From contig NZ_WKJI01000002.1 in the NCBI RefSeq assembly GCF_009674685.1, positions 930,001-994,000 of the forward strand: DNA of 64,000 nt, in the 5' to 3' direction. Position numbers and translations under genes: made by a program. The notes under the pieces are model-generated. The model was not told the DNA's origin, searched no databases, and was given only the letters and a program-made list of their open reading frames with translations. This document shows, piece by piece, positions 1-64,000 of the stretch (positions within the stretch are counted from its first letter, which is position 1; the number at the start of each line of letters is the position of its first letter). The DNA comes from Pedobacter puniceum. Lineage in GTDB: Bacteria; Bacteroidota; Bacteroidia; Sphingobacteriales; Sphingobacteriaceae.

Positions 1-322
1 GCAAGTTCCAATTAGAATTGTATTGGTATCCTTTAGGATCTTTATAAAACCATAGCTTACAAACCCCAAACCCTAAACTATCTAATTTTTTTGCTCCCTC
101 TACCAAAAAAGGTTCTTTGGTAAAAAAGTATTTCCCCCCAACATGGGTAGCGCCAATCATATCCTTAATATTAGCAGGTATTACTATACCTCTTAAGGGT
201 TTATTTTTCTCAATAATGCTTAAAACATCAGCATCATTTAGTTTAGCTTTGGTTTGAGCTATTGTACTGTAAGTTAAAAAACAGCAGTACAGCGCTAATA
301 TTTTCTTTGTAAATCCCATCAT
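1..322 (-). CDS. Partial secreted protein, probable TIM-barrel glycosidase of unassigned family (C-terminus outside window)
   Basis: About 107 residues are visible, starting at an ATG at 322 (a second ATG follows at 319) and running off the left edge. The N-terminus is a signal peptide ending near YSTIAQ. The following segment contains IGATHVGGKYF and then a helix leading to GFGVCKLWFYKD. This resembles the segment LGTHAISGSYK...MGSNILKISLGK of the lipoprotein at 5000-6352, and the pattern suits the first strand-helix-strand unit of a TIM-barrel glycosidase. The gene starts 1 nt after the stop of the GH2 gene, so the two are surely co-transcribed and belong to the same PUL. Being a glycosidase is inference from this resemblance and context. 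The catalytic region is not in the window. Confidence 0.6.
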   Translation of the reverse strand, partial: MMGFTKKILALYCCFLTYSTIAQTKAKLNDADVLSIIEKNKPLRGIVIPANIKDMIGATHVGGKYFFTKEPFLVEGAKKLDSLGFGVCKLWFYKDPKGYQYNSNWNL

Positions 323-323
323 A

Positions 324-3206
324 TTAATTAGTTGAAGCAATTTTAATATTATTTGTGTTTTGGATGTTATAGCCATCTACAGCAATTTCTACTTCTTTAT
401 TTTGATATGGATACTCAACTTTAATTTTGCGAGTTTCGCCTGGTAATAAATTAAAATATCCATCAGAGAAATAAGCAGGTAAAATAATTTCTTTAGTCTG
501 GCTATCTTTAAGATTTAACTTAATGGCAATTGCCGGAACTGATGATTTATTAGTTATGGTAAAATAGGTCTCAGAAGATTCTGCCTTTTTAGTGCTTGTT
601 ACATTAATTCCCAATTTTGCACTTTCTAAATCATTAAAAGCCAAGAAATTGCCAACATTTTTATTGTTTTTCCAATAATCATTATCAGATATAATATTAC
701 CGTTTTTATCTTTTAAAATTAATCTTACCAAATAATTGTTTGGTAAATTGGCAGGTAATGTGGCTTTAAATGCTTTATTTAATTGATTACTTAAGATATT
801 TAAATTTGCTTTTTGTGTAAAGATTGATTTACCTTTCAAATCAAATACTTCTAAAGTTACTACCGCATTTTGTATAGATTTTAAAGATGTATTTACAACT
901 ACAACCTGACTGTCGTTCAAATTCATTTGTACATGTATAGGTTCACAAGCTTTTTGAGAGGCGAAGTAAGAGCCAAAAGTTTCAAAATCCCATGAATAAA
1001 CTTGCCAAATCATACTTGGCCATGCAGGGTGGGTCATCCAAAGTAATAAACCACTAGTGTTATTCCACAACTTGCTATTCCAAGCCTCAAACATATGCCT
1101 ATGGCTATCATAGTTTACCATTTGTGCCTTTTTAGTAAATTCTTCTAAACTTGCAGAAGGTCCATACAGTGAATCAATTGTTTTAAGATATGGTTTTTGC
1201 CCGAAATGTAAATCGTGATAGTACCATACATCACTTATAGGCCAAACATCTTCTTTTGCCATCATTTTACGCATAGAAGCTGCCGTAGGAATAGATGGAG
1301 TGCCTAATTCTGTACTAAATCCATCGGCAAGTTTGTTAAAGTAAATCATGGGATGTTTTTGAAAGTCCCATGGACCACTATTTCTTAAATTTAATGATCT
1401 AGAATTTCCTTGATATAAACGAGTTCCGTCTTCTTTAGCGATTAAAGTGGCCAATTGTAAATCTAAACTTTTAGGAGCATAACCTTCGTTTCTTGGGCAC
1501 CAAACAGCAATTGAAGCATGATTTCTGTAACGCTTAACTACATCAATGGCATTATCCATAAACAAATGTTCATCCGATACATCTAGGTTATAGCCTAAGG
1601 TAGAAATCCAGAAGTCGTTCCAAACTAACATTCCGTATTCATCACATAAATCAAAAAATACTTCTTCTGTACTTTCACCAGTCCAGTTTCTAATCATGTT
1701 AAAATTAGCATCTTTATGTAGCTTAAAAGCAGGTTCTAGTTGTGCCCTAGACACTCTTTTCATGGCATCATCCATACCCCAGTTTCCGCCTTTGCAATAT
1801 ATTTTTTGTCCGTTTACCTTTATTACCAGAAAAGGAGCAGTACCAGTTTCTGTACTAGGTGTTAGAAGATTTGGATTTACATTTGGTAATAATGAAGGAA
1901 TAGAAACTTGTCTTGCTAATTCTCTTCTGTTAGCATTATCAAAAATTGGAGCTCCTGATTTTAGTGCGTTTATAGGATTAAATTCTACTCTTTTTGCTGG
2001 TTCTGATGGTACATCAACCGTTAAATCATAAGTATACTCTCTTACTCCAAAACGAACTAATTTTTCATCAGAAATCTTTCCGTTTATAGCAACTGTTAAG
2101 TTTAAATGATATAACTCTGGCTTGCCATAGCCATTAGGCCACCACAAACGAGGGTTCTTCATTTTTAATTGCGGAAATTGATCTGGCGAAAAAGAAACCT
2201 TTTTTGTTTCATCAGCTTTTAATTCAACCTCTTGTGAGAATTTTATTTCTCCAATTTTACCCGTTACTACAACTTTTTGATTGGTTTTTGATTGGTTAAC
2301 AAGCTCAGTGCTGATAAAAATATTAGCCTTTGAGGTATCTGGAAGTGGTAAATCTGTTACTACGTGAGGATTTAATATAGTTACATCATCAACTAATTTA
2401 AGTCTTACATCCTGCCAAATACCAATATTTCTATCTCTAATACCTGGCATCCAATCCCAACCTTCTGATGCGATAAAAGTAGGACCATCTAAAGTTAAAA
2501 GACCTCCGTTTGGACCACGTCCGGCACTAGGAGATTCTTCGTGAGGAATACCCGGATTTGGTGGAGGAATAATTCTTACTGCAATTGCATTTTCTTCTTT
2601 AGTGTTTAAATATTTTGTAATATCATAGCTACCTCTTTTAAAAGCGCCATTAATTTTTCCTAATAATTTGCCGTTTATCCAAATATCAGCTTGGTAATTA
2701 ATTCCATTGAAAACCAATAAAACATTCTTTTTGTTGCTAAGGTCTGGTGTTTTAAAAGTAGTTCTATACCACCAGTTTTGTCTTGATAAATCTTCCGGAA
2801 TAGCCAAATTGTTTAAACCAAAGTATGGGTCTGGGTAGACACCTTGGTTTACTAATGTTGTTAAAACAGTACCTGGGACGGTTGCATTATACCATTTTGA
2901 TGTACTTAAACTTGGGCTAGAAACATATGCGCCAGAACCATTAATTTCTGATGCTTGTATCATTTCCCAACCACCTGTAATTTCAAATTCATTATTGTTT
3001 AATGGTTTTAAAACAGTAACCGCATTTACTTTTTCTTTCTTTTGAGGAAAAACAACAGGCACCTTAGATTTTGGAAGCGTAGCAGGATCTTGTGGTTGAG
3101 ACAAACCATAATTTAGTTTGTCTTGAGCAACTGCAACCGAAAAAGCAAACATTAAACAACTAGAAATAGCTGTTTTTTTTAATTTAAAAAAGTTGTCTTT
3201 TAACAT
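324..3206 (-). CDS. Glycoside hydrolase family 2 protein (endo-beta-mannosidase / exo-beta-glucosaminidase-like)
   Basis: A 960-residue periplasmic or secreted exo-type glycosidase with an N-terminal signal peptide ending near VAVAQD. The jelly-roll N-domain carries WYNATVPGTVLTTLV and NWWYRTTFK, and the Ig-like part GWDWMPGIRDRNIGIW. The TIM barrel begins near CKGGNWGMDDA and includes NFNMIRNW. The presumed acid/base is E574 in WCPRNEG and the presumed nucleophile E633 in FSTELGTPS. A C-terminal beta domain follows. This layout and these motifs match the GH2 branch that holds mannosylglycoprotein endo-beta-mannosidase and CsxA exo-glucosaminidase rather than LacZ. Beside a sulfatase it probably trims a desulfated amino- or manno-configured sugar. 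The exact sugar cannot be read from the sequence. Confidence 0.85.
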   Translation of the reverse strand: MLKDNFFKLKKTAISSCLMFAFSVAVAQDKLNYGLSQPQDPATLPKSKVPVVFPQKKEKVNAVTVLKPLNNNEFEITGGWEMIQASEINGSGAYVSSPSLSTSKWYNATVPGTVLTTLVNQGVYPDPYFGLNNLAIPEDLSRQNWWYRTTFKTPDLSNKKNVLLVFNGINYQADIWINGKLLGKINGAFKRGSYDITKYLNTKEENAIAVRIIPPPNPGIPHEESPSAGRGPNGGLLTLDGPTFIASEGWDWMPGIRDRNIGIWQDVRLKLVDDVTILNPHVVTDLPLPDTSKANIFISTELVNQSKTNQKVVVTGKIGEIKFSQEVELKADETKKVSFSPDQFPQLKMKNPRLWWPNGYGKPELYHLNLTVAINGKISDEKLVRFGVREYTYDLTVDVPSEPAKRVEFNPINALKSGAPIFDNANRRELARQVSIPSLLPNVNPNLLTPSTETGTAPFLVIKVNGQKIYCKGGNWGMDDAMKRVSRAQLEPAFKLHKDANFNMIRNWTGESTEEVFFDLCDEYGMLVWNDFWISTLGYNLDVSDEHLFMDNAIDVVKRYRNHASIAVWCPRNEGYAPKSLDLQLATLIAKEDGTRLYQGNSRSLNLRNSGPWDFQKHPMIYFNKLADGFSTELGTPSIPTAASMRKMMAKEDVWPISDVWYYHDLHFGQKPYLKTIDSLYGPSASLEEFTKKAQMVNYDSHRHMFEAWNSKLWNNTSGLLLWMTHPAWPSMIWQVYSWDFETFGSYFASQKACEPIHVQMNLNDSQVVVVNTSLKSIQNAVVTLEVFDLKGKSIFTQKANLNILSNQLNKAFKATLPANLPNNYLVRLILKDKNGNIISDNDYWKNNKNVGNFLAFNDLESAKLGINVTSTKKAESSETYFTITNKSSVPAIAIKLNLKDSQTKEIILPAYFSDGYFNLLPGETRKIKVEYPYQNKEVEIAVDGYNIQNTNNIKIASTN

Positions 3207-3342
3207 GGTGTTGGAAAAATTATATTAAAAAAATTTTATAGAGACACTGTTTCAGCGCTCTTTTAAAAACATCAATAAGGTGTAATTTTTAGATTATGTA
3301 TTGGTCAAAATTTGTATCACAAAAAATGACTTATGTTGTCTT

Positions 3343-3375
3343 AAAAAGTCGTTCTTTTAAATCAGAACGACCTTT
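3343..3375 (-). terminator. Intrinsic terminator between sulfatase and GH2 genes
   Basis: An 8-bp perfect stem (GTCGTTCT at 3348-3355 with AGAACGAC at 3364-3371) is followed on the minus strand by a T run (TTTTTAAG). It lies just after the sulfatase stop and 137 nt before the GH2 start. It should end or reduce transcription from the upstream PUL genes, so GH2 and the partial gene after it probably have their own promoter. Confidence 0.7.
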
Positions 3376-3391
3376 TATCTTAGATTTAATT

Positions 3392-4954
3392 TTAATGCTG
3401 TGCTCCCGGAGCTTCTGTTTTTTCTCTCATGAGATATGATGGAAATTGTGCTGCTGGCGAGCCAAATTCATATCTTAAAATACTTTGACCTCCTCTATCA
3501 GGATTTAGTGGAATAAACATACCTCCTGTTTCAGTTAATTGTTTAAACAGCTCGGTATTCATCTCTTTTACAACTGATTTATATTTAGGATTTCTAATTA
3601 GATTTTTGGTTTCTAATGGGTCTTCAACCAAGTCATATAATTCATCAGTATCCCATATTCCGGTATAGTGTATATATTTATAACGCTCGCCTCTAAGTGC
3701 ATGAATAGTAGGTGTTTGAGGGTAATTGCGCTCCCAGTAATACTCATACAATAAACCATTTCTCCATGGTTGGTCTTCGCCTTTTAAGAAAGGTAAAAAG
3801 CTTTTTCCATCCATATAACTAGGAGCTTTTAAACCAGCTGCCTCTAGGAAAGTAGATGCTACATCAATATTTGCTACTACTTGTTTTACTACAGTTCCTG
3901 GTTTAATAATTTCTGGGCAGTGAGCCAGCATGGGTACTCGCATAGAGGCCTCATATGCTACACGCTTATCAATAAGTCCATGTTCTCCAAACTGGAAGCC
4001 ATTATCACCCATGTAAACAATTAGGGTAGACTCTAGCAGATTTTGCTTCTTTAAATAATCTATAATTCTACCAACAGATTCATCTACACTGTAAAGTGTT
4101 TCTGCATATCTTTTATAGTATTCTCCAATATTTAAGTTGCTATGATATGGGAATTCTACACCATGCCATGAATTACGTTGATTTTGTAACCACATTGGTG
4201 CACCTTGATGTGTACCAACATTCATGTTAAGTGGAGGGTTAAAGGCTAAATCGCCGGACATTCCTTTGTACTTATCCTCTGGAATAAAATCTGCATGTAC
4301 ACCTTTATGTGATAAATAAAGCATAAAAGGCTTTTTAGCATCTCTTTTATCTAAGAATTCTAAAGCATAGTCGGTTAATTCTGTAGTAATGTATCCTTTT
4401 TGTTTAACCCGATTACCATTTACATTTAATCCATTTTTTTCAGGTAAATAAGACCCTTGGCCTTTAAAAGAAACCCAATAATCAAAACCTCTTTGCGGAT
4501 TATCAAATTCTCCGCCCATGTGCCATTTACCAATCATTGCAGTTTGGTAACCTACTTTTTGCAAGTATTGAGGGTAAAAAACTAAGTCTTTAGATACCGG
4601 ATTATTATTGTCAACTACTTTATGTTTATGGGCGTATATACCTGTTAAAATTGAAGCCCTAGATGGCGAACATAATGAGGTGGTAACAAATGCATTAGGC
4701 AAATAAGCACCATTTGAAGCAAGAAAATCAAGATGAGGAGTTTTTATAAATGATTGAGCTTTTAGAAAACCTAAAGCATCAAAGCGATGATCATCAGTCA
4801 GAATAAAAACAATATTTCTTGGTTTTACTCCCGAGTTCTTAATTAGTTTTAATGAGCCATCCTTTTGTTGCACAGCAGCAGATTGCCCGTTCGCAATTTT
4901 GAATTGAACGATTAATAAGGCAATGTAAAACAGTTTAATTTTTATGTGTTTCAT
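3392..4954 (-). CDS. Sulfatase (formylglycine-dependent, S1 family)
   Basis: A 520-residue exported sulfatase with a signal peptide ending near KIANGQ. The alkaline-phosphatase-fold metal site begins at ILTDDH (D54, D55). The maturation motif is CSPSR with C95 as the residue converted to formylglycine. Further sulfatase features are KWHMGG and MGDNGFQFGEHG, which contributes more metal-binding D/N residues. The overall layout, including a C-terminal RYKYIHYTGIWDTDELYDL segment, resembles N-acetylglucosamine-6-sulfatase and mucin-desulfating enzymes of class S1, but the subfamily is a guess. It requires a formylglycine-generating or anSME-type activator encoded elsewhere. Its place between glycosidase genes suggests it removes sulfate from the PUL's glycan before the GH2 enzyme acts. 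Confidence 0.92.
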   Translation of the reverse strand: MKHIKIKLFYIALLIVQFKIANGQSAAVQQKDGSLKLIKNSGVKPRNIVFILTDDHRFDALGFLKAQSFIKTPHLDFLASNGAYLPNAFVTTSLCSPSRASILTGIYAHKHKVVDNNNPVSKDLVFYPQYLQKVGYQTAMIGKWHMGGEFDNPQRGFDYWVSFKGQGSYLPEKNGLNVNGNRVKQKGYITTELTDYALEFLDKRDAKKPFMLYLSHKGVHADFIPEDKYKGMSGDLAFNPPLNMNVGTHQGAPMWLQNQRNSWHGVEFPYHSNLNIGEYYKRYAETLYSVDESVGRIIDYLKKQNLLESTLIVYMGDNGFQFGEHGLIDKRVAYEASMRVPMLAHCPEIIKPGTVVKQVVANIDVASTFLEAAGLKAPSYMDGKSFLPFLKGEDQPWRNGLLYEYYWERNYPQTPTIHALRGERYKYIHYTGIWDTDELYDLVEDPLETKNLIRNPKYKSVVKEMNTELFKQLTETGGMFIPLNPDRGGQSILRYEFGSPAAQFPSYLMREKTEAPGAQH

Positions 4955-4999
4955 AAATCCTATTTGAAAATTTTCTATTATTAAAAACTTACTAAAACA

Positions 5000-6352
5000 T
5001 TAAAGTGTAGCTAATACTTCAATTGCTTTAGCTCTAAACTGTTCTGAATTTGGATAAGCATTGTTCTTGAGCTTTTCTTCCTTAAGGTAAGTATTCATTT
5101 TTTGATAAAAATTCTGATGTAAAAAGTATAACCTTGTTTTCTCTCCTTGTTCATTAATCAATGACATATGCTTAGAAGCTTTAGTAACATCATCATACTC
5201 ATTATTATACATTTGCCAGTGCAAGGCAAAGGGTAGGTTTAGCTCAAATGATATCTTCATAATTTCTTTACTTTCTTCAAATTGTTGTTGGAAAGTAGCA
5301 GGTCTTGAGGATTCTGCTTGATAACCGTATTCTCCTATGAAAACTCTTCTAGAAAACGGCAGTGAAGATTTAGGTTGAAGCTTTGATTCTAAATAATTAA
5401 AAATAGCCGTTAAGTCGCTCTTTTTTCTAGCATAAGTTTTATCCTTAATAGCTTCATAACTAGAATACGATATTAAATCTACATTTACCTGAGGTATAAC
5501 AGATTGTGCAACGCAGGGTTGTCCATTCATGCCTTTTTCAACTAAATTAGCCTCTATGTAATGATACATATAAACATTTTTAGAGGTTGATGCAGCTTTA
5601 GCATCATCAATAGCTTTTTGTCTTATCTGAAACCATTTGGCCATGTTGTTTAAAACGGCTGTAGAAGGCGTTGCATTACGGTCATAATTAGGAATTAATA
5701 ACCAATCTCCCTCCCAGTTTCCAATTAAAAATGTTTTTCCTGAATTGTTGTATCTATTAAGGATATAGGTAGCAAAATTGTACATTTCATCATATAAAAT
5801 TTTCTCATTTGCTCTACTAAGGTTATTCTTCCAATCAACATTTGTTAAAGTATGAACCCAAAAGAAAATGTACTTGAAATCTAAATCACATGCTATTTTA
5901 TAAGCAGCATTATTTGCAAAAAGATCTAAGGTAGTTTTACTAGCAACCGCTTCTCTAATTCCATAAGTTTCAGGTGAGTTTTTACCCAAAGAAATTTTAA
6001 GAATATTAGAGCCCATTTCTCTTACTTTTTGTGCCTGTTCAAGTAAACCATTACTGTTGGTTAATTTATAACTTCCTGATATAGCATGCGTACCTAGTAT
6101 AAAATTATAAGGCTCACGCTCAACAAATAGATCCTTAAGAACTAATTTTTTTTCTTCCTCTGTAGCTACTTTCTTACATGAAAATAATACCACTGTTGTG
6201 GTCAACAATATTGTTGTAAGTAATTGCACACGATGTTTTACAACTTTTTGGAAAGGAGCAATCAATACAAGTGAAACTTCTTGAAGAAGCATCTTTGAAT
6301 TTGTTTTAACTTGACAAAGTTTGCTTAAAGTAGAAAGATAATTTCGTTTCAT
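5000..6352 (-). CDS. Lipoprotein with TIM-barrel glycosidase-like features, family not recognised
   Basis: 450 residues. A long N-terminus leads to a hydrophobic stretch and the lipobox VVLFSC (C59), so the mature protein is an outer-membrane or periplasmic lipoprotein. The ATG at 6292 (residue 21) may be the real start, giving a signal peptide of more normal length. The body shows LGTHAISGSYK near residue 86, an aromatic strand FKYIFFWVHTL near 159, LIGNWEGDW with E214, and VFIGEYGYQAE with E341. A Glu after the middle strand and a Glu in GEYG about 127 residues later is the arrangement of acid/base and nucleophile in clan GH-A enzymes. I do not recognise a named family. The N-terminal barrel unit resembles the partial gene at 1-322. 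The sulfatase lies 45 nt downstream. Confidence 0.7.
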   Translation of the reverse strand: MKRNYLSTLSKLCQVKTNSKMLLQEVSLVLIAPFQKVVKHRVQLLTTILLTTTVVLFSCKKVATEEEKKLVLKDLFVEREPYNFILGTHAISGSYKLTNSNGLLEQAQKVREMGSNILKISLGKNSPETYGIREAVASKTTLDLFANNAAYKIACDLDFKYIFFWVHTLTNVDWKNNLSRANEKILYDEMYNFATYILNRYNNSGKTFLIGNWEGDWLLIPNYDRNATPSTAVLNNMAKWFQIRQKAIDDAKAASTSKNVYMYHYIEANLVEKGMNGQPCVAQSVIPQVNVDLISYSSYEAIKDKTYARKKSDLTAIFNYLESKLQPKSSLPFSRRVFIGEYGYQAESSRPATFQQQFEESKEIMKISFELNLPFALHWQMYNNEYDDVTKASKHMSLINEQGEKTRLYFLHQNFYQKMNTYLKEEKLKNNAYPNSEQFRAKAIEVLATL

Positions 6353-6403
6353 TAAGTTCGAATTAGGTTAATAATCAGGGTTTTTTTGCATATCACAGAA
6401 TAC

Positions 6404-7699
6404 TTATTTCAAAAACTTTTGATTAATGATTTCACTTTCTGTAGTGTATCTTAAAACATGTATTCCGTTTTGAAGTGTAGCGGGTAAAGAAAACGTATTG
6501 TAGCCTTTATTTACTTCAACTAAGGTTTCTGATAATTTACGTCCAGAAATATCAAAAAGCTGTAGTTTGCCTTTGGTGTTATTTGCTGAGGAAAGCGTGA
6601 TTTTTACATCTGACGGATTTGCGTAAATAGAAAGCTGTGAGGCCGCAATTTTTGAATTTACTGAAATCACATCTGACTCAGATGTTTTGCCATCAAAATC
6701 ATGCTGTATTAATTTGTAATAATTAGTTCCGGCAAATGGGTTTTCATCTACTAAACTGTAGTTTTTTACGCTTGTGCTATTGCCAGCACCGTCAACTTTA
6801 GCTATTACTGTAAATTTTTTGCCATCAGCAGAACGCAATACTTCAAAGTAATCATTGTCTTGTTCTGAAGCAGTTTCCCAGTTTAATAAAACATTTTGAT
6901 CTACTGCTTTACCAGTGAAAGATGTTAAACTTATGGGTAAAGTTAATGGTAATGATGTTATAGAGATATTATCAAAGTCAAAAGTTCCAGCTAAAGTTTG
7001 ACCAGGTATGGTAAATTTGAAACTAGATAAAGTGGATGTAGTTGCAGAAGCGGTTCCCTCATTTACCTCCAAATTATTACCAACCCAAATATCAAATCTA
7101 TCGTCGCCAACGGTTGCCACTGTTGAACCATCAGGAGCAATATATGATTTTGAAGCACCCGAATTGTTCGCAACAAGAGTAATGGTTTGAGTTCCACTGT
7201 AAAGTGTTCCCACTGGTGTTGTGGCCCCATTACCTGATACAAACCAACTATTTACTGTAGTTGATGAGTGTGTTATTGCTATTCTGCTATGAAAATTTGT
7301 TCCAACAACAGCATCTCCTGTTATTGTGCTTCCAATTAAAAAATTCACATTGGGTGAAGTTTGAAAAAGGCTAGCGTTTGAAACGGTATAGTTAAATTTA
7401 CACTGAACTAAGTCTATGTTGGCGCTTCCAAATCCGCTGGTACGAATAGCATAAAAAGGATTATTACTAGCGGACCCTGCTGTTGTTTTAACAACTCTCA
7501 ATGCATTATTAGTTATTGATGGGGTAGAGGTAGTAGTGTTGCCACTAACAATAGCTGTAAATTTATCTGATGCCGAACCATCAACATAATCTGCTACAAC
7601 ACCTCCAGCAGAAAAATCTTGACTAAATAAAGTTGTTTGTGCATTTGCTTTGATTCCGAAATAGAATACAAGTGCCGAGATAAGTAAAGTTTTTTTCAT
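6404..7699 (-). CDS. Secreted protein with type IX secretion C-terminal sorting domain
   Basis: 431 residues with a signal peptide ending near IKANAQ. Residues about 21-255 form a Thr/Ser/Asn-rich beta domain with no recognisable enzyme motif. The segment LPISLTSFTGKAVDQNVLLNWETASEQDNDYFEVLRS (about 255-292, described here only by its pattern) is the FN3-like module that commonly precedes Por secretion tails. The C-terminus (about 350-431) has the type A sorting-domain pattern: YANPSD, LQLFDISGRKL, and a final GIHVLRYTTESEIINQKFLK. It is therefore exported by the type IX system to the cell surface or medium. It sits between the PUL regulator and the putative glycosidases, and may be a glycan-binding or extracellular accessory protein, but its function is unknown. 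Confidence 0.8.
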   Translation of the reverse strand: MKKTLLISALVFYFGIKANAQTTLFSQDFSAGGVVADYVDGSASDKFTAIVSGNTTTSTPSITNNALRVVKTTAGSASNNPFYAIRTSGFGSANIDLVQCKFNYTVSNASLFQTSPNVNFLIGSTITGDAVVGTNFHSRIAITHSSTTVNSWFVSGNGATTPVGTLYSGTQTITLVANNSGASKSYIAPDGSTVATVGDDRFDIWVGNNLEVNEGTASATTSTLSSFKFTIPGQTLAGTFDFDNISITSLPLTLPISLTSFTGKAVDQNVLLNWETASEQDNDYFEVLRSADGKKFTVIAKVDGAGNSTSVKNYSLVDENPFAGTNYYKLIQHDFDGKTSESDVISVNSKIAASQLSIYANPSDVKITLSSANNTKGKLQLFDISGRKLSETLVEVNKGYNTFSLPATLQNGIHVLRYTTESEIINQKFLK

Positions 7700-7836
7700 T
7701 TTTTTAGGATTAATTGGTACGGTTTACATTAAAAAAAGTGTTTTTAATGATTACAATTTTACGTGTATCCTAAAATGAGTTATTGTACTATAGTATTTAA
7801 ATGTTATATACTAGTCCTAAACTATTAACTATACTT

Positions 7837-10800
7837 TTAATTTAGTGGTAACTTATGATTTGCCCTATATTCTGCAGGTGAGCAGTTATACTTCTTTTTG
7901 AATTCTCGGTAAAAGTAAGATAGATTGCTGAAGCCTGTTTTATAAAATATTTCTAAAACTGTAAGCTCAGAATTTTTTAATAGTTCGGTTGCTTTTTGCA
8001 AACGAATACTTTTAATCAATTCTCCTGGTGTCATATTAGACAAAGCTTTAAGCTTTTTATAGAAGTTAGCCTTGCTCATCCCTAGCTTATTTTCAAGATA
8101 AACAGCATCTAAACTTTCATCATCCATTTTCTCTTCTATTAGAGCTATAGTTTGCTCTAAAAATTCTTTGTCATTGTGTTTCATTCCAACATCAGGAATT
8201 TTTATTGGAGATTGATCTTTATTAAACAAATCATGCAATCTTTGTTGATATTCCAATAATTTCCTCACCCTTAACAATAAATTTTCTGTATGAAATGGTT
8301 TAGGGAGGTAAGCATCAGCACCAACTTCATAACCTTCATTTTGCTGTTCAATAGTGCCTCTAGCAGATAAAATAATAAATGGAATGTGGCATGTTTCTGG
8401 AGTATTTTTAATGATATTACAAACTTCTAAGCCACTCATGTCAGGCATCATAATATCACTTATGATAAGGTTAGGGATTATTTTCCTAACTATGTCTAAT
8501 GCTTTTTTACCATTATCGGCCTCATATACATTGTAAACATCTTTTAAAACATCTTTTAATAAGTACCTAATTGAAGGCTCGTCTTCAATAATTAGAATAC
8601 TCTTCTTTTCTTGGTTTTCAACGCTACTTAAAACCGCTTGCTTATTATTGTCTAATATAATTTTATCTTCAGTGCTATTTTGTTCAATAGCCATAGAAGT
8701 TAATAAATAAGACGGAGTATCTAATCTATCTTTACTGTGCTTAAGTTTCTCTTCCTCCGCAGGAATATAGTTTAGCGGTAATTGTACTGTGAAGAAAATC
8801 CAGTTATTTTCTGATGAAACAGCTATTTTTCCTTTTAACAGGTTAACCAATTCTCTAGTAAATGCTAAACCAATACCAGAGCTTATTTTGCTTTGTTGAG
8901 TATCATCTACAACAAAAAATCTGTCAAACAAATTTGATAACTCTTCTTCAGATAAATTATATCCAGAATTTGATACCTTAATTTCTAATTGTTGATTTTC
9001 TAAATTTTTAGCTACAGAAAACTGAATAGTATTACCAGCATGCGTATGTTTAAATGCGTTTGAAAGTAAATTAAAAATAATTTTCTCTAGTTTATCCTTA
9101 TCTATCCAGATTTCTATATTAGGCTCTATATAAGCACTATAGTGAAATTTATTTTGATCATTTACATGTAGAAAAAGCTCAGAAATATTAGTTAGAAGTG
9201 TACTGATATTTACAAAACTATAATGGTTTTTTAGATGTCCTGCTTCAGCTTTTCTAAACTCTAAAAGCTGATAAACCAAATAGTTTAAACGAGAGGCCTG
9301 CTGATTTACAATGGAAAGAAAATAATTATGCCCTTGCTTAGTATCTGTTTTTGCTTTAAGAAAATAGCGTTCAAGAGAGCCTAATATCAGCGTTAAAGGT
9401 GTTTGCAATTCATGAGCGATATTGGTGAAGAAGTTAAGTTGTTCTTGATGAACCTCTTCGTCTTTCTCTCTCAACATATGCTCCATAGATAATTCATATT
9501 GCATTTTCACCTTATTTCTTCTGTATATATAAAATACATAAAGGCCTGATGCAATAATGATGAAGTAGCCTAAAAAAGCTACCCAAGTAAGCCAAAAATA
9601 TTGCTTTATTTGAAGATTAAAAGCTACAACTTCGTTTGTCCAAACACCACTTTCATTAGACCATTTTACTTTTAGAGTGTAATTACCCGGCGGGATGTTA
9701 CTATAAGTAATTTTATTGTCTTTACTTAGGTAATGCCATACTTTATCATTCCCTTCTAAAAAATAGCTATAATTAGATTTTTCAGAATCTATGTAATCTA
9801 TCGCTTTTATTCTTAGTTCGAAAAAGTTATCACCCGGCGATAAAATATATTCTTTTGTACGGGCATTACTTTTTGCGCTTAAAATATTAAACTGTGATTC
9901 TTCTTGTGGTAATCCTGCCATCTGAATCTCACTTAGCAGCAAATTAGGCTGATAATTATTAGTTTTTATATTCTTCGGAAGAAAATAATTAAATCCATAA
10001 ATTCCACCAAAAAACAAATAGCCTTCACTATTTTTCCAGACAGCATTATCACTAAACTCATCACTCTGTAGGCCATCTGATGCTTTAAACCTTACTATTT
10101 GTAAAGATTGAGGATGAATTTTTACTAAACCTTTGTTGGTACTTGCCCAAATAAAACCTTCATTATCTTGTGTAATAGTATGGACGGTATTGTTTGGCAA
10201 GCCATTTTCTTTAGTGATTTTTTTAAAGACAGGTTTTTCTTTATTTAAATCTTTTTCTTCAATGTAGTTTAAACCATAACTTGTGCCTATCCACAGCTTA
10301 TTCGTTTTATCCTTATATAGAGAAAGAACATCATTATTTGAAAGACTATTTTTATAAGAAAAAGCATTGATAGTTCTAAAAGTCTTCGTTTTTTTATTAA
10401 AAATACTCAATCCACCATACCGGCAGCCTACATAAAGCTGATTGTTACCACCATTCTCTAAAGTATAAATTACATTATTGCCAGGGCCAAATCTGTTACC
10501 CGTATATGGATACTTTCTTAAATATTGTATAGTGGGTAAACCAGTCTTATTCCTTCTAATTTTAAGATGAATTAAACCATAAGTTTCTAAGCCTAACCAA
10601 ACAGAGCTGTCTTGATCTATTAAAATACTATGGACAGAGTTAAAAGAAGAGTAGTTATTATTCCCTAAAACTTTATCCCAAGTGTACCATTTTTTTTGTT
10701 GCAAATCATACAAGGTAACACCTAGTGCATCAGAACCTATATAAACAAAATCATCTTTCCCTTTTTGGATAGAATAAACACAGTTGTCTAATAAACCTGA

Positions 10801-11994
10801 AACCGAATAAAACGTTTTAATAGAGTTAATGGATGCATTAGGTTTACCCAAATTGCTAATGGTGATGATACCATTACCCTTGGTTCCAATCCATAATTGC
10901 TTATCAACTTCATTAAAAGCTCTAATTGGAGTGTTGATTTTTCCTCCTCCGGGTAACTGCTTTACTAAGCCAAAATGATTTTGTTTTTCTGAAACTTTAA
11001 CTACTCCGTTTCCATCAGTTCCAATCCAAAGTATGTTTTGAGTGCCTACATATAAAGAAGTAATTCTTGCATTTTGTAAGGGTTGCAACTCATCTTCTAA
11101 TTTGTTAGAAGGTTTAAAATCAGATGTATATTCATCTATTCCTTTAGAAGACCAAGCTAAAATATAGTTGTTTTTAAAGAAGGTAATTGCTCTTAAAGGT
11201 TGTGGTAAAATGGCTACTTCTTTAAAATTAAGTTGCTCATTTGCTTTAAATAGCTCTTTATTAGAAGTAGTGTAAAATATAGTTTTATTTACATGATAAA
11301 CATCTATCACGTTATTTGGCAGGTTTAAATTTTTGATTTTAGAAAACTTATTGTTTCGTTTTTGATAAGCTTGTAAACCTCCATCTCTAGTAACAATCCA
11401 TAATCTATTAGAATGATCACTTATTATTTTTGATATTTTCCCTTGTTTAAATTCAGGTAAATCGCATCTTTTAAAAGTAGAGGTTTTGGTATCGTAATAA
11501 TTTACAAATGAATCAGTTTTCTGAATGCCATAAATAGTGCCGTCTAAATCCTTTGCTAAAAGAAAACCCTTATTTATAACTTTATCATTTAAGTCTCTAC
11601 TATATAAATAATGTTCAAAATTTCCGGTTAACTTATCATATTTAGATATACCCTCCATGGTGGCAATCCATATATTCTTGTTTTTATCTTCTTTTATCTG
11701 ATAAATTACATTGCTTCTAATACTTTTTGTTGTATTGCTCTGGCTGTAATTAAATACATGAAAAGAAGATCCGTCGTACATACTTAGGCCATCCCAAGTT
11801 CCAAACCACATAAGTTCATCAGAATCTTGATAAATCACATTTAAGCAGCTATTAGATAAACCTGTACTATTGTCTAATTGCTGACTAAAGTATTTAACCT
11901 GAGCAGAACCACTATGCTGCATAAGTAGTAAAAAAAACAGCAATAGAGCACCATTAGATATTTTTTGTGTAAAAATATTCTTGTAGGAAGACAT
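7837..11994 (-). CDS. Hybrid two-component system sensor/regulator (HTCS)
   Basis: About 1385 residues from the ATG at 11994, which follows a GAGAGG ribosome site and begins a clean signal sequence. An ATG at 12039 would add 15 unlikely residues. In order: a periplasmic double propeller made of Reg_prop repeats such as LWIGTDGNGV and LWIGTSYGLNY (about 30-730), a Y_Y_Y domain (about 735-797), one membrane helix (about 802-822), a HisKA domain with H861 in AHELQTPL, a HATPase, a receiver domain with phospho-acceptor D1180 in ISDIMMPD, and a C-terminal AraC-type HTH. This is the standard Bacteroidota glycan sensor that binds an oligosaccharide in the periplasm and activates its PUL directly. 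It lies between the SusCD module and the enzymes and most likely controls both. Confidence 0.95.
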   Translation of the reverse strand: MSSYKNIFTQKISNGALLLFFLLLMQHSGSAQVKYFSQQLDNSTGLSNSCLNVIYQDSDELMWFGTWDGLSMYDGSSFHVFNYSQSNTTKSIRSNVIYQIKEDKNKNIWIATMEGISKYDKLTGNFEHYLYSRDLNDKVINKGFLLAKDLDGTIYGIQKTDSFVNYYDTKTSTFKRCDLPEFKQGKISKIISDHSNRLWIVTRDGGLQAYQKRNNKFSKIKNLNLPNNVIDVYHVNKTIFYTTSNKELFKANEQLNFKEVAILPQPLRAITFFKNNYILAWSSKGIDEYTSDFKPSNKLEDELQPLQNARITSLYVGTQNILWIGTDGNGVVKVSEKQNHFGLVKQLPGGGKINTPIRAFNEVDKQLWIGTKGNGIITISNLGKPNASINSIKTFYSVSGLLDNCVYSIQKGKDDFVYIGSDALGVTLYDLQQKKWYTWDKVLGNNNYSSFNSVHSILIDQDSSVWLGLETYGLIHLKIRRNKTGLPTIQYLRKYPYTGNRFGPGNNVIYTLENGGNNQLYVGCRYGGLSIFNKKTKTFRTINAFSYKNSLSNNDVLSLYKDKTNKLWIGTSYGLNYIEEKDLNKEKPVFKKITKENGLPNNTVHTITQDNEGFIWASTNKGLVKIHPQSLQIVRFKASDGLQSDEFSDNAVWKNSEGYLFFGGIYGFNYFLPKNIKTNNYQPNLLLSEIQMAGLPQEESQFNILSAKSNARTKEYILSPGDNFFELRIKAIDYIDSEKSNYSYFLEGNDKVWHYLSKDNKITYSNIPPGNYTLKVKWSNESGVWTNEVVAFNLQIKQYFWLTWVAFLGYFIIIASGLYVFYIYRRNKVKMQYELSMEHMLREKDEEVHQEQLNFFTNIAHELQTPLTLILGSLERYFLKAKTDTKQGHNYFLSIVNQQASRLNYLVYQLLEFRKAEAGHLKNHYSFVNISTLLTNISELFLHVNDQNKFHYSAYIEPNIEIWIDKDKLEKIIFNLLSNAFKHTHAGNTIQFSVAKNLENQQLEIKVSNSGYNLSEEELSNLFDRFFVVDDTQQSKISSGIGLAFTRELVNLLKGKIAVSSENNWIFFTVQLPLNYIPAEEEKLKHSKDRLDTPSYLLTSMAIEQNSTEDKIILDNNKQAVLSSVENQEKKSILIIEDEPSIRYLLKDVLKDVYNVYEADNGKKALDIVRKIIPNLIISDIMMPDMSGLEVCNIIKNTPETCHIPFIILSARGTIEQQNEGYEVGADAYLPKPFHTENLLLRVRKLLEYQQRLHDLFNKDQSPIKIPDVGMKHNDKEFLEQTIALIEEKMDDESLDAVYLENKLGMSKANFYKKLKALSNMTPGELIKSIRLQKATELLKNSELTVLEIFYKTGFSNLSYFYREFKKKYNCSPAEYRANHKLPLN

Positions 11995-12329
11995 AATCCT
12001 CTCAGAGAGTTTAATTAAAAATCGACAGAAAAAAAGCAATGATATCTTACCTGTTTGTGTTGGCTTATACTAAACTAATAAAAAAAAAGGATTCAGCTAA
12101 AGTTTGCCTTATTTAAATTTCTTTTGTTTGAATTATTTTACAATTACAAATGAATGCAGGCATATAATCTGTGTAAATTATATAAGTAGAAATTTGTGTA
12201 TTTGGTATAACGGTTAATATTAGACCTAAAATTTGTAAGTAGCCATTAGTATGACTTAAGTTAATTTCAGCAAAAAGCCTTATCCCATCAAAAAATATGA
12301 GATAAGGCTGCAAAGACATATCAGATTAA
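11995..12329. other. Intergenic region between HTCS and the Fasciclin-DNRLRE gene
   Basis: This 335-nt stretch holds the terminator at 12271-12309 and presumably the HTCS promoter. No TAnnTTTG promoter with good spacing was recognised on the minus strand. A 68-codon frame here has no convincing features and is not called. Confidence 0.5.
12271..12309 (-). terminator. Intrinsic terminator after the SusCD-surface lipoprotein genes
   Basis: A 9-bp perfect stem (AGCCTTATC at 12276-12284 with GATAAGGCT at 12301-12309) is followed on the minus strand by TTTTTG. It lies 21 nt after the stop of the Fasciclin/DNRLRE gene and ends the susC-susD-lipoprotein transcript before the HTCS gene. Confidence 0.85.
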
Positions 12330-13853
12330 TTACCTGATATTAATGTTGAGGTTAATTAGTTGATTATATATACCTCCTTGGAAATCTCTAGCTTCTAAAG
12401 TTAAAGCATCTGTACTAGGTGAAGTACCATTGTATAAGTACTTTACTACTCCTTTTGCTATCTGCTCTTGAGTAAAAGAAGAGTTTACGAGTAATGGAAT
12501 ACCATTTAAAACTAAGAACCCATTTTGCGGAGCCTGGGTTAAAGTATAAGAAATGTTTTTATCAGCAGTACCTTGAAATCTAAGCTCATTTAAAGACAAT
12601 ACTTTAACGGGATTTGAGACTGAAACTTCAAGTGGATTATTTGCCGCTGGACTAATAATACTTACTGGTGGGCTGCTTAAAATTAACCTTGATCTGAAAG
12701 CTCCACCGCTAAATTCTTTAGAGCGAAAATGCGTATTTAGATCTTGAACAACAGCTCCACCAATATTGACAAAAGTTTTACCCTGTGTTAAAGCGGCGTT
12801 GTAGAAAGAGGTAATATCAATATTTGCCCATGTATTCCTCATAGCTTGAGTTACGTTTATACTTCCAATGGAAATAGAACCAAAAGTTGGTGCAGTTACC
12901 CAGCTTACAGTACTCTCATTCCAATCAACATTTTGATCTTCAAAGAAATTCATGGTGGTAGCATTTTGAATAGTATTGAAAAACATTTCAAGCCTTACAG
13001 TTCCAATTCTACCACTAAAACGAGGTGCTCTAACGGCATATTGGGTTAAGGTTCTCTTACTAAAACTTGCCGCATTACCTGTTGCACCAAATAATTTAGT
13101 TTGTACATCCAATACTGCTCCATAATTTAATGTTCTATTAGCGGTCCCATTTTGAAGGTAGGTGTCTTTAGTTACATAAATAGTATCACTTAGGATAGAA
13201 ACATTTGCCGGGTTCACTTGGTCCTGAGGATTTGTTTTAGCAATATAATAAGTAAAACTATTTACCACATGAGCTACTCCATTAATAAACTCCAGATTTT
13301 GAGTTCTAACACTAGCACTTACAGAGCTAGCATTAGGAGAGGCGTTTACGGTTAGTACATATTCATTGCCCACAGCAATAGTACGGGTAAGGTATAAACT
13401 ATCATTACTTAAACTAGGGTAAGATTTATCCACGCCTGCTTCTAAATCAAAAGATCTTACACGCCCCTCAATAATATTATTAAGTAATATATTTTTTAAA
13501 ATAATTGGAGGTACATCTTCTACTTCAGTATAACCTAAACCTATAATAAAGTTTAACAGAACATCATCATTAGGAATAATTACCGTTAAGTTTTGTTTAG
13601 AATCATTTAGTAAATCTTTTAAACCTGCATGCTGTACAGCTTTACCAAATAAACCAATCTTTGTAGGATCATTTTCATGAAAGTTGTTTTCTGATACAAA
13701 TTCCCATATAGTTTTAGTTTTAAGATTTATACCAGCCGAAATATGCTCTACATCCTCATTTTTGAGGAGTGAAAATTTTTCACAAGAAGTGATACTTATA
13801 CTAAGTATCATTGTACAGATTAAAATCTTTAGATAAGTTATTTTCTTCATCAT
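12330..13853 (-). CDS. Surface lipoprotein: Fasciclin + DNRLRE + cadherin/CSPG-like domains
   Basis: 507 residues with lipobox ITSC (C24). Residues about 45-210 are a Fasciclin (FAS1) domain (LTVIIPNDDVLLNFI, then FINGVAHVVNSF). Residues about 225-395 match the DNRLRE/CBM96-like pattern: DTIYVTKDTYLQNGTANRTLNYG, a beta-rich centre, WNESTVSWVTAP and a late FRSRLILSS. Residues about 405-507 look like a cadherin/CSPG repeat (LRFQGTADKNISYTLTQAPQNGFLVLNG). Being third after susC-susD with a 9-nt gap, it occupies the slot of a SusE/SGBP-B glycan-binding protein. DNRLRE modules are known in alginate- and other polysaccharide-acting proteins, so carbohydrate binding is a reasonable inference. Which domain binds the ligand is unknown. 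Confidence 0.8.
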   Translation of the reverse strand: MMKKITYLKILICTMILSISITSCEKFSLLKNEDVEHISAGINLKTKTIWEFVSENNFHENDPTKIGLFGKAVQHAGLKDLLNDSKQNLTVIIPNDDVLLNFIIGLGYTEVEDVPPIILKNILLNNIIEGRVRSFDLEAGVDKSYPSLSNDSLYLTRTIAVGNEYVLTVNASPNASSVSASVRTQNLEFINGVAHVVNSFTYYIAKTNPQDQVNPANVSILSDTIYVTKDTYLQNGTANRTLNYGAVLDVQTKLFGATGNAASFSKRTLTQYAVRAPRFSGRIGTVRLEMFFNTIQNATTMNFFEDQNVDWNESTVSWVTAPTFGSISIGSINVTQAMRNTWANIDITSFYNAALTQGKTFVNIGGAVVQDLNTHFRSKEFSGGAFRSRLILSSPPVSIISPAANNPLEVSVSNPVKVLSLNELRFQGTADKNISYTLTQAPQNGFLVLNGIPLLVNSSFTQEQIAKGVVKYLYNGTSPSTDALTLEARDFQGGIYNQLINLNINIR

Positions 13854-13862
13854 TTCTTGATT

Positions 13863-15371
13863 TTATTTGTAAAAATTATTTTGTTCTATTGATGGATTTA
13901 ATCTGATTATATTTAAGTTAATCGGAAATAAGATATTTTCCGGATTAGTTAATCCATTTATAGGTCCCATTACTGATATAGCTCTACGCGTTCTTACCAA
14001 ATCAAACCATCTTTTACCTTCAAAACATAACTCTTTTTGTCTTTCTTCCAAAATCACATCAATTGCTGCACTTCTAGAAAGCGCCATAAATCTGGCCATT
14101 TCATCACTTCCGGTTGGCCCTGTAACCGCATTATTGTATTGATTTGGATTAGTTGCTGTTGCTACTGGTCCAAATGTTCTTTCTCTGATCCTCTTAAGTA
14201 AATTCCAAGCAGCATTTCTATCTCCTTTGGTAACAAAAGCTTCGGCTCTTAATAAAATAATATCGGCTAATCGGTAAAGAATTACGTTTTTATCGTTTTG
14301 AGTAGTTCTATCAAAAGTTCCTTTAGGAAATTGTTTAAATATTTGAACACTAGACCTAAAATTGGTTAACGTTCTTAAATCTGTTGATGAAAATTTGGAA
14401 GCAAAATTAGCATTAGCTACAAATTGAGCTACACCAGAACCACCAGCAAATAAAGCCAATAAACCCGAAGTAGTACCCTCTTCAAAGCTGTATTCAATCT
14501 CAAAAATAGATTCTGGACTAAAACCATCAATAAACATTTTAGCGTATTCTGTATTGTCTATGTCTACTTGTGGTCTACTTAAATAATCTATGTTAGGGTC
14601 ATACAATGCTGCTAATCTGTATTGTGCAGTATTATCTAGAATATTTTTAGAGAAAATTAATGCGCTATCAACGTTATTGCGCCACATGTAATAGTCGGTA
14701 AGAATTGCGTCTATTCCTCCTTTGGTTAACGTAGCTCTGGTTCTTTTAGCATCAGTATAAGATGCTGGTAATAAATCTCTTGCCTGTAATAAATCTGTAG
14801 CAACTTGGTTATAAACTTTTAAAGAATCTGTTCTTGGTGTTTTAAAAGAGTTAATGTCTCCATTATTTAGGATGGGCTCTGTAATTAAAGGCACATTACC
14901 CCAAACTTTAGTCATGAGCAAATAGCAGTATGCTCTTAAACCTAAAGCCTGCCCCAAAACCCTATTATACTCAGCCGTTTGGTTAACGTAAACCCCTCTT
15001 TCCCTCATTTCTTTTACATTCTTGATAATCAAGTTGGCTTGGCCAATCACTCTGTAAAAGTTAGACCAATCAGTTATTCCTAAATCAGGACTTAACCTAT
15101 TGCCTAAAAGAGCTATGTTGGTAACATTATCTTCTCTGGGTACAGCAAGAATGTCTGCTCTGGCTTCTCCATATAATACAAATTCAGTATTTAAGGTAGA
15201 TTGTAGCCTAAAATAAGCCCCACTTAAGGCTGCACTAGCTTGCGAAGGCTCATTCCAATAATTATCGTAAGCATATTCTGTTAAAGGATCACGGTCTAAA
15301 GCAGATTTACATGAACTAACAACTGCTAAAAGACAGCCTAATCCGGTTAAAAGTTTTATGATATTTTTCAT
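13863..15371 (-). CDS. SusD/RagB family outer-membrane lipoprotein
   Basis: 502 residues with lipobox VSSC (C21), then the SusD start pattern LDRDPLTEYAYDNYWNEPSQASAAL. TPR-like helices follow, including ALGLRAYCYLLMTKVWGNVPLI. The C-terminal SusD domain has YRLADIILLRAEAFVTKG, EERQKELCFEGKRWFDLVRTRR and a final asparagine-rich tail. It caps the SusC barrel and captures glycan at the cell surface. The gene starts 4 nt after susC, so translation is probably coupled. Confidence 0.95.
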   Translation of the reverse strand: MKNIIKLLTGLGCLLAVVSSCKSALDRDPLTEYAYDNYWNEPSQASAALSGAYFRLQSTLNTEFVLYGEARADILAVPREDNVTNIALLGNRLSPDLGITDWSNFYRVIGQANLIIKNVKEMRERGVYVNQTAEYNRVLGQALGLRAYCYLLMTKVWGNVPLITEPILNNGDINSFKTPRTDSLKVYNQVATDLLQARDLLPASYTDAKRTRATLTKGGIDAILTDYYMWRNNVDSALIFSKNILDNTAQYRLAALYDPNIDYLSRPQVDIDNTEYAKMFIDGFSPESIFEIEYSFEEGTTSGLLALFAGGSGVAQFVANANFASKFSSTDLRTLTNFRSSVQIFKQFPKGTFDRTTQNDKNVILYRLADIILLRAEAFVTKGDRNAAWNLLKRIRERTFGPVATATNPNQYNNAVTGPTGSDEMARFMALSRSAAIDVILEERQKELCFEGKRWFDLVRTRRAISVMGPINGLTNPENILFPINLNIIRLNPSIEQNNFYK

Positions 15372-15375
15372 GTAA

Positions 15376-18300
15376 TTAAAATTTAATATTTAGAGATAGG
15401 TTATAAGATCTGGTTCTAGGGAATGAACCATTGTCAACGCCAAATCCTAGTGGATTGTTTCCAGCGCTTACCTCTGGGTCGTAGCCACTGTAGCTTCCAA
15501 AAGTGAATAGATTTTGAACGCTAAAACCTAAATTGGCAGAACTTAATCCAATATTTTTTATGGTCTTTGGAGGTAAATTGTAACTTAACGCCAAATTTTG
15601 AACTCTGATAAAAGAGCCGTCTTCTACAAACAAGCTACTTACCGAATAATTTCTCATACGGTCGCCTCTCTCTAATCTTGGTACATCAGTTACATCACCT
15701 TGTTGTCTCCATCTTCTTAATTGTCTAGTTGAATAGTTCACATCAAATTGATTACCATCTAAACTTCTATTCAATTGGTTAAAGATATCGTTACCAAAAA
15801 CAGCGTTAACAAATAGGTTTAATGTGAAACGCTTATAAGAAAAGGTGTTCTGAAATCCACCAAAAGCTTTTGGTGTTGGATTACCTATAATTTGCTGGTC
15901 ATCAATATCAATAATACCATCATTATTAATGTCTTCAAAAATTACGTCACCACCTTTATATACATCTCCGTCTGCAGAACCTCTCCTGTACTGAGAAATC
16001 TGTCCATTAGCATCTATATATACATTATCTTCATCTCTAGCATAAATTCCTAAAGCCTTAAAACCATAAAAAACACCTACAGCCTCGCCAACACGAGCCA
16101 AACTAAAATTAGTTGGTCTATAATCCTCATTGCCAGGTAATGAAGTAACTTTATTTCTATTTAAACCAAATGTTACTGTTGATGACCATTTAAAGGCTTT
16201 GTCAATAATTACTCCATCTACAGATAACTCTACACCTTTATTACTTAAACTTCCGAAGTTAAACGGAATAAAGCTATAACCTGTTTGGGTTGGGATTTGG
16301 ACATTAAACAATAAGTCGTCACTATTTTTAGTGTAATAATCCGCTGTAAAATTTAGTCGACCTTTAAAGAAGGAAAGATCTGTACCTATGTCAAATTGTT
16401 TGGTGGTTTCCCATCTTAAATCTGCATTTCCAAGAGCATCTGCGGTAATAGAAACTTCGCCTAAATAAGAGCCAGCTCTTCCTAAAGAACCTCTTGAAGC
16501 ATAGTTAGCAATATTTTGATTTCCTGTGATACCATAACTCGCTCTTAATTTACCATCATATAACCAACCTAGCTCTTTGCTCCATTTTTCCTCAGAAAAA
16601 CGCCAACCTCCTGATACTGAAGGGAAATAAGAGTTTTGATTGGCAGCCCCAAATCTAGAGGAACCATCTCTCCTCATTAAGAAAGAAAGTAGGTATTTAC
16701 CTTTATAATTATAGTTTGCTCTGGTAAAGTAAGAAAGTAAAACGTTCTCTTGTATACTTTGATTAAAAGTGGCAATACTTGCCGAGCCACTTATCGAAGT
16801 AATTTGATTATCGATATTTCCTATTCCTCTTACAAAAGTGCTATTGGTTTTAAAAATCTGATAAGATTGGCCCAATAAGAAAGTAAGATTGTGCTTTTTC
16901 TTAAATGTCTTTTTATAAGTCAGTGTATTCTCATTTACTATTGAAGATCTCAATTCAGGACGATAGTCACTAAAAATTGATTGCGCTGATAAGTTGGTGG
17001 ATAAGATAGGAGGGTTGTAGAAAAAACTCTCCGTATTGCTATAATCCAATGAAATATTAGTTCTAAAATCTAATCCTTTTAATAGGGTGGCAGTAAATTC
17101 TTGCTTAGCCAAGATACGCCATCTTTTTACATCATTAGTCATGTATAAAGCTTGGGCTAAAGGATTGGGTCTAGACGACTCAAATAAGGGAATAATATTT
17201 CCGGTAATAGGGTCATAGGGGCTATACACCGGAAAACTTCCTAAATACCTAAAAATGATGCTGTTATCTTGTCGGTTGTAGTTGTAGTTAGACAAATTAA
17301 AGTTAGTAGAACCCTTTATAAACTTACTGATGTTATAATTTACCTTAGCATTCCCAAAAACTTGTTTGTACTGTGTTTCAATAACAATTGGCGCTAAATC
17401 TCTGTAGCCAGCACTAATAAAATAGTCTACATTTTTCTCCTTAGAAGTACCACTTACACTTAAATCTAGCTTTTGTTGAAAAGTTTCGCGATACATAATA
17501 TCCTGATAATCATAAGAATCACGATAATATGGATGTAAAGAATCATATAAAGGAATACGTGTAGGAGGCAAGCCAGTAGCATTAAAAGCAGCATCATAAT
17601 TTGCACTCCTGAATTGAGTGGCATTAAGAATTCCTATTTTTCTTGAAATGTCAACAAAGCTACTATTGTAGGCCAAATTTATAGTTGGCTTAGTACTCGT
17701 TCCTGTTTTAGTAGTGATTAATATAACGCCGTTTGATGCTCTTGAACCATAAATAGATGCTGTTCCTGCATCCTTTAAAACTTCTATAGAAGCAATATCT
17801 GCTGGGTTAATATCGTTTAACGGACTAAAAGAAGCTCCATCATTTAAAGATTCAAAAGTGTCATTGTTTACAGGAATTCCATCAATGATAAATAAAGGCT
17901 GACTTGCCCCATTAATAGAAGAAACACCCCTAAGAGTAATATTTGCACCTGCCCCAGGCTCTCCAGAATTAGTGGTGATTTGTAAACCCGCAATTTTACC
18001 TTGTAAACTGGTGTTAATAGAGCCACCTGCAAACTGGTCTATTTGATCTGCCTTTATAGAACTTGCAGCACCTGTTATTTCACTTTTAGCTTGCGTTCCA
18101 TATCCTACAACAACTACTTCATTTAAATTAGTGTAATTTTCACTTAACTGAACATCAATAACAGATTGATTACCAATTTTTCTCTCTGTGGTTTTAAATC
18201 CAACATAAGAAAAAACTAAGACGGCATTTTCATCAGCAACTTTAATGCTGTATTTACCATCAATATTAGTTTGTGAAGAAATATTAGTGTTTTTTACTCT

Positions 18301-18546
18301 TACAACTACACCAGGCAATGCTTCCCCATTTACATCAGTAACTTTACCGTTAATTGTCAACTGTTTTTGTACCTGCTTAAAGGTCTCAGTATTTTCAATA
18401 ATAATAGTATTGTTAAATCCAGAAGCGCTAGCATGTAGGATTGTTGCTGTAAGTAAAATAAATGTAAGTTTCACTATGGGTAAACTTCTTTTAAAGGAGG
18501 TATAATTTTGCTTTTTACGTATAGTGCTTCTACCATAGAAATTCAT
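15376..18546 (-). CDS. SusC/RagA family TonB-dependent outer-membrane transporter
   Basis: 1056 residues from the ATG at 18546. A frame extension to a TTG at 18600 exists, but the ATG has an AGAAG site ahead of it. A signal segment ends near LHASAS. A carboxypeptidase-regulatory-like domain (about 63-135; ITINGKVTDVNGEALPGVVV) is followed by the EVVVVGYGTQ box, the plug (about 150-280; LFIIDGIPVNND, IEVLKDAGTASIYGSRASNGVI), and a 22-strand-type barrel ending SYNLSLNIKF. It imports oligosaccharides across the outer membrane with SusD. No anti-sigma-interacting signalling domain is seen, which agrees with control by the HTCS. Confidence 0.96.
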   Translation of the reverse strand: MNFYGRSTIRKKQNYTSFKRSLPIVKLTFILLTATILHASASGFNNTIIIENTETFKQVQKQLTINGKVTDVNGEALPGVVVRVKNTNISSQTNIDGKYSIKVADENAVLVFSYVGFKTTERKIGNQSVIDVQLSENYTNLNEVVVVGYGTQAKSEITGAASSIKADQIDQFAGGSINTSLQGKIAGLQITTNSGEPGAGANITLRGVSSINGASQPLFIIDGIPVNNDTFESLNDGASFSPLNDINPADIASIEVLKDAGTASIYGSRASNGVILITTKTGTSTKPTINLAYNSSFVDISRKIGILNATQFRSANYDAAFNATGLPPTRIPLYDSLHPYYRDSYDYQDIMYRETFQQKLDLSVSGTSKEKNVDYFISAGYRDLAPIVIETQYKQVFGNAKVNYNISKFIKGSTNFNLSNYNYNRQDNSIIFRYLGSFPVYSPYDPITGNIIPLFESSRPNPLAQALYMTNDVKRWRILAKQEFTATLLKGLDFRTNISLDYSNTESFFYNPPILSTNLSAQSIFSDYRPELRSSIVNENTLTYKKTFKKKHNLTFLLGQSYQIFKTNSTFVRGIGNIDNQITSISGSASIATFNQSIQENVLLSYFTRANYNYKGKYLLSFLMRRDGSSRFGAANQNSYFPSVSGGWRFSEEKWSKELGWLYDGKLRASYGITGNQNIANYASRGSLGRAGSYLGEVSITADALGNADLRWETTKQFDIGTDLSFFKGRLNFTADYYTKNSDDLLFNVQIPTQTGYSFIPFNFGSLSNKGVELSVDGVIIDKAFKWSSTVTFGLNRNKVTSLPGNEDYRPTNFSLARVGEAVGVFYGFKALGIYARDEDNVYIDANGQISQYRRGSADGDVYKGGDVIFEDINNDGIIDIDDQQIIGNPTPKAFGGFQNTFSYKRFTLNLFVNAVFGNDIFNQLNRSLDGNQFDVNYSTRQLRRWRQQGDVTDVPRLERGDRMRNYSVSSLFVEDGSFIRVQNLALSYNLPPKTIKNIGLSSANLGFSVQNLFTFGSYSGYDPEVSAGNNPLGFGVDNGSFPRTRSYNLSLNIKF

Positions 18547-19310
18547 ACTTCTAAATTTAGTTTGGTTTATAATTAGGTTTATTATACTGTATTTTTTCAA
18601 GACAACTCAAATTCACTTTTTTTACACTCAAACCGAAAAGTGAATCAAATTGGACTGCATTATTAATTTTTGAAATACCCTTATTGTACTTAAAACAAGG
18701 TATGGTTGTATGATAATTTTCGTAGTCTTTAATAGCTTTAGCTTCTCCATTGGGTTGCTGCTGATTAAGCTTAACAAGCTTTTTAGTAATGTGCGAACCG
18801 CCAACATCTGCGTTCATCACAATATGAGGTGCGCTTTTCATTTGTTTTGAAATTTTATACTAACTGGTTTATTTGGTTTATAAAGCAATGTTAGACAAAA
18901 CATAAGCTTTAGTATTATACAAGAGTCTATTTTGATTGTACCAAAGTCTTGCTTTTTCAAAAAAAGCTTAAATACACACAATAAATAGGTATTTATCTAT
19001 AATCAAATGCATACTTACAACTTGAAATCAACTAAATAGTATATTCAAAAAAATTAAACAATTATATAGTAGTGTCTCTTGTTCGTCTTACTTAAGTTAG
19101 TTAGAATTTTATGGATTTCGTCTTAAAAAGAATGGGTTGTCTTCTGCTTAGCGATATCTGAGGGTGTAGTTCAAAAATCATTTGAACATAATCTAGCAAG
19201 GCATTAAGGTTTAGGAAATTAATTGAGAAAAGTTGATTATTTTATTAGAAGAATAAACCAGTAATAAAAGTTATCTTATCAAGTTAATAGTTCTCTAAAA
19301 CGCATAAAAA
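18547..19310. other. Upstream region of the first PUL
   Basis: This 760-nt stretch between susC and the tRNA terminator contains the susC promoter region and a small frame at 18557-18841 listed separately. An AT-only palindrome (ATAAATA-GG-TATTTAT at 18981-18996) lies about 435 nt before susC. No clear -7/-33 pair was found. The rest shows nothing recognisable. Confidence 0.4.
18557..18841 (-). pseudogene. Possible remnant of a ROK-type sugar kinase (94-codon frame)
   Basis: The frame starts MKSAPHIVMNADVGGSHITK. DVGGSHIT is the phosphate-1 motif with which ROK family kinases/regulators begin, at the right distance from the N-terminus (residues 12-19). After about 35 residues the sequence becomes featureless and stops, so a functional kinase (about 300 residues) is not present. 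It may be a decayed gene end left upstream of susC, or chance. The frame lies in the likely susC leader. Confidence 0.2.
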
Positions 19311-19343
19311 CAAAAAACCTCTTAGATTTCTCTAAGAGGTTTT
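19311..19343 (-). terminator. Intrinsic terminator of tRNA-Asp
   Basis: A 10-bp perfect stem (ACCTCTTAGA at 19317-19326 with TCTAAGAGGT at 19331-19340) and a 4-nt loop are followed on the minus strand by a T run. It starts a few bases after the tRNA 3' end. Confidence 0.9.
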
Positions 19344-19344
19344 G

Positions 19345-19418
19345 CGGAATGGACGGGACTCGAACCCGCGACCTCCTGCGTGACAGGCAGGCATTCTAAC
19401 CAGCTGAACTACCACTCC
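19345..19418 (-). tRNA. tRNA-Asp (GTC)
   Basis: A 74-nt cloverleaf read on the minus strand. The acceptor stem is GGAGTGG paired with CCATTCC, with one G-T pair. The D-arm is AGTTCAGCTGGTTAGAAT and the T-arm contains GGGTTCGAGTCCC. The anticodon GTC lies at 19384-19382. The discriminator base is G, and the CCA end is not fully encoded (GCA follows). Confidence 0.97.
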
Positions 19419-19447
19419 GTTTTTCCCGTTCTTATCGTTCGGGAGTG

Positions 19448-19478
19448 CAAATATAGGTATTTCTATTGAAGTGCAAAA
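19448..19478 (-). promoter_or_regulatory. Bacteroidota-type promoter of tRNA-Asp
   Basis: The minus strand carries TATATTTG (-7 type, 19455-19448) preceded by TTTTG (-33 type, 19478-19474) with an 18-nt spacer. This fits the TTTG-N19-TAnnTTTG consensus. The predicted start lies about 20 nt before the mature tRNA. Confidence 0.75.
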
Positions 19479-19491
19479 TCTTTTTTAAAAT

Positions 19492-20565
19492 TTATGCAAT
19501 AGAGCCCTCTTTCAGTTTTTCGGCATTTTCTGCAAATTGCAGAGCATCAAGTATTTCCTGTATATCACCATCCATAATAGCTGGTAAATTATATAAAGTT
19601 AAGCCTATTCTATGCTCGGTAACACGCCCTTGTGGATAATTATAAGTACGTATTTTGGCAGATCTATCTCCGGTTGATACCATAGTTTTACGTGTGCTGG
19701 CAATAGCTTCATTATGTTTAGCCAACTCACGCTCATACAATTTACTCCTCAACATCTCCATCGCTCTAATACGGTTACCCAACTGCGAGCGTTCTATTTG
19801 GCAAACCACCACAATACCTGTTGGTTTATGCGTTAATTGTACCTTAGTTTCAACTTTGTTAACGTTCTGCCCACCAGCACCGCCAGATCGTGATGTTTGC
19901 AACTCCACGTCAGCTGGGTTAATCTCCACGTCAACCTCCTCAGCCTCTGGCAACACCGCTACCGATGCTGCCGAAGTATGCACCCTTCCTTGCGTCTCGG
20001 TTTCTGGCACACGTTGTACCCTATGTACGCCAGATTCGTATTTTAAGATGCCGTAAACATCTTCACCAATAACCTTAAATATTACCTCTTTATAACCACC
20101 ATTAGTACCCTCTGTAACCTCTAAAGTTTCTGTACGCCAGCCTCTTCCTTCACAGTAACGGGTATACATGCGGTATAAATCGCCGGCAAAAATTGCAGCC
20201 TCATCACCACCAGTACCACCTCTAATCTCTACAATAGCATCTTTCTCATCTCCTGGGTCTTTAGGTACCAACATCAACCTAATTTTTGCCTCCATTTCAT
20301 CCTTCAAAGGCACTAAAGTATCCAACTCTTCTTTAGCCATCTCACGCAACTCTTGGTCCTTTTCATTAGCTAAAATATCACGATTAGCATCAATATTACT
20401 GATTACATTTTTGTACTTAAAATACTCATCCACAATCAAACCCAACTCTTTATACTCACGGTTTAGCTGCGCAAAACGTTTCATGTCTTGCGTAACCTCT
20501 GGGTTGGTTAATTCCCGCTCCACATCATCTCGGCGGAGTTTTATAGCTTCTAATTTATCTAACAT
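19492..20565 (-). CDS. prfA: Peptide chain release factor 1
   Basis: 357 residues, normal for RF1. The GGQ motif that triggers peptidyl-tRNA hydrolysis is at 231-233 ([14 protein letters not shown]). The codon-recognition tripeptide region reads RVPETE, with PET at 187-189 matching the PxT of RF1 rather than the SPF of RF2. The N-terminal coiled region and the [11 protein letters not shown] segment are standard. It recognises UAA and UAG on the ribosome. Q233 is the usual methylation target of PrmC. Confidence 0.98.
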
Positions 20566-20577
20566 TTTTTTTGAAAA

Positions 20578-20700
20578 TCAAATCCTGTAATACTTGGGTT
20601 TGGGTAGTCCGGCTATACGCTGCAACTCCTCGTTTTTCCAAGGCGCTAAACCCATCACACACTGTGGGGTTTCCGCTGCTATCCGGTTTATATAACGCAA
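20578..20700 (-). CDS. Possible 40-residue small protein upstream of prfA
   Basis: In the minus frame shared with the preceding gene's stop, a frame opens after TGA and TAA and could start at TTG (20700). It encodes LRYINRIAAETPQCVMGLAP and then a tail ending LPKPKYYRI, stopping 12 nt before prfA. The composition (Pro, Lys, Trp, aromatic residues) looks more protein-like than the alternative frames, and the local GC resembles prfA. No family was recognised. It could equally be the surviving end of a lost gene. Confidence 0.25.
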   Translation of the reverse strand: MRYINRIAAETPQCVMGLAPWKNEELQRIAGLPKPKYYRI

Positions 20701-20715
20701 AGCAATGCATTAAAC

Positions 20716-21534
20716 TCAGTTAGCATTTAAAGCCCACAAAGTTAAGCCTTTTTCATTTAATATGAAGAGTCGCTTTAAACGGTAGCTAAAAGTACTGCCA
20801 GCTTTTATTATTGGTAGTTTTATTTCTTCGCTTTTAAAAGTCATGAAGTTGTAGCGCAAAAGCTTATTGTCTTGTTGGTAAATCAGCTCATCACCCTCTA
20901 CCTCAAAAGCCTTAACAGGATTAATAACAGCAGTTTTATAGTAATTACCAAACCTATCAAATATCCTTACACCTTCGCCAGCATCGTTAATAAAAACATA
21001 TTGGTCATTACTAAGCATATAAACAGCATTCATATCTATACCATTTCTTTGGTAAATATTGCCGCTTTTTAGCTCGTCAATAAAATTATTACTTAGTTTT
21101 TTAAGCTCTCGGTTCAGTTGGTCGTAAATCCAAAAACCATTATTATTAGCCGATGCTACCAGCGCAATCTGCTGGTTAGGGTTGTTGTTAAAAGAATAGC
21201 TGCTAATCTCGCTTAAATTATTATTCAGCACCACAACTTGTTGGTAAGCCTGATAATATAAAATTACCCTTAAAGGGTCTGTAATATCTATTTGGTCAAT
21301 ATCACCGAAGCTGTTGTTGGTATAATTCCATAAAAACTTACCATCAGGGTTAAACTTCATAAGCTCGTTAGCAGGCGTAACCACAAATAAGTTCCCTAAA
21401 TTATCAACCCGGGCTATTTTAGCAAGGGTATCTATCTGCTTAATCAGTTTAAAACTTTGGGCATTACTTTTCCATCCCAGTATCAAAATACAGCAGCAAA
21501 GTAATAGTAGTTTTAAAAGATTTTTATTTTTCAT
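20716..21534 (-). CDS. Secreted propeller-like protein of unknown function
   Basis: 272 residues from the ATG at 21534, which gives a proper signal peptide (MKNKNLLKLLLLCCC to KSNAQS). Repeated short beta units such as VDNLGNLFVVTPANELMKFNPDGKFLWNY and VRIFDRFGNYY suggest a beta-propeller (6-bladed/NHL-like). No catalytic motif is seen. Its start overlaps the stop of the LpxH-type gene by 11 nt, so the two are translationally coupled. Linkage to an envelope-lipid enzyme suggests an envelope role, but that is only inference. Confidence 0.75.
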   Translation of the reverse strand: MKNKNLLKLLLLCCCILILGWKSNAQSFKLIKQIDTLAKIARVDNLGNLFVVTPANELMKFNPDGKFLWNYTNNSFGDIDQIDITDPLRVILYYQAYQQVVVLNNNLSEISSYSFNNNPNQQIALVASANNNGFWIYDQLNRELKKLSNNFIDELKSGNIYQRNGIDMNAVYMLSNDQYVFINDAGEGVRIFDRFGNYYKTAVINPVKAFEVEGDELIYQQDNKLLRYNFMTFKSEEIKLPIIKAGSTFSYRLKRLFILNEKGLTLWALNAN

Positions 21535-22297
21535 GATGGTTATTCCAATCAAGCAATTTAAGTTCCACACCATCAAAAACAGCGTAATAAGCATAATTTA
21601 CCCATTCGCCCAAATTGGTATAAAGGGTTTCTTCATCCAATTTAAATTGGGTAGGAAAATGCCTATGGCCCATAACTAAATGGTCAAAATTGCCATAATC
21701 ATTTTTCAGCTGCTTATAAAAACTCTTTATAAAAGCTCCCTCATATTGTTGGGTAATAGTGCCTTCCTTTTTGTAAGAAGCTAACCTACTTTTACTACTC
21801 CAATAATTGGCAATACCAATTCCTAAATTAGGGTGTAACCTAGCAAAAAGCCATTGGCAAAATTTACTTCTAAAAATTTTCTTTAATAATTTATAAGATG
21901 CATCGCCAGGGCCTAAGCCATCTCCATGGTGTAATAAAAACTTTTTACCTTGGCGTTCTATGAATAGTTCATCGCTAATAATTTTCATACCAAATTCCTT
22001 CTTAAAATAATCAAATACCCACATATCGTGGTTGCCTTTAAAGAAGTATATCTTGGTGCCAGCATCACTCAGCTCGGCAAGTTTACCTTGCAGCCTGATA
22101 AAACCTTTGGGTATAGCGGTGGCATATTCAAACCAAAAATCAAAAACATCGCCTAATAAAAATAGTTCCGCGGCATCGTGTTTAATGTGGTCTAGCCAGC
22201 TCACTATACATGCTTCTCGCTCTCGGCTAGAGGCATAATTAGGCGCTCCTAAATGAAAATCAGAAGCAAAATATAGTTTAGTTTTTTGGGTTTCCAT
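21524..22297 (-). CDS. lpxH: UDP-2,3-diacylglucosamine diphosphatase (LpxH family)
   Basis: 257-residue metallophosphoesterase. Metal ligands are visible in order: SDFHLG (D13, H15), GDVFDFW (D50), GNHDMW (N89, H90), LLHHGDG (H124) and MGHRHFP near the C-terminus. The YFFKGNHD and HHGDGLGPGD segments and the length match LpxH-type enzymes, which cleave UDP-2,3-diacylglucosamine to lipid X in lipid A synthesis at the inner membrane face. Some Bacteroidota have more than one such paralogue, so the symbol is moderately sure. Confidence 0.88.
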   Translation of the reverse strand: METQKTKLYFASDFHLGAPNYASSREREACIVSWLDHIKHDAAELFLLGDVFDFWFEYATAIPKGFIRLQGKLAELSDAGTKIYFFKGNHDMWVFDYFKKEFGMKIISDELFIERQGKKFLLHHGDGLGPGDASYKLLKKIFRSKFCQWLFARLHPNLGIGIANYWSSKSRLASYKKEGTITQQYEGAFIKSFYKQLKNDYGNFDHLVMGHRHFPTQFKLDEETLYTNLGEWVNYAYYAVFDGVELKLLDWNNHHEK

Positions 22298-22426
22298 ATA
22301 TCAAAGGTTAAAAATATCAAATTATATTAAACCTTTAGCCAAACAGCTTAAAAGCTTAACGCTTAGAATAATTTTTATAGCTTTAACTATACAAACTTTA
22401 ATAGTTAAATCTTCGTTTATCATTTT

Positions 22427-23704
22427 ATGCTAAAGAAACTTACCATAATCGTGTTCATGCTGGTGTCTACCCAGGTTTTAGCACAATATAAAGCCGATGT
22501 TTTAGTACTAGGAGCAAGTGCTGCGGGTACAGCTACTGCTATACAAGCGGCCAGAAGTGGTGTAAAAGTAATATTGATAGAGCCTACCAACTTTAGCGTT
22601 GGCGCTATAGCACCTAATATGGATGTACCTGCTTTTAATTTTGGTGTTTGGAAAGAATGGAAAGATCTTTATACCAGAAAATTAGACTCGTTACAAACCG
22701 ACCCACGGATAGCGCTAGAAAGCATCATAAGTAAGGTGAGTAATTTACGTTACTTTAAAGAAACGCAGATTGTTAAAGTTATTAAGAAAGGAAAATCTTG
22801 GGAGCTTAGCATCCAAAAAAATGGCAATAAAATAGAAAAAATAAAAGCCGATGTTTTAGTAGATGCATTTTTCAATGCCGAGTCTTCGCCAGTATTAAAA
22901 GCAGGTATTGTAAAACTAAGCGATGGGCATATCAAAACCATCAGTAAATACACCCCATTAGAACGCGAAAAGCCTTATGAACAAGTTTTAAAGCTTTACA
23001 GAAGTAGTGGAGCCGCAGGGTTTGGTAAAGACAGCACCATGTTACATTATTTTCCAATGGGCGTTTTCATTAGTGCCGAGGTTGATAATTTAATGTTTGT
23101 TTCGCCGCAAGCGGGCTTAGTAGGTTGGCAGGCAGATGATTTTAAGAATATTGCTACCTGGGTAAATATTGGACAGTTGGCTGGTGCACTTTCTGCCTAT
23201 GGGCCTTTTTTTGATACCCAAACCGCAAAAGCAAACGTAAGGCTTACACAGGGCGAAATATTTAACTATAAAGGTTTAGTTTACCCGGTTAAGGATATCA
23301 ATACCAATGAATACGCTTGGAATGCAGTACAAAAAATTATCGCTACAGATGTGATGAAGCATGATTTTGCTAAAGGAAAATTTAACCCCGAAGAGCATGT
23401 GAAGCCAGAAGATATTAAAGCTATTTTATCAGAGCTTTATCCACGTTCTAGAATATGGTTTATAGAAAATCCTATAAAAGAACTTACTTTAAAAGATGCT
23501 ATTTCTTTAATTAGTTTCATCACCGGCAGGGAAATATACGATATGAATAGAGAGTTAAGTACCAACTGGAAATTAAAATACGAGCTAGAAAGCGATTTTA
23601 AACAAGAAAATTATGTCACTAAAAAGGAGATGACCATCATCTTTGATACCTATTTAAACCCTTATAGCATAGGAGTAAATATGCAAGGGATTTTTATAAA
23701 ATAA
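22427..23704 (+). CDS. Exported FAD-dependent oxidoreductase
   Basis: 425 residues with a signal peptide ending STQVLAQ. A Rossmann FAD-binding start ADVLVLGASAAGTATAIQAA lies at about 23-42, with the acidic residue at the end of strand 2 (ILIEP). Further on, LDSLQTDPRIALESIISKV and YFKETQIVKVIKKGK fit the FAD_oxidored family of secreted Bacteroidota flavoproteins, which often act on sugar-derived or other periplasmic substrates. The substrate is unknown. It is a single gene divergent from lpxH with a 129-nt gap. Confidence 0.8.
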   Translation: MLKKLTIIVFMLVSTQVLAQYKADVLVLGASAAGTATAIQAARSGVKVILIEPTNFSVGAIAPNMDVPAFNFGVWKEWKDLYTRKLDSLQTDPRIALESIISKVSNLRYFKETQIVKVIKKGKSWELSIQKNGNKIEKIKADVLVDAFFNAESSPVLKAGIVKLSDGHIKTISKYTPLEREKPYEQVLKLYRSSGAAGFGKDSTMLHYFPMGVFISAEVDNLMFVSPQAGLVGWQADDFKNIATWVNIGQLAGALSAYGPFFDTQTAKANVRLTQGEIFNYKGLVYPVKDINTNEYAWNAVQKIIATDVMKHDFAKGKFNPEEHVKPEDIKAILSELYPRSRIWFIENPIKELTLKDAISLISFITGREIYDMNRELSTNWKLKYELESDFKQENYVTKKEMTIIFDTYLNPYSIGVNMQGIFIK

Positions 23705-23774
23705 AGCTATCGTTTATAGATTTAGACTATAGTTTCTATCTATATAGTTATTGTTATTATATATACTTTTGCCA

Positions 23775-23805
23775 TTGCCTTTAGGTATTTAAGGCACTAT
23801 CTTTG
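23775..23805 (+). promoter_or_regulatory. Promoter of the peroxiredoxin gene
   Basis: TATCTTTG at 23798-23805 is an exact TAnnTTTG -7 element. TTG at 23775-23777, 20 nt upstream, serves as the -33 element. The predicted start leaves a leader of about 20 nt before the ATG at 23834. Confidence 0.75.
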
Positions 23806-23833
23806 CGCCTTCAAATTTTAAAAACATATATAT

Positions 23834-24382
23834 ATGATCGGCGTAGGAGAAAAATTCCCAACATTTTCAAAATTAGCAGTAACCAGCCTAGAAAAAGGCA
23901 AAGAATTTGAGACTATCACTTCAGACTATCTAGTGAATGATGACAACGTATGGACAGTAATGTTCTGGTGGCCAAAAGATTTTACTTTTGTTTGCCCAAC
24001 AGAAATTGCAGAGTTCAACAAAAGCTTCGGAGAGTTTAGAGACAGAGAAACACGTTTAATTGGCGCATCTACAGATTCAGAATTTGTACACTTAGCTTGG
24101 AGAAATAACCACGATGATTTACGTGGACTTAAATTTCCAATGTTAGCAGATACTTCAAAATCTTTAGCTCAAGATTTAGGTATTTTAACTAACGATGACC
24201 AAAAAGTAGCTTACAGAGCAACTTTTATTGTTGACCCTATGGGTATCATCCGTTGGGTTTCTGTAAACGATCTTAACGTTGGTCGTAACGTAAAAGAAGT
24301 ATTACGTGTATTAGACGGTTTACAAACCGATGAACTTTGCCCTTGCAACTGGGAAAAAGGACAAGAAACTTTAACCGCTTAA
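23834..24382 (+). CDS. ahpC: Peroxiredoxin (AhpC/Prx family)
   Basis: 182 residues. The peroxidatic cysteine is C54 in DFTFVCPTEIAEF. C169 and C171 in ELCPCNWEKG near the C-terminus are candidate resolving cysteines. It reduces hydrogen peroxide and organic peroxides in the cytoplasm. The next gene in the same direction encodes an AhpD-like protein that could recycle it, as in actinobacterial AhpC-AhpD pairs. Naming it ahpC is by family resemblance. No AhpF is nearby. Confidence 0.93.
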   Translation: MIGVGEKFPTFSKLAVTSLEKGKEFETITSDYLVNDDNVWTVMFWWPKDFTFVCPTEIAEFNKSFGEFRDRETRLIGASTDSEFVHLAWRNNHDDLRGLKFPMLADTSKSLAQDLGILTNDDQKVAYRATFIVDPMGIIRWVSVNDLNVGRNVKEVLRVLDGLQTDELCPCNWEKGQETLTA

Positions 24383-24428
24383 GATAGGTTTTCAAGAGCT
24401 GTTTCATAAACAAACTATTTTGTCTTAT

Positions 24429-24452
24429 TTGTCAAGATTTTATTCTTGACAA
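24429..24452 (+). terminator. Hairpin downstream of ahpC, weak terminator candidate
   Basis: TTGTCAAGA and TCTTGACAA form a 9-bp perfect stem with a 6-nt loop, followed by only a short T run (TTTCC). It could end the ahpC transcript inefficiently. Confidence 0.4.
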
Positions 24453-24555
24453 TTTCCAACTCAGCTTTGTTACATCTAGTTGTATCATTCTGAAGTTTAA
24501 TAACTTCTTGTTATATAGATATTTCATATAAATCAATATGAAATGACGTTTTTAG

Positions 24556-24786
24556 GTAGTTCGATAGTCGAGCCTAAGCATAAACAGCCGTTTGCGCCCA
24601 ATTCCGCCTTGGCGGTTGCAGCAACTACAGGACTAGCCTTAGCAGAACCTTTAGAAGCAAGCGGCGCAGCGGAGAGTTTTTGGTTACTTTTTGTAACTTG
24701 ACATGGCCGGTCAAGAGGCCGGAAAGCTTGTGCGTGAATGCCTGGTTTTGAAATATTTTAACGTCAGTAGTAAGGGAGTCGAAGGA
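24556..24786. repeat. Dispersed intergenic repeat, copy 1 (short form)
   Basis: About 231 nt related to 46750-47103. Shared blocks run from GTAGTTCGATA through CCGCCTTGGCGG and AGCGGCGCAGCGGAGAG to GGTTACTTTTTG, then AACTTGACATGGCCGGTCAA to GGAGTCGAAGGA. Relative to copy 2 it lacks two internal segments of about 55 and 58 nt. It is richer in GC than its surroundings and non-coding. Confidence 0.8.
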
Positions 24787-24857
24787 AACGAGATAAACTG
24801 TGTTTATGAAACAGCTTTTTTGTTGCTTCATATCATAAACATTTCAGTATCAAAATC

Positions 24858-25439
24858 ATGGAAAATTTGAAAGAGACTACACAAGAGTTACTGGCTATTT
24901 TTGGCTTAAGTAATTTAGATAATAAAGTATTAGCCCTATTAAATGAAACAGAGTTTAAGTATTTAAGAGATTTAAAATTAAACTTAAATAGCACTTTAAC
25001 GTCAGAGTTCTTATCAGAAAAAGAGTGTGGCTTAATAGGTTTAAGCGTGGCAGCAAATAATCAGAATACTATTTTAATTGATTTCTATAAAAACTATGCT
25101 GCACAAAACGGCGCTACAGCAGATGAATTGGCCGAGGCTGTTTCTTGCGCTTCATTATTAGCATCAAACAATATTTTTTACCGTTTCCGCCATTTTACGC
25201 AAAAAGAGAAATACACTCAAATTCCAGCTCGTATCAGAATGCAAATTATGATGAAACCTGTAACCGGAAAAGAGTTTTTTGAGTTGTTAAGCTTAGCCAT
25301 CTCTGCCGTTAATGGTTGCGAAATGTGTGTTAATGCGCATGAAGACTCTTTGATTAAGTTAGGCACTACAGAAGAGAGAATTTTTGATGCAGTAAGAATA
25401 GCTTCTTTGGTTACAGCTACCGGTAAAGTTATTTATTAA
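24858..25439 (+). CDS. AhpD-like alkylhydroperoxidase (carboxymuconolactone decarboxylase family)
   Basis: 193 all-helical residues. The redox motif is C154-E-M-C157 followed by H161 in NGCEMCVNAHED, the AhpD active site. The CMD-family core continues with AVRIASLVTATGK. It probably acts as a small disulfide reductase or peroxidase partner for the peroxiredoxin upstream. The AhpC-partner role is inference from gene order, and the repeat element between them may separate their expression. Confidence 0.88.
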   Translation: MENLKETTQELLAIFGLSNLDNKVLALLNETEFKYLRDLKLNLNSTLTSEFLSEKECGLIGLSVAANNQNTILIDFYKNYAAQNGATADELAEAVSCASLLASNNIFYRFRHFTQKEKYTQIPARIRMQIMMKPVTGKEFFELLSLAISAVNGCEMCVNAHEDSLIKLGTTEERIFDAVRIASLVTATGKVIY

Positions 25440-25621
25440 GCTTTGTGATTAAATATTTTACAATTATAGAAATTGTGGAAAACTATTTTCCTAAAATCGG
25501 TTAAATGATTTGCTTGTAAAAGCATAAATTTCTTAAATTAGTATTAAGGTTAATCATCCCTTAAAGGAATACACACACATCATATTACTTTAAGGACAAA
25601 TAAGTTTTAATTGTTAACAAA

Positions 25622-25660
25622 CAAAGCCTGTATGAATTTCATGCAGGCTTTGTTTGTTTT
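25622..25660. terminator. Bidirectional intrinsic terminator
   Basis: CAAAGCCTG (25622-25630) pairs with CAGGCTTTG (25644-25652), and the stem can extend through ATGAA/TTCAT. T-rich tails lie on both strands (TTTGTTTTT on plus). It separates the convergent AhpD-like and NadR-like genes. Confidence 0.85.
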
Positions 25661-26199
25661 TAGTGTTTTTTAACGGTTTTTAAAAACTCATCAATAGCTG
25701 CTATAGCATTTTGCAAGCGGTTTTCTAAACCGCCAACTTCTACATAGTTGGCGTCTAAAGCTTTTAACTCTTTACGCCAAACATCCATAAAATAATCACT
25801 TAAACCCTCAAAATCTCTTAGTGGGTCTGGCTCCCAAGGTATATCATTCTTTAAAAGGATATAAAAATTATACTTATGGTGTTGCAAAGCATCTAAAACC
25901 ATCTGCGGAGTTTCGCCTAATTGGTAATCGCTCCAAATCTTAACCGTTAAGAAAGTAGTATCGCAAATTAATAAACTTGTATTACAGGCCACTTCCATAG
26001 CTTCTTCTAAAGCTATTTGCCCATGAAACATGTTAACTTCATCTTGCAAAGTACAAGGTGCTGTTAAAGCCGCACAATAATAACGAGCATACTCTGGCAC
26101 CCAAAGCGTTTGGTAATGTTGTGCCAAGGCTTTAGAAATGGTACTTTTCCCAGTAGACTCTGGTCCTACAATAGCTATTTTGATGATGTTTTTATTCAT
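25660..26199 (-). CDS. Nicotinamide riboside kinase, NadR-like ATPase domain
   Basis: 179 residues with a P-loop at 12-20 (GPESTGKST), EYARYY, ICDTTFLTVKIWSDY and WEPDPLRDFEG. This matches the kinase domain of NadR that phosphorylates nicotinamide riboside to NMN. The NMN adenylyltransferase domain and HTH of full NadR are absent. Its start overlaps the 3' end of pnuC by 8 nt. Together they import and trap nicotinamide riboside for NAD synthesis. Confidence 0.9.
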   Translation of the reverse strand: MNKNIIKIAIVGPESTGKSTISKALAQHYQTLWVPEYARYYCAALTAPCTLQDEVNMFHGQIALEEAMEVACNTSLLICDTTFLTVKIWSDYQLGETPQMVLDALQHHKYNFYILLKNDIPWEPDPLRDFEGLSDYFMDVWRKELKALDANYVEVGGLENRLQNAIAAIDEFLKTVKKH

Positions 26200-26809
26200 G
26201 CTGCTGATAAAGCTTGTAATTTTTCTTCCAATCTAAATAACCCTTTAAAGCTATAAACAAGAAAACAAAGTAAAGTAATGCGGTTGCCATTAAATCTTTA
26301 TGAATGTATAAGGGGATGTAAACTGCATCTACCAATATCCAAATGAGCCAGTTTTCTAACTTTTTACGTGTCATTAAAAACTGCGCTATAAAACTGGTAG
26401 CTGTACAAAAACCATCTATATAAGGCACATCAGAATCGGTAAAATCATCGAGCAGATATCCAAAAGTTATACTTGCACTTAAAAGAACGATAGTAGCAAG
26501 TAACCATTCATTTTTAGTGAGCTTGGTGACAGGCCTTTCTGATTTTAGGCTTTTGTTTTGCCCATAACTCCAATAATACCAGCCGTAAATAGCCGTAGAA
26601 AGAAAGTAGAATTGTAAAATGGTATCTCCATAAAGTTTGGCCTCATAAAAAATATAGATATACGTTAGCACACTGAGGATAGAAACCGGCCAGTTTAAGA
26701 TATTTTCTTTAGCTGCCAGATACACACATAACGCCCCTGTAATAACCCCAAACCACTCCAGATAGCTAATGGCTTTAAACTGTTGTATGATTTCTTGAAG
26801 TACCTGCAT
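26192..26809 (-). CDS. pnuC: Nicotinamide riboside transporter PnuC
   Basis: 205 residues with about seven membrane helices. Family marks are NWPVSILSVLTYIYIFYEAKLYGD near 38-61 (WPxS and KLYGD), AIYGWYYW, and NWLIWILVDAVYIPLYIHKD near the end. PnuC carries out facilitated uptake through the inner membrane. Bacteroidota also have PnuT thiamine transporters of the same fold, but coupling to a riboside kinase and the lack of a visible TPP riboswitch favour nicotinamide riboside. Confidence 0.92.
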   Translation of the reverse strand: MQVLQEIIQQFKAISYLEWFGVITGALCVYLAAKENILNWPVSILSVLTYIYIFYEAKLYGDTILQFYFLSTAIYGWYYWSYGQNKSLKSERPVTKLTKNEWLLATIVLLSASITFGYLLDDFTDSDVPYIDGFCTATSFIAQFLMTRKKLENWLIWILVDAVYIPLYIHKDLMATALLYFVFLFIALKGYLDWKKNYKLYQQHE

Positions 26810-27142
26810 AAAAAATATTTAAATCATTTAGCCAAGATATAGTTAAATAAAGGACTTTTAGATTACAATCTAATAAATGAAGTAAATATATTAAAAGAGG
26901 CTTTCTTACCCTAGCCGGGTAGCGGCTTCTTTCTTTTCTAGTAATGGCTTTTCCGCACAAAAGGTTTCCTGCCAAATCTTCATAGGCCGTCTTCCGTTCT
27001 TCGGAAAGATGAGTTTTATATTTAAGGTAGTCTCCCTAAATAACCGCCTTTCAGGTTCTTTTTACTATGTACTTTCTACTTTAAAATATCGCTATTTAGG
27101 CAACTTTATACTATGCACTTTTGACTTCCTACTTTTAAAACA
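26810..27142. other. Intergenic region upstream of pnuC
   Basis: 333 nt. A GC-richer part (about 26895-27010) has a small TACCC/GGGTA hairpin. At 27060-27140 there is an imperfect direct repeat (ACTATGTACTTTCTACTTTAAAA-like, then ACTATGCACTTTTGACTTCC-like). No riboswitch or convincing gene was identified. Confidence 0.4.
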
Positions 27143-27661
27143 TTATCTAGTAGGCGTAGCTACATTAAAGCTTAAACTTACCTTAACGCTAAGGTCTACA
27201 TTTAAGTTATTTTGTAAAACATACTCCATTTTAATGCTCGAAGTTCCTGTTTTAAGGTAATCATCCAACAGCTTACTATTATCTGTATCTAGCATAATAG
27301 ATCTTCCGGCAGTTGCAGCAATATCTGTTCTGGTAGCTACCAAAGTTTGTTCTTTGCCATTTACCAAATACAATTTAATCGACTTAAAAGCACCTAAAGT
27401 TTGTGTTGTTGGGCTCATGGCATCTATTCTGGCAGATGCAATACGTACTTGAGAAATTTGGTTATTATTGGTTTGTCCGGTAAAAATCTGGTCGAAACTA
27501 CGGGCAGCACTACTAACACTAAAAGTGTTGCTACTGCTATTTGTGGCTGGGATAATTAAAGTAGCCGTATAAGGAAAAACAGAACGTACTACAGATTGTA
27601 CAGTGGCACAGCCAGCCAAACCAACTAAAGCTATAAAAGTAATGAATATAGATTTTCTCAT
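27143..27661 (-). CDS. Hypothetical lipoprotein
   Basis: 172 residues with a clear lipobox LAGC (C18). The mature part is beta-rich, Ser/Thr/Asn-rich and has no recognised domain. It ends KVSLSFNVATPTR, like a small beta-sandwich. It is transcribed alone, divergently from the three paralogues that follow. Function unknown. Confidence 0.75.
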   Translation of the reverse strand: MRKSIFITFIALVGLAGCATVQSVVRSVFPYTATLIIPATNSSSNTFSVSSAARSFDQIFTGQTNNNQISQVRIASARIDAMSPTTQTLGAFKSIKLYLVNGKEQTLVATRTDIAATAGRSIMLDTDNSKLLDDYLKTGTSSIKMEYVLQNNLNVDLSVKVSLSFNVATPTR

Positions 27662-27786
27662 TTGTATTTAATAAAATTTGTGGTGAAAGAGCAATTTTTA
27701 TTCCGTTTAACAAAACGCTAGGTTTAAGGTTTTTGTATAACGATGTATTTTTCTTTTATTGAAATGCAAAGTTGGAAAAACTTCTT

Positions 27787-27898
27787 TGCCAAAAAAACTT
27801 ACAAAGCTGCTAATACAGCTCAATATGAATTATTAAAAAACATCTACATTTAACATAAATCTTTTACCTAAACCCATAAAAATAAAACCTATAACAAC
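27787..27898 (+). repeat. Upstream region shared with the third paralogue
   Basis: The 112 nt before the first YwqK/TonB gene closely match 29954-30059 before the third: TGCCAAAAAAACT, AAGCTGCT, ATATGAATTATTAAAA, CATCTA and ATCTTTTACCTAAA occur in the same order. The duplication thus included regulatory DNA. Confidence 0.85.
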
Positions 27899-28858
27899 AT
27901 GAAGAATGTAATGATGCTATTGCTGATGTTAATAGCTTGTATCACCTATGCCCAAGAAAAGCAAAACACCTTTTATTTCAAGAAAAACGGCAAACAAGTT
28001 CAAGAGAAAGATAGTGCAGATTATATAAGAACTATAAGCCCTTCAGATCCTGGAGAAACTCACTATAAATTGGTAGAACACTATAAAGATGGGACTATTA
28101 AAACTACAGGAAGAACTTCTTCTCCTAAAGGAGTAAAATATGAAGGTGAAGTCATTACCTTTTTTGATAATGGAAAAAGAGAAAGCTTTAAAACTTATGT
28201 TGATAATAAGCTGATGGGTTATGCTTATGAATACTTTAATAACGGAGAACTTAAATACCACCGTTTATATGTTGTGCCAACGGCCAAGTCTGATTCCTTA
28301 GAAACTAATTACCAAGTATTACAGGTTGGTGATTCTACTGGGAGAAAGTTTTTAGATGGTAAAGGTAATGGCTTTCTAGAGTATAAAAACAATTCGCTGG
28401 TAGAGAAAGGAGTTTATAAAAATGGCTTTAAAGATGGTTTGTGGAAAGTAGAAAATTTAAAAACAAACGCTACTTATGAAGAAATATACGCTAATGGTGT
28501 ATTTAAATCTGGTACTTATAAATTAGCTAATGGTGAAACTGGAAGCTATACCATTCAAAAGCAGCTCCCAGCTTTTAAAGGTGGAAGTAATGCTTTTTGG
28601 GGATTTTTAAGTGATAATTTGAAATATCCTTCAGAAGATAGAAATGCTAGAATACAAGGTAGAGTACTTTTAAAATTTGTAGTGGAAGAAGATGGCAGTC
28701 TTACCAATTTTAAAGTAATACAAACTCCATCAGAATCTTTAGCGGAAGAAGCTATAAGAGTGTTGCAGAAATCTCAAAAGTGGGAACCAGGCATAGAAAG
28801 AGGAAAACCAGTGAAAGTAAATTTTACTATGCCTATTTTATTCCAACTAAGTAAATAA
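27899..28858 (+). CDS. Secreted YwqK/MORN-like repeat protein with TonB C-terminal domain (paralogue 1)
   Basis: 319 residues with a signal peptide cleaved near ITYA-QE (residue 18). Residues about 45-210 contain repeats of the type YKDGTIKTTGR, YEGEVITFFDNGKRES and GFKDGLW, as in YwqK/MORN proteins. Residues about 225-319 form a TonB_C domain: FKGGSNAFWGFL, YPSEDRNARIQGRVLLKFVVEEDG, WEPGIERGKPV. True TonB has an N-terminal membrane anchor and Pro-rich linker, which are absent, so this is probably a periplasmic binding protein rather than an energy transducer. It is the first of three tandem copies. Confidence 0.85.
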   Translation: MKNVMMLLLMLIACITYAQEKQNTFYFKKNGKQVQEKDSADYIRTISPSDPGETHYKLVEHYKDGTIKTTGRTSSPKGVKYEGEVITFFDNGKRESFKTYVDNKLMGYAYEYFNNGELKYHRLYVVPTAKSDSLETNYQVLQVGDSTGRKFLDGKGNGFLEYKNNSLVEKGVYKNGFKDGLWKVENLKTNATYEEIYANGVFKSGTYKLANGETGSYTIQKQLPAFKGGSNAFWGFLSDNLKYPSEDRNARIQGRVLLKFVVEEDGSLTNFKVIQTPSESLAEEAIRVLQKSQKWEPGIERGKPVKVNFTMPILFQLSK

Positions 28859-28899
28859 TTATAGTATTTATGCTTAAAGTTTAAGCTCGGTTTATCCCC

Positions 28900-29856
28900 A
28901 TGAAAACATTTTTAACCTTTATACTGTGTGTTTTAGGTAGCATAACACTAGCACAAGAAAAACGAAATTCCACTTATTTTAAGATGGATGGTAAGCAAGT
29001 TCAAGAGAAAGATAGTGCAGATTATATCAGAACTATAAGTCCTCCAGAATCTAGAAAAACTTACTTTGAATTAGTAGAATATTATAAAAATGGTACTATC
29101 AAAAGGATAGGAACAACTTCCTCTAAGGAAGAAGTAAGATTAGAAGGAGAAGTGGCTACTTTTTATGATAATGGGAAAAGAGCAAGTTTAAAAACTTATG
29201 TAGGAAATAGGTTAGTTGGCCCGGCTTATGAGTATTTTAAAAATGAAGAGTTAAAATCGTATCGTTATTACGATGTATCCTCTGTCAAGTTTAATAAAGG
29301 AGAAATAAATTATAAAACCTTACAAATAGGAGATTCTACCGGTAGAAAGTTCTTAGATGGTGAAGGTAACGGGGTGGTAGAAAGTAAAAATGAAACTTGG
29401 GCAGAAAAAGGCCTTTATAAAGATGGCTATAAAGATGGTTTATGGCAGATGCAAGATTTAAAAACGCAGATTGTTTATGAAGAGATTTATGCTAAAGGTG
29501 TTTTGCAATCTGGCACTTATAAGTTGACTGATGGTAAAACAGGAACTTATACTGTTAAACAAACTTTAGCTAAATTTAAAAATGGCGAGCAAACTTTATT
29601 TGAATTTCTAAAAGAAAATTTAAGATATCCTCCTGAAGATAAGCTAGCTAAGATAACAGGAAGTGTACAATTAAGTTTTATAGTAGACATAGATGGTAGC
29701 CTCCACAATTTTAAGGTATTAAAATCTCCTTCGGAGACTTTAACAAAAGAAGCAATACGTATTTTACAGAAGTCACCCAATTGGGAGCCAGCTAAACAAA
29801 GAGGAATTCCAATAAAGTCATCTTACACGCTTCCTCTTGTATTTAATTTGAGATGA
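28900..29856 (+). CDS. Secreted YwqK/MORN-like repeat protein with TonB C-terminal domain (paralogue 2)
   Basis: 318 residues, 41 nt after paralogue 1 and collinear with it along the whole length. It has a signal peptide ending LAQEK, then KQVQEKDSADYIRTIS, which is identical in all three copies. The repeats FYDNGKRASLKTY and GYKDGLW follow, and the TonB_C domain runs from FKNGEQTLFEFL to the final LPLVFNLR. The short gap suggests co-transcription with paralogue 1. It shares DLKTQIVYEEIYAKGVLQSG with paralogue 3, closer than to paralogue 1. Confidence 0.85.
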   Translation: MKTFLTFILCVLGSITLAQEKRNSTYFKMDGKQVQEKDSADYIRTISPPESRKTYFELVEYYKNGTIKRIGTTSSKEEVRLEGEVATFYDNGKRASLKTYVGNRLVGPAYEYFKNEELKSYRYYDVSSVKFNKGEINYKTLQIGDSTGRKFLDGEGNGVVESKNETWAEKGLYKDGYKDGLWQMQDLKTQIVYEEIYAKGVLQSGTYKLTDGKTGTYTVKQTLAKFKNGEQTLFEFLKENLRYPPEDKLAKITGSVQLSFIVDIDGSLHNFKVLKSPSETLTKEAIRILQKSPNWEPAKQRGIPIKSSYTLPLVFNLR

Positions 29857-30059
29857 TTTAAAGTATCTTATACGTGGTAAAAATGGTTTTTTTGTCCAAT
29901 TGTTGAAATCATTTATAATCATCAATGATTATGATACTGTAAAATTAGGCACTTGCCAAAAAAACTCATAAAGCTGCTTATACAGCTTAATATGAATTAT
30001 TAAAATACATCTATATTTAGGTAAATCTTTTACCTAAAACCATAAAGCCTAATAACACC
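29857..30059. repeat. Spacer with duplicated upstream sequence of paralogue 3
   Basis: Positions 29954-30059 repeat the sequence at 27787-27898. An 8-bp perfect hairpin (ATAATCAT/ATGATTAT, 29915-29932) lies just before it. Confidence 0.7.
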
Positions 30060-31016
30060 ATGAAAAATCTAATAATGCTATTGCTGATGTTAATAGCTTA
30101 TAGTACCTATGCCCAAGAAAAACAAAGCACCTACTATTTCAAGAAAAACGGTAAACAAGTTCAAGAAAAAGATAGTGCAGATTATATCAGAACTATAAGT
30201 CCTCCAGATTCTGGAGAAACTCATTACAAATTGGTAGAATATTATAAAGATGGCACCTTAAAAAGAACAGGAAGAACTTCTTCTACAAAGCTTGCCAGAT
30301 TAGAAGGAGAGGTTGCAACTTTTTACGATAATGGGCAAAAGGAAAGTTTAAAAACCTATGCAGAAAATATGTTAATTGGCCCAGCATATGAGTATTTCAG
30401 AAATGGCGAGCTAAAATCATATCGTTATTTTGAAATTCCATCGGGGAAGTATAACATGGCAGAAACCAATTATAAACTTTTACAAATAGGAGATTCTACT
30501 GGAGTAAAATTCTTAGATGGTAAAGGGAATGGTGTGGTAGAAAATAGAAGTAAAACTTGGGTGGAAAAAGGCTCTTATAAAGATGGCTTTAAAGATGGTT
30601 TATGGGTATTTCAAGATTTAAAAACGCAGATTGTTTATGAAGAGATTTTTTCAAAGGGTGTGTTTCAATCTGGTACTTATAAATTAACTGATGGCAAAAC
30701 AGGTAAGTATACTGTAAGGGAAACATTGGCTAAATTTAAAGGTGGCGATCAAGCTTTAGGTGAATATTTAAGAAGCAATTTAAGTTACCCTTCAGAGGAT
30801 AGGATGGCGAAAATAACAGGTAGAGTAATCATAAACTTTATTGTAGAGGCAGATGGTAGCCTTAGTAGTTTTAAGATATTAAAGTCTCCTTCCGAGACTT
30901 TGGCTAAAGAAGCAAAACGTGTGATGTATTTATGTCCTAATTGGGAACCAGCTCTGCAAAGAGGAGTTCCAACAAAGTCATCTTACACGCTTCCTATTGT
31001 ATTTAGTATGAGATAA
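30060..31016 (+). CDS. Secreted YwqK/MORN-like repeat protein with TonB C-terminal domain (paralogue 3)
   Basis: 318 residues. The first 45 residues are nearly identical to paralogue 1 (LLLMLIA, YFKKNGKQVQEKDSADYIRT), while the centre is closer to paralogue 2. This suggests recombination among the copies. The TonB_C domain runs from FKGGDQALGEYL to LPIVFSMR with the conserved NWEPALQRGVP. Its own upstream region is a copy of that of paralogue 1, so it can be expressed separately. Function unknown beyond likely periplasmic protein binding. Confidence 0.85.
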   Translation: MKNLIMLLLMLIAYSTYAQEKQSTYYFKKNGKQVQEKDSADYIRTISPPDSGETHYKLVEYYKDGTLKRTGRTSSTKLARLEGEVATFYDNGQKESLKTYAENMLIGPAYEYFRNGELKSYRYFEIPSGKYNMAETNYKLLQIGDSTGVKFLDGKGNGVVENRSKTWVEKGSYKDGFKDGLWVFQDLKTQIVYEEIFSKGVFQSGTYKLTDGKTGKYTVRETLAKFKGGDQALGEYLRSNLSYPSEDRMAKITGRVIINFIVEADGSLSSFKILKSPSETLAKEAKRVMYLCPNWEPALQRGVPTKSSYTLPIVFSMR

Positions 31017-31070
31017 TTTAAGCTTCGTGATAAATTACAAAAAAAGATACCTAAATAAGCACAATTTTTC

Positions 31071-31078
31071 TATCTTTG
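31071..31078 (+). promoter_or_regulatory. -7 promoter element of carB
   Basis: TATCTTTG matches TAnnTTTG exactly. No good -33 TTG is visible at the usual distance. The predicted start lies at about 31084, at the foot of the hairpin that follows. Confidence 0.6.
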
Positions 31079-31081
31079 CAT

Positions 31082-31142
31082 CCCGACAAACAAGTCGGGT
31101 TTTTCTTTTTATCGCGTAAGAAAACCCACAAATAATTTACGC
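31082..31142 (+). promoter_or_regulatory. Attenuator-like leader of carB (terminator with alternative pairing)
   Basis: CCCGAC (31082-31087) and GTCGGG (31094-31099) form a hairpin followed by TTTTTCTTTTT, an intrinsic terminator. GGGTTTT (31097-31103), which covers the 3' arm and part of the T run, can instead pair perfectly with AAAACCC (31121-31127). A further pair GCGTAA/TTACGC (31114-31119, 31137-31142) lies next to the start codon. It may be a simple terminator for the preceding gene if transcription starts elsewhere. Confidence 0.5.
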
Positions 31143-31144
31143 AC

Positions 31145-33961
31145 ATGCCAAAAGATACTTCCATTAAATCCATCCTGATCATCGGATCTGGTCCTATTAT
31201 TATCGGTCAAGCTTGCGAATTTGATTATGCTGGTTCACAAGCCGCTTTATCTTTAAAAGACGAAGGTATTGAGGTTTCCATCATCAACTCAAATCCGGCA
31301 ACCATCATGACGGATAAGGTTATTGCAGACCATGTTTATTTAAAACCTTTAACTGTAGCTTCTATAGAAGAAATTTTACAAGAACGTAAAATTGATGCGG
31401 TTTTACCTACTATGGGTGGTCAAACAGCGTTAAACCTAGCTATAGAGGCAGAAGAGCGTGGTATTTGGGAAAAATATAATGTAAGAATTGTTGGTGTTGA
31501 TACTGCTGCCATAGAGAAAACAGAAAACCGCGAAGCCTTTAGACAACTAATGGTTGATATTGGCATTGGGGTAGCAAAATCTAAAATCGCAAACTCTTTC
31601 TTAGAAGGTAAAGAAGCGGCACAAGAAATTGGTTTCCCTTTGGTAATTCGTCCTTCTTATACTTTAGGAGGTTACGGAGGTGGTTTCGTACATAAAAAAG
31701 AAGATTTTGATGCAGCACTTTCTCATGGTTTACAAGCTTCGCCTACGCATGAGGTTTTGGTAGAGCAAGCTGTATTAGGCTGGAAAGAATATGAGTTAGA
31801 GTTATTGAGAGATAATAAAGATAACGTTATCATCATCTGTTCTATAGAAAACTTCGATCCTATGGGTATCCATACCGGAGATTCTATTACCGTAGCTCCT
31901 GCGATGACACTTTCTGACCGTTGCTACCAGGAGATGCGTAACCAAGCCATCAAAATGATGAGGGCTATTGGTAATTTCGCGGGTGGTTGTAACGTACAAT
32001 TCTCTGTAAATCCAGTAAACGATGAAATTATCGCTATTGAAATTAACCCACGTGTTTCTCGTTCATCAGCTTTAGCGTCTAAAGCTACTGGTTACCCAAT
32101 TGCGAAAATTGCTGCTAAATTGGCTATCGGTTATAACCTAGACGAGTTAGAAAATCAAATCACTAAAACAACTTCGGCTTATTTTGAGCCTACTATAGAT
32201 TATGTAATTGTTAAAGTTCCACGTTGGAATTTTGATAAATTTAAAGGTGCTAATACCGAGCTTGGTTTACAAATGAAATCTGTAGGCGAGGTAATGGCTA
32301 TTGGTCGTTCTTTTATTGAAGCATTACAAAAAGCTTGTCAGTCTTTAGAAATAGGCAGAGCAGGTTTAGGTGCCGATGGCAGACAAAACCGCAACATCGA
32401 AGACATCATGCATAAGCTAGAGCATCCAAGCTGGGATAGATTATTTGCTATCAAAGATGCTTTAAGAATGGGTGTGCCTATAGAATCTGTAAGAAAAGTT
32501 ACCAAAATAGATAAGTGGTTCTTAAACCAAATACAAGAACTGGTAACGCTAGAGCAAGAGCTTAAGCGTTATAACTTAAATAATATCCCTAAAGATATTT
32601 TCCTTACGGTGAAGCAAAAAGGCTTCTCTGATGTTCAAATTGCCTGGATTTTAGGTAATGTAACAGAAGATGAAGTTTACGATAGAAGAAAAGAACTAGG
32701 TTTAAACCGAGTTTATAAAATGGTAGATACTTGTGCGGCAGAGTTTCCGGCACAAACACCATACTACTACTCTACTTACGAGGGCGAAAATGAATCTCGT
32801 CCATCAGACAAAAAGAAAATCATTGTTTTAGGTTCTGGTCCTAACCGTATTGGTCAAGGTATAGAGTTTGATTATTCTTGTGTACACGGCTTAATTGCTG
32901 CTGGCCAAGAAGGTTATGAAGCTATCATGGTAAACTGTAACCCAGAAACGGTATCTACAGATTTTAACATGGCAGATAAGTTATACTTCGAGCCTGTTTT
33001 TTGGGAGCATGTAAGAGAAATTATTGATTTAGAGAAACCAGAAGGTGTAATTGTGCAGCTTGGTGGTCAAACAGCCTTGAAAATGGCTGAAAAGTTACAT
33101 GAGAAAGGTATCAAAATTATAGGTACTTCTTATGATAATATGGACATTGCCGAAGACCGCGGTCGTTTCTCTGATTTATTAAAAGAATTAAATATCCCTT
33201 ACCCACGTTATGGTGTAGCAGAAGATGCTGAAGAAGCTATAAAAGTAGCTAATGAAGTAGGTTACCCGGTATTGGTTCGTCCGTCTTATGTATTGGGTGG
33301 CCAAGGCATGAGCATCGTGATAAACGATGAGGATTTAGAAAGAGCGGTTGTAAAGTTACTTGGAGATTTACCAGGAAACAGAGTTTTAATTGACCATTTC
33401 TTAGACAGAGCAGAAGAGGCAGAATCAGATTCTATTTTTGATGGTGAAGATGTGCATATCATTGGTTTAATGGAGCATATTGAGCCTGCTGGTATCCACT
33501 CAGGAGATTCATTCTCGGTTCTACCTCCGTTTAACTTATCTGAGGGTGTAATTGCTAAAATGGAAGAGTATACCGCTAAACTTGCCAAAGCTTTAGATAT
33601 TAGAGGTTTGATGAATATCCAGTTTGCTATTAAAAACGAGGATGTTTATGTGATAGAGGCAAACCCTAGAGCATCAAGAACGGTTCCTTTTATTGCTAAA
33701 GCTTATGATGTACCTTATATCAATATCGCAACTAAAGTAATGTTGGGCACCAAAAAGCTAAAAGACTTTACTATAGAAAGAAAGTTAGAAGGTTATGCTA
33801 TTAAAGAACCAGTTTTCTCTCACCATAAATTCCCTGAAATTCAGAAAGAATTAGGTCCTGAGATGAAATCAACCGGCGAAGCTATCCGTTTCATTAAGTC
33901 TTTAGAAGACCCATATTTTATTCAGTTATACAAAGAGAAATCTATGTATTTATCTAAATAA
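31145..33961 (+). CDS. carB: Carbamoyl-phosphate synthase large subunit, short form without MGS domain
   Basis: 938 residues. The first ATP-grasp half (about 1-400) shows IGSGPIIIGQACEFDYAGSQA and the second (about 555-930) shows LGSGPNRIGQGIEFDYSCVHG. Between them lies the oligomerisation region. It makes carbamoyl phosphate from bicarbonate, ATP and glutamine-derived ammonia for pyrimidine and arginine synthesis, with CarA encoded elsewhere. The protein ends at YKEKSMYLSK, where the E. coli enzyme (about 1070 residues) continues with its allosteric MGS-like domain. A terminator follows directly, so this is the natural end and not a frameshift. Confidence 0.96.
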   Translation: MPKDTSIKSILIIGSGPIIIGQACEFDYAGSQAALSLKDEGIEVSIINSNPATIMTDKVIADHVYLKPLTVASIEEILQERKIDAVLPTMGGQTALNLAIEAEERGIWEKYNVRIVGVDTAAIEKTENREAFRQLMVDIGIGVAKSKIANSFLEGKEAAQEIGFPLVIRPSYTLGGYGGGFVHKKEDFDAALSHGLQASPTHEVLVEQAVLGWKEYELELLRDNKDNVIIICSIENFDPMGIHTGDSITVAPAMTLSDRCYQEMRNQAIKMMRAIGNFAGGCNVQFSVNPVNDEIIAIEINPRVSRSSALASKATGYPIAKIAAKLAIGYNLDELENQITKTTSAYFEPTIDYVIVKVPRWNFDKFKGANTELGLQMKSVGEVMAIGRSFIEALQKACQSLEIGRAGLGADGRQNRNIEDIMHKLEHPSWDRLFAIKDALRMGVPIESVRKVTKIDKWFLNQIQELVTLEQELKRYNLNNIPKDIFLTVKQKGFSDVQIAWILGNVTEDEVYDRRKELGLNRVYKMVDTCAAEFPAQTPYYYSTYEGENESRPSDKKKIIVLGSGPNRIGQGIEFDYSCVHGLIAAGQEGYEAIMVNCNPETVSTDFNMADKLYFEPVFWEHVREIIDLEKPEGVIVQLGGQTALKMAEKLHEKGIKIIGTSYDNMDIAEDRGRFSDLLKELNIPYPRYGVAEDAEEAIKVANEVGYPVLVRPSYVLGGQGMSIVINDEDLERAVVKLLGDLPGNRVLIDHFLDRAEEAESDSIFDGEDVHIIGLMEHIEPAGIHSGDSFSVLPPFNLSEGVIAKMEEYTAKLAKALDIRGLMNIQFAIKNEDVYVIEANPRASRTVPFIAKAYDVPYINIATKVMLGTKKLKDFTIERKLEGYAIKEPVFSHHKFPEIQKELGPEMKSTGEAIRFIKSLEDPYFIQLYKEKSMYLSK

Positions 33962-33982
33962 CAGGAGATTTAAATCAAATAG

Positions 33983-34014
33983 AAAGCCATCTGTTTTGCA
34001 GATGGCTTTTTTAT
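33983..34014 (+). terminator. Intrinsic terminator of carB
   Basis: AAAGCCATCTG and CAGATGGCTTT form an 11-bp perfect stem with a 5-nt loop, followed by TTTTTTA, 22 nt after the carB stop. Confidence 0.92.
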
Positions 34015-34031
34015 TTATGAGAATCTTATTT

Positions 34032-34286
34032 TTAGAAATCAAATAAATCGCCTAAGAAAGAGTCTTTCTTTTTCTTTCTATAGTCATGATGTTTATAGTC
34101 ATGGTGTTGTTGAGTTCTATAATTATCATGATGTTGGCTAGGGCGTTCAAAAGAGGCAGAACGCTCTATAATTTTATCTAGCTCGCCACGGTCTAGCCAT
34201 ACACCACGGCACTCTGGGCAGTAATCTATTTCTACACCGCTTCTATCGGTAATTAAAAGGTTAACATTACAAGTAGGACATTTCAT
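34032..34286 (-). CDS. zf-TFIIB zinc-ribbon small protein
   Basis: 84 residues. CPTC (C3, C6) and CPEC (C23, C26) form a zinc ribbon in the pattern MKCPTCNVNL...YCPECRGVWLDRGELDK, which is the zf-TFIIB family. The C-terminal half is His/Lys/Asp-rich and probably disordered, ending SFLGDLFDF. The molecular role of the family is not established. It is a single gene facing carB. Confidence 0.9.
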   Translation of the reverse strand: MKCPTCNVNLLITDRSGVEIDYCPECRGVWLDRGELDKIIERSASFERPSQHHDNYRTQQHHDYKHHDYRKKKKDSFLGDLFDF

Positions 34287-34355
34287 CGTATCAAAGATTA
34301 ATCAAACAATAAATTAACGTACATTTTAGCTATTTGTTTCTTTTTCTAAACTTGC

Positions 34356-37256
34356 TTATTCGCTATTTGCTGCTTCCATTAAATAGTCAAAAAGATTGGT
34401 ATCTGACGATACGTTTAACTTTTTACGTAGTCGGTAACGACTTACCTCTACAGCTCTAATCGTGATACTCATGAGCTGTGCCATCTCTTTAGAAGATAAG
34501 TTCATTTTTAAATAAGCACAAAGTTTTAAATCATTCTGACTTAGAGAAGGGAATTTCTCTTTTAATTTGGTTAAGAAATTAGAGTGTACATGATCAAAAT
34601 GTATAGCAAATTGTTCCCAATCAGAGTCGTTTCGTTCGGCCTCGTTTAATAAACTTAAAATTCTCTTAAATTCTTCAGGAGCATTTTCTGCATCCTCAAC
34701 TTTTACAATAGGTAATAGCTCTTCTTTTATTTTGGCCAATAGTTTACCCCTTTGTACCAAATGCATGGTAGCCGTTGCGAGTTCTTTATTTTTGAAATTT
34801 ACATCGGCTTCAAGCTTTTCATTTTGTAGTTTAACAATTTCTTTTTCGTTATGCTCAATTTCTAGTTGGTGTGTCTTTTTTAAATATTCTTGTTCTTTTT
34901 GGTGTATTTTTTTCTGTCTTTGGATGAGTAAATAAATCGCGAAAGCTAACAGTAAGAAGCAAAAAAAGTAAAATAAATTAGTTTGATACCAAGCTGGTTC
35001 AACTGTAAATGAGAATTCGGTAACCGGAGATTCATTTCCTAAATTGTTTCTAACTTTAACTTTAAAAGTATAATCGCCATGCGGGATATTGGTGTAATCT
35101 TTCTCGCTTTTAGCGCTCCAGACCGACCATTCTTTATCAAAACCTTGTAACTGGTAGCTATATTCTATATTGTTTTGCTGCTCGTATAATGTAGATGAAT
35201 ATTCGAAATGTAAGGAATTATGCTTGTAAGCAAGTTTTGGTTTCTGCGTTTTATCTTGCTTTTCTGCTATTTTATTTTGGTTTAAAAAGTAACCTCCAAA
35301 TATAGTACTATCGGTTTTACCGGATATTTTTACTTGCGTAAGTAGCGCATTTAGAGGTCTTATATTAGCCAAATATTTTGGGTAATTGATGTGGATGACG
35401 CCTGTATTAGAACTGATAAAAATGTTTTCTTTATTGTGGATATAAATATTCTCAAAGCCGGCTAAAACTTTTGAAGTTAACTCTGGAAAATAAACAATGG
35501 AATAATTCTTACCTTTTTCTTTTCTTTGGAAATCTATCACACCAACATTCTTATAGCTTACAAACCAGATGTTTCCATCTTGATCTTCATTAAGATATTG
35601 AAAAGTTTTTTTAAGTATAGGAGAGAAGAACTTTGATGGCGAGAATTTCTGCTTAGCCTCATCAAATTCGTAGATACCTTTAAGCGTTGCAACTACAATG
35701 CGGTTTTTAATTCTAGCTACATAATTATGTAAGTGAGAAGGTAAACCATCTTTTTCTTTATAAATCCATGTTTTTATGATACTAGTTTTATCATCAGATA
35801 GTTTAAACCTATAGATACCGCGGTAAGGATGAGAAGCCCAAAAAGTATTGCTGCTATTATCGTAAAGCAAAAATCTTAGAGATTCATCAATACCTTTGAT
35901 GGTACCTTTATTTATAAATTTACCTTGATTGTAGGCAATGTGTTGTAGCCCATTAAAAGTTCCGGCAATAATTTCTTTAGCAGGATAATAAGGGGAAGTA
36001 GGTTCAAAAATCCAAGTCCCGGGGGCATTATATAACTGGTTTGCAATGTTGTTTTTAACCAAAAAAGTACCTTCTTCATGGGCTACTAAAAGTTGGTTGT
36101 TTAATACATTTAAGTTCCAAACTTGGCCTTGCACCTTTGGGATGATACTAAAATTATTACTGTTATAGCTTATATCTTTAAGGTTAGGGTTTAATGGCGA
36201 AGCATATAAACCATTAGAAGTACCTATGTATAACTGATTGTCAAGAATACGAGTAGCATAGCCAGTAGTTTGTTTAAGGGGATCTGGGTAAATGTATTTA
36301 ACCGCTGTATTAAAGGTAATAAAATCTATACCATCATCTAAACCTAACCATAAATTCTGGCTTTTATCTTTAAAGATACTTCTGATATTATTTCTTTGTA
36401 GACCATCAGAAACGGTAAATCTTTGTATGATATTTCCTTTTTTATCAACGATGAAACAGCCCGCAGAGGAAGTTGTAAAGGCATACCATTCTTTATTAAC
36501 TTGTAAAGCACAGCTTATACGATGCTTGAAAAATGAAGCATCATCTTTAGAAGTTAATTTAGATAATTGGTTTTGATGTAAAAGGTATAATCCGTTTTTT
36601 AAAGTGGTTATCAGCAAAGTATCATTTTGATAAGGTAGAATAGCTGTAACCACAGCACTTTTTAAGTCTGGATGATCGCAAACGGTTTTCCAAACACCGT
36701 TTTTTACAGATAGTATGCCTTTGGTATTTTCATGAGCTAGAATCTGGTCTTTAACTTTTCCTACAAACTCAAAAGCGCCTTCTGCTTTGTAAACTCTAAA
36801 AGCACCATCTTTGTAATGAAAAATTTTAGGTCTTGTTCTAAAATAAACCTCTTGGTTAAAGATTTCTATGTTCCAAATATCAGCAAATTGCTTATCGGCA
36901 ATTGGGATAAGTTCTCTTAAAGAATGAAACTTTAAAACGCCATGCTCATCTGGAAAGAAATAACCAATTTCATCTTGTCCGCCTACATAAATTTTACCAT
37001 CAGGATGTATTTTTACAGACCGTACAATGGTTTTATGAGGTAAGGGATATAATTTCCAATAACGTCCATCATAAGAAAGCAAGCCCTCGTTATTAGCAAA
37101 ATACATCACTCCGTTTCTATCTTGTTCTATTTTCCAGTTTTGGGTACCTGCTTTATAAAAAGATGAACTGTAGTTATTAATCTGCGGAAGCCCAACTTGA
37201 GCTTTCGTTATGATTGATATGGTAAATATGAATAAGAATAGCGTTAGATGCTTCAT
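34356..37256 (-). CDS. Propeller / Y_Y_Y sensor with C-terminal LuxR-like HTH (PUL regulator)
   Basis: 966 residues with a signal peptide ending ITKAQ. A periplasmic Reg_prop beta-propeller region (about 20-630; LWLGLDDGIDF, IWFVSYKNVGV) is followed by a Y_Y_Y domain (about 675-745; GDYTFKVKVRNNLGN), one membrane helix (about 752-772), a cytoplasmic coiled coil rich in Lys/Glu (about 775-830) and an HTH domain (about 895-966; LSSKEMAQLMSITIRAVEVSRYRLRKKL). No kinase or receiver is present, so DNA binding must be controlled directly across the membrane, one-component style. It is divergent from the beta-glucan-type PUL and most likely activates it. Confidence 0.88.
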   Translation of the reverse strand: MKHLTLFLFIFTISIITKAQVGLPQINNYSSSFYKAGTQNWKIEQDRNGVMYFANNEGLLSYDGRYWKLYPLPHKTIVRSVKIHPDGKIYVGGQDEIGYFFPDEHGVLKFHSLRELIPIADKQFADIWNIEIFNQEVYFRTRPKIFHYKDGAFRVYKAEGAFEFVGKVKDQILAHENTKGILSVKNGVWKTVCDHPDLKSAVVTAILPYQNDTLLITTLKNGLYLLHQNQLSKLTSKDDASFFKHRISCALQVNKEWYAFTTSSAGCFIVDKKGNIIQRFTVSDGLQRNNIRSIFKDKSQNLWLGLDDGIDFITFNTAVKYIYPDPLKQTTGYATRILDNQLYIGTSNGLYASPLNPNLKDISYNSNNFSIIPKVQGQVWNLNVLNNQLLVAHEEGTFLVKNNIANQLYNAPGTWIFEPTSPYYPAKEIIAGTFNGLQHIAYNQGKFINKGTIKGIDESLRFLLYDNSSNTFWASHPYRGIYRFKLSDDKTSIIKTWIYKEKDGLPSHLHNYVARIKNRIVVATLKGIYEFDEAKQKFSPSKFFSPILKKTFQYLNEDQDGNIWFVSYKNVGVIDFQRKEKGKNYSIVYFPELTSKVLAGFENIYIHNKENIFISSNTGVIHINYPKYLANIRPLNALLTQVKISGKTDSTIFGGYFLNQNKIAEKQDKTQKPKLAYKHNSLHFEYSSTLYEQQNNIEYSYQLQGFDKEWSVWSAKSEKDYTNIPHGDYTFKVKVRNNLGNESPVTEFSFTVEPAWYQTNLFYFFCFLLLAFAIYLLIQRQKKIHQKEQEYLKKTHQLEIEHNEKEIVKLQNEKLEADVNFKNKELATATMHLVQRGKLLAKIKEELLPIVKVEDAENAPEEFKRILSLLNEAERNDSDWEQFAIHFDHVHSNFLTKLKEKFPSLSQNDLKLCAYLKMNLSSKEMAQLMSITIRAVEVSRYRLRKKLNVSSDTNLFDYLMEAANSE

Positions 37257-37586
37257 GAATGTTTATGAAGTATAATTTAATGGTTTACAATTATCAAGAT
37301 ACAAATCTATTTTCAATTTCATACAGAAACTGTAATCGTGATAACATTCAACGTCTCAATTTGTGTTTAAAGTCATTTTAAACCCGATTTTTTTATTTGA
37401 AGCTTACATGATGTAGTATTATTGTAGTACCTCTAAAACTTAATTTCAAGGATATTGTAGTGGTTATATAGTACTTCATAATGATGCTGGTACACAAATT
37501 GAATTTACTTTTGTTCTGTTGTTTAAGATGCCAATCTTAACAGCCATTAACCAATTAAATAAATTATACAACTTAACTTATTGTTT
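37257..37586. promoter_or_regulatory. Divergent regulatory region of the second PUL, with paired direct repeats
   Basis: 330 nt between the regulator and susC. TGTAGTATTATTGTAGTAC (37412-37430) and TGTAGTGGTTATATAGTAC (37456-37474) match at 14 of 19 positions and start 44 nt apart, about four helical turns on the same DNA face. This is a plausible operator for the HTH regulator. No standard -7 element was recognised with confidence. Confidence 0.4.
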
Positions 37587-40500
37587 ATGAAAGGGAAAAT
37601 TACCTTAATTTTTCTAACGCTTTACTTGTTCTGCTGTACTATTATGTATGGGCAAGATTTACGCGTTACCGGAAAAGTTACTGACGAAAAGGGAGAAGCA
37701 CTGCCTGGCGTGAGTATTAAAATTAAAAATGAAACAGTATCAACACAAACCAATGTTAATGGAGAATTTTCTCTACGGGTTGGTTCAGAAAATCAAGTCT
37801 TAGTTTTTTCTTATTTAGGCTTTACTACCAAAGAAGTTTTGGTAGGTAAGAATAGAAACATCATGGTAACACTGCAACCTAGCAATGCTAGCTTAGAAGA
37901 AGTTGTGGTAGTAGGTTATGGTACTCAACAAAAAGCTACGGTTTCTAGTTCTATTTCATCCGTATCATCTAGAGAAATTACAGCAACGCCTGTGGCAGAT
38001 GCAGCACAAGCTTTACAAGGCAGAGTTGCTGGTGTTACCGTAGTACAAAACTCTGGTGCGCCAGGTGGTACTGGTGGTACAGGTATTAGAATACGTGGTA
38101 TATCATCTGTAACAGGTACTAATAATCCTCTAATAGTTTTAGATGGTTTCCCACTGCCAGACCAAGGGGCAGATAACGTTTTAAACTCTTTTAGCCCAGG
38201 CGAGATAGAATCTATTGATGTTTTAAAAGATGCATCTGCAGCTTCTATTTATGGTGTGAGAGGTTCTAATGGGGTAATCATGATTACTACTAAAAGAGGT
38301 AAAGAAGGCGTAGTAAATATCAATGCTGATGTATATCGTGGTATGCAGCAAGCATGGCGCTTACCAACCATGCTAAACGCTAGAGAGTACGCTATTTTAA
38401 ACAACGAGGCCAGAATAGCAAGCTTATTAAATCCGCTACCAAAACTTGCAGATCCTACGGCTGTACAACAAGAATATGGCGAGGGAACAGATTGGTTAGA
38501 TGAGATTTTTAGAGGAGCAGCCATGACAAACGCTACCGTTAATATCAACGGAGGTACAGAAAAAGCTAAATATTCTTTCTCTACCGGATATTTCCAACAA
38601 GATGGTATTATAGAAGAAACTAGTTTTGAAAGATTTACAGCCCGTTTTAATGGTGATTTAAAAGCTAGCAAAAGGTTAAAAATTGGTAACAGCTTAGCGC
38701 TTTCTCGTACAAAAGAAGACCCAGCAAATACCTTTGATGCTTTTAACAGTGTCATCTTATTAGCACTTACAGCCCCACCAACCGTTAGACCAAGAAACCC
38801 TGACGGTACTTATGCTGGAGGTAATGGTGGTATTGATGGTTTTGACGAGCCTAACCCAGTATATCAATTAGAAGTCCCTCAGTTTTTAAACACCCGTTTC
38901 AGATTAACTGGAAGTGTTTTCGGAGAATATGAAATAGCAACTGGTTTATCATTTAAAGCTAACTTAGGTTTAGATTTTATTACCCAAAGCTTAAGAGGTT
39001 ATAACCCAGCTATTCCTTCTACGGGTGGTCGTCCTATTATTAGAACTGGTGTTACAGATCAAACCAATTTTAACCCAAGTTATCTGGGCGAGTTTACCTT
39101 AAACTACACCAAAAAAATTAAAGACCATAGCTTCAACTTATTAGCTGGTTACACCGTTCAAGATAATAACTTTAATACTTTAGGAGCTGGAAGAACTGGA
39201 TACAGTGTTTTAGGTTTCCCAGTATTAAATGATAATATTTTTAGACCTGTAGATTTATCAGAAACCTATAATTTCAATGGTTTTGGTACCAATAGGTTAC
39301 TTTCTTACGTAGGAAGAATAAACTATGATTATAAAGGTAAATACATTTTACAAGCGAGTATAAGACAAGACGGATCTTCTAATTTTGGTCCGGATAATAA
39401 ATACGCCATATTCCCAGCTTTTTCTTTAGCATGGAGAGCTATAGATGAGGATTTTATTAAAAATTATACTTGGTTAAGCGATTTAAAACTAAGGTTTAGC
39501 TTTGGTGTGGTAGGAAACCAAGATATACCAGGTTTCTCTTACTTAGCTGGTATTAATAGTGGTATTGGGTATGCTTTTGGCGATAATACAGGTAGTGGTG
39601 GTTTAGTTGCCGGTGCTGCACCAACAGCTTTATCAAACCCAAATATTGGATGGGAGAAAAATCAGCAAATTAACATTGGTTTTGATTTAGGATTTTATAA
39701 AAACCGTTTAACTACATCGGTAGATTTATATCAAAGAAAATCTTTAGACCTATTGTTTAGAGTACCTGTTCCTACAACCTCTGGAACTTATGAGCCTATT
39801 CCTTTTAACACTGGCGATATGGTAAACAAGGGTATAGATTTCACCTTAAATAGCGTAAATTTTGATAAAAAGAACTTTAAGTGGAATACTACTTTGGTAT
39901 TATCTGCTTATGATAACGAGTTAACTTCGTTAGGATTAGCATCGCCAATTAACAATGGTTTTGCCCGTATCCCAGGTGGTTCTTTAAGAGTAGAGCAAGG
40001 TTTCCCTGTAAATTATTTTTATGGGTTTAAAACCGATGGAATTTTCCAAAACCAAGCAGAGATTGATGCTCATGCTACGCAAACCCCAGGCACCAACCCG
40101 GCTACTAGTACCGCTCCTGGCGATATTAGATTCGTAGATGTGAATAAAGATGGTGTAATTAACGATATGGATAGAACCAATATTGGTAATCCTAACCCAA
40201 CTTTTACATACGGTTTCACCAACAACTTTACTTATAAAAATTTCGAGTTGAGCTTGTTCATCCAAGGTGCAGAAGGAAATAAAGTATTAAACTTTAACAG
40301 ATGGTACACAGAAAGTGGCGTAAGTAACGGTAATTACTCTAATTATTTTATTGGCAGATGGACAGGTGAAGGTACTTCTAACAGTATACCTAGAGCTATC
40401 CAGAATGACCCTAACCAAAATAACCGTGTTTCTGATAGGTTTGTAGAAGATGCATCTTACCTACGTATCAAAAACTTAAGATTGGGTTATTCTTTACCAT

Positions 40501-40673
40501 CAAAATGGATGAGAACTGCAAAAATCCAGAAAATGCAAATCTACGGAAGTGTGCAAAACCTTTTAACAGTTACCAATTATACAGGTTTCGACCCAGAAGT
40601 TGGTGGTGGTGTTGATATTGGTTATTACCCACAAGCCAGAATATTTTTATTAGGTATTAATGCAAGCTTTTAA
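37587..40673 (+). CDS. SusC/RagA family TonB-dependent outer-membrane transporter
   Basis: 1028 residues from the ATG at 37587 (a TTG two codons earlier is less likely). A signal peptide ends near IMYGQD. A carboxypeptidase-regulatory-like domain (about 26-98; LRVTGKVTDEKGEALPGVSIKI) is followed by EEVVVVGYGTQ, the plug (LIVLDGFPLPDQ, IDVLKDASAASIYGVRGSNGVI) and the barrel ending IFLLGINASF. It imports glucan oligosaccharides with the SusD partner 18 nt downstream. The protein is more Gly/Thr-rich than the first SusC and belongs to a different subgroup. Confidence 0.96.
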   Translation: MKGKITLIFLTLYLFCCTIMYGQDLRVTGKVTDEKGEALPGVSIKIKNETVSTQTNVNGEFSLRVGSENQVLVFSYLGFTTKEVLVGKNRNIMVTLQPSNASLEEVVVVGYGTQQKATVSSSISSVSSREITATPVADAAQALQGRVAGVTVVQNSGAPGGTGGTGIRIRGISSVTGTNNPLIVLDGFPLPDQGADNVLNSFSPGEIESIDVLKDASAASIYGVRGSNGVIMITTKRGKEGVVNINADVYRGMQQAWRLPTMLNAREYAILNNEARIASLLNPLPKLADPTAVQQEYGEGTDWLDEIFRGAAMTNATVNINGGTEKAKYSFSTGYFQQDGIIEETSFERFTARFNGDLKASKRLKIGNSLALSRTKEDPANTFDAFNSVILLALTAPPTVRPRNPDGTYAGGNGGIDGFDEPNPVYQLEVPQFLNTRFRLTGSVFGEYEIATGLSFKANLGLDFITQSLRGYNPAIPSTGGRPIIRTGVTDQTNFNPSYLGEFTLNYTKKIKDHSFNLLAGYTVQDNNFNTLGAGRTGYSVLGFPVLNDNIFRPVDLSETYNFNGFGTNRLLSYVGRINYDYKGKYILQASIRQDGSSNFGPDNKYAIFPAFSLAWRAIDEDFIKNYTWLSDLKLRFSFGVVGNQDIPGFSYLAGINSGIGYAFGDNTGSGGLVAGAAPTALSNPNIGWEKNQQINIGFDLGFYKNRLTTSVDLYQRKSLDLLFRVPVPTTSGTYEPIPFNTGDMVNKGIDFTLNSVNFDKKNFKWNTTLVLSAYDNELTSLGLASPINNGFARIPGGSLRVEQGFPVNYFYGFKTDGIFQNQAEIDAHATQTPGTNPATSTAPGDIRFVDVNKDGVINDMDRTNIGNPNPTFTYGFTNNFTYKNFELSLFIQGAEGNKVLNFNRWYTESGVSNGNYSNYFIGRWTGEGTSNSIPRAIQNDPNQNNRVSDRFVEDASYLRIKNLRLGYSLPSKWMRTAKIQKMQIYGSVQNLLTVTNYTGFDPEVGGGVDIGYYPQARIFLLGINASF

Positions 40674-40691
40674 TTCAAAGAAATTAAAAAC

Positions 40692-42212
40692 ATGAAGACA
40701 ATAAAATTAAAATATATCATGATTGGGGTTGTGGTAACAACTTTAATCAGCTGTAAAAAAGATTTTTTAAATCTTGATCCTAACGATAGAATCACCACAG
40801 AGAATTTTTATCAAACAGAGGCAGATGCTGTAGCTGCTATAAATGCTGCTTATCAACCATTAGCTGGTTTGTATAATTTGATGTGGCAGTTTGGAGACAT
40901 CATGAGTGATGATACCGATACTGGTGGTGGCGGTGGTGGCGATGGCGCATCAGAACTAGAGCTTGATAATTTTACGGTAACTCCGTTTAATTCTAATCTA
41001 TCAAACTACTGGGCACAGTGTTACTTAGGTATCCAAAGAGCTAATATCGCTATAGAGAAAGTTCCTACGGTGCCAAGCATCAGCGAAAGCGTAAAAAATA
41101 GAAGTTTGGGCGAGGCCTACTTTTTAAGAGCAGTTTATTATTTCCATTTAGTGAGGTTGTTTGGTGATGTTCCTTTATATACTAATCCAATTTCTTTAGA
41201 AGAAGCTAGAACGATAGCAAGGTCTCCAAGAGCTGATGTTTACACACAAATTATTGCAGATTTAAGACAAGCAGAACAACTTTTACCTAATACCTATACC
41301 GGTACTAACAAAGGTAGGGCAACTGCTGGCTCTGCAAAAGGTATTTTAGCAAGTGTTTATTTAACCCTAGGGAATAAAACAGAGGCAGCTGCTAAATCTT
41401 TAGAAGTTATTAATAATGCCGGTTTATATGGTTATGATTTATGGGATGATTATGGTGATAACTTTAAATTGGAGAACGAAAACGGTAAAGAATCGGTTTT
41501 TGAAGTGCAGTATCGTAGTGGTGGTGGCCAATGGACTTTCTTTGGTGGCGGACAAGTGCTAAACACTTTTATGGGACCAAGAGCGCAAAATATTGTACAA
41601 TCTTCTGGTTATGGTTTTAGTGTACCAACTTTAGATTTATTTAACCAATACGAGCGTACAAACCCGGCAGACTCTAGCACCATCAGAGACGAAAGAAGAA
41701 GACCAAGTATGTGGATGCCTGGCGATAAATTTGTATCAGGGCCAATAAATTATACTCAACCTGCCTCTTTAGTAGGTTCTCCTAACGGATTTAATACCAA
41801 AAAATACTTTATACCTATTACCAATTTAACTGGCGATAATGGTGGTTGGACTGCTGCTAAAAACATCCCGGTTATGCGCTATAGCGAAATTTTATTGATT
41901 TATGCCGAAGCCGCTGGACCAACTTTAGGTAAGCAATATATTGATAGGGTAAGAGCTAGAGCAAATTTAAACCCACTACCAGCAGGTTTAAGTGATGCTG
42001 CTTATTTGGCTGCAATTTATAAAGAGCGCAGACTAGAATTTGCTTTTGAGATGCATCGTTGGTTTGATTTATTACGTCATCCAAACCCTAATTACTTTAT
42101 AGATGTAATGAGGGCAGCCGGTAAAACAAATGTTGCTGCTAAACATAGGTTTATGCCTATCCCGCAAAGCGAGAGAGATATCAATCCAAACTTAACTCAA
42201 AATGATTATTAA
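40692..42212 (+). CDS. SusD/RagB family outer-membrane lipoprotein
   Basis: 506 residues with lipobox LISC (C21), then KKDFLNLDPNDRITTENFYQTEADAVAAINAAY, the SusD N-terminal pattern. TPR-like features include LGEAYFLRAVYYFHLVRLFGDVPLYT, and the C-terminal part has YKERRLEFAFEMHRWFDLLRHP and PIPQSERDINPNLTQNDY. It binds glycan and closes the SusC transporter. Residues DTDTGGGGGGDGASE form an unusual Gly-rich loop near 75-90. Confidence 0.95.
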   Translation: MKTIKLKYIMIGVVVTTLISCKKDFLNLDPNDRITTENFYQTEADAVAAINAAYQPLAGLYNLMWQFGDIMSDDTDTGGGGGGDGASELELDNFTVTPFNSNLSNYWAQCYLGIQRANIAIEKVPTVPSISESVKNRSLGEAYFLRAVYYFHLVRLFGDVPLYTNPISLEEARTIARSPRADVYTQIIADLRQAEQLLPNTYTGTNKGRATAGSAKGILASVYLTLGNKTEAAAKSLEVINNAGLYGYDLWDDYGDNFKLENENGKESVFEVQYRSGGGQWTFFGGGQVLNTFMGPRAQNIVQSSGYGFSVPTLDLFNQYERTNPADSSTIRDERRRPSMWMPGDKFVSGPINYTQPASLVGSPNGFNTKKYFIPITNLTGDNGGWTAAKNIPVMRYSEILLIYAEAAGPTLGKQYIDRVRARANLNPLPAGLSDAAYLAAIYKERRLEFAFEMHRWFDLLRHPNPNYFIDVMRAAGKTNVAAKHRFMPIPQSERDINPNLTQNDY

Positions 42213-42229
42213 CGTTTAAGATACATGTT

Positions 42230-43504
42230 ATGAAAAAAAATATTTTAATAACCTTATCTGCAGTTCTTACAACTTTCTTCTGGACAGCTTGTAAAGAGTC
42301 TGATAATATATTAGAAGGTACACCTTCTGAAGCATCTTTTACAGCGGCCATAACCGCCGTACCAGATACTTTACCTTTTCAACAAAAGGTAACTTTTACT
42401 AATAATTCTAAAGATGCTTTCATTTACAAATGGGATTTTGGTGATGGTAGTAACCCATCTGCGGAAGCAAACCCTGTACATATATATAAAAGCAGTAATA
42501 CTTTTACCGTAAAACTTACTTCAGTAGGTAAAGCAGGTAGCAGCGAAAGTACCAGAGTAATTACCGTACAAGATGCTTGCAGTAATGAAACTTTTAGAAA
42601 ATTAACCAGCTGTGGCGTACAAAATTGGACATGGAGCAGTAGTGCCGATGCTATAAGAGTATTATCAGCAGATGCTTCACAAGTGTTTTTTGCTGGCCCA
42701 GCAGCAGGTTGCCAAGTTGATGATAGATTTACTTTCCAATCTGATGGTACTTTTAGATACGATGCAAGAGGAGAAACTTTTAGCGTACAAGCAGGTTATT
42801 CTTGCCAGCCAGCTATCGCTAATGCTAACTCTTTCAAAATGGTAGCCAGAGCGGGTAGTGTACCAAAAATCATTTTAGGTCCGGCGGCTACAGGCGGTAG
42901 AGCGTTTTTAGGTACTACAGACCAAGTGGTGGGTAACGCTTATGAAATTAGGTCTATTACCGATGAAACTATGGTTTTAAGAGGTACTTTAACCGATGGT
43001 AATTTGATAGAGTTTAAATTCCAATTACCATCAGACTTAGACAATGTGAAATTAGTATTAACAGGTGGTTCTACCAGATCATGGAAATTAGATGTCAATA
43101 AAATACCTGGCCCTATTACTGTTGGTCCTAATGATGGAGACCCAACCGGTTATTTTGGTGGTGGTCCTTTAGCACCTTGCCAAATTGATGATGTATATAC
43201 TTTTGGCCAAAATAATACCATTGTTTATAATGCTGGTGCCGAAACCTTTGTGGCAGGAAACCCTGGTAGTTGCCAAGCGCCAAGAAACTACAGCACTACT
43301 TATACCTTTACTAATGTGCCTGGAGGGGCTGGTATAGCTCAAATAAACCTTCCTATTAATGCACAATATTTTATTGGTATAACCGATAGACCTAATGAAA
43401 ATGTTTACAGAATAATAGAGATAAATGACAACAGAATGGTGTTAAGAGCCGGAAATGGTAATAGTGGGGTTGTATTTGATTTATTTTTTGTAAGAGCAAA
43501 TTAA
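42230..43504 (+). CDS. Surface lipoprotein with PKD domain and duplicated C-terminal domain (probable glycan-binding protein)
   Basis: 424 residues with lipobox WTAC (C21). A PKD domain (about 37-115) has YKWDFGDGSNPSAEANPVHIYKSS. Two tandem domains of about 135 residues follow (about 120-275 and 280-424). Both contain a Trp-rich start (NWTWSSS; RSWKLDV), the motif CQVDDRFTF or CQIDDVYTF, a cysteine before a short spacer (SCQP; SCQAP), a YEIRSI/YRIIEI strand and MVLR. Paired Cys in each suggests disulfides. By position after susD and by PKD content it should be the SusE/SGBP-like binding protein for the locus. A similar layout is known from laminarin loci of marine Bacteroidota. Confidence 0.8.
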   Translation: MKKNILITLSAVLTTFFWTACKESDNILEGTPSEASFTAAITAVPDTLPFQQKVTFTNNSKDAFIYKWDFGDGSNPSAEANPVHIYKSSNTFTVKLTSVGKAGSSESTRVITVQDACSNETFRKLTSCGVQNWTWSSSADAIRVLSADASQVFFAGPAAGCQVDDRFTFQSDGTFRYDARGETFSVQAGYSCQPAIANANSFKMVARAGSVPKIILGPAATGGRAFLGTTDQVVGNAYEIRSITDETMVLRGTLTDGNLIEFKFQLPSDLDNVKLVLTGGSTRSWKLDVNKIPGPITVGPNDGDPTGYFGGGPLAPCQIDDVYTFGQNNTIVYNAGAETFVAGNPGSCQAPRNYSTTYTFTNVPGGAGIAQINLPINAQYFIGITDRPNENVYRIIEINDNRMVLRAGNGNSGVVFDLFFVRAN

Positions 43505-43509
43505 TATTT

Positions 43510-44358
43510 ATGATGATTAGAATGAACAGTATTATATTTTTTAGCATTGGGCTTGTAGCCATGGCTTGTACAGAAAAGAAGGATTTACCAACTACAACTG
43601 CGCCAAAGGTTATAGAAGACAAAAACTGGACTTTTGAAACCTCTCCAGTTTGGGCAGATGAATTTGTTAATAATGGTAAACCCGATGCTACTAAATGGAG
43701 CTACGATGTTGGAGGTAGCGGATGGGGTAATAACGAATTGCAATATTATACCGCCGGAGATAACGTAAATATCGCCAACGGTATATTAACCATAACGGCA
43801 AAAAAAGAAAACCGCGAGACTAATCTTTATACATCAAGCAGATTGGTTACCAGAGGTAAAGGAGATTTCTTGTATGGTAGATTTGAAATAAGAGCTAAAT
43901 TACCTACCGGAAGAGGTACATGGCCAGCCATTTGGATGCTTCCAACTGATTTTGCTTATGGCAATTGGCCAAACTCTGGTGAAATTGATATTATGGAGCA
44001 TGTGGGTTATGACCAAAACCGAGTACATATTACCGTACACACAGGCGCTTTTAACCATAGTATCAATACACAAAAAGGAAACTCTAAAGTTATCCCAACA
44101 GCTTCTACTGCATTTCATAATTACAGGGTAGATTGGACACCTTATGCCGTTAGAGGTTATATTGATAACGATCTTGTTTTTGAATTTGTGAACAATGGGC
44201 AAGGTTTTAAAGCTTGGCCTTTTGATAAAAGATTCCATTTACTACTCAACATTGCAGTTGGTGGTAATTGGGGTGGCGCACAAGGCGTAGACCCTAATGT
44301 TTTCCCTACAGCTATGGAAATAGATTACGTGAGGGTTTATAAAATGATAGATAAATAA
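43510..44358 (+). CDS. GH16 endo-beta-glucanase (laminarinase-like)
   Basis: 282 residues with lipobox VAMAC (C20), so a cell-surface or periplasmic lipoprotein. The GH16 active site is GEIDIMEH: nucleophile E158, D160 and acid/base E163. It is followed by VHITVHTGAFNHS and the substrate-cleft region WPFDKRFHLLLNIAVGGNWGG. EIDIMEH with the extra Met is the bulge-type site of GH16_3 laminarinases. It cuts beta-1,3- or mixed-linkage beta-glucan internally and feeds SusCD. The gene starts 5 nt after the binding-protein gene, so it is translationally linked. Confidence 0.93.
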   Translation: MMIRMNSIIFFSIGLVAMACTEKKDLPTTTAPKVIEDKNWTFETSPVWADEFVNNGKPDATKWSYDVGGSGWGNNELQYYTAGDNVNIANGILTITAKKENRETNLYTSSRLVTRGKGDFLYGRFEIRAKLPTGRGTWPAIWMLPTDFAYGNWPNSGEIDIMEHVGYDQNRVHITVHTGAFNHSINTQKGNSKVIPTASTAFHNYRVDWTPYAVRGYIDNDLVFEFVNNGQGFKAWPFDKRFHLLLNIAVGGNWGGAQGVDPNVFPTAMEIDYVRVYKMIDK

Positions 44359-44374
44359 CATCCTATCTTCTTAC

Positions 44375-44425
44375 AAAGTATACTCTTTACAACAAGCATT
44401 TTTGGCGTAAAGAGTATACTTTTTA
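44375..44425 (+). terminator. Strong hairpin between GH16 and GH3 genes
   Basis: A 16-bp perfect stem (44375-44390 with 44407-44422; AAAGTATACTCTTTAC and its complement) with a 16-nt loop, followed by a short T run. Lying inside an otherwise continuous PUL operon, it may reduce read-through to GH3 or stabilise the upstream mRNA. Confidence 0.7.
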
Positions 44426-44435
44426 CCAATTTTTT

Positions 44436-46727
44436 ATGAAAAAACTACACTTATTCTTCTGGCTTTGGCTAGGAGTCTCTTGCCTTAGTTATGCGCAAGA
44501 AGATAAACTTACAAACCAAAAAGTTCAGGCGCTAATTGCAAAAATGACCTTAGAAGAGAAGGTTGGGCAAATGGCTCAAATTACTTTAGATGTTATTACT
44601 AAAGGTAAAGATAGATTTACAAGTGATGAACCTGTAGTATTAGACAAAGCTGCTATGGATAAAGCTTTTGGAGTATACAAAATAGGCTCGGTACTTAATA
44701 CTGCAAACAACAGAGCCAGAACACCAGAAGTTTGGTACAACATCATTAGTGGGATACAAAAAGCTTCACGTAGTAAGCTAAACATACCTGTTATTTATGG
44801 TATTGATGCTATACATGGTGCAACTTATACGGCAGGCGCAACCATGTTTCCTCAGCAAATAGGACAAGCAGCTAGTAGAAATGTAGAACTGGTTAAAAAA
44901 GCAGCACAAATAACAGCCTATGAAACCAGAGCTAGTGGTATTCCGTGGAATTTTTCTCCAGTTCTGGATTTAGGTCCAGACCCACGTTTCCCACGTATCT
45001 GGGAAACTTTTGGTGAAGATGTACATCTTACCACTGTTTTAGGAATAGCATCTATTAAAGGTTATGAAGGTGATGATAATGATATCAATAACCCTTTTCA
45101 TGTTGCATCTTGTTTAAAGCATTTTCTTGGTTATCAGGTTGCTTTATCTGGTAAAGACAGAACGCCTGCTTATATTTCTGAACAAGCTTTAAGAGAGTAT
45201 CATTTACCTGCTTTTAAAGCAGCAATAGATGCTGGCGCTCATACCATCATGATAAATTCTGGCTTAATAAATAGTATTCCCGTTCATGCTAATTATAATT
45301 TACTTACCAAATTACTAAGAGAAGAATTGGGTTTTAAAGGTTTAGTTGTTACAGATTGGGGCGATATAGAAAACCTACACACCAGAGATAAAATCGCAAA
45401 ATCTCATAAAGAAGCTATCATGCTTGCCATTAACGCAGGTATAGATATGTCTATGATTGCCTATCAATATGAAACCTTTTGCGATAATCTTATCGCCTTG
45501 GTTAAAGAGGGAAAAGTAAAGCAGTCTCGTGTAGATGAAGCCGTAAGTAGAATCCTAGTATTGAAATATAAATTAGGATTATTTGAAAATCCGGTTACGC
45601 ATTACAAAAATTATCCAAAATTTGGTAGTAAGGAGTTTGAGCAAGCAGCTTATCAGGCTGCAGCCGAATCTATTACTTTATTAAAAAATAACAATAATAC
45701 GCTTCCGCTGAGGAAAGACATGAAGGTTTTAGTAACTGGGCCAAACGCAAATTCTATGCGTACTTTAAATGGCGGCTGGACTTATTCTTGGCAAGGCGAA
45801 AAAGTAGAAGAATTTGCATCAAAATATAATACCATTTTAGAGGCTTTAAAGCATAAAATAGGAGAAAATCAGGTAGTTTATGTTCCAGGAGTTAGCTATA
45901 AAATGGATGGTAAATACTTTGAGGAATATGCCGATAAAATGCAAGAAGCATTAGAAGCAGCAAAAAATGTTGATGCTGTAGTATTATGCCTAGGCGAAAA
46001 CTCTTATACCGAGACACCGGGTAATTTAAGTGATTTATATCTTTCTGATTTACAAACAGAATTTGCTCAAAAAATAGCCGCTTTAGGTAAACCTGTTATT
46101 TTAGTTTTAAATGAAGGTAGGCCAAGAATCATCAGTAAAATAGAGCCCGCTATGCCTGCTATAGTACAAACCTATTTACCGGGTAATTTTGGTGGCGATG
46201 CTTTAGCTGATATCCTTTTCGGGGATGTTAATCCATCGGGTAAACTGCCTTATACCTATCCTAAATACCCAAATTCTTTGGTAAATTATAATCATAAACC
46301 ATCAGAAAGTAGGTCGGTAGTAGAGGGTGTTTATAATTACGATGCTGATTATAATCCGCAATATGAATTTGGATATGGTTTAAGTTATACCACTTTTAAA
46401 TACAGCAATTTAAGGTTATCGGCTGTAAAGATTACAGAAAATGATAAGCTGCAGATAAGTGTTGATGTTACCAATATAGGTACAAGAGAAGGTAAAGAAG
46501 TGGTTGATGTTTATTTGAGCGATTTATATGCTTCTATCACACCAGATAAAAAGCGATTAAAAGCTTTCGAGAAAATTATTTTAAAACCAGGTGAAGTTAA
46601 AACTGTAGATTTTACCATCACAAAAGAAGAATTAGCTTTTATAAATGCTAATAACCAAAAAGTTGTTGAACCTGGCGAATTTGAAATTCAAATCGGGGGC
46701 TTAAAAAAGCAGTTTGAGGTAGAATAG
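44436..46727 (+). CDS. bglX: GH3 beta-glucosidase (BglX-like)
   Basis: 763 residues with a signal peptide ending LSYAQ. The N-terminal barrel has IPVIYGIDAIHGATY and CLKHFLGYQ. The nucleophile is D307 in LVVTDWGDIE. The second alpha/beta domain (about 405-600) has ITLLKNNNNTLPLR and VLCLGENSYTETPGN, the region that usually supplies the acid/base Glu. A C-terminal FN3-like domain (about 665-760) is present. It is a periplasmic exo-acting enzyme that releases glucose from imported beta-gluco-oligosaccharides, the final step of this locus. The symbol is by family resemblance. Confidence 0.92.
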   Translation: MKKLHLFFWLWLGVSCLSYAQEDKLTNQKVQALIAKMTLEEKVGQMAQITLDVITKGKDRFTSDEPVVLDKAAMDKAFGVYKIGSVLNTANNRARTPEVWYNIISGIQKASRSKLNIPVIYGIDAIHGATYTAGATMFPQQIGQAASRNVELVKKAAQITAYETRASGIPWNFSPVLDLGPDPRFPRIWETFGEDVHLTTVLGIASIKGYEGDDNDINNPFHVASCLKHFLGYQVALSGKDRTPAYISEQALREYHLPAFKAAIDAGAHTIMINSGLINSIPVHANYNLLTKLLREELGFKGLVVTDWGDIENLHTRDKIAKSHKEAIMLAINAGIDMSMIAYQYETFCDNLIALVKEGKVKQSRVDEAVSRILVLKYKLGLFENPVTHYKNYPKFGSKEFEQAAYQAAAESITLLKNNNNTLPLRKDMKVLVTGPNANSMRTLNGGWTYSWQGEKVEEFASKYNTILEALKHKIGENQVVYVPGVSYKMDGKYFEEYADKMQEALEAAKNVDAVVLCLGENSYTETPGNLSDLYLSDLQTEFAQKIAALGKPVILVLNEGRPRIISKIEPAMPAIVQTYLPGNFGGDALADILFGDVNPSGKLPYTYPKYPNSLVNYNHKPSESRSVVEGVYNYDADYNPQYEFGYGLSYTTFKYSNLRLSAVKITENDKLQISVDVTNIGTREGKEVVDVYLSDLYASITPDKKRLKAFEKIILKPGEVKTVDFTITKEELAFINANNQKVVEPGEFEIQIGGLKKQFEVE

Positions 46728-46749
46728 TGGTGATAAAACGTTGTTTTAA

Positions 46750-47103
46750 GTAGTTCGATAAATCGAGCCAAAGTAATAACAACCGTTTACGTCTAATTCC
46801 GCCTTGGCGGTTGCGGTATCTACAGCATTAGCCCTAGTAGAATCTTTAGAAGCAAGCGGCGCAGCGGAGAGTTTATTCAATTAGCTTATTGTTTTTTAAA
46901 GGCTTTCATGTGTTCGCTTAGCTCGGGTTTGGTTACTTTTTGCGGAAACATGCGAAGCATTCATGAAGGCCAAAACATAAAACTAATACTTTGAATAAAA
47001 GTAACTTGACATGGCCGGTCAAGAGGCTGGAAAGACTTGTGCGAATGCCTGATTTTGATTTTGAAATATACTTAAAAAACTTCAATGGTAGTGGAGTCGA
47101 AGG
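46750..47103. repeat. Dispersed intergenic repeat, copy 2 (long form)
   Basis: 354 nt related to 24556-24786. It carries two extra segments (46875-46929 and 46943-47001) within otherwise matching blocks. The most conserved block runs from CTTTAGAAGC to GGAGAGTTT without a mismatch. No coding frame is supported. This copy has no AGCTGTTTCATAAACA ends. Confidence 0.8.
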
Positions 47104-47127
47104 ATAAACAAGAGAGACTTCGACTCC
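47093..47127. repeat. Inverted repeat at the end of repeat copy 2
   Basis: GGAGTCGAAG (47093-47102) and CTTCGACTCC (47118-47127) form a 10-bp perfect stem with a 15-nt loop. No T run follows on either strand, so a terminator function for the facing GH3 and peptidase genes is doubtful. Confidence 0.6.
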
Positions 47128-47152
47128 GCTCCTTTAAATAGAAAATTTTTTT

Positions 47153-48499
47153 TTACCTCACTGGTTTAGGAAACACAATAGCACTTTCATGCCCATCTGT
47201 ATCTACAGCTTGTACACCAAAAAAGTAATTGTCTTTAGAATAAGGTAAAGTATGCTGGGTAGTACTTACATAAAATTTCTTTTCCCAAAAAGGAGAAGTA
47301 GTCTCACGCATCAAAATATAATAACCTGCTGCATTCCCGCTTTTAGGTGCTTCCCATTTTAAGGTAGTTTTGTTTGTTAAATCGCTAGTTAAAATACCCA
47401 CATTTTGAGGTTCTGAAGGTGCTTTAGCAATATTTGCCAATACAGCTAAATTCATCCTACCCACTTTTTGGATATAATTATAATCTGCAAATTCTGGTAA
47501 ATCGCCATAATCTCTACCATTTTCTGTTCTAATATCTTGATGCTGTCTATCAAAATTCTCATTCATTTCTGTAAACCTAACAGCAGTAAAGCCTTCTAAA
47601 GAAAAAGGTGTATGGTCTCCGCCTCTTAAATAGCGGTCTCTTCTGTAAATAAGTTTAACATCTAATTGGTCTACATAACGTTCTGCAATTTCTTTAACAT
47701 AACGTGAAAATTGTCTTGCCGGACTATCGTTTTCGCCACCTACAGAAGTTCTTAAAGCAGCTTGTTCTTTGGTTTCTGCAGCAGGCACACCCTCGCTAAA
47801 AACCCTTACAGAGCGGTTGTCTTTCAAATCTGTTTCGCTACCATAGGTATTTCCTACAATATCATTGGTAATCATGGCATTAATATTCCAGCCTTCTGCT
47901 TTAGCTTTTTTAGCTAAATGGGCAGCACCATACAAACCTTGCTCTTCTCCAACGGCAGCCATAAAAATAATAGTGGCGCTAAATTGGTGTTTACTCATGA
48001 TACGGGCCAGCTCTAAAGAAATGGCCGTTCCAGAAGCATCATCAACAGCACCTGGGGCTTTGCTTTTGGCATCATTAACATCAGAGGCTCTAGAATCATA
48101 ATGACCAGAAATGATGAAAACCCTATTATCATTAGGATTTGTTCCTGGTAAAGTTGCCAAAACATTTTTAAGAACGGCGTCTTGTTTTATTCTACGTCCG
48201 TCGGCAGGTTGGGTGAAAGTATCAAAATCAACTTTTAGTTTGCCGCCAGATGCCTTGCTGTATTTTTCAAACTCGCTTTTAATCCAATTTCTGGCAGCGC
48301 CTATGCCTGTAGTTTTACTTGTAGTATCACTTAAAGTATGTCTGGTGCCAAAACTAGCGAGTTTTTTAACCAGTATTTCTAAGTTTTGGGCAGATACCTC
48401 TTCTACCATTTGCTGTATTTGAGGGTCTCTTCTTACGGTAGTTTGCGCTATACCTTCTGCGAAAACAAATAATAAAGCAATAATTCCTGCAATTCTCAT
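47153..48499 (-). CDS. Secreted M28 family zinc aminopeptidase with C-terminal FN3 domain
   Basis: 448 residues with a signal peptide ending EGIAQ. Zinc and catalytic residues in family order: H133 (ISGHYDSR), bridging D153 (AVDDASG), E185/E186 (GEEQGLYG), D213 (TNDIVGN) and H296 (GGDHTPF). Residues about 360-448 form an FN3-like domain with LKWEAPKSGNAAGYYI. It removes amino acids from extracellular or periplasmic peptides. It is transcribed alone. Confidence 0.93.
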   Translation of the reverse strand: MRIAGIIALLFVFAEGIAQTTVRRDPQIQQMVEEVSAQNLEILVKKLASFGTRHTLSDTTSKTTGIGAARNWIKSEFEKYSKASGGKLKVDFDTFTQPADGRRIKQDAVLKNVLATLPGTNPNDNRVFIISGHYDSRASDVNDAKSKAPGAVDDASGTAISLELARIMSKHQFSATIIFMAAVGEEQGLYGAAHLAKKAKAEGWNINAMITNDIVGNTYGSETDLKDNRSVRVFSEGVPAAETKEQAALRTSVGGENDSPARQFSRYVKEIAERYVDQLDVKLIYRRDRYLRGGDHTPFSLEGFTAVRFTEMNENFDRQHQDIRTENGRDYGDLPEFADYNYIQKVGRMNLAVLANIAKAPSEPQNVGILTSDLTNKTTLKWEAPKSGNAAGYYILMRETTSPFWEKKFYVSTTQHTLPYSKDNYFFGVQAVDTDGHESAIVFPKPVR

Positions 48500-48571
48500 A
48501 TTTTGGTTTGGTTAGTGTTGAATTTCAGAATATTAACCTGAAATAGGCTAATAAGTTTATATCCAGAAGAA

Positions 48572-49585
48572 TTATTTTTCTAAGATGCTTAGTTGCGCTA
48601 TAATCTCATTTTGTTTTACGTAATATGGTTTTTGATGAACAATAGCTTCGTATACATGATCAAACAAATGCATATAGCTTGCTTGCTTTGCTTTTAACAA
48701 TTCTTGATGCTGTTGATTTTCAATATCATAATAAACTAAAATACCTTCGCTATTTGGTTTTTCTATACCATAGTTAGCATCTAAAGGCTTAATGCCAGCT
48801 AATAATTGTTCTTCCTGCACATCGGTTCTGTGTTTAGTAAAACTTCCTTTGGTACCATGTAAAACATAGCTAGGTAAAGGGTTTGCAACCAGTAAACTGG
48901 TACTGATGTATACGTTTAAGCCATTTTTATATTTTAAATGTACATGGGCATAATCATCAACCTCTGTAACAGGGCGATTACTGCCATAAGTTTTAACAAA
49001 ATCATCGGGTACACCAAATAAACTGATGGCTTGGTCTATAATGTGTGCACCCAAATCATACAAAATACCAGCGCCAGGCATAGCTTGTTCTTTAAAAAAC
49101 TTATGGCTAACCTCTGGGCGATATCTATCAAAACGGAAATGAACTTCAATAATATTTCCTAATTTTTGGCTGTCTAAAACCTCTTTTACAGATAAATAAT
49201 CGCTATCAAAACGTCTATTTTGATAAGCAAAAACCTGTAAATTTTTTCTAAATGCCAATGCAAATAGCTCTTCTGCTTCTGTTTTTAGTACAGATAAAGG
49301 TTTTTCTATCAATACATGTTTACCGGCCTGTAAAGCAGCTTTAGCATACTCGTAATGTGTAAAATTAGGTGTGTTTACAACAATAAGTTCTATAGAATCA
49401 TCAGCCAAAAGGCTTTCTTGATCTCTATATTGGATGATATTGGGATAATCTTTTACAGCGTCGTTTTTGCTACGTTCTACAATAGCAACTAACTCAAAAC
49501 CCGGATGTTGATCTAAAAATGGAGCGTGAAATACTTTACCAGACATTCCGTAAGCCATTAGGCCAGCTCTAATTTTTCTTTCCAT
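48572..49585 (-). CDS. Gfo/Idh/MocA family NAD(P)-dependent oxidoreductase
   Basis: 337 residues. The Rossmann start RAGLMAYGMSGKVFHAPFL (about 6-24) and GKHVLIEKPLSV (EKP at about 95-97) mark the family. The central DLGAHIIDQAISLFG contains the Asp and His of the active site (DxxxH). Substrates of this family are usually sugars or inositols, and the specific one here is unknown. The start lies 2 nt after the GHL10 stop, so the two form an operon. Confidence 0.93.
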   Translation of the reverse strand: MERKIRAGLMAYGMSGKVFHAPFLDQHPGFELVAIVERSKNDAVKDYPNIIQYRDQESLLADDSIELIVVNTPNFTHYEYAKAALQAGKHVLIEKPLSVLKTEAEELFALAFRKNLQVFAYQNRRFDSDYLSVKEVLDSQKLGNIIEVHFRFDRYRPEVSHKFFKEQAMPGAGILYDLGAHIIDQAISLFGVPDDFVKTYGSNRPVTEVDDYAHVHLKYKNGLNVYISTSLLVANPLPSYVLHGTKGSFTKHRTDVQEEQLLAGIKPLDANYGIEKPNSEGILVYYDIENQQHQELLKAKQASYMHLFDHVYEAIVHQKPYYVKQNEIIAQLSILEK

Positions 49586-49587
49586 GA

Positions 49588-51117
49588 TTATTTTATTGAT
49601 ACAGTAACAGGTATAGCGTGTTCGCTTTCATTCTTTAAACGGTCTAAAGCGGTAACCACATAAGTGTATTTTTTTCCTTTAACAATATCTTGGTCTTCCC
49701 AAGAAGTAATAGCACTATAAAATACTTTTCTTATAGCCGATGCTTTATCAATGTCTAAAGGCTCATCTTCCTCAAATCTATAAATGGTAAAACCATAAGC
49801 CAAATCGCCATCCTTTGCTTTAGTAGGCAATTTCCAACTTAACAAAACACTTTTATTAGTTTGTACAGCTAATAAGTTTTCTGGCCGGTTTGGCGAGATA
49901 GAATCTAACCATAGCATAACTGGTGGAAGAGCCGGGTATTTATAGAAATTATTTTTTAAGGTGTCTGATATTCCTTTAAGATTACTGTTTAATGATTTAG
50001 AACTGAAATATACACTACCTTGCACACGGTTATTTAAGCGGTTGTAAACCAACTGGCTAGGCATTTGTGTAGGGTTTCGCCAGCCTATATCCTTATTATC
50101 GCTTAAACGGTAAGCACCTTGTCCGATATATAAATGTCTGCCATAAGCATTATTACTCCACCAATCAACTAATTTATTGTAAGGAGCTGCCATTGTATTA
50201 AAAGCCCAGTAAATTTGTGGGTTGATATAATCTATCCAGCCTTCTTTAACCCATTTTCTAGAATCGGCAAACAAGCCGTAGTAAGAATCTCCACCATTGG
50301 TTTCAGAGCCTTCTGGGTCTTGCTTTTTGTTTTTCCAAATACCAAAAGGGCTAATTCCAAATTTTACGTGTTTTTTATATGTTCTAATGCTATCACTCAC
50401 CATTTTAATGAGTTTGTCTACATTATCTCGGCGCCAATCGGCAACATCTTTAATGCCATTGTTATAAGCGATGTAAGCTTCTGTATCCTCAATAGTTTGT
50501 CCTTTTACACCATATGGATAGAAATAATCATCAAAATGGATTCCATCCACATCGTAATTTCGTACCACATTCATAATTACTTGGGTAATGTATGCTCTAA
50601 CATCGGGTAAACCCGGATTAAATAATTTTTTACCTCCGTAAGTAATAAACCAATCGGGTTTTAAATTAGTGATATGGTTTTTATGAAGTTTATCAAACTG
50701 GCTATCAAAAGTTGCTCGGTAAGGGTTAAACCAAGCATGTAATTCCATCCCTCTTTTATGACATTCTTTTATGGCAAATTCTAAAGGGTCGTAAAATGGC
50801 TCTGGTGCTTTGCCTTGTGTACCAGTTAACCAAATAGACCAAGGTTCTGTACCTTTTGCATATAATGCATCTGATGCTGGCCTTACCTGAAAAAATACAG
50901 CATTTAAGCCTTGTTTTTGATGTTGATTCAGGATATTGATAAGCTCATCTTTCTGTTGAGTTGTGCTTAAACCAGCTTTTGAAGGCCAATCAATATTAAC
51001 TACTGTAGCAATCCAAACACCTCTGAATTCTCTTTTAGGACCAGACACTATTTGAGATTGAGTAGTAAAACTGATAAAAAACAAGATAGATAAAGCAGCT
51101 AAACTGATTTTGTTCAT
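49588..51117 (-). CDS. Secreted GHL10-type glycoside hydrolase with FN3 domain
   Basis: 509 residues from the ATG at 51117, which begins a normal signal peptide (to TTQSQ). An ATG at 51162 would add 15 residues without function. The TIM barrel shows EFRGVWIATVVNIDWPSK, GLNAVFFQVRPASDALY, WFNPYRA, VDGIHFDDYFYP and WIDYINPQIYW, typical of the GHL10 (formerly DUF187) family seen next to cell-wall and glycan genes. The C-terminal 90 residues are FN3-like. Some GHL10 members act on denuded peptidoglycan or glucuronate-containing glycans. The substrate here is unknown. Confidence 0.9.
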   Translation of the reverse strand: MNKISLAALSILFFISFTTQSQIVSGPKREFRGVWIATVVNIDWPSKAGLSTTQQKDELINILNQHQKQGLNAVFFQVRPASDALYAKGTEPWSIWLTGTQGKAPEPFYDPLEFAIKECHKRGMELHAWFNPYRATFDSQFDKLHKNHITNLKPDWFITYGGKKLFNPGLPDVRAYITQVIMNVVRNYDVDGIHFDDYFYPYGVKGQTIEDTEAYIAYNNGIKDVADWRRDNVDKLIKMVSDSIRTYKKHVKFGISPFGIWKNKKQDPEGSETNGGDSYYGLFADSRKWVKEGWIDYINPQIYWAFNTMAAPYNKLVDWWSNNAYGRHLYIGQGAYRLSDNKDIGWRNPTQMPSQLVYNRLNNRVQGSVYFSSKSLNSNLKGISDTLKNNFYKYPALPPVMLWLDSISPNRPENLLAVQTNKSVLLSWKLPTKAKDGDLAYGFTIYRFEEDEPLDIDKASAIRKVFYSAITSWEDQDIVKGKKYTYVVTALDRLKNESEHAIPVTVSIK

Positions 51118-51356
51118 GAAAGTTGGTTGAAATTCAAAATTGTAAATATAACAAACTAGCAACGTTTAATCTCTGCTATCATTACATTATTTTAGTGTTT
51201 AAACTTGTAGTTTTAAAAAAACAAGCTATTTTAGAAAAAAAATTGCTAAGAAATAATCAGAAATTTTAAGTTTTGCCGTTTAAAAAACTTGTAATATTAC
51301 TGATGGAATAATTTTTGCTTAACAACCACAACCAAAATAAACGCAAAGAGTAGAAA

Positions 51357-52259
51357 ATGGAAACTCAAGAACAAAAGAAAAAAGATACCAATAAGATTTA
51401 TTTCCTTATTGCTGTAATTGTAGCCCTTTTAGGCTTAAATGCTTATTTATTTTTTCAGAAAAATAAATCGGATAACCGAGTTGTAACTGTTAGTGACGAG
51501 CGTACTGCTTTACAAACAGAGTTAGAAAAGCTAGAAACAGAACTAGAACAAGCTAACAATACAGGTACCCAATTATCAGAAGAATTAAAAGCAAAGGATG
51601 AAGAGCTAAGGGCAAAGATTGCACAGTTAAGACAAGCGCTAAACAGAGGTCAATTAACAGCCGGAGAGCTTTCTAAAGCTCGTGAAGATGTAAAGCAGTT
51701 AAAGTATTTTGTTACTAAATACACAGCAGATATTGACGAGCTTCAACAAAAAAATGCTGCTTTAACAGTAGAAAGAGATAGTTTAAAATCTACCGTAAAT
51801 ACAGTAAGCAAATTTGCCGAGAACTTATCTAAGCAAAACGATTCTTTAAATAATAAAGTAAAAGCAGGTGCGGCCTTAAAAGCGAGTAACATTCAGATTA
51901 TTCCTTTAAGAGTAAAATCTAGCGGTAGAGAAACAGATGTAAGTAAAGCAAGTGCTACTCAAAAAATACGTATTGCTTTCACTATCAATACCAATCCAAT
52001 TGCTACAAAAGGTATGCATGATATTTACTTAAGAGTTATGGACCCAGCCGGAAACTTAATTATTGGTGAAGGTGGTATGTTTATAGCCAATAATCAAGAG
52101 TTACAATACACATATAAAACGGCTATTGAGTTTAGTGGAGAGGCTAAAAGTTTCAATTTAGATTGGACCAATAGAAACGCTTTTGAACCAGGAAATTATA
52201 CTGTTTTATTATATGCAGACGGTGCTACTATGGGTAGAGGCGGATTTACTTTAAGATAA
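51357..52259 (+). CDS. Membrane-anchored coiled-coil protein of unknown function
   Basis: 300 residues. A single membrane helix (about 14-32; IYFLIAVIVALLGLNAYLFF) follows a Lys/Gln-rich start. Residues about 45-165 form a long coiled coil rich in Glu, Leu, Lys and Gln. Residues about 175-300 form a beta domain with KIRIAFTINTNPIATKGMHDIYLRVMDPAGN and AIEFSGEAKSFNLDW. The protein type is common in Bacteroidota. It may link envelope layers, but no function is known. Confidence 0.8.
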   Translation: METQEQKKKDTNKIYFLIAVIVALLGLNAYLFFQKNKSDNRVVTVSDERTALQTELEKLETELEQANNTGTQLSEELKAKDEELRAKIAQLRQALNRGQLTAGELSKAREDVKQLKYFVTKYTADIDELQQKNAALTVERDSLKSTVNTVSKFAENLSKQNDSLNNKVKAGAALKASNIQIIPLRVKSSGRETDVSKASATQKIRIAFTINTNPIATKGMHDIYLRVMDPAGNLIIGEGGMFIANNQELQYTYKTAIEFSGEAKSFNLDWTNRNAFEPGNYTVLLYADGATMGRGGFTLR

Positions 52260-52279
52260 GGTTAAATAGACTATATAAA

Positions 52280-52315
52280 CAGAAAAGGCGGATGAAAATC
52301 CGCCTTTTCTGTTTT
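52280..52315. terminator. Bidirectional intrinsic terminator
   Basis: A perfect stem of about 14 bp (CAGAAAAGGCGGAT with ATCCGCCTTTTCTG) and GAAA loop, with T runs on both strands, between convergent genes. Confidence 0.95.
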
Positions 52316-52321
52316 CAAACC

Positions 52322-52960
52322 TTAAATTTTAATGAATAAATCTTCTTTAGATTTTCTTACTTTTTTGTAGTGTTGGTAACCATCTTCTGCAGAACGGTAA
52401 CCTACAGCAGCAATAACAACGCTAGTTAAGTTTAAAGCTGATAAACCTAAAATTTCATCAAACTGCTCTACACTAAAACCTTCCATAGGGCAAGCATCAA
52501 TATCTAATAAAGCTGCTGTTTCTAATAAAACACCTAAGCCTATGTAAGCTTGTCTAGCATTCCAGATTTGTAATTGTTGCTGGTCTCTAGAGCTTACAGC
52601 GCCATTCATCATATCAATATAGCCTTGTATATCTGCCTTTGTGATACCTCTTGTTGCAGCTATGTTGTTTGCAAAATCATCTACATGAGACAAATTAAAG
52701 TCTTTGTATGTAGCAAAAACAATAATTTCTGATGCATCAGTTATTTGTGTTTGATTATAAGCTGCTGCTTTTAGTTTCTCTCTAACTTCTGGATTACTAA
52801 TTACCAACACTTTATAAGGCTGTAAACCTAAAGAGCTTGGTGCAAGTTGTACAGCACTTAGTAAATGGTCTAGCTGTTCTGCACTTAGTTTACGTGAAGC
52901 ATCAAATGCTTTGGTAGCGTATCTCCAATTTAATTTATCAATAATATTTTGTGCGTTCAT
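52322..52960 (-). CDS. Nitroreductase family NAD(P)H-dependent oxidoreductase
   Basis: 212 residues. The FMN-binding pattern is RYATKAFD near 13-20, then SSLGLQPYKVLVI (about 42-54), GVLLETAALLDIDACPMEGF and VVIAAVGYRSAED near the C-terminus. It resembles NfsB-type enzymes, which reduce quinones, nitro compounds or similar electrophiles in the cytoplasm with flavin. It is a single gene whose promoter contains a perfect palindrome (52985-53010). Confidence 0.93.
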   Translation of the reverse strand: MNAQNIIDKLNWRYATKAFDASRKLSAEQLDHLLSAVQLAPSSLGLQPYKVLVISNPEVREKLKAAAYNQTQITDASEIIVFATYKDFNLSHVDDFANNIAATRGITKADIQGYIDMMNGAVSSRDQQQLQIWNARQAYIGLGVLLETAALLDIDACPMEGFSVEQFDEILGLSALNLTSVVIAAVGYRSAEDGYQHYKKVRKSKEDLFIKI

Positions 52961-52982
52961 GTGTATTAAATTTTAATCAGGA

Positions 52983-53010
52983 CAAAAATACGTGTTTAAA
53001 CACGTATTTT
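52983..53010 (-). promoter_or_regulatory. Promoter -7 element and overlapping 26-bp palindromic operator candidate
   Basis: On the minus strand TATTTTTG (52990-52983) fits TAnnTTTG. The perfect palindrome 52985-53010 (core ACGTGTTTAAACACGT) covers it and the spacer upstream. A dimeric repressor bound there would block the nitroreductase promoter. As a hairpin with a T tail it could also terminate the MscS gene transcript, which ends at 53047. Confidence 0.6.
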
Positions 53011-53046
53011 AAATTTTATACTACTTCTTGACAGTTTTCTGATATT

Positions 53047-54147
53047 TTAAGCTTCTTTGATTTTGGTGGCTAAGGTTTCTGCACTAAAACTTGCTCTTAA
53101 TTTTGGTAAGCTATCAGGGAAATTCTTTCGTATAAAATCGATTAAATTTTCTCTGATATAACATCTTAAATCAAATGCTTTTGATGAATTACTAGCACTC
53201 ATTAAAGCCCTAATTTCTATGGTTTGCTCTTTAGCATCGGTTACCTGTATCACTTGTACTTTTTTATCCCAAAGCTTTGTTTGGTTTAATAATCTTATAA
53301 ATTCTTCTCTTAAAGTATCTAAAGGGATATTATAATCGGTATAAATGAAAACAGTTCCTAAAATATCAGAAGAGGTTCTGGTCCAGTTTTGAAATGGTTT
53401 TTCAATAAAATAATTAATGGGTAAAATTAAACGGCGGTGGTCCCAAATATGTAAAACCACATAAGTAAGCGTAATTTCCTCTACCTTACCCCATTCGTTT
53501 TCAACTACCAAAACATCATCAATACGTATAGGTTGCGTAAAAGCAATTTGAAAGCCTGCTAATAAGTTTCCTAAAGATTTTTGTGCCGCAAAACCTATAA
53601 TAATGCCTCCAATACCTACACCAGTAAGCAAACCGGCACCTATTTTACGCATCCCCTCAAAACTAAAAAGTACAGCTGCAATGGTGAGCAAGATGATAAA
53701 TGCCACAAAAAATTTCCTGATAAATTGAAGCTGTGTAAGAATACGCCTTTCTCTTAAATTATCATCTTTTTGTAGGCTATAAGAGTGTAAAATAAAATCC
53801 TGAATGATGTTGATGATATTAATTAAGAAGTATGCAAAAACAATGATAAAGGCAATTTCTACACTTTTGTTGATGATATTTATAAGTACCCGATTAAGAT
53901 TCAATAAAGGAATCATCAAATTAAAAACAAATAAAGGAAGTAGCAAACTTAATGGCTTACTGGCGTAGCGCAATGCCGATTTAATGAAAGAAAAGCCATC
54001 CTCATTTTTATAATAACTGCCGGCTTTAAGAATAACTTGTTTAATTATAGAGCCAATTACAAATGCAACCATTAAAACCATAAGATTCCAGACATAATCG
54101 GGCATATAGCCTGATACTTTTTCTAAATAGCTGTTCAAATTCTCCAT
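53047..54147 (-). CDS. Small-conductance mechanosensitive channel family (MscS)
   Basis: 366 residues with about five membrane helices. The pore-lining helix and following beta domain show LTGVGIGGIIIGFAAQKSLGNLLAGFQIAFTQPIRIDDVLVVENEWGKVEEITL (described by pattern; about 165-220), diagnostic of MscS. The sequence RRLILPINYFIEKPFQNW follows. It opens under membrane tension to release solutes in hypo-osmotic shock. It is divergent from the trehalose synthesis gene, which also serves osmotic balance. Confidence 0.94.
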   Translation of the reverse strand: MENLNSYLEKVSGYMPDYVWNLMVLMVAFVIGSIIKQVILKAGSYYKNEDGFSFIKSALRYASKPLSLLLPLFVFNLMIPLLNLNRVLINIINKSVEIAFIIVFAYFLINIINIIQDFILHSYSLQKDDNLRERRILTQLQFIRKFFVAFIILLTIAAVLFSFEGMRKIGAGLLTGVGIGGIIIGFAAQKSLGNLLAGFQIAFTQPIRIDDVLVVENEWGKVEEITLTYVVLHIWDHRRLILPINYFIEKPFQNWTRTSSDILGTVFIYTDYNIPLDTLREEFIRLLNQTKLWDKKVQVIQVTDAKEQTIEIRALMSASNSSKAFDLRCYIRENLIDFIRKNFPDSLPKLRASFSAETLATKIKEA

Positions 54148-54273
54148 AAATGCTTGTTTTTTCGGATAAAATAGGCAATAGTCATGCTAAAATTTTATTA
54201 GGATAATTGTTATGCTTTTCATTTTGCATGGTTTTTGTTTTTCATAGTTTTTCAAGTTTATCCTTTTACCATC

Positions 54274-56445
54274 ATGAGCAGAACCATTATCGTATCTAAC
54301 AGATTACCCGTAAAAATTTCTAAAGAAGAAAACAGTTTTAATCTTAAAGTGAGCGAAGGAGGATTGGCAACAGGTTTAGGTTCGGTGTATAAACAAGACG
54401 ATAACATTTGGATAGGCTGGTGCGGTACAGAAATTAATGATGATGACGAGAAAGCTCAAGTGATAGCGCTTCTCCAAAAGGAAAACCTATTGCCAGTTTT
54501 TTTAAGCGAGGACGAAATTTTAAATTATTACGAAGGCTTTTCTAACGAAATACTTTGGCCAATTTTCCATTACATGAGTACCTACGCTCAGTTTGAGCAG
54601 AAGTATTGGGACTATTATCAAGCGGTAAATCAAAAATTTAAACAAGAAGTTTTAGCTGTAGCACAGCCCGGCGATACCATTTGGATACATGATTACCAAC
54701 TTCTATTACTCCCAAAATTGATAAGAGACGAGTTAAAAGATGTTGCTATAGGCTTTTTTCAGCACATCCCTTTTCCATCTTTTGAGCTTTTTAGGTTGAT
54801 ACCTTGGCGGGCCGAATTGCTGAATGGTATGCTTGGTGCTGATTTAATTGGTTTCCATACTTACGATGATGTAAGGCATTTTACCAGCTCTGCAACACGT
54901 TCTATTCCGGTTCATGCAACAGCAAATATTATTCAAGTGGCAGATAGAAATGTTTTGGTTGATGCCTTCCCGATGGGTATTGATGCTGCAAAATTTGAAA
55001 GCTTAACTAAAGACAGCAAAGTACAAGAAGAAATAGCGAATTATAACGAGATTCTAAAAGACTCTAAAGTGATACTTTCTGTAGATAGGCTAGATTACAG
55101 CAAAGGCATTTTACAACGCCTGATGGCTTTTGAGAAAGTTTTAACAGATAACCCAGAGTATGTAGAGAAAATCTCTTTACACATGATTGTAGTGCCATCA
55201 AGAGATAGTATAGCACAGTATAAAGAGCTCAGAGATGATATTGATAAAATGGTTGGCAACATCAATGCTCGTTTCAGAACATCATCTTGGCATCCTATCC
55301 ATTATTTCTATCGCTCTTTTCCGGTAGAAACCTTAGTGGCTTTATACAGCAGGGCAGATATTTGTTTGGTTACCCCGATGCGAGATGGGATGAATTTAGT
55401 GAGCAAAGAATACATCGCTAGCAGAAAAGATAAGGGTGTTCTTATTTTAAGTGAAATGGCAGGGGCCTCTAAAGAACTTGCCGATGCACTTATTGTAAAT
55501 CCAAATAATTTGGGCGAGATGTACCGAGCCATCATCCAAGCTATAGAAATGCCAGAAGAAGAGCAAAAATCTAGAATGTTGGCTTTAAAAGATTTAGTAA
55601 ACAAATTTGATATACACCATTGGGTAAAGATATTTATGGATCAATTAGCAGATATTAAAGTAGCCGAAGGTATTAGAAAAGCAAAAAGTGTAAACGCTAA
55701 CTTACAAGAAACCTTTGTAAAGCAAATGCGAGAAGCACAAAAGAGAGTTTTCTTTCTAGACTATGATGGTACTTTGGTTGGCTTTAAAGCCGAGATTGAT
55801 AAAGCTTATCCAGATGAGGAATTATACGAACTTTTGAAAGATTTAAATGCCGATGCTCGTAATCAGTTAGTCATCATCAGCGGAAGAAAATATGAAACCT
55901 TAGAGCAATGGTTTGGTCATTTAGATATTGATTTAATTGCTGAGCATGGAGCTTGGCAAAAAATAAACGGCCAATATTGGGCTACTATACCCGGCTTATC
56001 AGACAACTGGAAAACCAAAGTAAGGTCTATGTTAGAAGCCTATTCAGACCGTACGCCAGGCTCTTTTATAGAAGAAAAGCGTTTTTCTTTAGCTTGGCAT
56101 TTTAGAAAAGTAGAAAAAGGCTTGGGCGAATTAAGAGCCAATGAACTAGAAAGTAATTTACGTTACCTTACCCGCGAAATGGGTTTACAAGTGTTGGCAG
56201 GAAACAAGGTTTTAGAAATCAAAAGCAGCGATATTAATAAAGGGAAAGCCGCTTTTTCTTACATCCTAGATAAAGATTTTGATTTTATTATGGCTTTAGG
56301 TGATGACCATACCGACGAAGACACCTTTCAGCAGCTTCCGCAAAGAGCCATCACCATAAAAGTAGGAAGCAGCGTATCCGCAGCTAATTATTATATCAAT
56401 AGCATAGAAGAAGTACGCAGCTTTCTTAAAAAGTTTTTGGTGTAG
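54274..56445 (+). CDS. otsA/otsB: Fused trehalose-6-phosphate synthase / trehalose-6-phosphate phosphatase
   Basis: 723 residues from the ATG at 54274, giving the classical start TIIVSNRLPVKI. A TTG at 54235 would add 13 unsupported residues. The GT20 domain (about 1-465) has GGLATGLGSV, WIGWCGTE, IWIHDYQLLLLPKLI, SVDRLDYSKGI and TPMRDGMNLVSKEY. The HAD phosphatase domain (about 485-723) has D496 and D498 in FLDYDGTL, then SGRKYETLEQWF and LGDDHTDEDTF. It makes trehalose from UDP-glucose and glucose-6-phosphate. The fusion is common in this phylum. Confidence 0.96.
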   Translation: MSRTIIVSNRLPVKISKEENSFNLKVSEGGLATGLGSVYKQDDNIWIGWCGTEINDDDEKAQVIALLQKENLLPVFLSEDEILNYYEGFSNEILWPIFHYMSTYAQFEQKYWDYYQAVNQKFKQEVLAVAQPGDTIWIHDYQLLLLPKLIRDELKDVAIGFFQHIPFPSFELFRLIPWRAELLNGMLGADLIGFHTYDDVRHFTSSATRSIPVHATANIIQVADRNVLVDAFPMGIDAAKFESLTKDSKVQEEIANYNEILKDSKVILSVDRLDYSKGILQRLMAFEKVLTDNPEYVEKISLHMIVVPSRDSIAQYKELRDDIDKMVGNINARFRTSSWHPIHYFYRSFPVETLVALYSRADICLVTPMRDGMNLVSKEYIASRKDKGVLILSEMAGASKELADALIVNPNNLGEMYRAIIQAIEMPEEEQKSRMLALKDLVNKFDIHHWVKIFMDQLADIKVAEGIRKAKSVNANLQETFVKQMREAQKRVFFLDYDGTLVGFKAEIDKAYPDEELYELLKDLNADARNQLVIISGRKYETLEQWFGHLDIDLIAEHGAWQKINGQYWATIPGLSDNWKTKVRSMLEAYSDRTPGSFIEEKRFSLAWHFRKVEKGLGELRANELESNLRYLTREMGLQVLAGNKVLEIKSSDINKGKAAFSYILDKDFDFIMALGDDHTDEDTFQQLPQRAITIKVGSSVSAANYYINSIEEVRSFLKKFLV

Positions 56446-56576
56446 AGATGAAGCTTTAAAAAGAGAAACTATTAAATCCTGACATGTAAAACTTCTTACC
56501 ACAGGAGCCTTTGATGCACATCGCTTACTCACACTCAAAAACAGTGAACGTTAATTTTTGCTAGTTAATCTTAAAA

Positions 56577-58358
56577 TCATAAATACAGAGGTCTATTTAA
56601 TTTATTAGAAATCCTATAAGCAGCATTCATTAAACCAACATGGCTGTAAGCCTGTGGGAAATTACCCCATTGGCTACCTGTTTCTTCATCAACATCCTCG
56701 CTAAAGAGCATTAAGTGGTTGGCGTATTTCATCAGTTTTTCAAACTCTCTAATAGCGTCATCCACACGACCAACACAAGCCAGAGCTTCTACATACCAAA
56801 AAGCACATATCAAGAAAGTGGTTTCTGGTTTTCCAAAATCATCAGCATGTAAATAACGATAAAATAAACCATTTGGGGTTTTTAATTCGTTTTCTAAAGC
56901 TATTAAATGGTTTTTTGCTCTTTCAGATTGTGGGTCTAGATAGTTCATCATAATCAGCTGCAAAGTGCTTGCATCTAAATGCGGACTACCAACGGCATGT
57001 GTATAAACTTTACGAACGGGGTCATAACAATCTTCAATATGTTTTGCGGCCCTTTTCATCAAAGAAACTGCTTTTTCTTCTAAGGCTTCATTATTAATAG
57101 TTCTGGCAATTTTTGCGGCTGCGCTACAACCAGCCCATTGGAAAAGGTTACTATAGCAATGTAAATAAGCACTATTTCTAAACTCCCAAATGCCGGCGTC
57201 AACTTCATCTATGGTATGCTCTATCCTTCTTAAAGCTACCTCAACTAAAGAAGCAGAATCTTTTCTTTCTGAAAAAACAAAGCGATGATCGGTATATAAA
57301 GGCAATAAAGAAATAAGTGCTTGGCCATAAATATCATTCTGTATATGCTCATAAGCTTGGTTGCCAATTCTTACCGGGCCATTTCCTAAATAGCCTTCTA
57401 AATGGTCTGCAATTTCCTCAACTAAATTTTTTTGTCGGGATATGCTATAAAGTGGCTGATAGCGCAAACCTTCTTCAAAAGATATATCGGTGATGTAATC
57501 AAAGTATTTCTCTGTTTCTTCAAAATGGCCAATATGGTGTAAGGCATTTATCACATAATAAGTATCTCTTAGCCAACAAAATCTATAATCCCAATTTCTA
57601 CCACTACCGGGGAATTCTGGCAAACTTGTGGTACTAGCAGCAATAATAGCTCCGGTATCTTCATACTGGTGTATTTTTAAGGCTAAGGCCGATCTTATCA
57701 CTTGTTCTTGATAAAAATCTCCAATTGATGAGCGCTTTACCCATGTTCGCCAATAGCTAATGGTTTGATTTAAAAATCTATCTGCAGTGGTTTGTATAGG
57801 ACCTTCTAAAGGCTCTCCAAAAGTTAAAAACAGGTATAAAGTATCTTTAAGAATAAAATATTGGTCTTCTAAAATATAAGAAAGAGGTGCATTGGTAGAT
57901 AGTCTTATCTTTTCGCCACAACCCATGTATTCAATATGGTTAGAGCCTCTAATAACTGTTAATTCACTTTTACCATAATCATAAACTGGTTGGCATTTTA
58001 TCTTTATATGAGGGTTTCCCTCTAAAAGTTGAACTTTTCTTATCAGCATTAAAGGTTTAAAATACCTTTCAAACTGCTGAAACCTTGGAGCAAAGTCTGT
58101 AACCTTATACCTACCACTTTCTGTCGTTATTTCTGTACACAAAATATTGGTATTCTCTAAATAATATTGCTTAGAGGTATATGCCGATGAAGGAGCTATA
58201 GAGAATTCTCCACCTTTTTTAGTGTCAAGCATACTTCCAAAAACAAAAGAGCTATCAAACCTAGGCCAGCATAACCAAGTGATATTGGTATTTTTATGTA
58301 CATGAGCCAAGTAAGAACAGTTTCCTATAATACCAGTTTGGTAAGTATGTTTTTCCAT
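56577..58358 (-). CDS. GH15 family hydrolase (glucoamylase or trehalase type)
   Basis: 593 residues from the ATG at 58358. The N-terminal beta domain begins YQTGIIGNCSYLAHV. The (alpha/alpha)6 barrel shows FPGSGRNWDYRFCWLRDTYY (about 220-240) and near the end SEDVDEETGSQWGNFPQAYSHVGLM, where the base Glu usually lies. There is no signal peptide, so it is cytoplasmic. Members of this branch include trehalases and alpha-glucosidases. Facing the trehalose-making gene, it may be the trehalose-degrading counterpart. This is inference from context. Confidence 0.88.
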   Translation of the reverse strand: MEKHTYQTGIIGNCSYLAHVHKNTNITWLCWPRFDSSFVFGSMLDTKKGGEFSIAPSSAYTSKQYYLENTNILCTEITTESGRYKVTDFAPRFQQFERYFKPLMLIRKVQLLEGNPHIKIKCQPVYDYGKSELTVIRGSNHIEYMGCGEKIRLSTNAPLSYILEDQYFILKDTLYLFLTFGEPLEGPIQTTADRFLNQTISYWRTWVKRSSIGDFYQEQVIRSALALKIHQYEDTGAIIAASTTSLPEFPGSGRNWDYRFCWLRDTYYVINALHHIGHFEETEKYFDYITDISFEEGLRYQPLYSISRQKNLVEEIADHLEGYLGNGPVRIGNQAYEHIQNDIYGQALISLLPLYTDHRFVFSERKDSASLVEVALRRIEHTIDEVDAGIWEFRNSAYLHCYSNLFQWAGCSAAAKIARTINNEALEEKAVSLMKRAAKHIEDCYDPVRKVYTHAVGSPHLDASTLQLIMMNYLDPQSERAKNHLIALENELKTPNGLFYRYLHADDFGKPETTFLICAFWYVEALACVGRVDDAIREFEKLMKYANHLMLFSEDVDEETGSQWGNFPQAYSHVGLMNAAYRISNKLNRPLYL

Positions 58359-58436
58359 AATAAATAGTTTTATGATGCTAAGACCCCTATTTATCAATAA
58401 AAACTATACCTATTTGGTTTTTTAGAGGATAAAAGC

Positions 58437-60566
58437 TTAATTATTTAAACCTTCTTTTCTTCTTTGTCTGCGTTCTTGCCTTATTTCTCTCGGAGATTTT
58501 GAAGCAGTATCTTTCTTATCAGCTTCAAAAAGTTGTTTTAAAAACTTCTCTTTAGGTACTATAGTAGAATCTTTTTTAATGTTGAAGAGGTTAAACAAGC
58601 TATTTTCCTCATCCTGGGCTAAACTATCCGGAATGGTATCAGAAGGAGCTATTTGCTGTCTTAAACTTTCTCTTAATCTCACACCATAATAACCATATAC
58701 ACTAGAATCTTGCTGGGCATATCCTCTTCTAGCCATTAAACCGCCAATTAAGTTAAAATAGCCTCTTAAATAGGGTTTTAAGCTACCGTCTGATTGCCAA
58801 GCATATAAAGAAGATTTGGGTTTAGGTACGATATAAGCTAAATAAATGGCCTCGCCAATGCTTAGTTGTGATGGGTGTTTACCAAAATAATAGTTGGCAG
58901 CTTCCCCAATCCCATATACATTCCTGCCCCACTCAATAATATTTAAATAAACCTCATACATGCGGTTTTTAGAGCTTAAATTTTCATGCTCTATCAGCCA
59001 AACAATTAATATTTCTTCAATTTTACGAGCTAAAGTTTTTTGTCTGTTGAGGTAGATGTTTTTTACCAATTGCATAGAAATAGTGCTACCACCTCTTTTA
59101 AAAGATTTTGCCTTAAAATTAGTAGCAATAGATTGCCTGATAGATTCCTCAACAAAACCATTATGCGAGTAAAATGATGGGTCTTCTGAAGTTAATAAAG
59201 CGTTTTTAATGTTCGGAGAAATATCTTCAATCGCCACAAAATTTGGATTTTGTGGTCCCACAATAATATCTCTAACAGGTTTTCCTTTTTCATAAGGCGT
59301 GTAAACAAACTCTTTATTAATTTTCTGGAAATTGGTTTTACCAAATCTGGTAATCTTAAAGTCAGGGCTGGCTGTTAGAGAAGAAGTAAAAACCACATCA
59401 TCTGGTTTTTTACTATCTAAATAAAAGTTAAGATCATATTTTAATTTTCCTTTTACTTGGATACCTTCTAAAGATTCAAACAAACCATGCGGAAAAGCAT
59501 TAAAAATTTCTTGTGCTTCTTGTTCCTCGGCGCTTAGTTTAAGCTCGTAAATTTTATGTTCTCCTAAAGTTAGTTTCACAAAAGGATGAAGGGTAGCATT
59601 ACCTAAATGCACTACCGAGCTGCTATCAACCGCAACACTATTCTCTCCAATAACCAATTTAGCATCTATACTTCCATCTGGTACTACAATGTCATTAGCA
59701 GCAATTTTTGGGTGGTTAATTAATAAATTTTTAACAGACCAATTTCCTGTAATTTCAAAATCAGAGCCTGATTTTTCTGCGCTACTCATCACCGTTCTTA
59801 CAGTATCAAAATTTAATTTCAGGCCATATTTATTTTCCAAATAGGGAAACTCTACCTTTTTGTTGTTAGCATACAATTTTAAATCAAGTTGTTGGTCGCT
59901 AGGTTCTGCTGTGCCCTCTACATGCCAAGTGGCTAAATTATCATTAATGATAATGGTAGATTTTACATCATTATCCACAATGGTAGCCGTTTTAGTAAGG
60001 ATACTTAACTGTGTGGTATCTTCCTTAAAAGTGATTTTAAAGTTTTGGATAGCCATATCATCAGGTATTTTATCTAATGCCTGGTGGATAAGTTTATTGG
60101 CTAAGTCTGCAAGGTCTACCTCTTTTTTCTCGGTTTTTGTAGTGGTATCTTTTTTAAACAAGAAATCGTAATTGCTGATGCTATCTTTCTTTACCAAAGA
60201 AATAAGTGCATGGTTAAGCTTTAGTTCAGATATTTTAACATCCCCAAAAAGGAGCGGGAAAAGTTTAATACCCACAGTAAAATCAGCAATGTTTGCTAAA
60301 GAATCTCTGTCCTCTGGTATAACGGTAATATCACTAAAATGTACGGTGCTTAAGCCCGAAAAAGCGTAAGAACCAATTTTTACATTTAAATTATACTTAG
60401 ATTTTGCTTTATAAACCGCCTTATTTATGACCTTTTCTAGCAAAGCTTCACGCTTTAAATAGGCCGTAATACCTCCCGCTATAAATAGCAAAAACAGTAC
60501 TGATAGCGTAATGATGACTGTTTTTTTATATTTGAAATACTTAAATCTGCTCGTGAAAAACCTCAT
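58437..60566 (-). CDS. AsmA-like / GT51 peptidoglycan glycosyltransferase fusion
   Basis: 709 residues. A cytoplasmic start is followed by a membrane helix (about 14-34) and a periplasmic AsmA/DUF748-like beta region (about 45-400; NVKIGSYAFSGLSTVHFSDITV, KISELKLNHALISLV). The GT51 transglycosylase domain (about 430-620) has catalytic E461 in TSEDPSFYSHNG, KRGGSTISMQLVKNIYL, EVYLNIIEWGRNVYGIGEAA. No transpeptidase domain follows. The tail (about 645-709) is charged. It should polymerise lipid II into glycan strands. The large AsmA-like N-terminus is not part of classical MtgA or class A PBPs. Confidence 0.88.
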   Translation of the reverse strand: MRFFTSRFKYFKYKKTVIITLSVLFLLFIAGGITAYLKREALLEKVINKAVYKAKSKYNLNVKIGSYAFSGLSTVHFSDITVIPEDRDSLANIADFTVGIKLFPLLFGDVKISELKLNHALISLVKKDSISNYDFLFKKDTTTKTEKKEVDLADLANKLIHQALDKIPDDMAIQNFKITFKEDTTQLSILTKTATIVDNDVKSTIIINDNLATWHVEGTAEPSDQQLDLKLYANNKKVEFPYLENKYGLKLNFDTVRTVMSSAEKSGSDFEITGNWSVKNLLINHPKIAANDIVVPDGSIDAKLVIGENSVAVDSSSVVHLGNATLHPFVKLTLGEHKIYELKLSAEEQEAQEIFNAFPHGLFESLEGIQVKGKLKYDLNFYLDSKKPDDVVFTSSLTASPDFKITRFGKTNFQKINKEFVYTPYEKGKPVRDIIVGPQNPNFVAIEDISPNIKNALLTSEDPSFYSHNGFVEESIRQSIATNFKAKSFKRGGSTISMQLVKNIYLNRQKTLARKIEEILIVWLIEHENLSSKNRMYEVYLNIIEWGRNVYGIGEAANYYFGKHPSQLSIGEAIYLAYIVPKPKSSLYAWQSDGSLKPYLRGYFNLIGGLMARRGYAQQDSSVYGYYGVRLRESLRQQIAPSDTIPDSLAQDEENSLFNLFNIKKDSTIVPKEKFLKQLFEADKKDTASKSPREIRQERRQRRKEGLNN

Positions 60567-60694
60567 ATAATACTTAGAAAAGTATAAAAATCTTTTGATA
60601 TAAAAATTGAAGATGCCAAATTATCTCAAAAACAGCACCGAAACAAAATTTTAATTATAAGCCTTTTGTTAATTTTACTTGAAATTATAAAACG

Positions 60695-61759
60695 ATGTTT
60701 ACTAGAGAACAAGTATTAGATGCTTTAAGAAATGTAGAAGATCCAGATTTAAAGAAAGATTTGGTGACGCTTAATATGATAGAAAACTTGGTAATTGATG
60801 GCCAAAATATCAGTTTCTCTGTAGTGCTTACTACACCAGCTTGTCCAATGAAAGACATGTTAGAGAACGCTTGTAGAAACGCCATTAAACATTTTGTTAG
60901 CCAAGATGCAGTACTCAACATCCACATGACAAGTCGTGTAACAACACCTAAAACACAGTTTTCTGCTCAAATAAAAAATATCATTGCGGTTTCATCAGGT
61001 AAAGGCGGAGTAGGAAAGTCTACCGTAGCAGCAAATTTAGCGATTGGCTTAAGCTTAACTGGTGCAAAAGTAGGCTTAATTGATGCTGATATTTATGGTC
61101 CATCGGTACCTATCATGTTTGGCTTAGAAGATGCTAGACCTAATGCAAGTGAGGTTAATGGAAAAACCAGTATAGAGCCTATAGAAAAATATGGTATTAA
61201 ACTATTATCGATTGGTTTCTTTACAGACCCGGGCCAACCTGTGCCATGGAGAGGTCCAATGGCTTCAACTGCTGTAAAGCAGCTTTTTAACGATGCTGAC
61301 TGGGGCGAATTAGATTATTTAATTGTTGACTTACCTCCTGGTACAGGCGATATTCATATTACCATTACCCAAACTTTCCCAATAGCTGGTGCCGTTATTG
61401 TAACTACACCACAGCAAGTAGCTGTTGCAGATGCAACTAAAGGAATTGGTATGTTTATGATGAATAGCATTAACGTACCTATTTTAGGTGTGGTAGAAAA
61501 TATGTCTTATTTTACTCCTGCCGAGCTGCCAAACAATAAATATTATGTTTTTGGTAAAGATGGTGGTAAAAATATGGCAAAAAAATATAATGTCCCTTTC
61601 CTTGGCGAATTACCTTTGGTACAAAGTGTAAGCGAAGCAGGCGATAGCGGTGAACCTATTATCTTAGCCGATAAAGGTTTAGTTGCCCAAGCATATATAG
61701 AGCTTGCACAAAAAGTAGCACAACAATTGGCAATTAAAAATGACATGGCAAAAGCATAA
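60695..61759 (+). CDS. mrp: Mrp/NBP35 family ATPase, iron-sulfur carrier
   Basis: 354 residues. An N-terminal MIP18-like domain (about 1-80) contains C50 in TTPACPMKD. The P-loop with deviant Walker A GKGGVGKS lies at 102-109, then GLIDADIYGPSVP and LPPGTGDIHITITQ. The C-terminal CxxC usually used to hold a bridging 4Fe-4S cluster is replaced by NMSYFTPAELPNNKYY. It probably delivers clusters to apo-enzymes together with the NifU-like protein 42 nt downstream. Confidence 0.93.
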   Translation: MFTREQVLDALRNVEDPDLKKDLVTLNMIENLVIDGQNISFSVVLTTPACPMKDMLENACRNAIKHFVSQDAVLNIHMTSRVTTPKTQFSAQIKNIIAVSSGKGGVGKSTVAANLAIGLSLTGAKVGLIDADIYGPSVPIMFGLEDARPNASEVNGKTSIEPIEKYGIKLLSIGFFTDPGQPVPWRGPMASTAVKQLFNDADWGELDYLIVDLPPGTGDIHITITQTFPIAGAVIVTTPQQVAVADATKGIGMFMMNSINVPILGVVENMSYFTPAELPNNKYYVFGKDGGKNMAKKYNVPFLGELPLVQSVSEAGDSGEPIILADKGLVAQAYIELAQKVAQQLAIKNDMAKA

Positions 61760-61801
61760 TTTTCCTTTTGATTTTGTTATTTTTATAAAAAATTATCAAT
61801 A

Positions 61802-62092
61802 ATGGACCCTAAAGAAAATTTAAGGAACGAAGTAGAAGCAGCATTAGATACCATAAGACCGTATCTTGAAGCTGATGGTGGGAATGTATCCGTAGAAGAA
61901 ATTACAGATGATTATATCGTTAAATTAAAATTATTGGGTTCTTGTGGTTCTTGCCCAATGAGTATCATGACTTTAAAGGCAGGCATAGAACAAGCTGTTA
62001 AAAAAGCTGTACCCTCTATAACTGCTGTTGAGGCTATTAACCTAACAGCTATGGATGATCCTTCAGCTGTATTACCAGCAAACCTTCAATAA
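61802..62092 (+). CDS. NifU C-terminal domain protein (Nfu-type Fe-S scaffold)
   Basis: 96 residues forming only the NifU C-terminal domain, with RPYLEADGGNVSV and the cluster-binding C48-G-S-C51 (LLGSCGSCPMS). It binds a labile 4Fe-4S cluster as a dimer and passes it on. Co-transcribed with mrp, it is the natural donor or partner. The last residues DDPSAVLPANLQ are a flexible tail. Confidence 0.94.
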   Translation: MDPKENLRNEVEAALDTIRPYLEADGGNVSVEEITDDYIVKLKLLGSCGSCPMSIMTLKAGIEQAVKKAVPSITAVEAINLTAMDDPSAVLPANLQ

Positions 62093-62117
62093 TTTTACAA
62101 TTTATTTTAAAACATAT

Positions 62118-62155
62118 AAAAAGCCTTATCGTTAAAATGATGAAGGCTTTTTTCT
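62118..62155 (+). terminator. Intrinsic terminator of the mrp-nfu operon
   Basis: AAAAAGCCTT (62118-62127) and AAGGCTTTTT (62143-62152) form a 10-bp stem followed by TTTC, 25 nt after the nfu stop. Confidence 0.88.
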
Positions 62156-62208
62156 TTAACACAATTTAACAGATAAATTAAGAAGCTTTTAATATTTTTA
62201 TTTTAATA

Positions 62209-62838
62209 ATGAGGAGCATATTAGTTGTTATATTTTGTCTTATAGCTAGCACTACTTTTGCACAAAAGGAAGGAAAGCCTTTGGTGCAATTTTCTGGTGT
62301 TATTTATGATATAGATAGTAATACTGTTGTTCCTTATGTTACGTTAAATAATTTATCAGAAAAAAAGACCCATTCTGCTAATTATAAAGGTTATTACTCT
62401 TTTGTTGCTCATGAAGGAGATAGCATACAGTTTTCTTCCGTTGGATATAAAAAATTGGTATTGGTAATACCACAAAATCTCAAAGAAAGAAAATTTACGG
62501 CGGTTGTTAAAATGAAGTCTGATAACATTATTTTACCAACCGTAAGAGTTTTTCCTTGGGCAAGTTATGATGAGTTTAAAAGAGATTTCTTAACCATGAA
62601 ATTTGCCGATGATGATTTAGAAATTGCCAAGAAAAACTTGTCTAGCAAAAGCTTAAGAGATTTATATGTTTCTTTACCTAGAGATGGTACAGAAATGCAA
62701 TCTTTCAATTTTCAGAATAACCATATTGGGCTTACCAATAAAAATATGGTTCAAACAAATCCTTTGCTGAACCCATTTGCATGGGGTGCGCTTATTAAAC
62801 AAATTACAGAAGGTAATAAAGAGAGAAACAAAAAGTAA
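62209..62838 (+). CDS. Secreted carboxypeptidase-regulatory-like domain protein
   Basis: 209 residues with a signal peptide ending TTFAQ. Residues about 25-105 form a CarboxypepD_reg-like beta domain (VQFSGVIYDIDSNTVVPYVTL, YKGYYSFVAHEGDSIQFSSVGYK). The remaining 100 residues are mostly helical and charged (SYDEFKRDFLTMKF). This family of small Bacteroidota proteins has no assigned function. The regulatory-like domain resembles that at the SusC N-terminus, but there is no barrel. Confidence 0.82.
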   Translation: MRSILVVIFCLIASTTFAQKEGKPLVQFSGVIYDIDSNTVVPYVTLNNLSEKKTHSANYKGYYSFVAHEGDSIQFSSVGYKKLVLVIPQNLKERKFTAVVKMKSDNIILPTVRVFPWASYDEFKRDFLTMKFADDDLEIAKKNLSSKSLRDLYVSLPRDGTEMQSFNFQNNHIGLTNKNMVQTNPLLNPFAWGALIKQITEGNKERNKK

Positions 62839-62852
62839 AGAAAAAGGAAGTC

Positions 62853-63422
62853 TTATCTTTTTTTCTTTAAAGATGGAAACTTCATTTTATAAGCTACTTT
62901 AACAGCTCCTTTAGATATAGATTCTAATTTGTTTTTCAGCATCGTTTTACGCAATAAGCTAATACGATCTGTAAAAAGCTTTCCTTCTATGTGGTCATAC
63001 TCGTGTTGTATAACTCTTGCTGCAAGACCTTTAAAGTTTTCTTCTTTAAGCTCCCAATTTTCATCGTAATAAGAAACACGTATTTCGGGTTTTCTGCTTA
63101 CGTCTTCCCTAACATCCGGGATGCTTAAACAGCCTTCGTTAAATTTCCAAGGTTCACCGGTTTCTTCTAGAATGCGGGCATTGATAAATACCTTTTTGAA
63201 ATTACTTAATTCAGGCTCATCATCATCAAAAGGAGTAGCATCAACAATAAAAAGTCTAATGGGTAAACCTATTTGTGGTGCTGCTAAACCTACACCACTA
63301 GCCGCATACATGGTTTCAAACATGTTTTCAATCAAAACATTTAAATCTGGATAATCTTGATTAATATCCGTAGCGATTTTTTTTAAAACAGGGTCTCCGT
63401 ATGCAACTATGGGTAACTTCAT
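62853..63422 (-). CDS. def: Peptide deformylase
   Basis: 189 residues with all three motifs: GVGLAAPQIG at 43-52, EGCLS at 96-100 with metal ligand C98, and QHEYDH at 139-144 with H140 and H144 as ligands and E141 as catalytic base. It removes the formyl group from nascent proteins. It has a Lys-rich C-terminal end (FPSLKKKR). Confidence 0.97.
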   Translation of the reverse strand: MKLPIVAYGDPVLKKIATDINQDYPDLNVLIENMFETMYAASGVGLAAPQIGLPIRLFIVDATPFDDDEPELSNFKKVFINARILEETGEPWKFNEGCLSIPDVREDVSRKPEIRVSYYDENWELKEENFKGLAARVIQHEYDHIEGKLFTDRISLLRKTMLKNKLESISKGAVKVAYKMKFPSLKKKR

Positions 63423-63535
63423 GATGTAAAATTAGTAAAAAAATAGTTTTTGTAAGATGCAGAGACAACCTTAATTCTAATCTAACGTAATAAACAATGT
63501 ATTTTTTTTATATTTACCATGAAAATTTCCTAATT

Positions 63536-64000
63536 ATGATGAAAAATTTATTAACTATTTTCTTCATTTGCTGTTTGCACACCATTGTAAAAGCGCAGTG
63601 TACAGCAACTATTTCTGGTCCTACATCAGGTTGTTTAGACAATATTACAACATACACCATAACAGGTGCTACCGGTGCTACTTCCTACACTTGGGCTATA
63701 ACAGGCGCAACCAGTAGCAGAGTTTCAGATACCCAATATACCGTTCTTGTTCCAACCACTGTTGGGGCAACTTTTAATATAGCTGTAACTATAACCGGAG
63801 GTGTATGTGATGGCTCAACTATTTCAAAACTGGTAACAGTTGTAGCACAACCTGCTAAGCCAGTTATCAACAGGGCAGTAAATAGTAATACTTTAACAAC
63901 AGCTGCTGTAGCTGGTGCCACTTATCAGTGGTATTTTAACAGAACTCTTGTTTCTGGTGCTAATACAACATCTTTTCCTATTCAAAATACAGGGTTTTAT
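63536..64000 (+). CDS. Partial secreted Ig/PKD-like repeat protein (C-terminus outside window)
   Basis: 155 residues are visible from the ATG at 63536 (a second ATG follows directly). A signal peptide ends TIVKAQ. The mature part is Thr/Ala/Gly-rich with Ig/PKD-like units: TISGPTSGCLDNITTYTITGATGATSYTW (described by pattern), then a second unit with TVGATFNIAVTITGG and CDG, then AGATYQWYFNRTLVSGA. Such proteins in this phylum usually end in a type IX sorting domain, so a cell-surface adhesin is likely, but the tail cannot be checked here. Confidence 0.75.
   Translation, partial: MMKNLLTIFFICCLHTIVKAQCTATISGPTSGCLDNITTYTITGATGATSYTWAITGATSSRVSDTQYTVLVPTTVGATFNIAVTITGGVCDGSTISKLVTVVAQPAKPVINRAVNSNTLTTAAVAGATYQWYFNRTLVSGANTTSFPIQNTGFY

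Follow-up and report, generated by a model that had tools for sequence, protein, structure and literature searches.

In the excerpted text of PMC13063451, a PUL of Polaribacter for the C6-sulfated alpha-1,3-mannan of diatoms is described that comprises PbSulf1-GH195, GH92 and the S1_11 sulfatase PbSulf2, one of its glycosidase families being new at the time of description. It has in common with the locus analysed here that both are Bacteroidota PULs with an S1_11 or S1_11-like sulfatase, that of Polaribacter acting on mannose-6-sulfate. However, the Polaribacter PUL is for an alpha-linked mannan and uses GH92 and the GH99-like GH195, neither of which was recognised among the scanned genes of the window (the whole stretch of 64,000 nucleotides of Pedobacter puniceum DNA that was analysed), and, unlike the Polaribacter glycosidases, the two barrel proteins encoded here, BarA and BarB, have the layout of clan GH-A and cannot be linked by sequence to PDB families. 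An earlier, sequence-only reading of the window had called for a comparison with known PULs, and the nearest published one among those compared here uses other glycosidases. The beta-mannan PULs of marine Flavobacteriia carry GH130, as do relatives of the window locus, but in the excerpted text of PMC6298971 they are called non-sulfated and use GH26, whereas the loci described here have sulfatases and barrels.

Nine ORFs on the minus strand make up the part of the locus that lies in the window, as the sequence-only reading had it, and eight of them carry or match in Pfam and NCBIfam profiles what had been named (Table 1). The SusC and SusD homologues are adjacent, and sensor propeller, kinase, receiver and AraC-type HTH lie in a single protein (Pfam), as in HTCS-controlled SusCD PULs. 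The lipoprotein with the CBM96 domain is probably a glycan-binding protein. In the secreted protein next to BarB, the Pfam model of the T9SS tail scored under its cut-off. The locus had been expected to continue past the left edge, and the rest of BarA, a ROK kinase, GH116, a 199-aa protein and a PhoD-like phosphatase were found there.

Table 1. Genes of the locus and predicted catalytic residues, with positions in the window
Feature	Position	Strand	Basis
SusC/RagA TonB-dependent outer-membrane transporter	15376-18600	minus	TIGR04056, 833 bits, E 4e-250; Pfam Plug and barrel
SusD-like surface glycan-binding lipoprotein	13863-15371	minus	PF07980, PF14322
Surface lipoprotein, fasciclin, CBM96 (DNRLRE) and cadherin-like	12330-13853	minus	PF02469, PF24517, PF16184; NF033679
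HTCS sensor/regulator	7837-12039	minus	Reg_prop propellers, Y_Y_Y, HisKA, HATPase_c, Response_reg, HTH_18
T9SS-sorted secreted protein, no function assigned	6404-7699	minus	TIGR04183, 37 bits, above cut-off
BarB, lipoprotein of unclassified (beta/alpha)8 glycosidase-like family	5000-6352	minus	AF2 model, fold matches, 94-row alignment
BarB Glu214 (NWEGD), predicted acid/base, just past strand 4	codon 5711-5713	minus	E in 94/94
BarB Glu341 (GEYG), predicted nucleophile, end of strand 7	codon 5330-5332	minus	E in 94/94
S1 sulfatase	3392-4954	minus	PF00884, SGSH_C (PF16347)
Sulfatase Cys95, formylglycine motif CSPSR	codon 4670-4672	minus	C-x-P-x-R
GH2 exo-glycosidase	324-3206	minus	Pfam GH2 domains
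GH2 Glu574, predicted acid/base	codon 1485-1487	minus	alignment to 2vzo-type chains and 7op6
GH2 Glu633, predicted nucleophile	codon 1308-1310	minus	alignment to 2vzo-type chains and 7op6
BarA, N-terminal 125 codons in window	1-376	minus	full gene of 425 aa, L003:17099-18376 (G000:C2:929099-930376)

BarA and BarB are members of a single family (26.6% identity over 331 aa, E 5e-30). For 94 family members no GH family was among the matches listed in Pfam of 2025 or NCBIfam of June 2026, a profile search of the PDB sequences of 2026 with the family gave 0 hits, and the weak matches in these searches were scattered across unrelated families. The sequence-only reading had proposed at least one glycosidase family that it did not recognise, and no established family for the barrels was found in Pfam, NCBIfam or the PDB sequences. 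Topical literature searches turned up no account of such a family, an unnamed family not being findable by text search. BarA and BarB are best read as distant paralogues in a putative retaining GH-A family that is unclassified by Pfam, NCBIfam and PDB sequences.

AF2 models of the window's BarB (pLDDT 93.2) and of a BarA orthologue (L019; pLDDT 93.6) both showed eight strands in a (beta/alpha)8 barrel, the fold of clan GH-A, and by DSSP strands 4 and 7 each have a glutamate at their C-terminal end, as in the layout of that clan. In BarB, strand 4 spans model residues 169-173 with Glu214 at model residue 176, and strand 7 spans model residues 299-304 with Glu341 at model residue 303. Both glutamates are invariant in the 94 domains aligned (113 ORFs minus six short ones and 14 near-copies more than 85% alike, plus the window protein). 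The NWEGD motif was partly selected for, as 69 of the 94 rows contain the search pattern around it; the 25 rows without that pattern keep the Glu, and both glutamates are kept in all 20 rows matching neither search pattern. Glu214 and Glu341 are thus predicted to be the catalytic pair, acid/base and nucleophile, the family motif of the latter being GE(Y/I)G. In clan GH-A an Asn directly preceding the acid/base is usual, though not universal; the barrels have N-W-E, with the Asn two residues ahead in 89 of 94. Glu229 on strand 5 is likewise invariant in the family. Foldseek ranked GH5_18 enzymes first for both BarB and BarA, and a GH164 beta-mannosidase appeared in both lists. These clan GH-A beta-mannosidases have a (beta/alpha)8 fold like that of the barrels, but the likeness is weak, at a TM of about 0.5 and an identity of about 10%, and there is no profile-level match. 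A second aligner applied to BarB (VIA list) gave the top place to GH1 beta-glucosidases, which GH39, GH5, GH2 and GH157 trailed by no more than one or two Z units; the absence of a family from this list does not exclude it.

A contig scan found at least 74 barrel loci in Bacteroidota, Verrucomicrobiota, Sphingomonadaceae and other groups, a breadth that is a lower bound, the scan having taken the best 80 of 87 relatives, and its pattern NWEGD(W/G)(LIM)L favours that motif. Some of the 74 loci share a genome: L068/L075 and L069/L082 are overlapping loci on common contigs, and two assemblies account for L019/L071 and L020/L021/L073/L074. In L023, L025, L027 and L076 the barrel ORFs were left uncalled where overlapping ORFs had been chosen, and were matched by tblastn. 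Neighbours were labelled by BLAST to chosen reference genes, with other families counting as unknown, and the SASA and GH3 labels were assigned partly by eye; the family tree was a quick one. In loose first-look searches, by which distant members may be missed, the family was found in 3 of 150 relatives (the window's genome and two others of the genus) and, among 395 genomes of the phylum, in the window's genome with one further doubtful match (E 4e-4), suggesting that it is rare and patchy. None of the 48 pattern matches in a viral contig scan was a relative of the family, and a BFVD fold search returned only distant GH5-like and other viral barrel proteins.

The top PDB matches of the window sulfatase were 7p24 and, second-best, 5g2v (mucin-desulfating sulfatase and GlcNAc-6-sulfatase). 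The excerpted text of PMC13063451 names 5g2v and 7lj2 as S1_11, the latter being the same chain as 7lha in the match list, and by these nearest solved relatives the window enzyme appears to be S1_11-like. According to the same text, S1_11 enzymes can act on mannose-6-sulfate, with glucosamine-6-sulfate and 6-sulfated porphyran sugars as further substrates. S1_11-like sulfatases recur as barrel neighbours; the sulfatase genome search covered 41 of the 74 loci with about 42 candidates scored per genome, and is not read as enrichment. Three barrels lie in a row beside SusC in 13 of the 74 loci. In these triple-barrel loci the same-strand run holds a sulfatase in 12 of the 13 and two or more in eight, and no GH2, GH116 or lyase reference was matched in it.

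The best PDB score of the GH2 enzyme was to the exo-beta-glucosaminidase CsxA, with about 207-213 bits to both CsxA and the beta-mannosidases 7op6 and 2je8, and the domain architecture is alike in all of them. In CsxA-like exo-beta-glucosaminidases S-D replaces N-E at the acid/base, while GH2 beta-mannosidases have an N-E acid/base, an E nucleophile and a GWDW-type motif. The window enzyme has N-E, like 7op6, whereas CsxA has S-D. All 20 aligned GH2 proteins, that of the window and 19 of 19 barrel neighbours, have N-E, with GWDW in 19 and GWNW in one. Exo-glucosaminidase activity was rejected because the window GH2 has N-E and not S-D, and on these motifs the enzyme is a probable beta-mannosidase. 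GH2 was present in 23 of the 74 barrel loci (raw count).

A gene of GH130, the beta-mannoside phosphorylase family, was located no more than 15 kb from a barrel in 13 of 41 genomes, where 0.6 would be expected; this expectation is slightly too high in that match counts include split matches, and the tail of 6e-11, which is for 11 or more, ignores shared ancestry. Eight of the 13 loci look like one ancestral PUL, so that the loci are not independent. The search took 41 of the 74 loci, and the GH130 of L045, found by tblastn, is not among the 13. Barrel-linked GH130 proteins occur in loci of both deep clades, are alike at about 45-78%, and are nearest beta-1,2-mannoside phosphorylases, yet score far below the NCBIfam equivalog cut-offs. 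The window's genome has no GH130, nor have 11 of the 41 genomes searched, and the two P. glucosidilyticus genomes gave one weak match and none, respectively. GH2 and GH130 were seen together only in L032 and L037. Mannose-6-phosphate-isomerase (PMI)-type genes were present in seven barrel loci (raw count), the PMI proteins of L034 and L089 falling below the manA equivalog cut-off. The window itself yielded no mannose-specific gene, and it is the gene neighbourhoods of relatives, not the window's genome, that suggest mannose.

Taken together, we regard it as an even call that the locus is a PUL for a 6-O-sulfated, mannose-containing polysaccharide and that the barrels form an unclassified retaining GH-A family that probably cleaves beta-mannosides. 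Gene content, the family, its predicted fold, the invariant residues and the recurring neighbourhoods come from computation; substrate, linkage, endo or exo mode and the activity of every enzyme are inferences. The HTCS would sense a breakdown product, and SusC/SusD and the CBM96 lipoprotein would bind and import fragments. BarA and BarB, whether endo- or exo-acting, would probably cut bonds that are beta-mannosidic (or mannose-linked). The S1 sulfatase would take the 6-O-sulfate off a hexose and the GH2 enzyme would trim beta-mannose at fragment ends; the breakdown would be completed by GH116, the ROK kinase and central metabolism. With GH9, GH3-like, PL35-like and uronate genes in some of the loci, the polymer would not be a simple mannan. 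Of the sequence-only reading, the HTCS/SusCD locus with a sulfatase and an unrecognised glycosidase-like family is retained, but its "unusual sugars" were not established, the comparative evidence pointing to mannose and 6-O-sulfate, with uronic acid in related loci. Among the substrates that it had listed (ulvan, fucoidan, GAGs and porphyran), GAGs are kept as a rival target.

It is rather unlikely, although it would fit several neighbours, that the target is a uronate-containing sulfated heteroglycan (a glucuronomannan or a xanthan-like exopolysaccharide of algae or cyanobacteria), in which the barrels would cut a non-beta-mannosidic backbone (e.g. beta-glucosidic or beta-glucuronidic) and GH2 or GH130 would only trim side-chain mannose. 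DUF4962-type lyase genes were found in the paralogous contig C4 locus and in 8 of 22 BarA-core loci, a count that leaves out L030 and L031, whose weak matches cover a TIG-like stretch only. One C4 lyase is nearest to 8khw (E 6e-55) and 9o3q (E 6e-45), which are PL35 structures; PL35 GAG lyases are treated in the excerpted texts of PMC11262172 and PMC12088678. No significant match was obtained in a PDB search with a 599-aa protein encoded in the C4 locus. KduI/KduD, UxuA/UxuB and GH88 occur among barrel neighbours (raw observation), GH9 in L032 and L037, and GH116 in the window locus. However, the PL35-like lyases, which accompany barrels, GH2 and sulfatase in related loci, were not recognised in the window locus, where no lyase was recognised, nor just beyond its left edge, and no lyase, GH9 or GH3 reference was matched in the triple-barrel PULs or in the small cassettes of Chitinophagaceae and sphingomonads, except for the TIG-only match in L079.

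That the barrels already have a number in CAZy, which would leave the substrate context as the only novelty, is unlikely: "unclassified" was judged on Pfam, NCBIfam and PDB sequences and not on CAZy or dbCAN, and new families run to at least GH195 (excerpted text of PMC13063451), but neither the three libraries, in their versions given above, nor topical literature searches yielded a convincing match or description. A GAG-like or GlcNAc-6-sulfate glycan, with the GH2 as exo-beta-glucosaminidase, the sulfatase as GlcNAc-6-sulfatase and the PL35-like proteins as GAG lyases, is improbable. The top PDB scores of GH2 and sulfatase given above would agree with it, as would the degradation of GAGs by PL35 enzymes (excerpted text of PMC12088678), but the GH2 has N-E and not the S-D at which the listed CsxA chains vary, the GH130 and PMI neighbours point to mannose, and no hexosamine gene was noticed in the partly annotated neighbourhoods. 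An N-glycan target was rejected because GH18, GH20 and GH92 were not recognised among the Pfam matches listed for the genes scanned (in one scan, the 25 commonest of 72 families), and identity with the diatom alpha-mannan PUL was rejected because GH92 and GH99-like genes were lacking among those scanned.

Returning to the 6-sulfated mannose polymer, we tentatively propose, as a possibility short of an even one, that BarA and BarB found a new GH-A family that cuts beta-mannosidic bonds in an undescribed 6-sulfated mannose (partly mannose and uronate) polysaccharide of sea and fresh water. If so, PL35-type lyases, now called broad GAG lyases, might have this polymer as their natural substrate. 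The barrel family has clear predicted catalytic residues, occurs in several phyla and lies repeatedly beside sulfatases, and it would offer a way into a sulfated polysaccharide that is not explained by any characterised PUL compared here. Small sets of genes, with barrel, sulfatase and GH2 or GH130, are cheap expression targets, and with the enzymes the glycan could then be detected and quantified in nature, as has been done for diatom alpha-mannan.

Much of the gene set also lies together in another Pedobacter species. BarB, GH116, the 199-aa gene, sulfatase, GH2, BarA and ROK are clustered in a different order in two assemblies of Pedobacter glucosidilyticus (L019, L020), and the T9SS-sorted protein adjoins BarB in two genomes of that species too (L013, L017).

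The sequence-only reading had proposed a PUL with a SusC/SusD pair, an HTCS regulator, a sulfatase, a GH2 enzyme and two unassigned barrel-like proteins (BarA and BarB). All of the genes that it named were found on the minus strand, and Pfam and NCBIfam searches gave the expected domains, confirming this gene content. The locus forms a PUL that targets a sulfated glycan and includes two proteins of an unclassified GH-A-like family. The best-supported substrate, to which we give about even chances, is a 6-sulfated polysaccharide containing mannose and beta-mannosidic bonds; the main rival, a uronate-rich heteroglycan with a different backbone linkage, is considered unlikely.

The locus was found to extend beyond the left edge of the window: the remainder of BarA lies there, and after it come genes for a ROK kinase, a GH116 enzyme, a 199-aa protein and a PhoD-like phosphatase; transcription would run leftward from SusC (18600) beyond this edge. 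The genome is near Pedobacter glucosidilyticus (BarA is 88% identical to that of DSM 23534). In two P. glucosidilyticus assemblies the genes for BarB, GH116, the 199-aa protein, the sulfatase, GH2, BarA and ROK are clustered in an order other than the window's, and therefore GH116 and ROK are part of the locus. On the right it is bounded, just upstream of SusC, by tRNA-Asp and a gene that we take to be peptide chain release factor 1.

Features of the window and of related loci (L-numbers, DNA stretches with loci)
Feature	Location	Strand	Remark
Window	G000:C2:930001-994000		genome 3.9 Mb
BarB	window 5000-6352	-	
Right boundary of locus	window 19344-20565		
Tandem genes	window 27899-31016		three, about 318 aa
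Second PUL	window 34356-46727		
Its propeller regulator	window 34356-37256	-	
Its SusC, SusD, PKD lipoprotein, GH16, GH3		+	
Trehalose-related genes	window 54235-58397		
BarB Glu of NWEGD	model residue 176 = ORF residue 214		after strand 4 (169-173)
BarB Glu of GEYG	model residue 303 = ORF residue 341		end of strand 7 (299-304)
BarA counterparts	residues 183, 314		beside strands 176-180, 310-315
Haloarchaeal barrel	L065:3251-6601		1116-aa open frame
Extended barrels	L071:9890-13681; L012, L014		1263 aa and 638 aa
GH130 near barrel	L024, L032, L037, L048, L049, L050, L053, L055, L057, L060, L067, L070, L088		
PMI-type genes	L034, L036, L086, L087, L089		also beside L057 and L053 loci (L094, L095)
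DUF3823 protein	L029:9138-9866		about 242 aa
Repetitive open frame	L004:6964-7428		154 aa
Conserved protein	L005:8927-10726		599 aa

BarA and BarB share 26.6% identity over 331 residues (E 5e-30) and form one family. Neither the single proteins nor a 94-row profile found a convincing relative in Pfam, NCBIfam or PDB sequences, and no description of the family or of this locus was found in the literature by text search, which would miss an unnamed family. With a pattern around NWEGD, 84,980 species genomes were scanned; the best 80 of 87 relatives gave 74 loci. These are mainly in Bacteroidota, with others in Verrucomicrobiota, Sphingomonadaceae, Planctomycetota, Armatimonadota, Lentisphaerota, Myxococcota and one haloarchaeal MAG, whose long-branched member is possibly contamination. 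In the tree the family divides into two sides, one with BarA and the other with BarB. The family looks rare: it occurs in 3 of 150 related genomes, the window's own among them, and no clear second case turned up among 395 sampled genomes from the phylum. P. glucosidilyticus also carries divergent members with long C-terminal extensions.

AlphaFold models of BarB and of a BarA orthologue (from a P. glucosidilyticus assembly, L019) showed (beta/alpha)8 barrels (pLDDT 93.2 and 93.6). Both tabulated glutamates are E in 94/94 domains, including the 25 rows without the NWEGD pattern and the 20 with neither search pattern; three further positions are likewise invariant (94/94), namely Glu229 and Asn231 near strand 5 and Trp341 past strand 8. 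Glutamates after strand 4 and at the end of strand 7 are the clan GH-A arrangement. GH5_18 enzymes head the Foldseek lists of both models, and GH164 beta-mannosidase appears in each (TM about 0.5, identity about 10%); a second structural aligner placed GH1 first, with GH2, GH5, GH39 and GH157 close after; the fold therefore indicates clan, not substrate.

Neighbouring genes were compared by tblastn across all 74 loci. GH2 enzymes 38-95% identical to the window's were found in 12/22 BarA-core loci, all five Chitinophagaceae BarB loci (three genomes) and all six sphingomonad or planctomycete loci, but in 0/20 triple-barrel and 0/18 other verrucomicrobial and mixed loci. A 27% match in the Pedobacter locus L071 was left out of these counts. 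The window GH2 aligns at about 210 bits with CsxA and with beta-mannosidases alike. The CsxA chains among the matches listed are not uniform in the bracketed residues of GS[D]FAP and FNS[E]TSAG, which active-site mutants would explain; at these sites the window GH2 has RN-E and ST-E, and 7op6 has NN-E and MS-E. S-D marks exo-glucosaminidases. Because N-E is conserved in the window GH2 and 19/19 aligned neighbours, a role as putative beta-mannosidase is preferred over one as exo-glucosaminidase.

GH130 lay no more than 15 kb from a barrel in 13 of 41 genomes searched; the GH130 numbers of those genomes would predict 0.61. The barrel-linked enzymes are mutually similar (about 45-78% to three references); GH130 in two stretches away from barrels (L100, L102) are 27-32% alike, a comparison limited to these two. 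GH2 and GH130 were observed together only in L032 and L037, and this fits two alternative routes for beta-mannose removal. PMI-type genes exceeded Pfam cut-offs in 3/3 scanned (L034, L094, L095) and missed the manA equivalog cut-off in 2/2 scanned by NCBIfam (L034, L089). Against the mannose reading, genome searches found no GH130 in the window's genome or in 11 of the 41, several BarA-core ones included. Marine beta-mannan PULs with GH130 and GH26 are described as non-sulfated in PMC6298971.

Marine loci usually run GH130, SSS symporter, S1_11-like sulfatase, HTCS, barrels, SusC, SusD, sulfatases. According to PMC13063451, an S1_11 mannose-6-sulfate sulfatase with S1_51, GH195 and GH92 breaks down diatom C6-sulfated alpha-1,3-mannan; S1_11 thus acts on sulfated mannose. 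The window sulfatase has the motif CSPSR, and its genome holds FGE-family genes and 19 sulfatase matches. In 13/20 triple-barrel loci three barrels stand in tandem beside SusC; the same-strand run includes a sulfatase in 12 of these (two or more in 8), and in none of the 13 does it match the GH2, GH116 or lyase reference genes. In two sphingomonads (L086, L087) an FGE-type sulfatase-modifying gene lies shortly past the barrel.

The uronate-rich alternative draws on a DUF4962-type lyase in 8/22 BarA-core loci, KduI/KduD in L022 and L046, KduD alone in L023, UxuA/UxuB in L034, GH88 with a PF14099 lyase in L028, and GH9 in L032 and L037; part of the barrel family therefore acts on a polymer that includes uronic acid. 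None of the genes of the window locus was recognised as a lyase. The same genome has a paralogous locus on contig C4, with 72% DNA identity across 1.5 kb of the GH2/BarA region. It contains SusC/SusD pairs, a sulfatase, a GH2 enzyme, a ROK kinase, esterase-like genes, a barrel with 63% identity to BarA and two DUF4962 lyase-like proteins, one above and one below the Pfam cut-off. In a PDB search one of these resembled PL35-type structures (8khw, E 6e-55; 9o3q, 'PL35 chondroitinase', E 6e-45); PL35 enzymes break down several GAGs, according to PMC11262172 and PMC12088678.

The repetitive open frame of the C4 locus, which lies between its sulfatase and T9SS genes, is probably a DNA repeat array and no gene. 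The 599-aa protein, kept at 49-66% in 10/22 BarA-core loci and with a 96% orthologue in L021, gave no convincing Pfam match and no significant PDB match, and is another candidate for a PUL family not yet described. Relatives of the DUF3823 protein occur in 12/22 BarA-core loci (its own included), mostly directly after SusD.

Elsewhere in the window, the second, ordinary-looking PUL is probably for beta-1,3-glucan. The three tandem genes look similar, and the one scanned has a C-terminal TonB_C domain. A fused trehalose-6-phosphate synthase/phosphatase adjoins a GH15-type enzyme whose N-terminus is trehalase-like.
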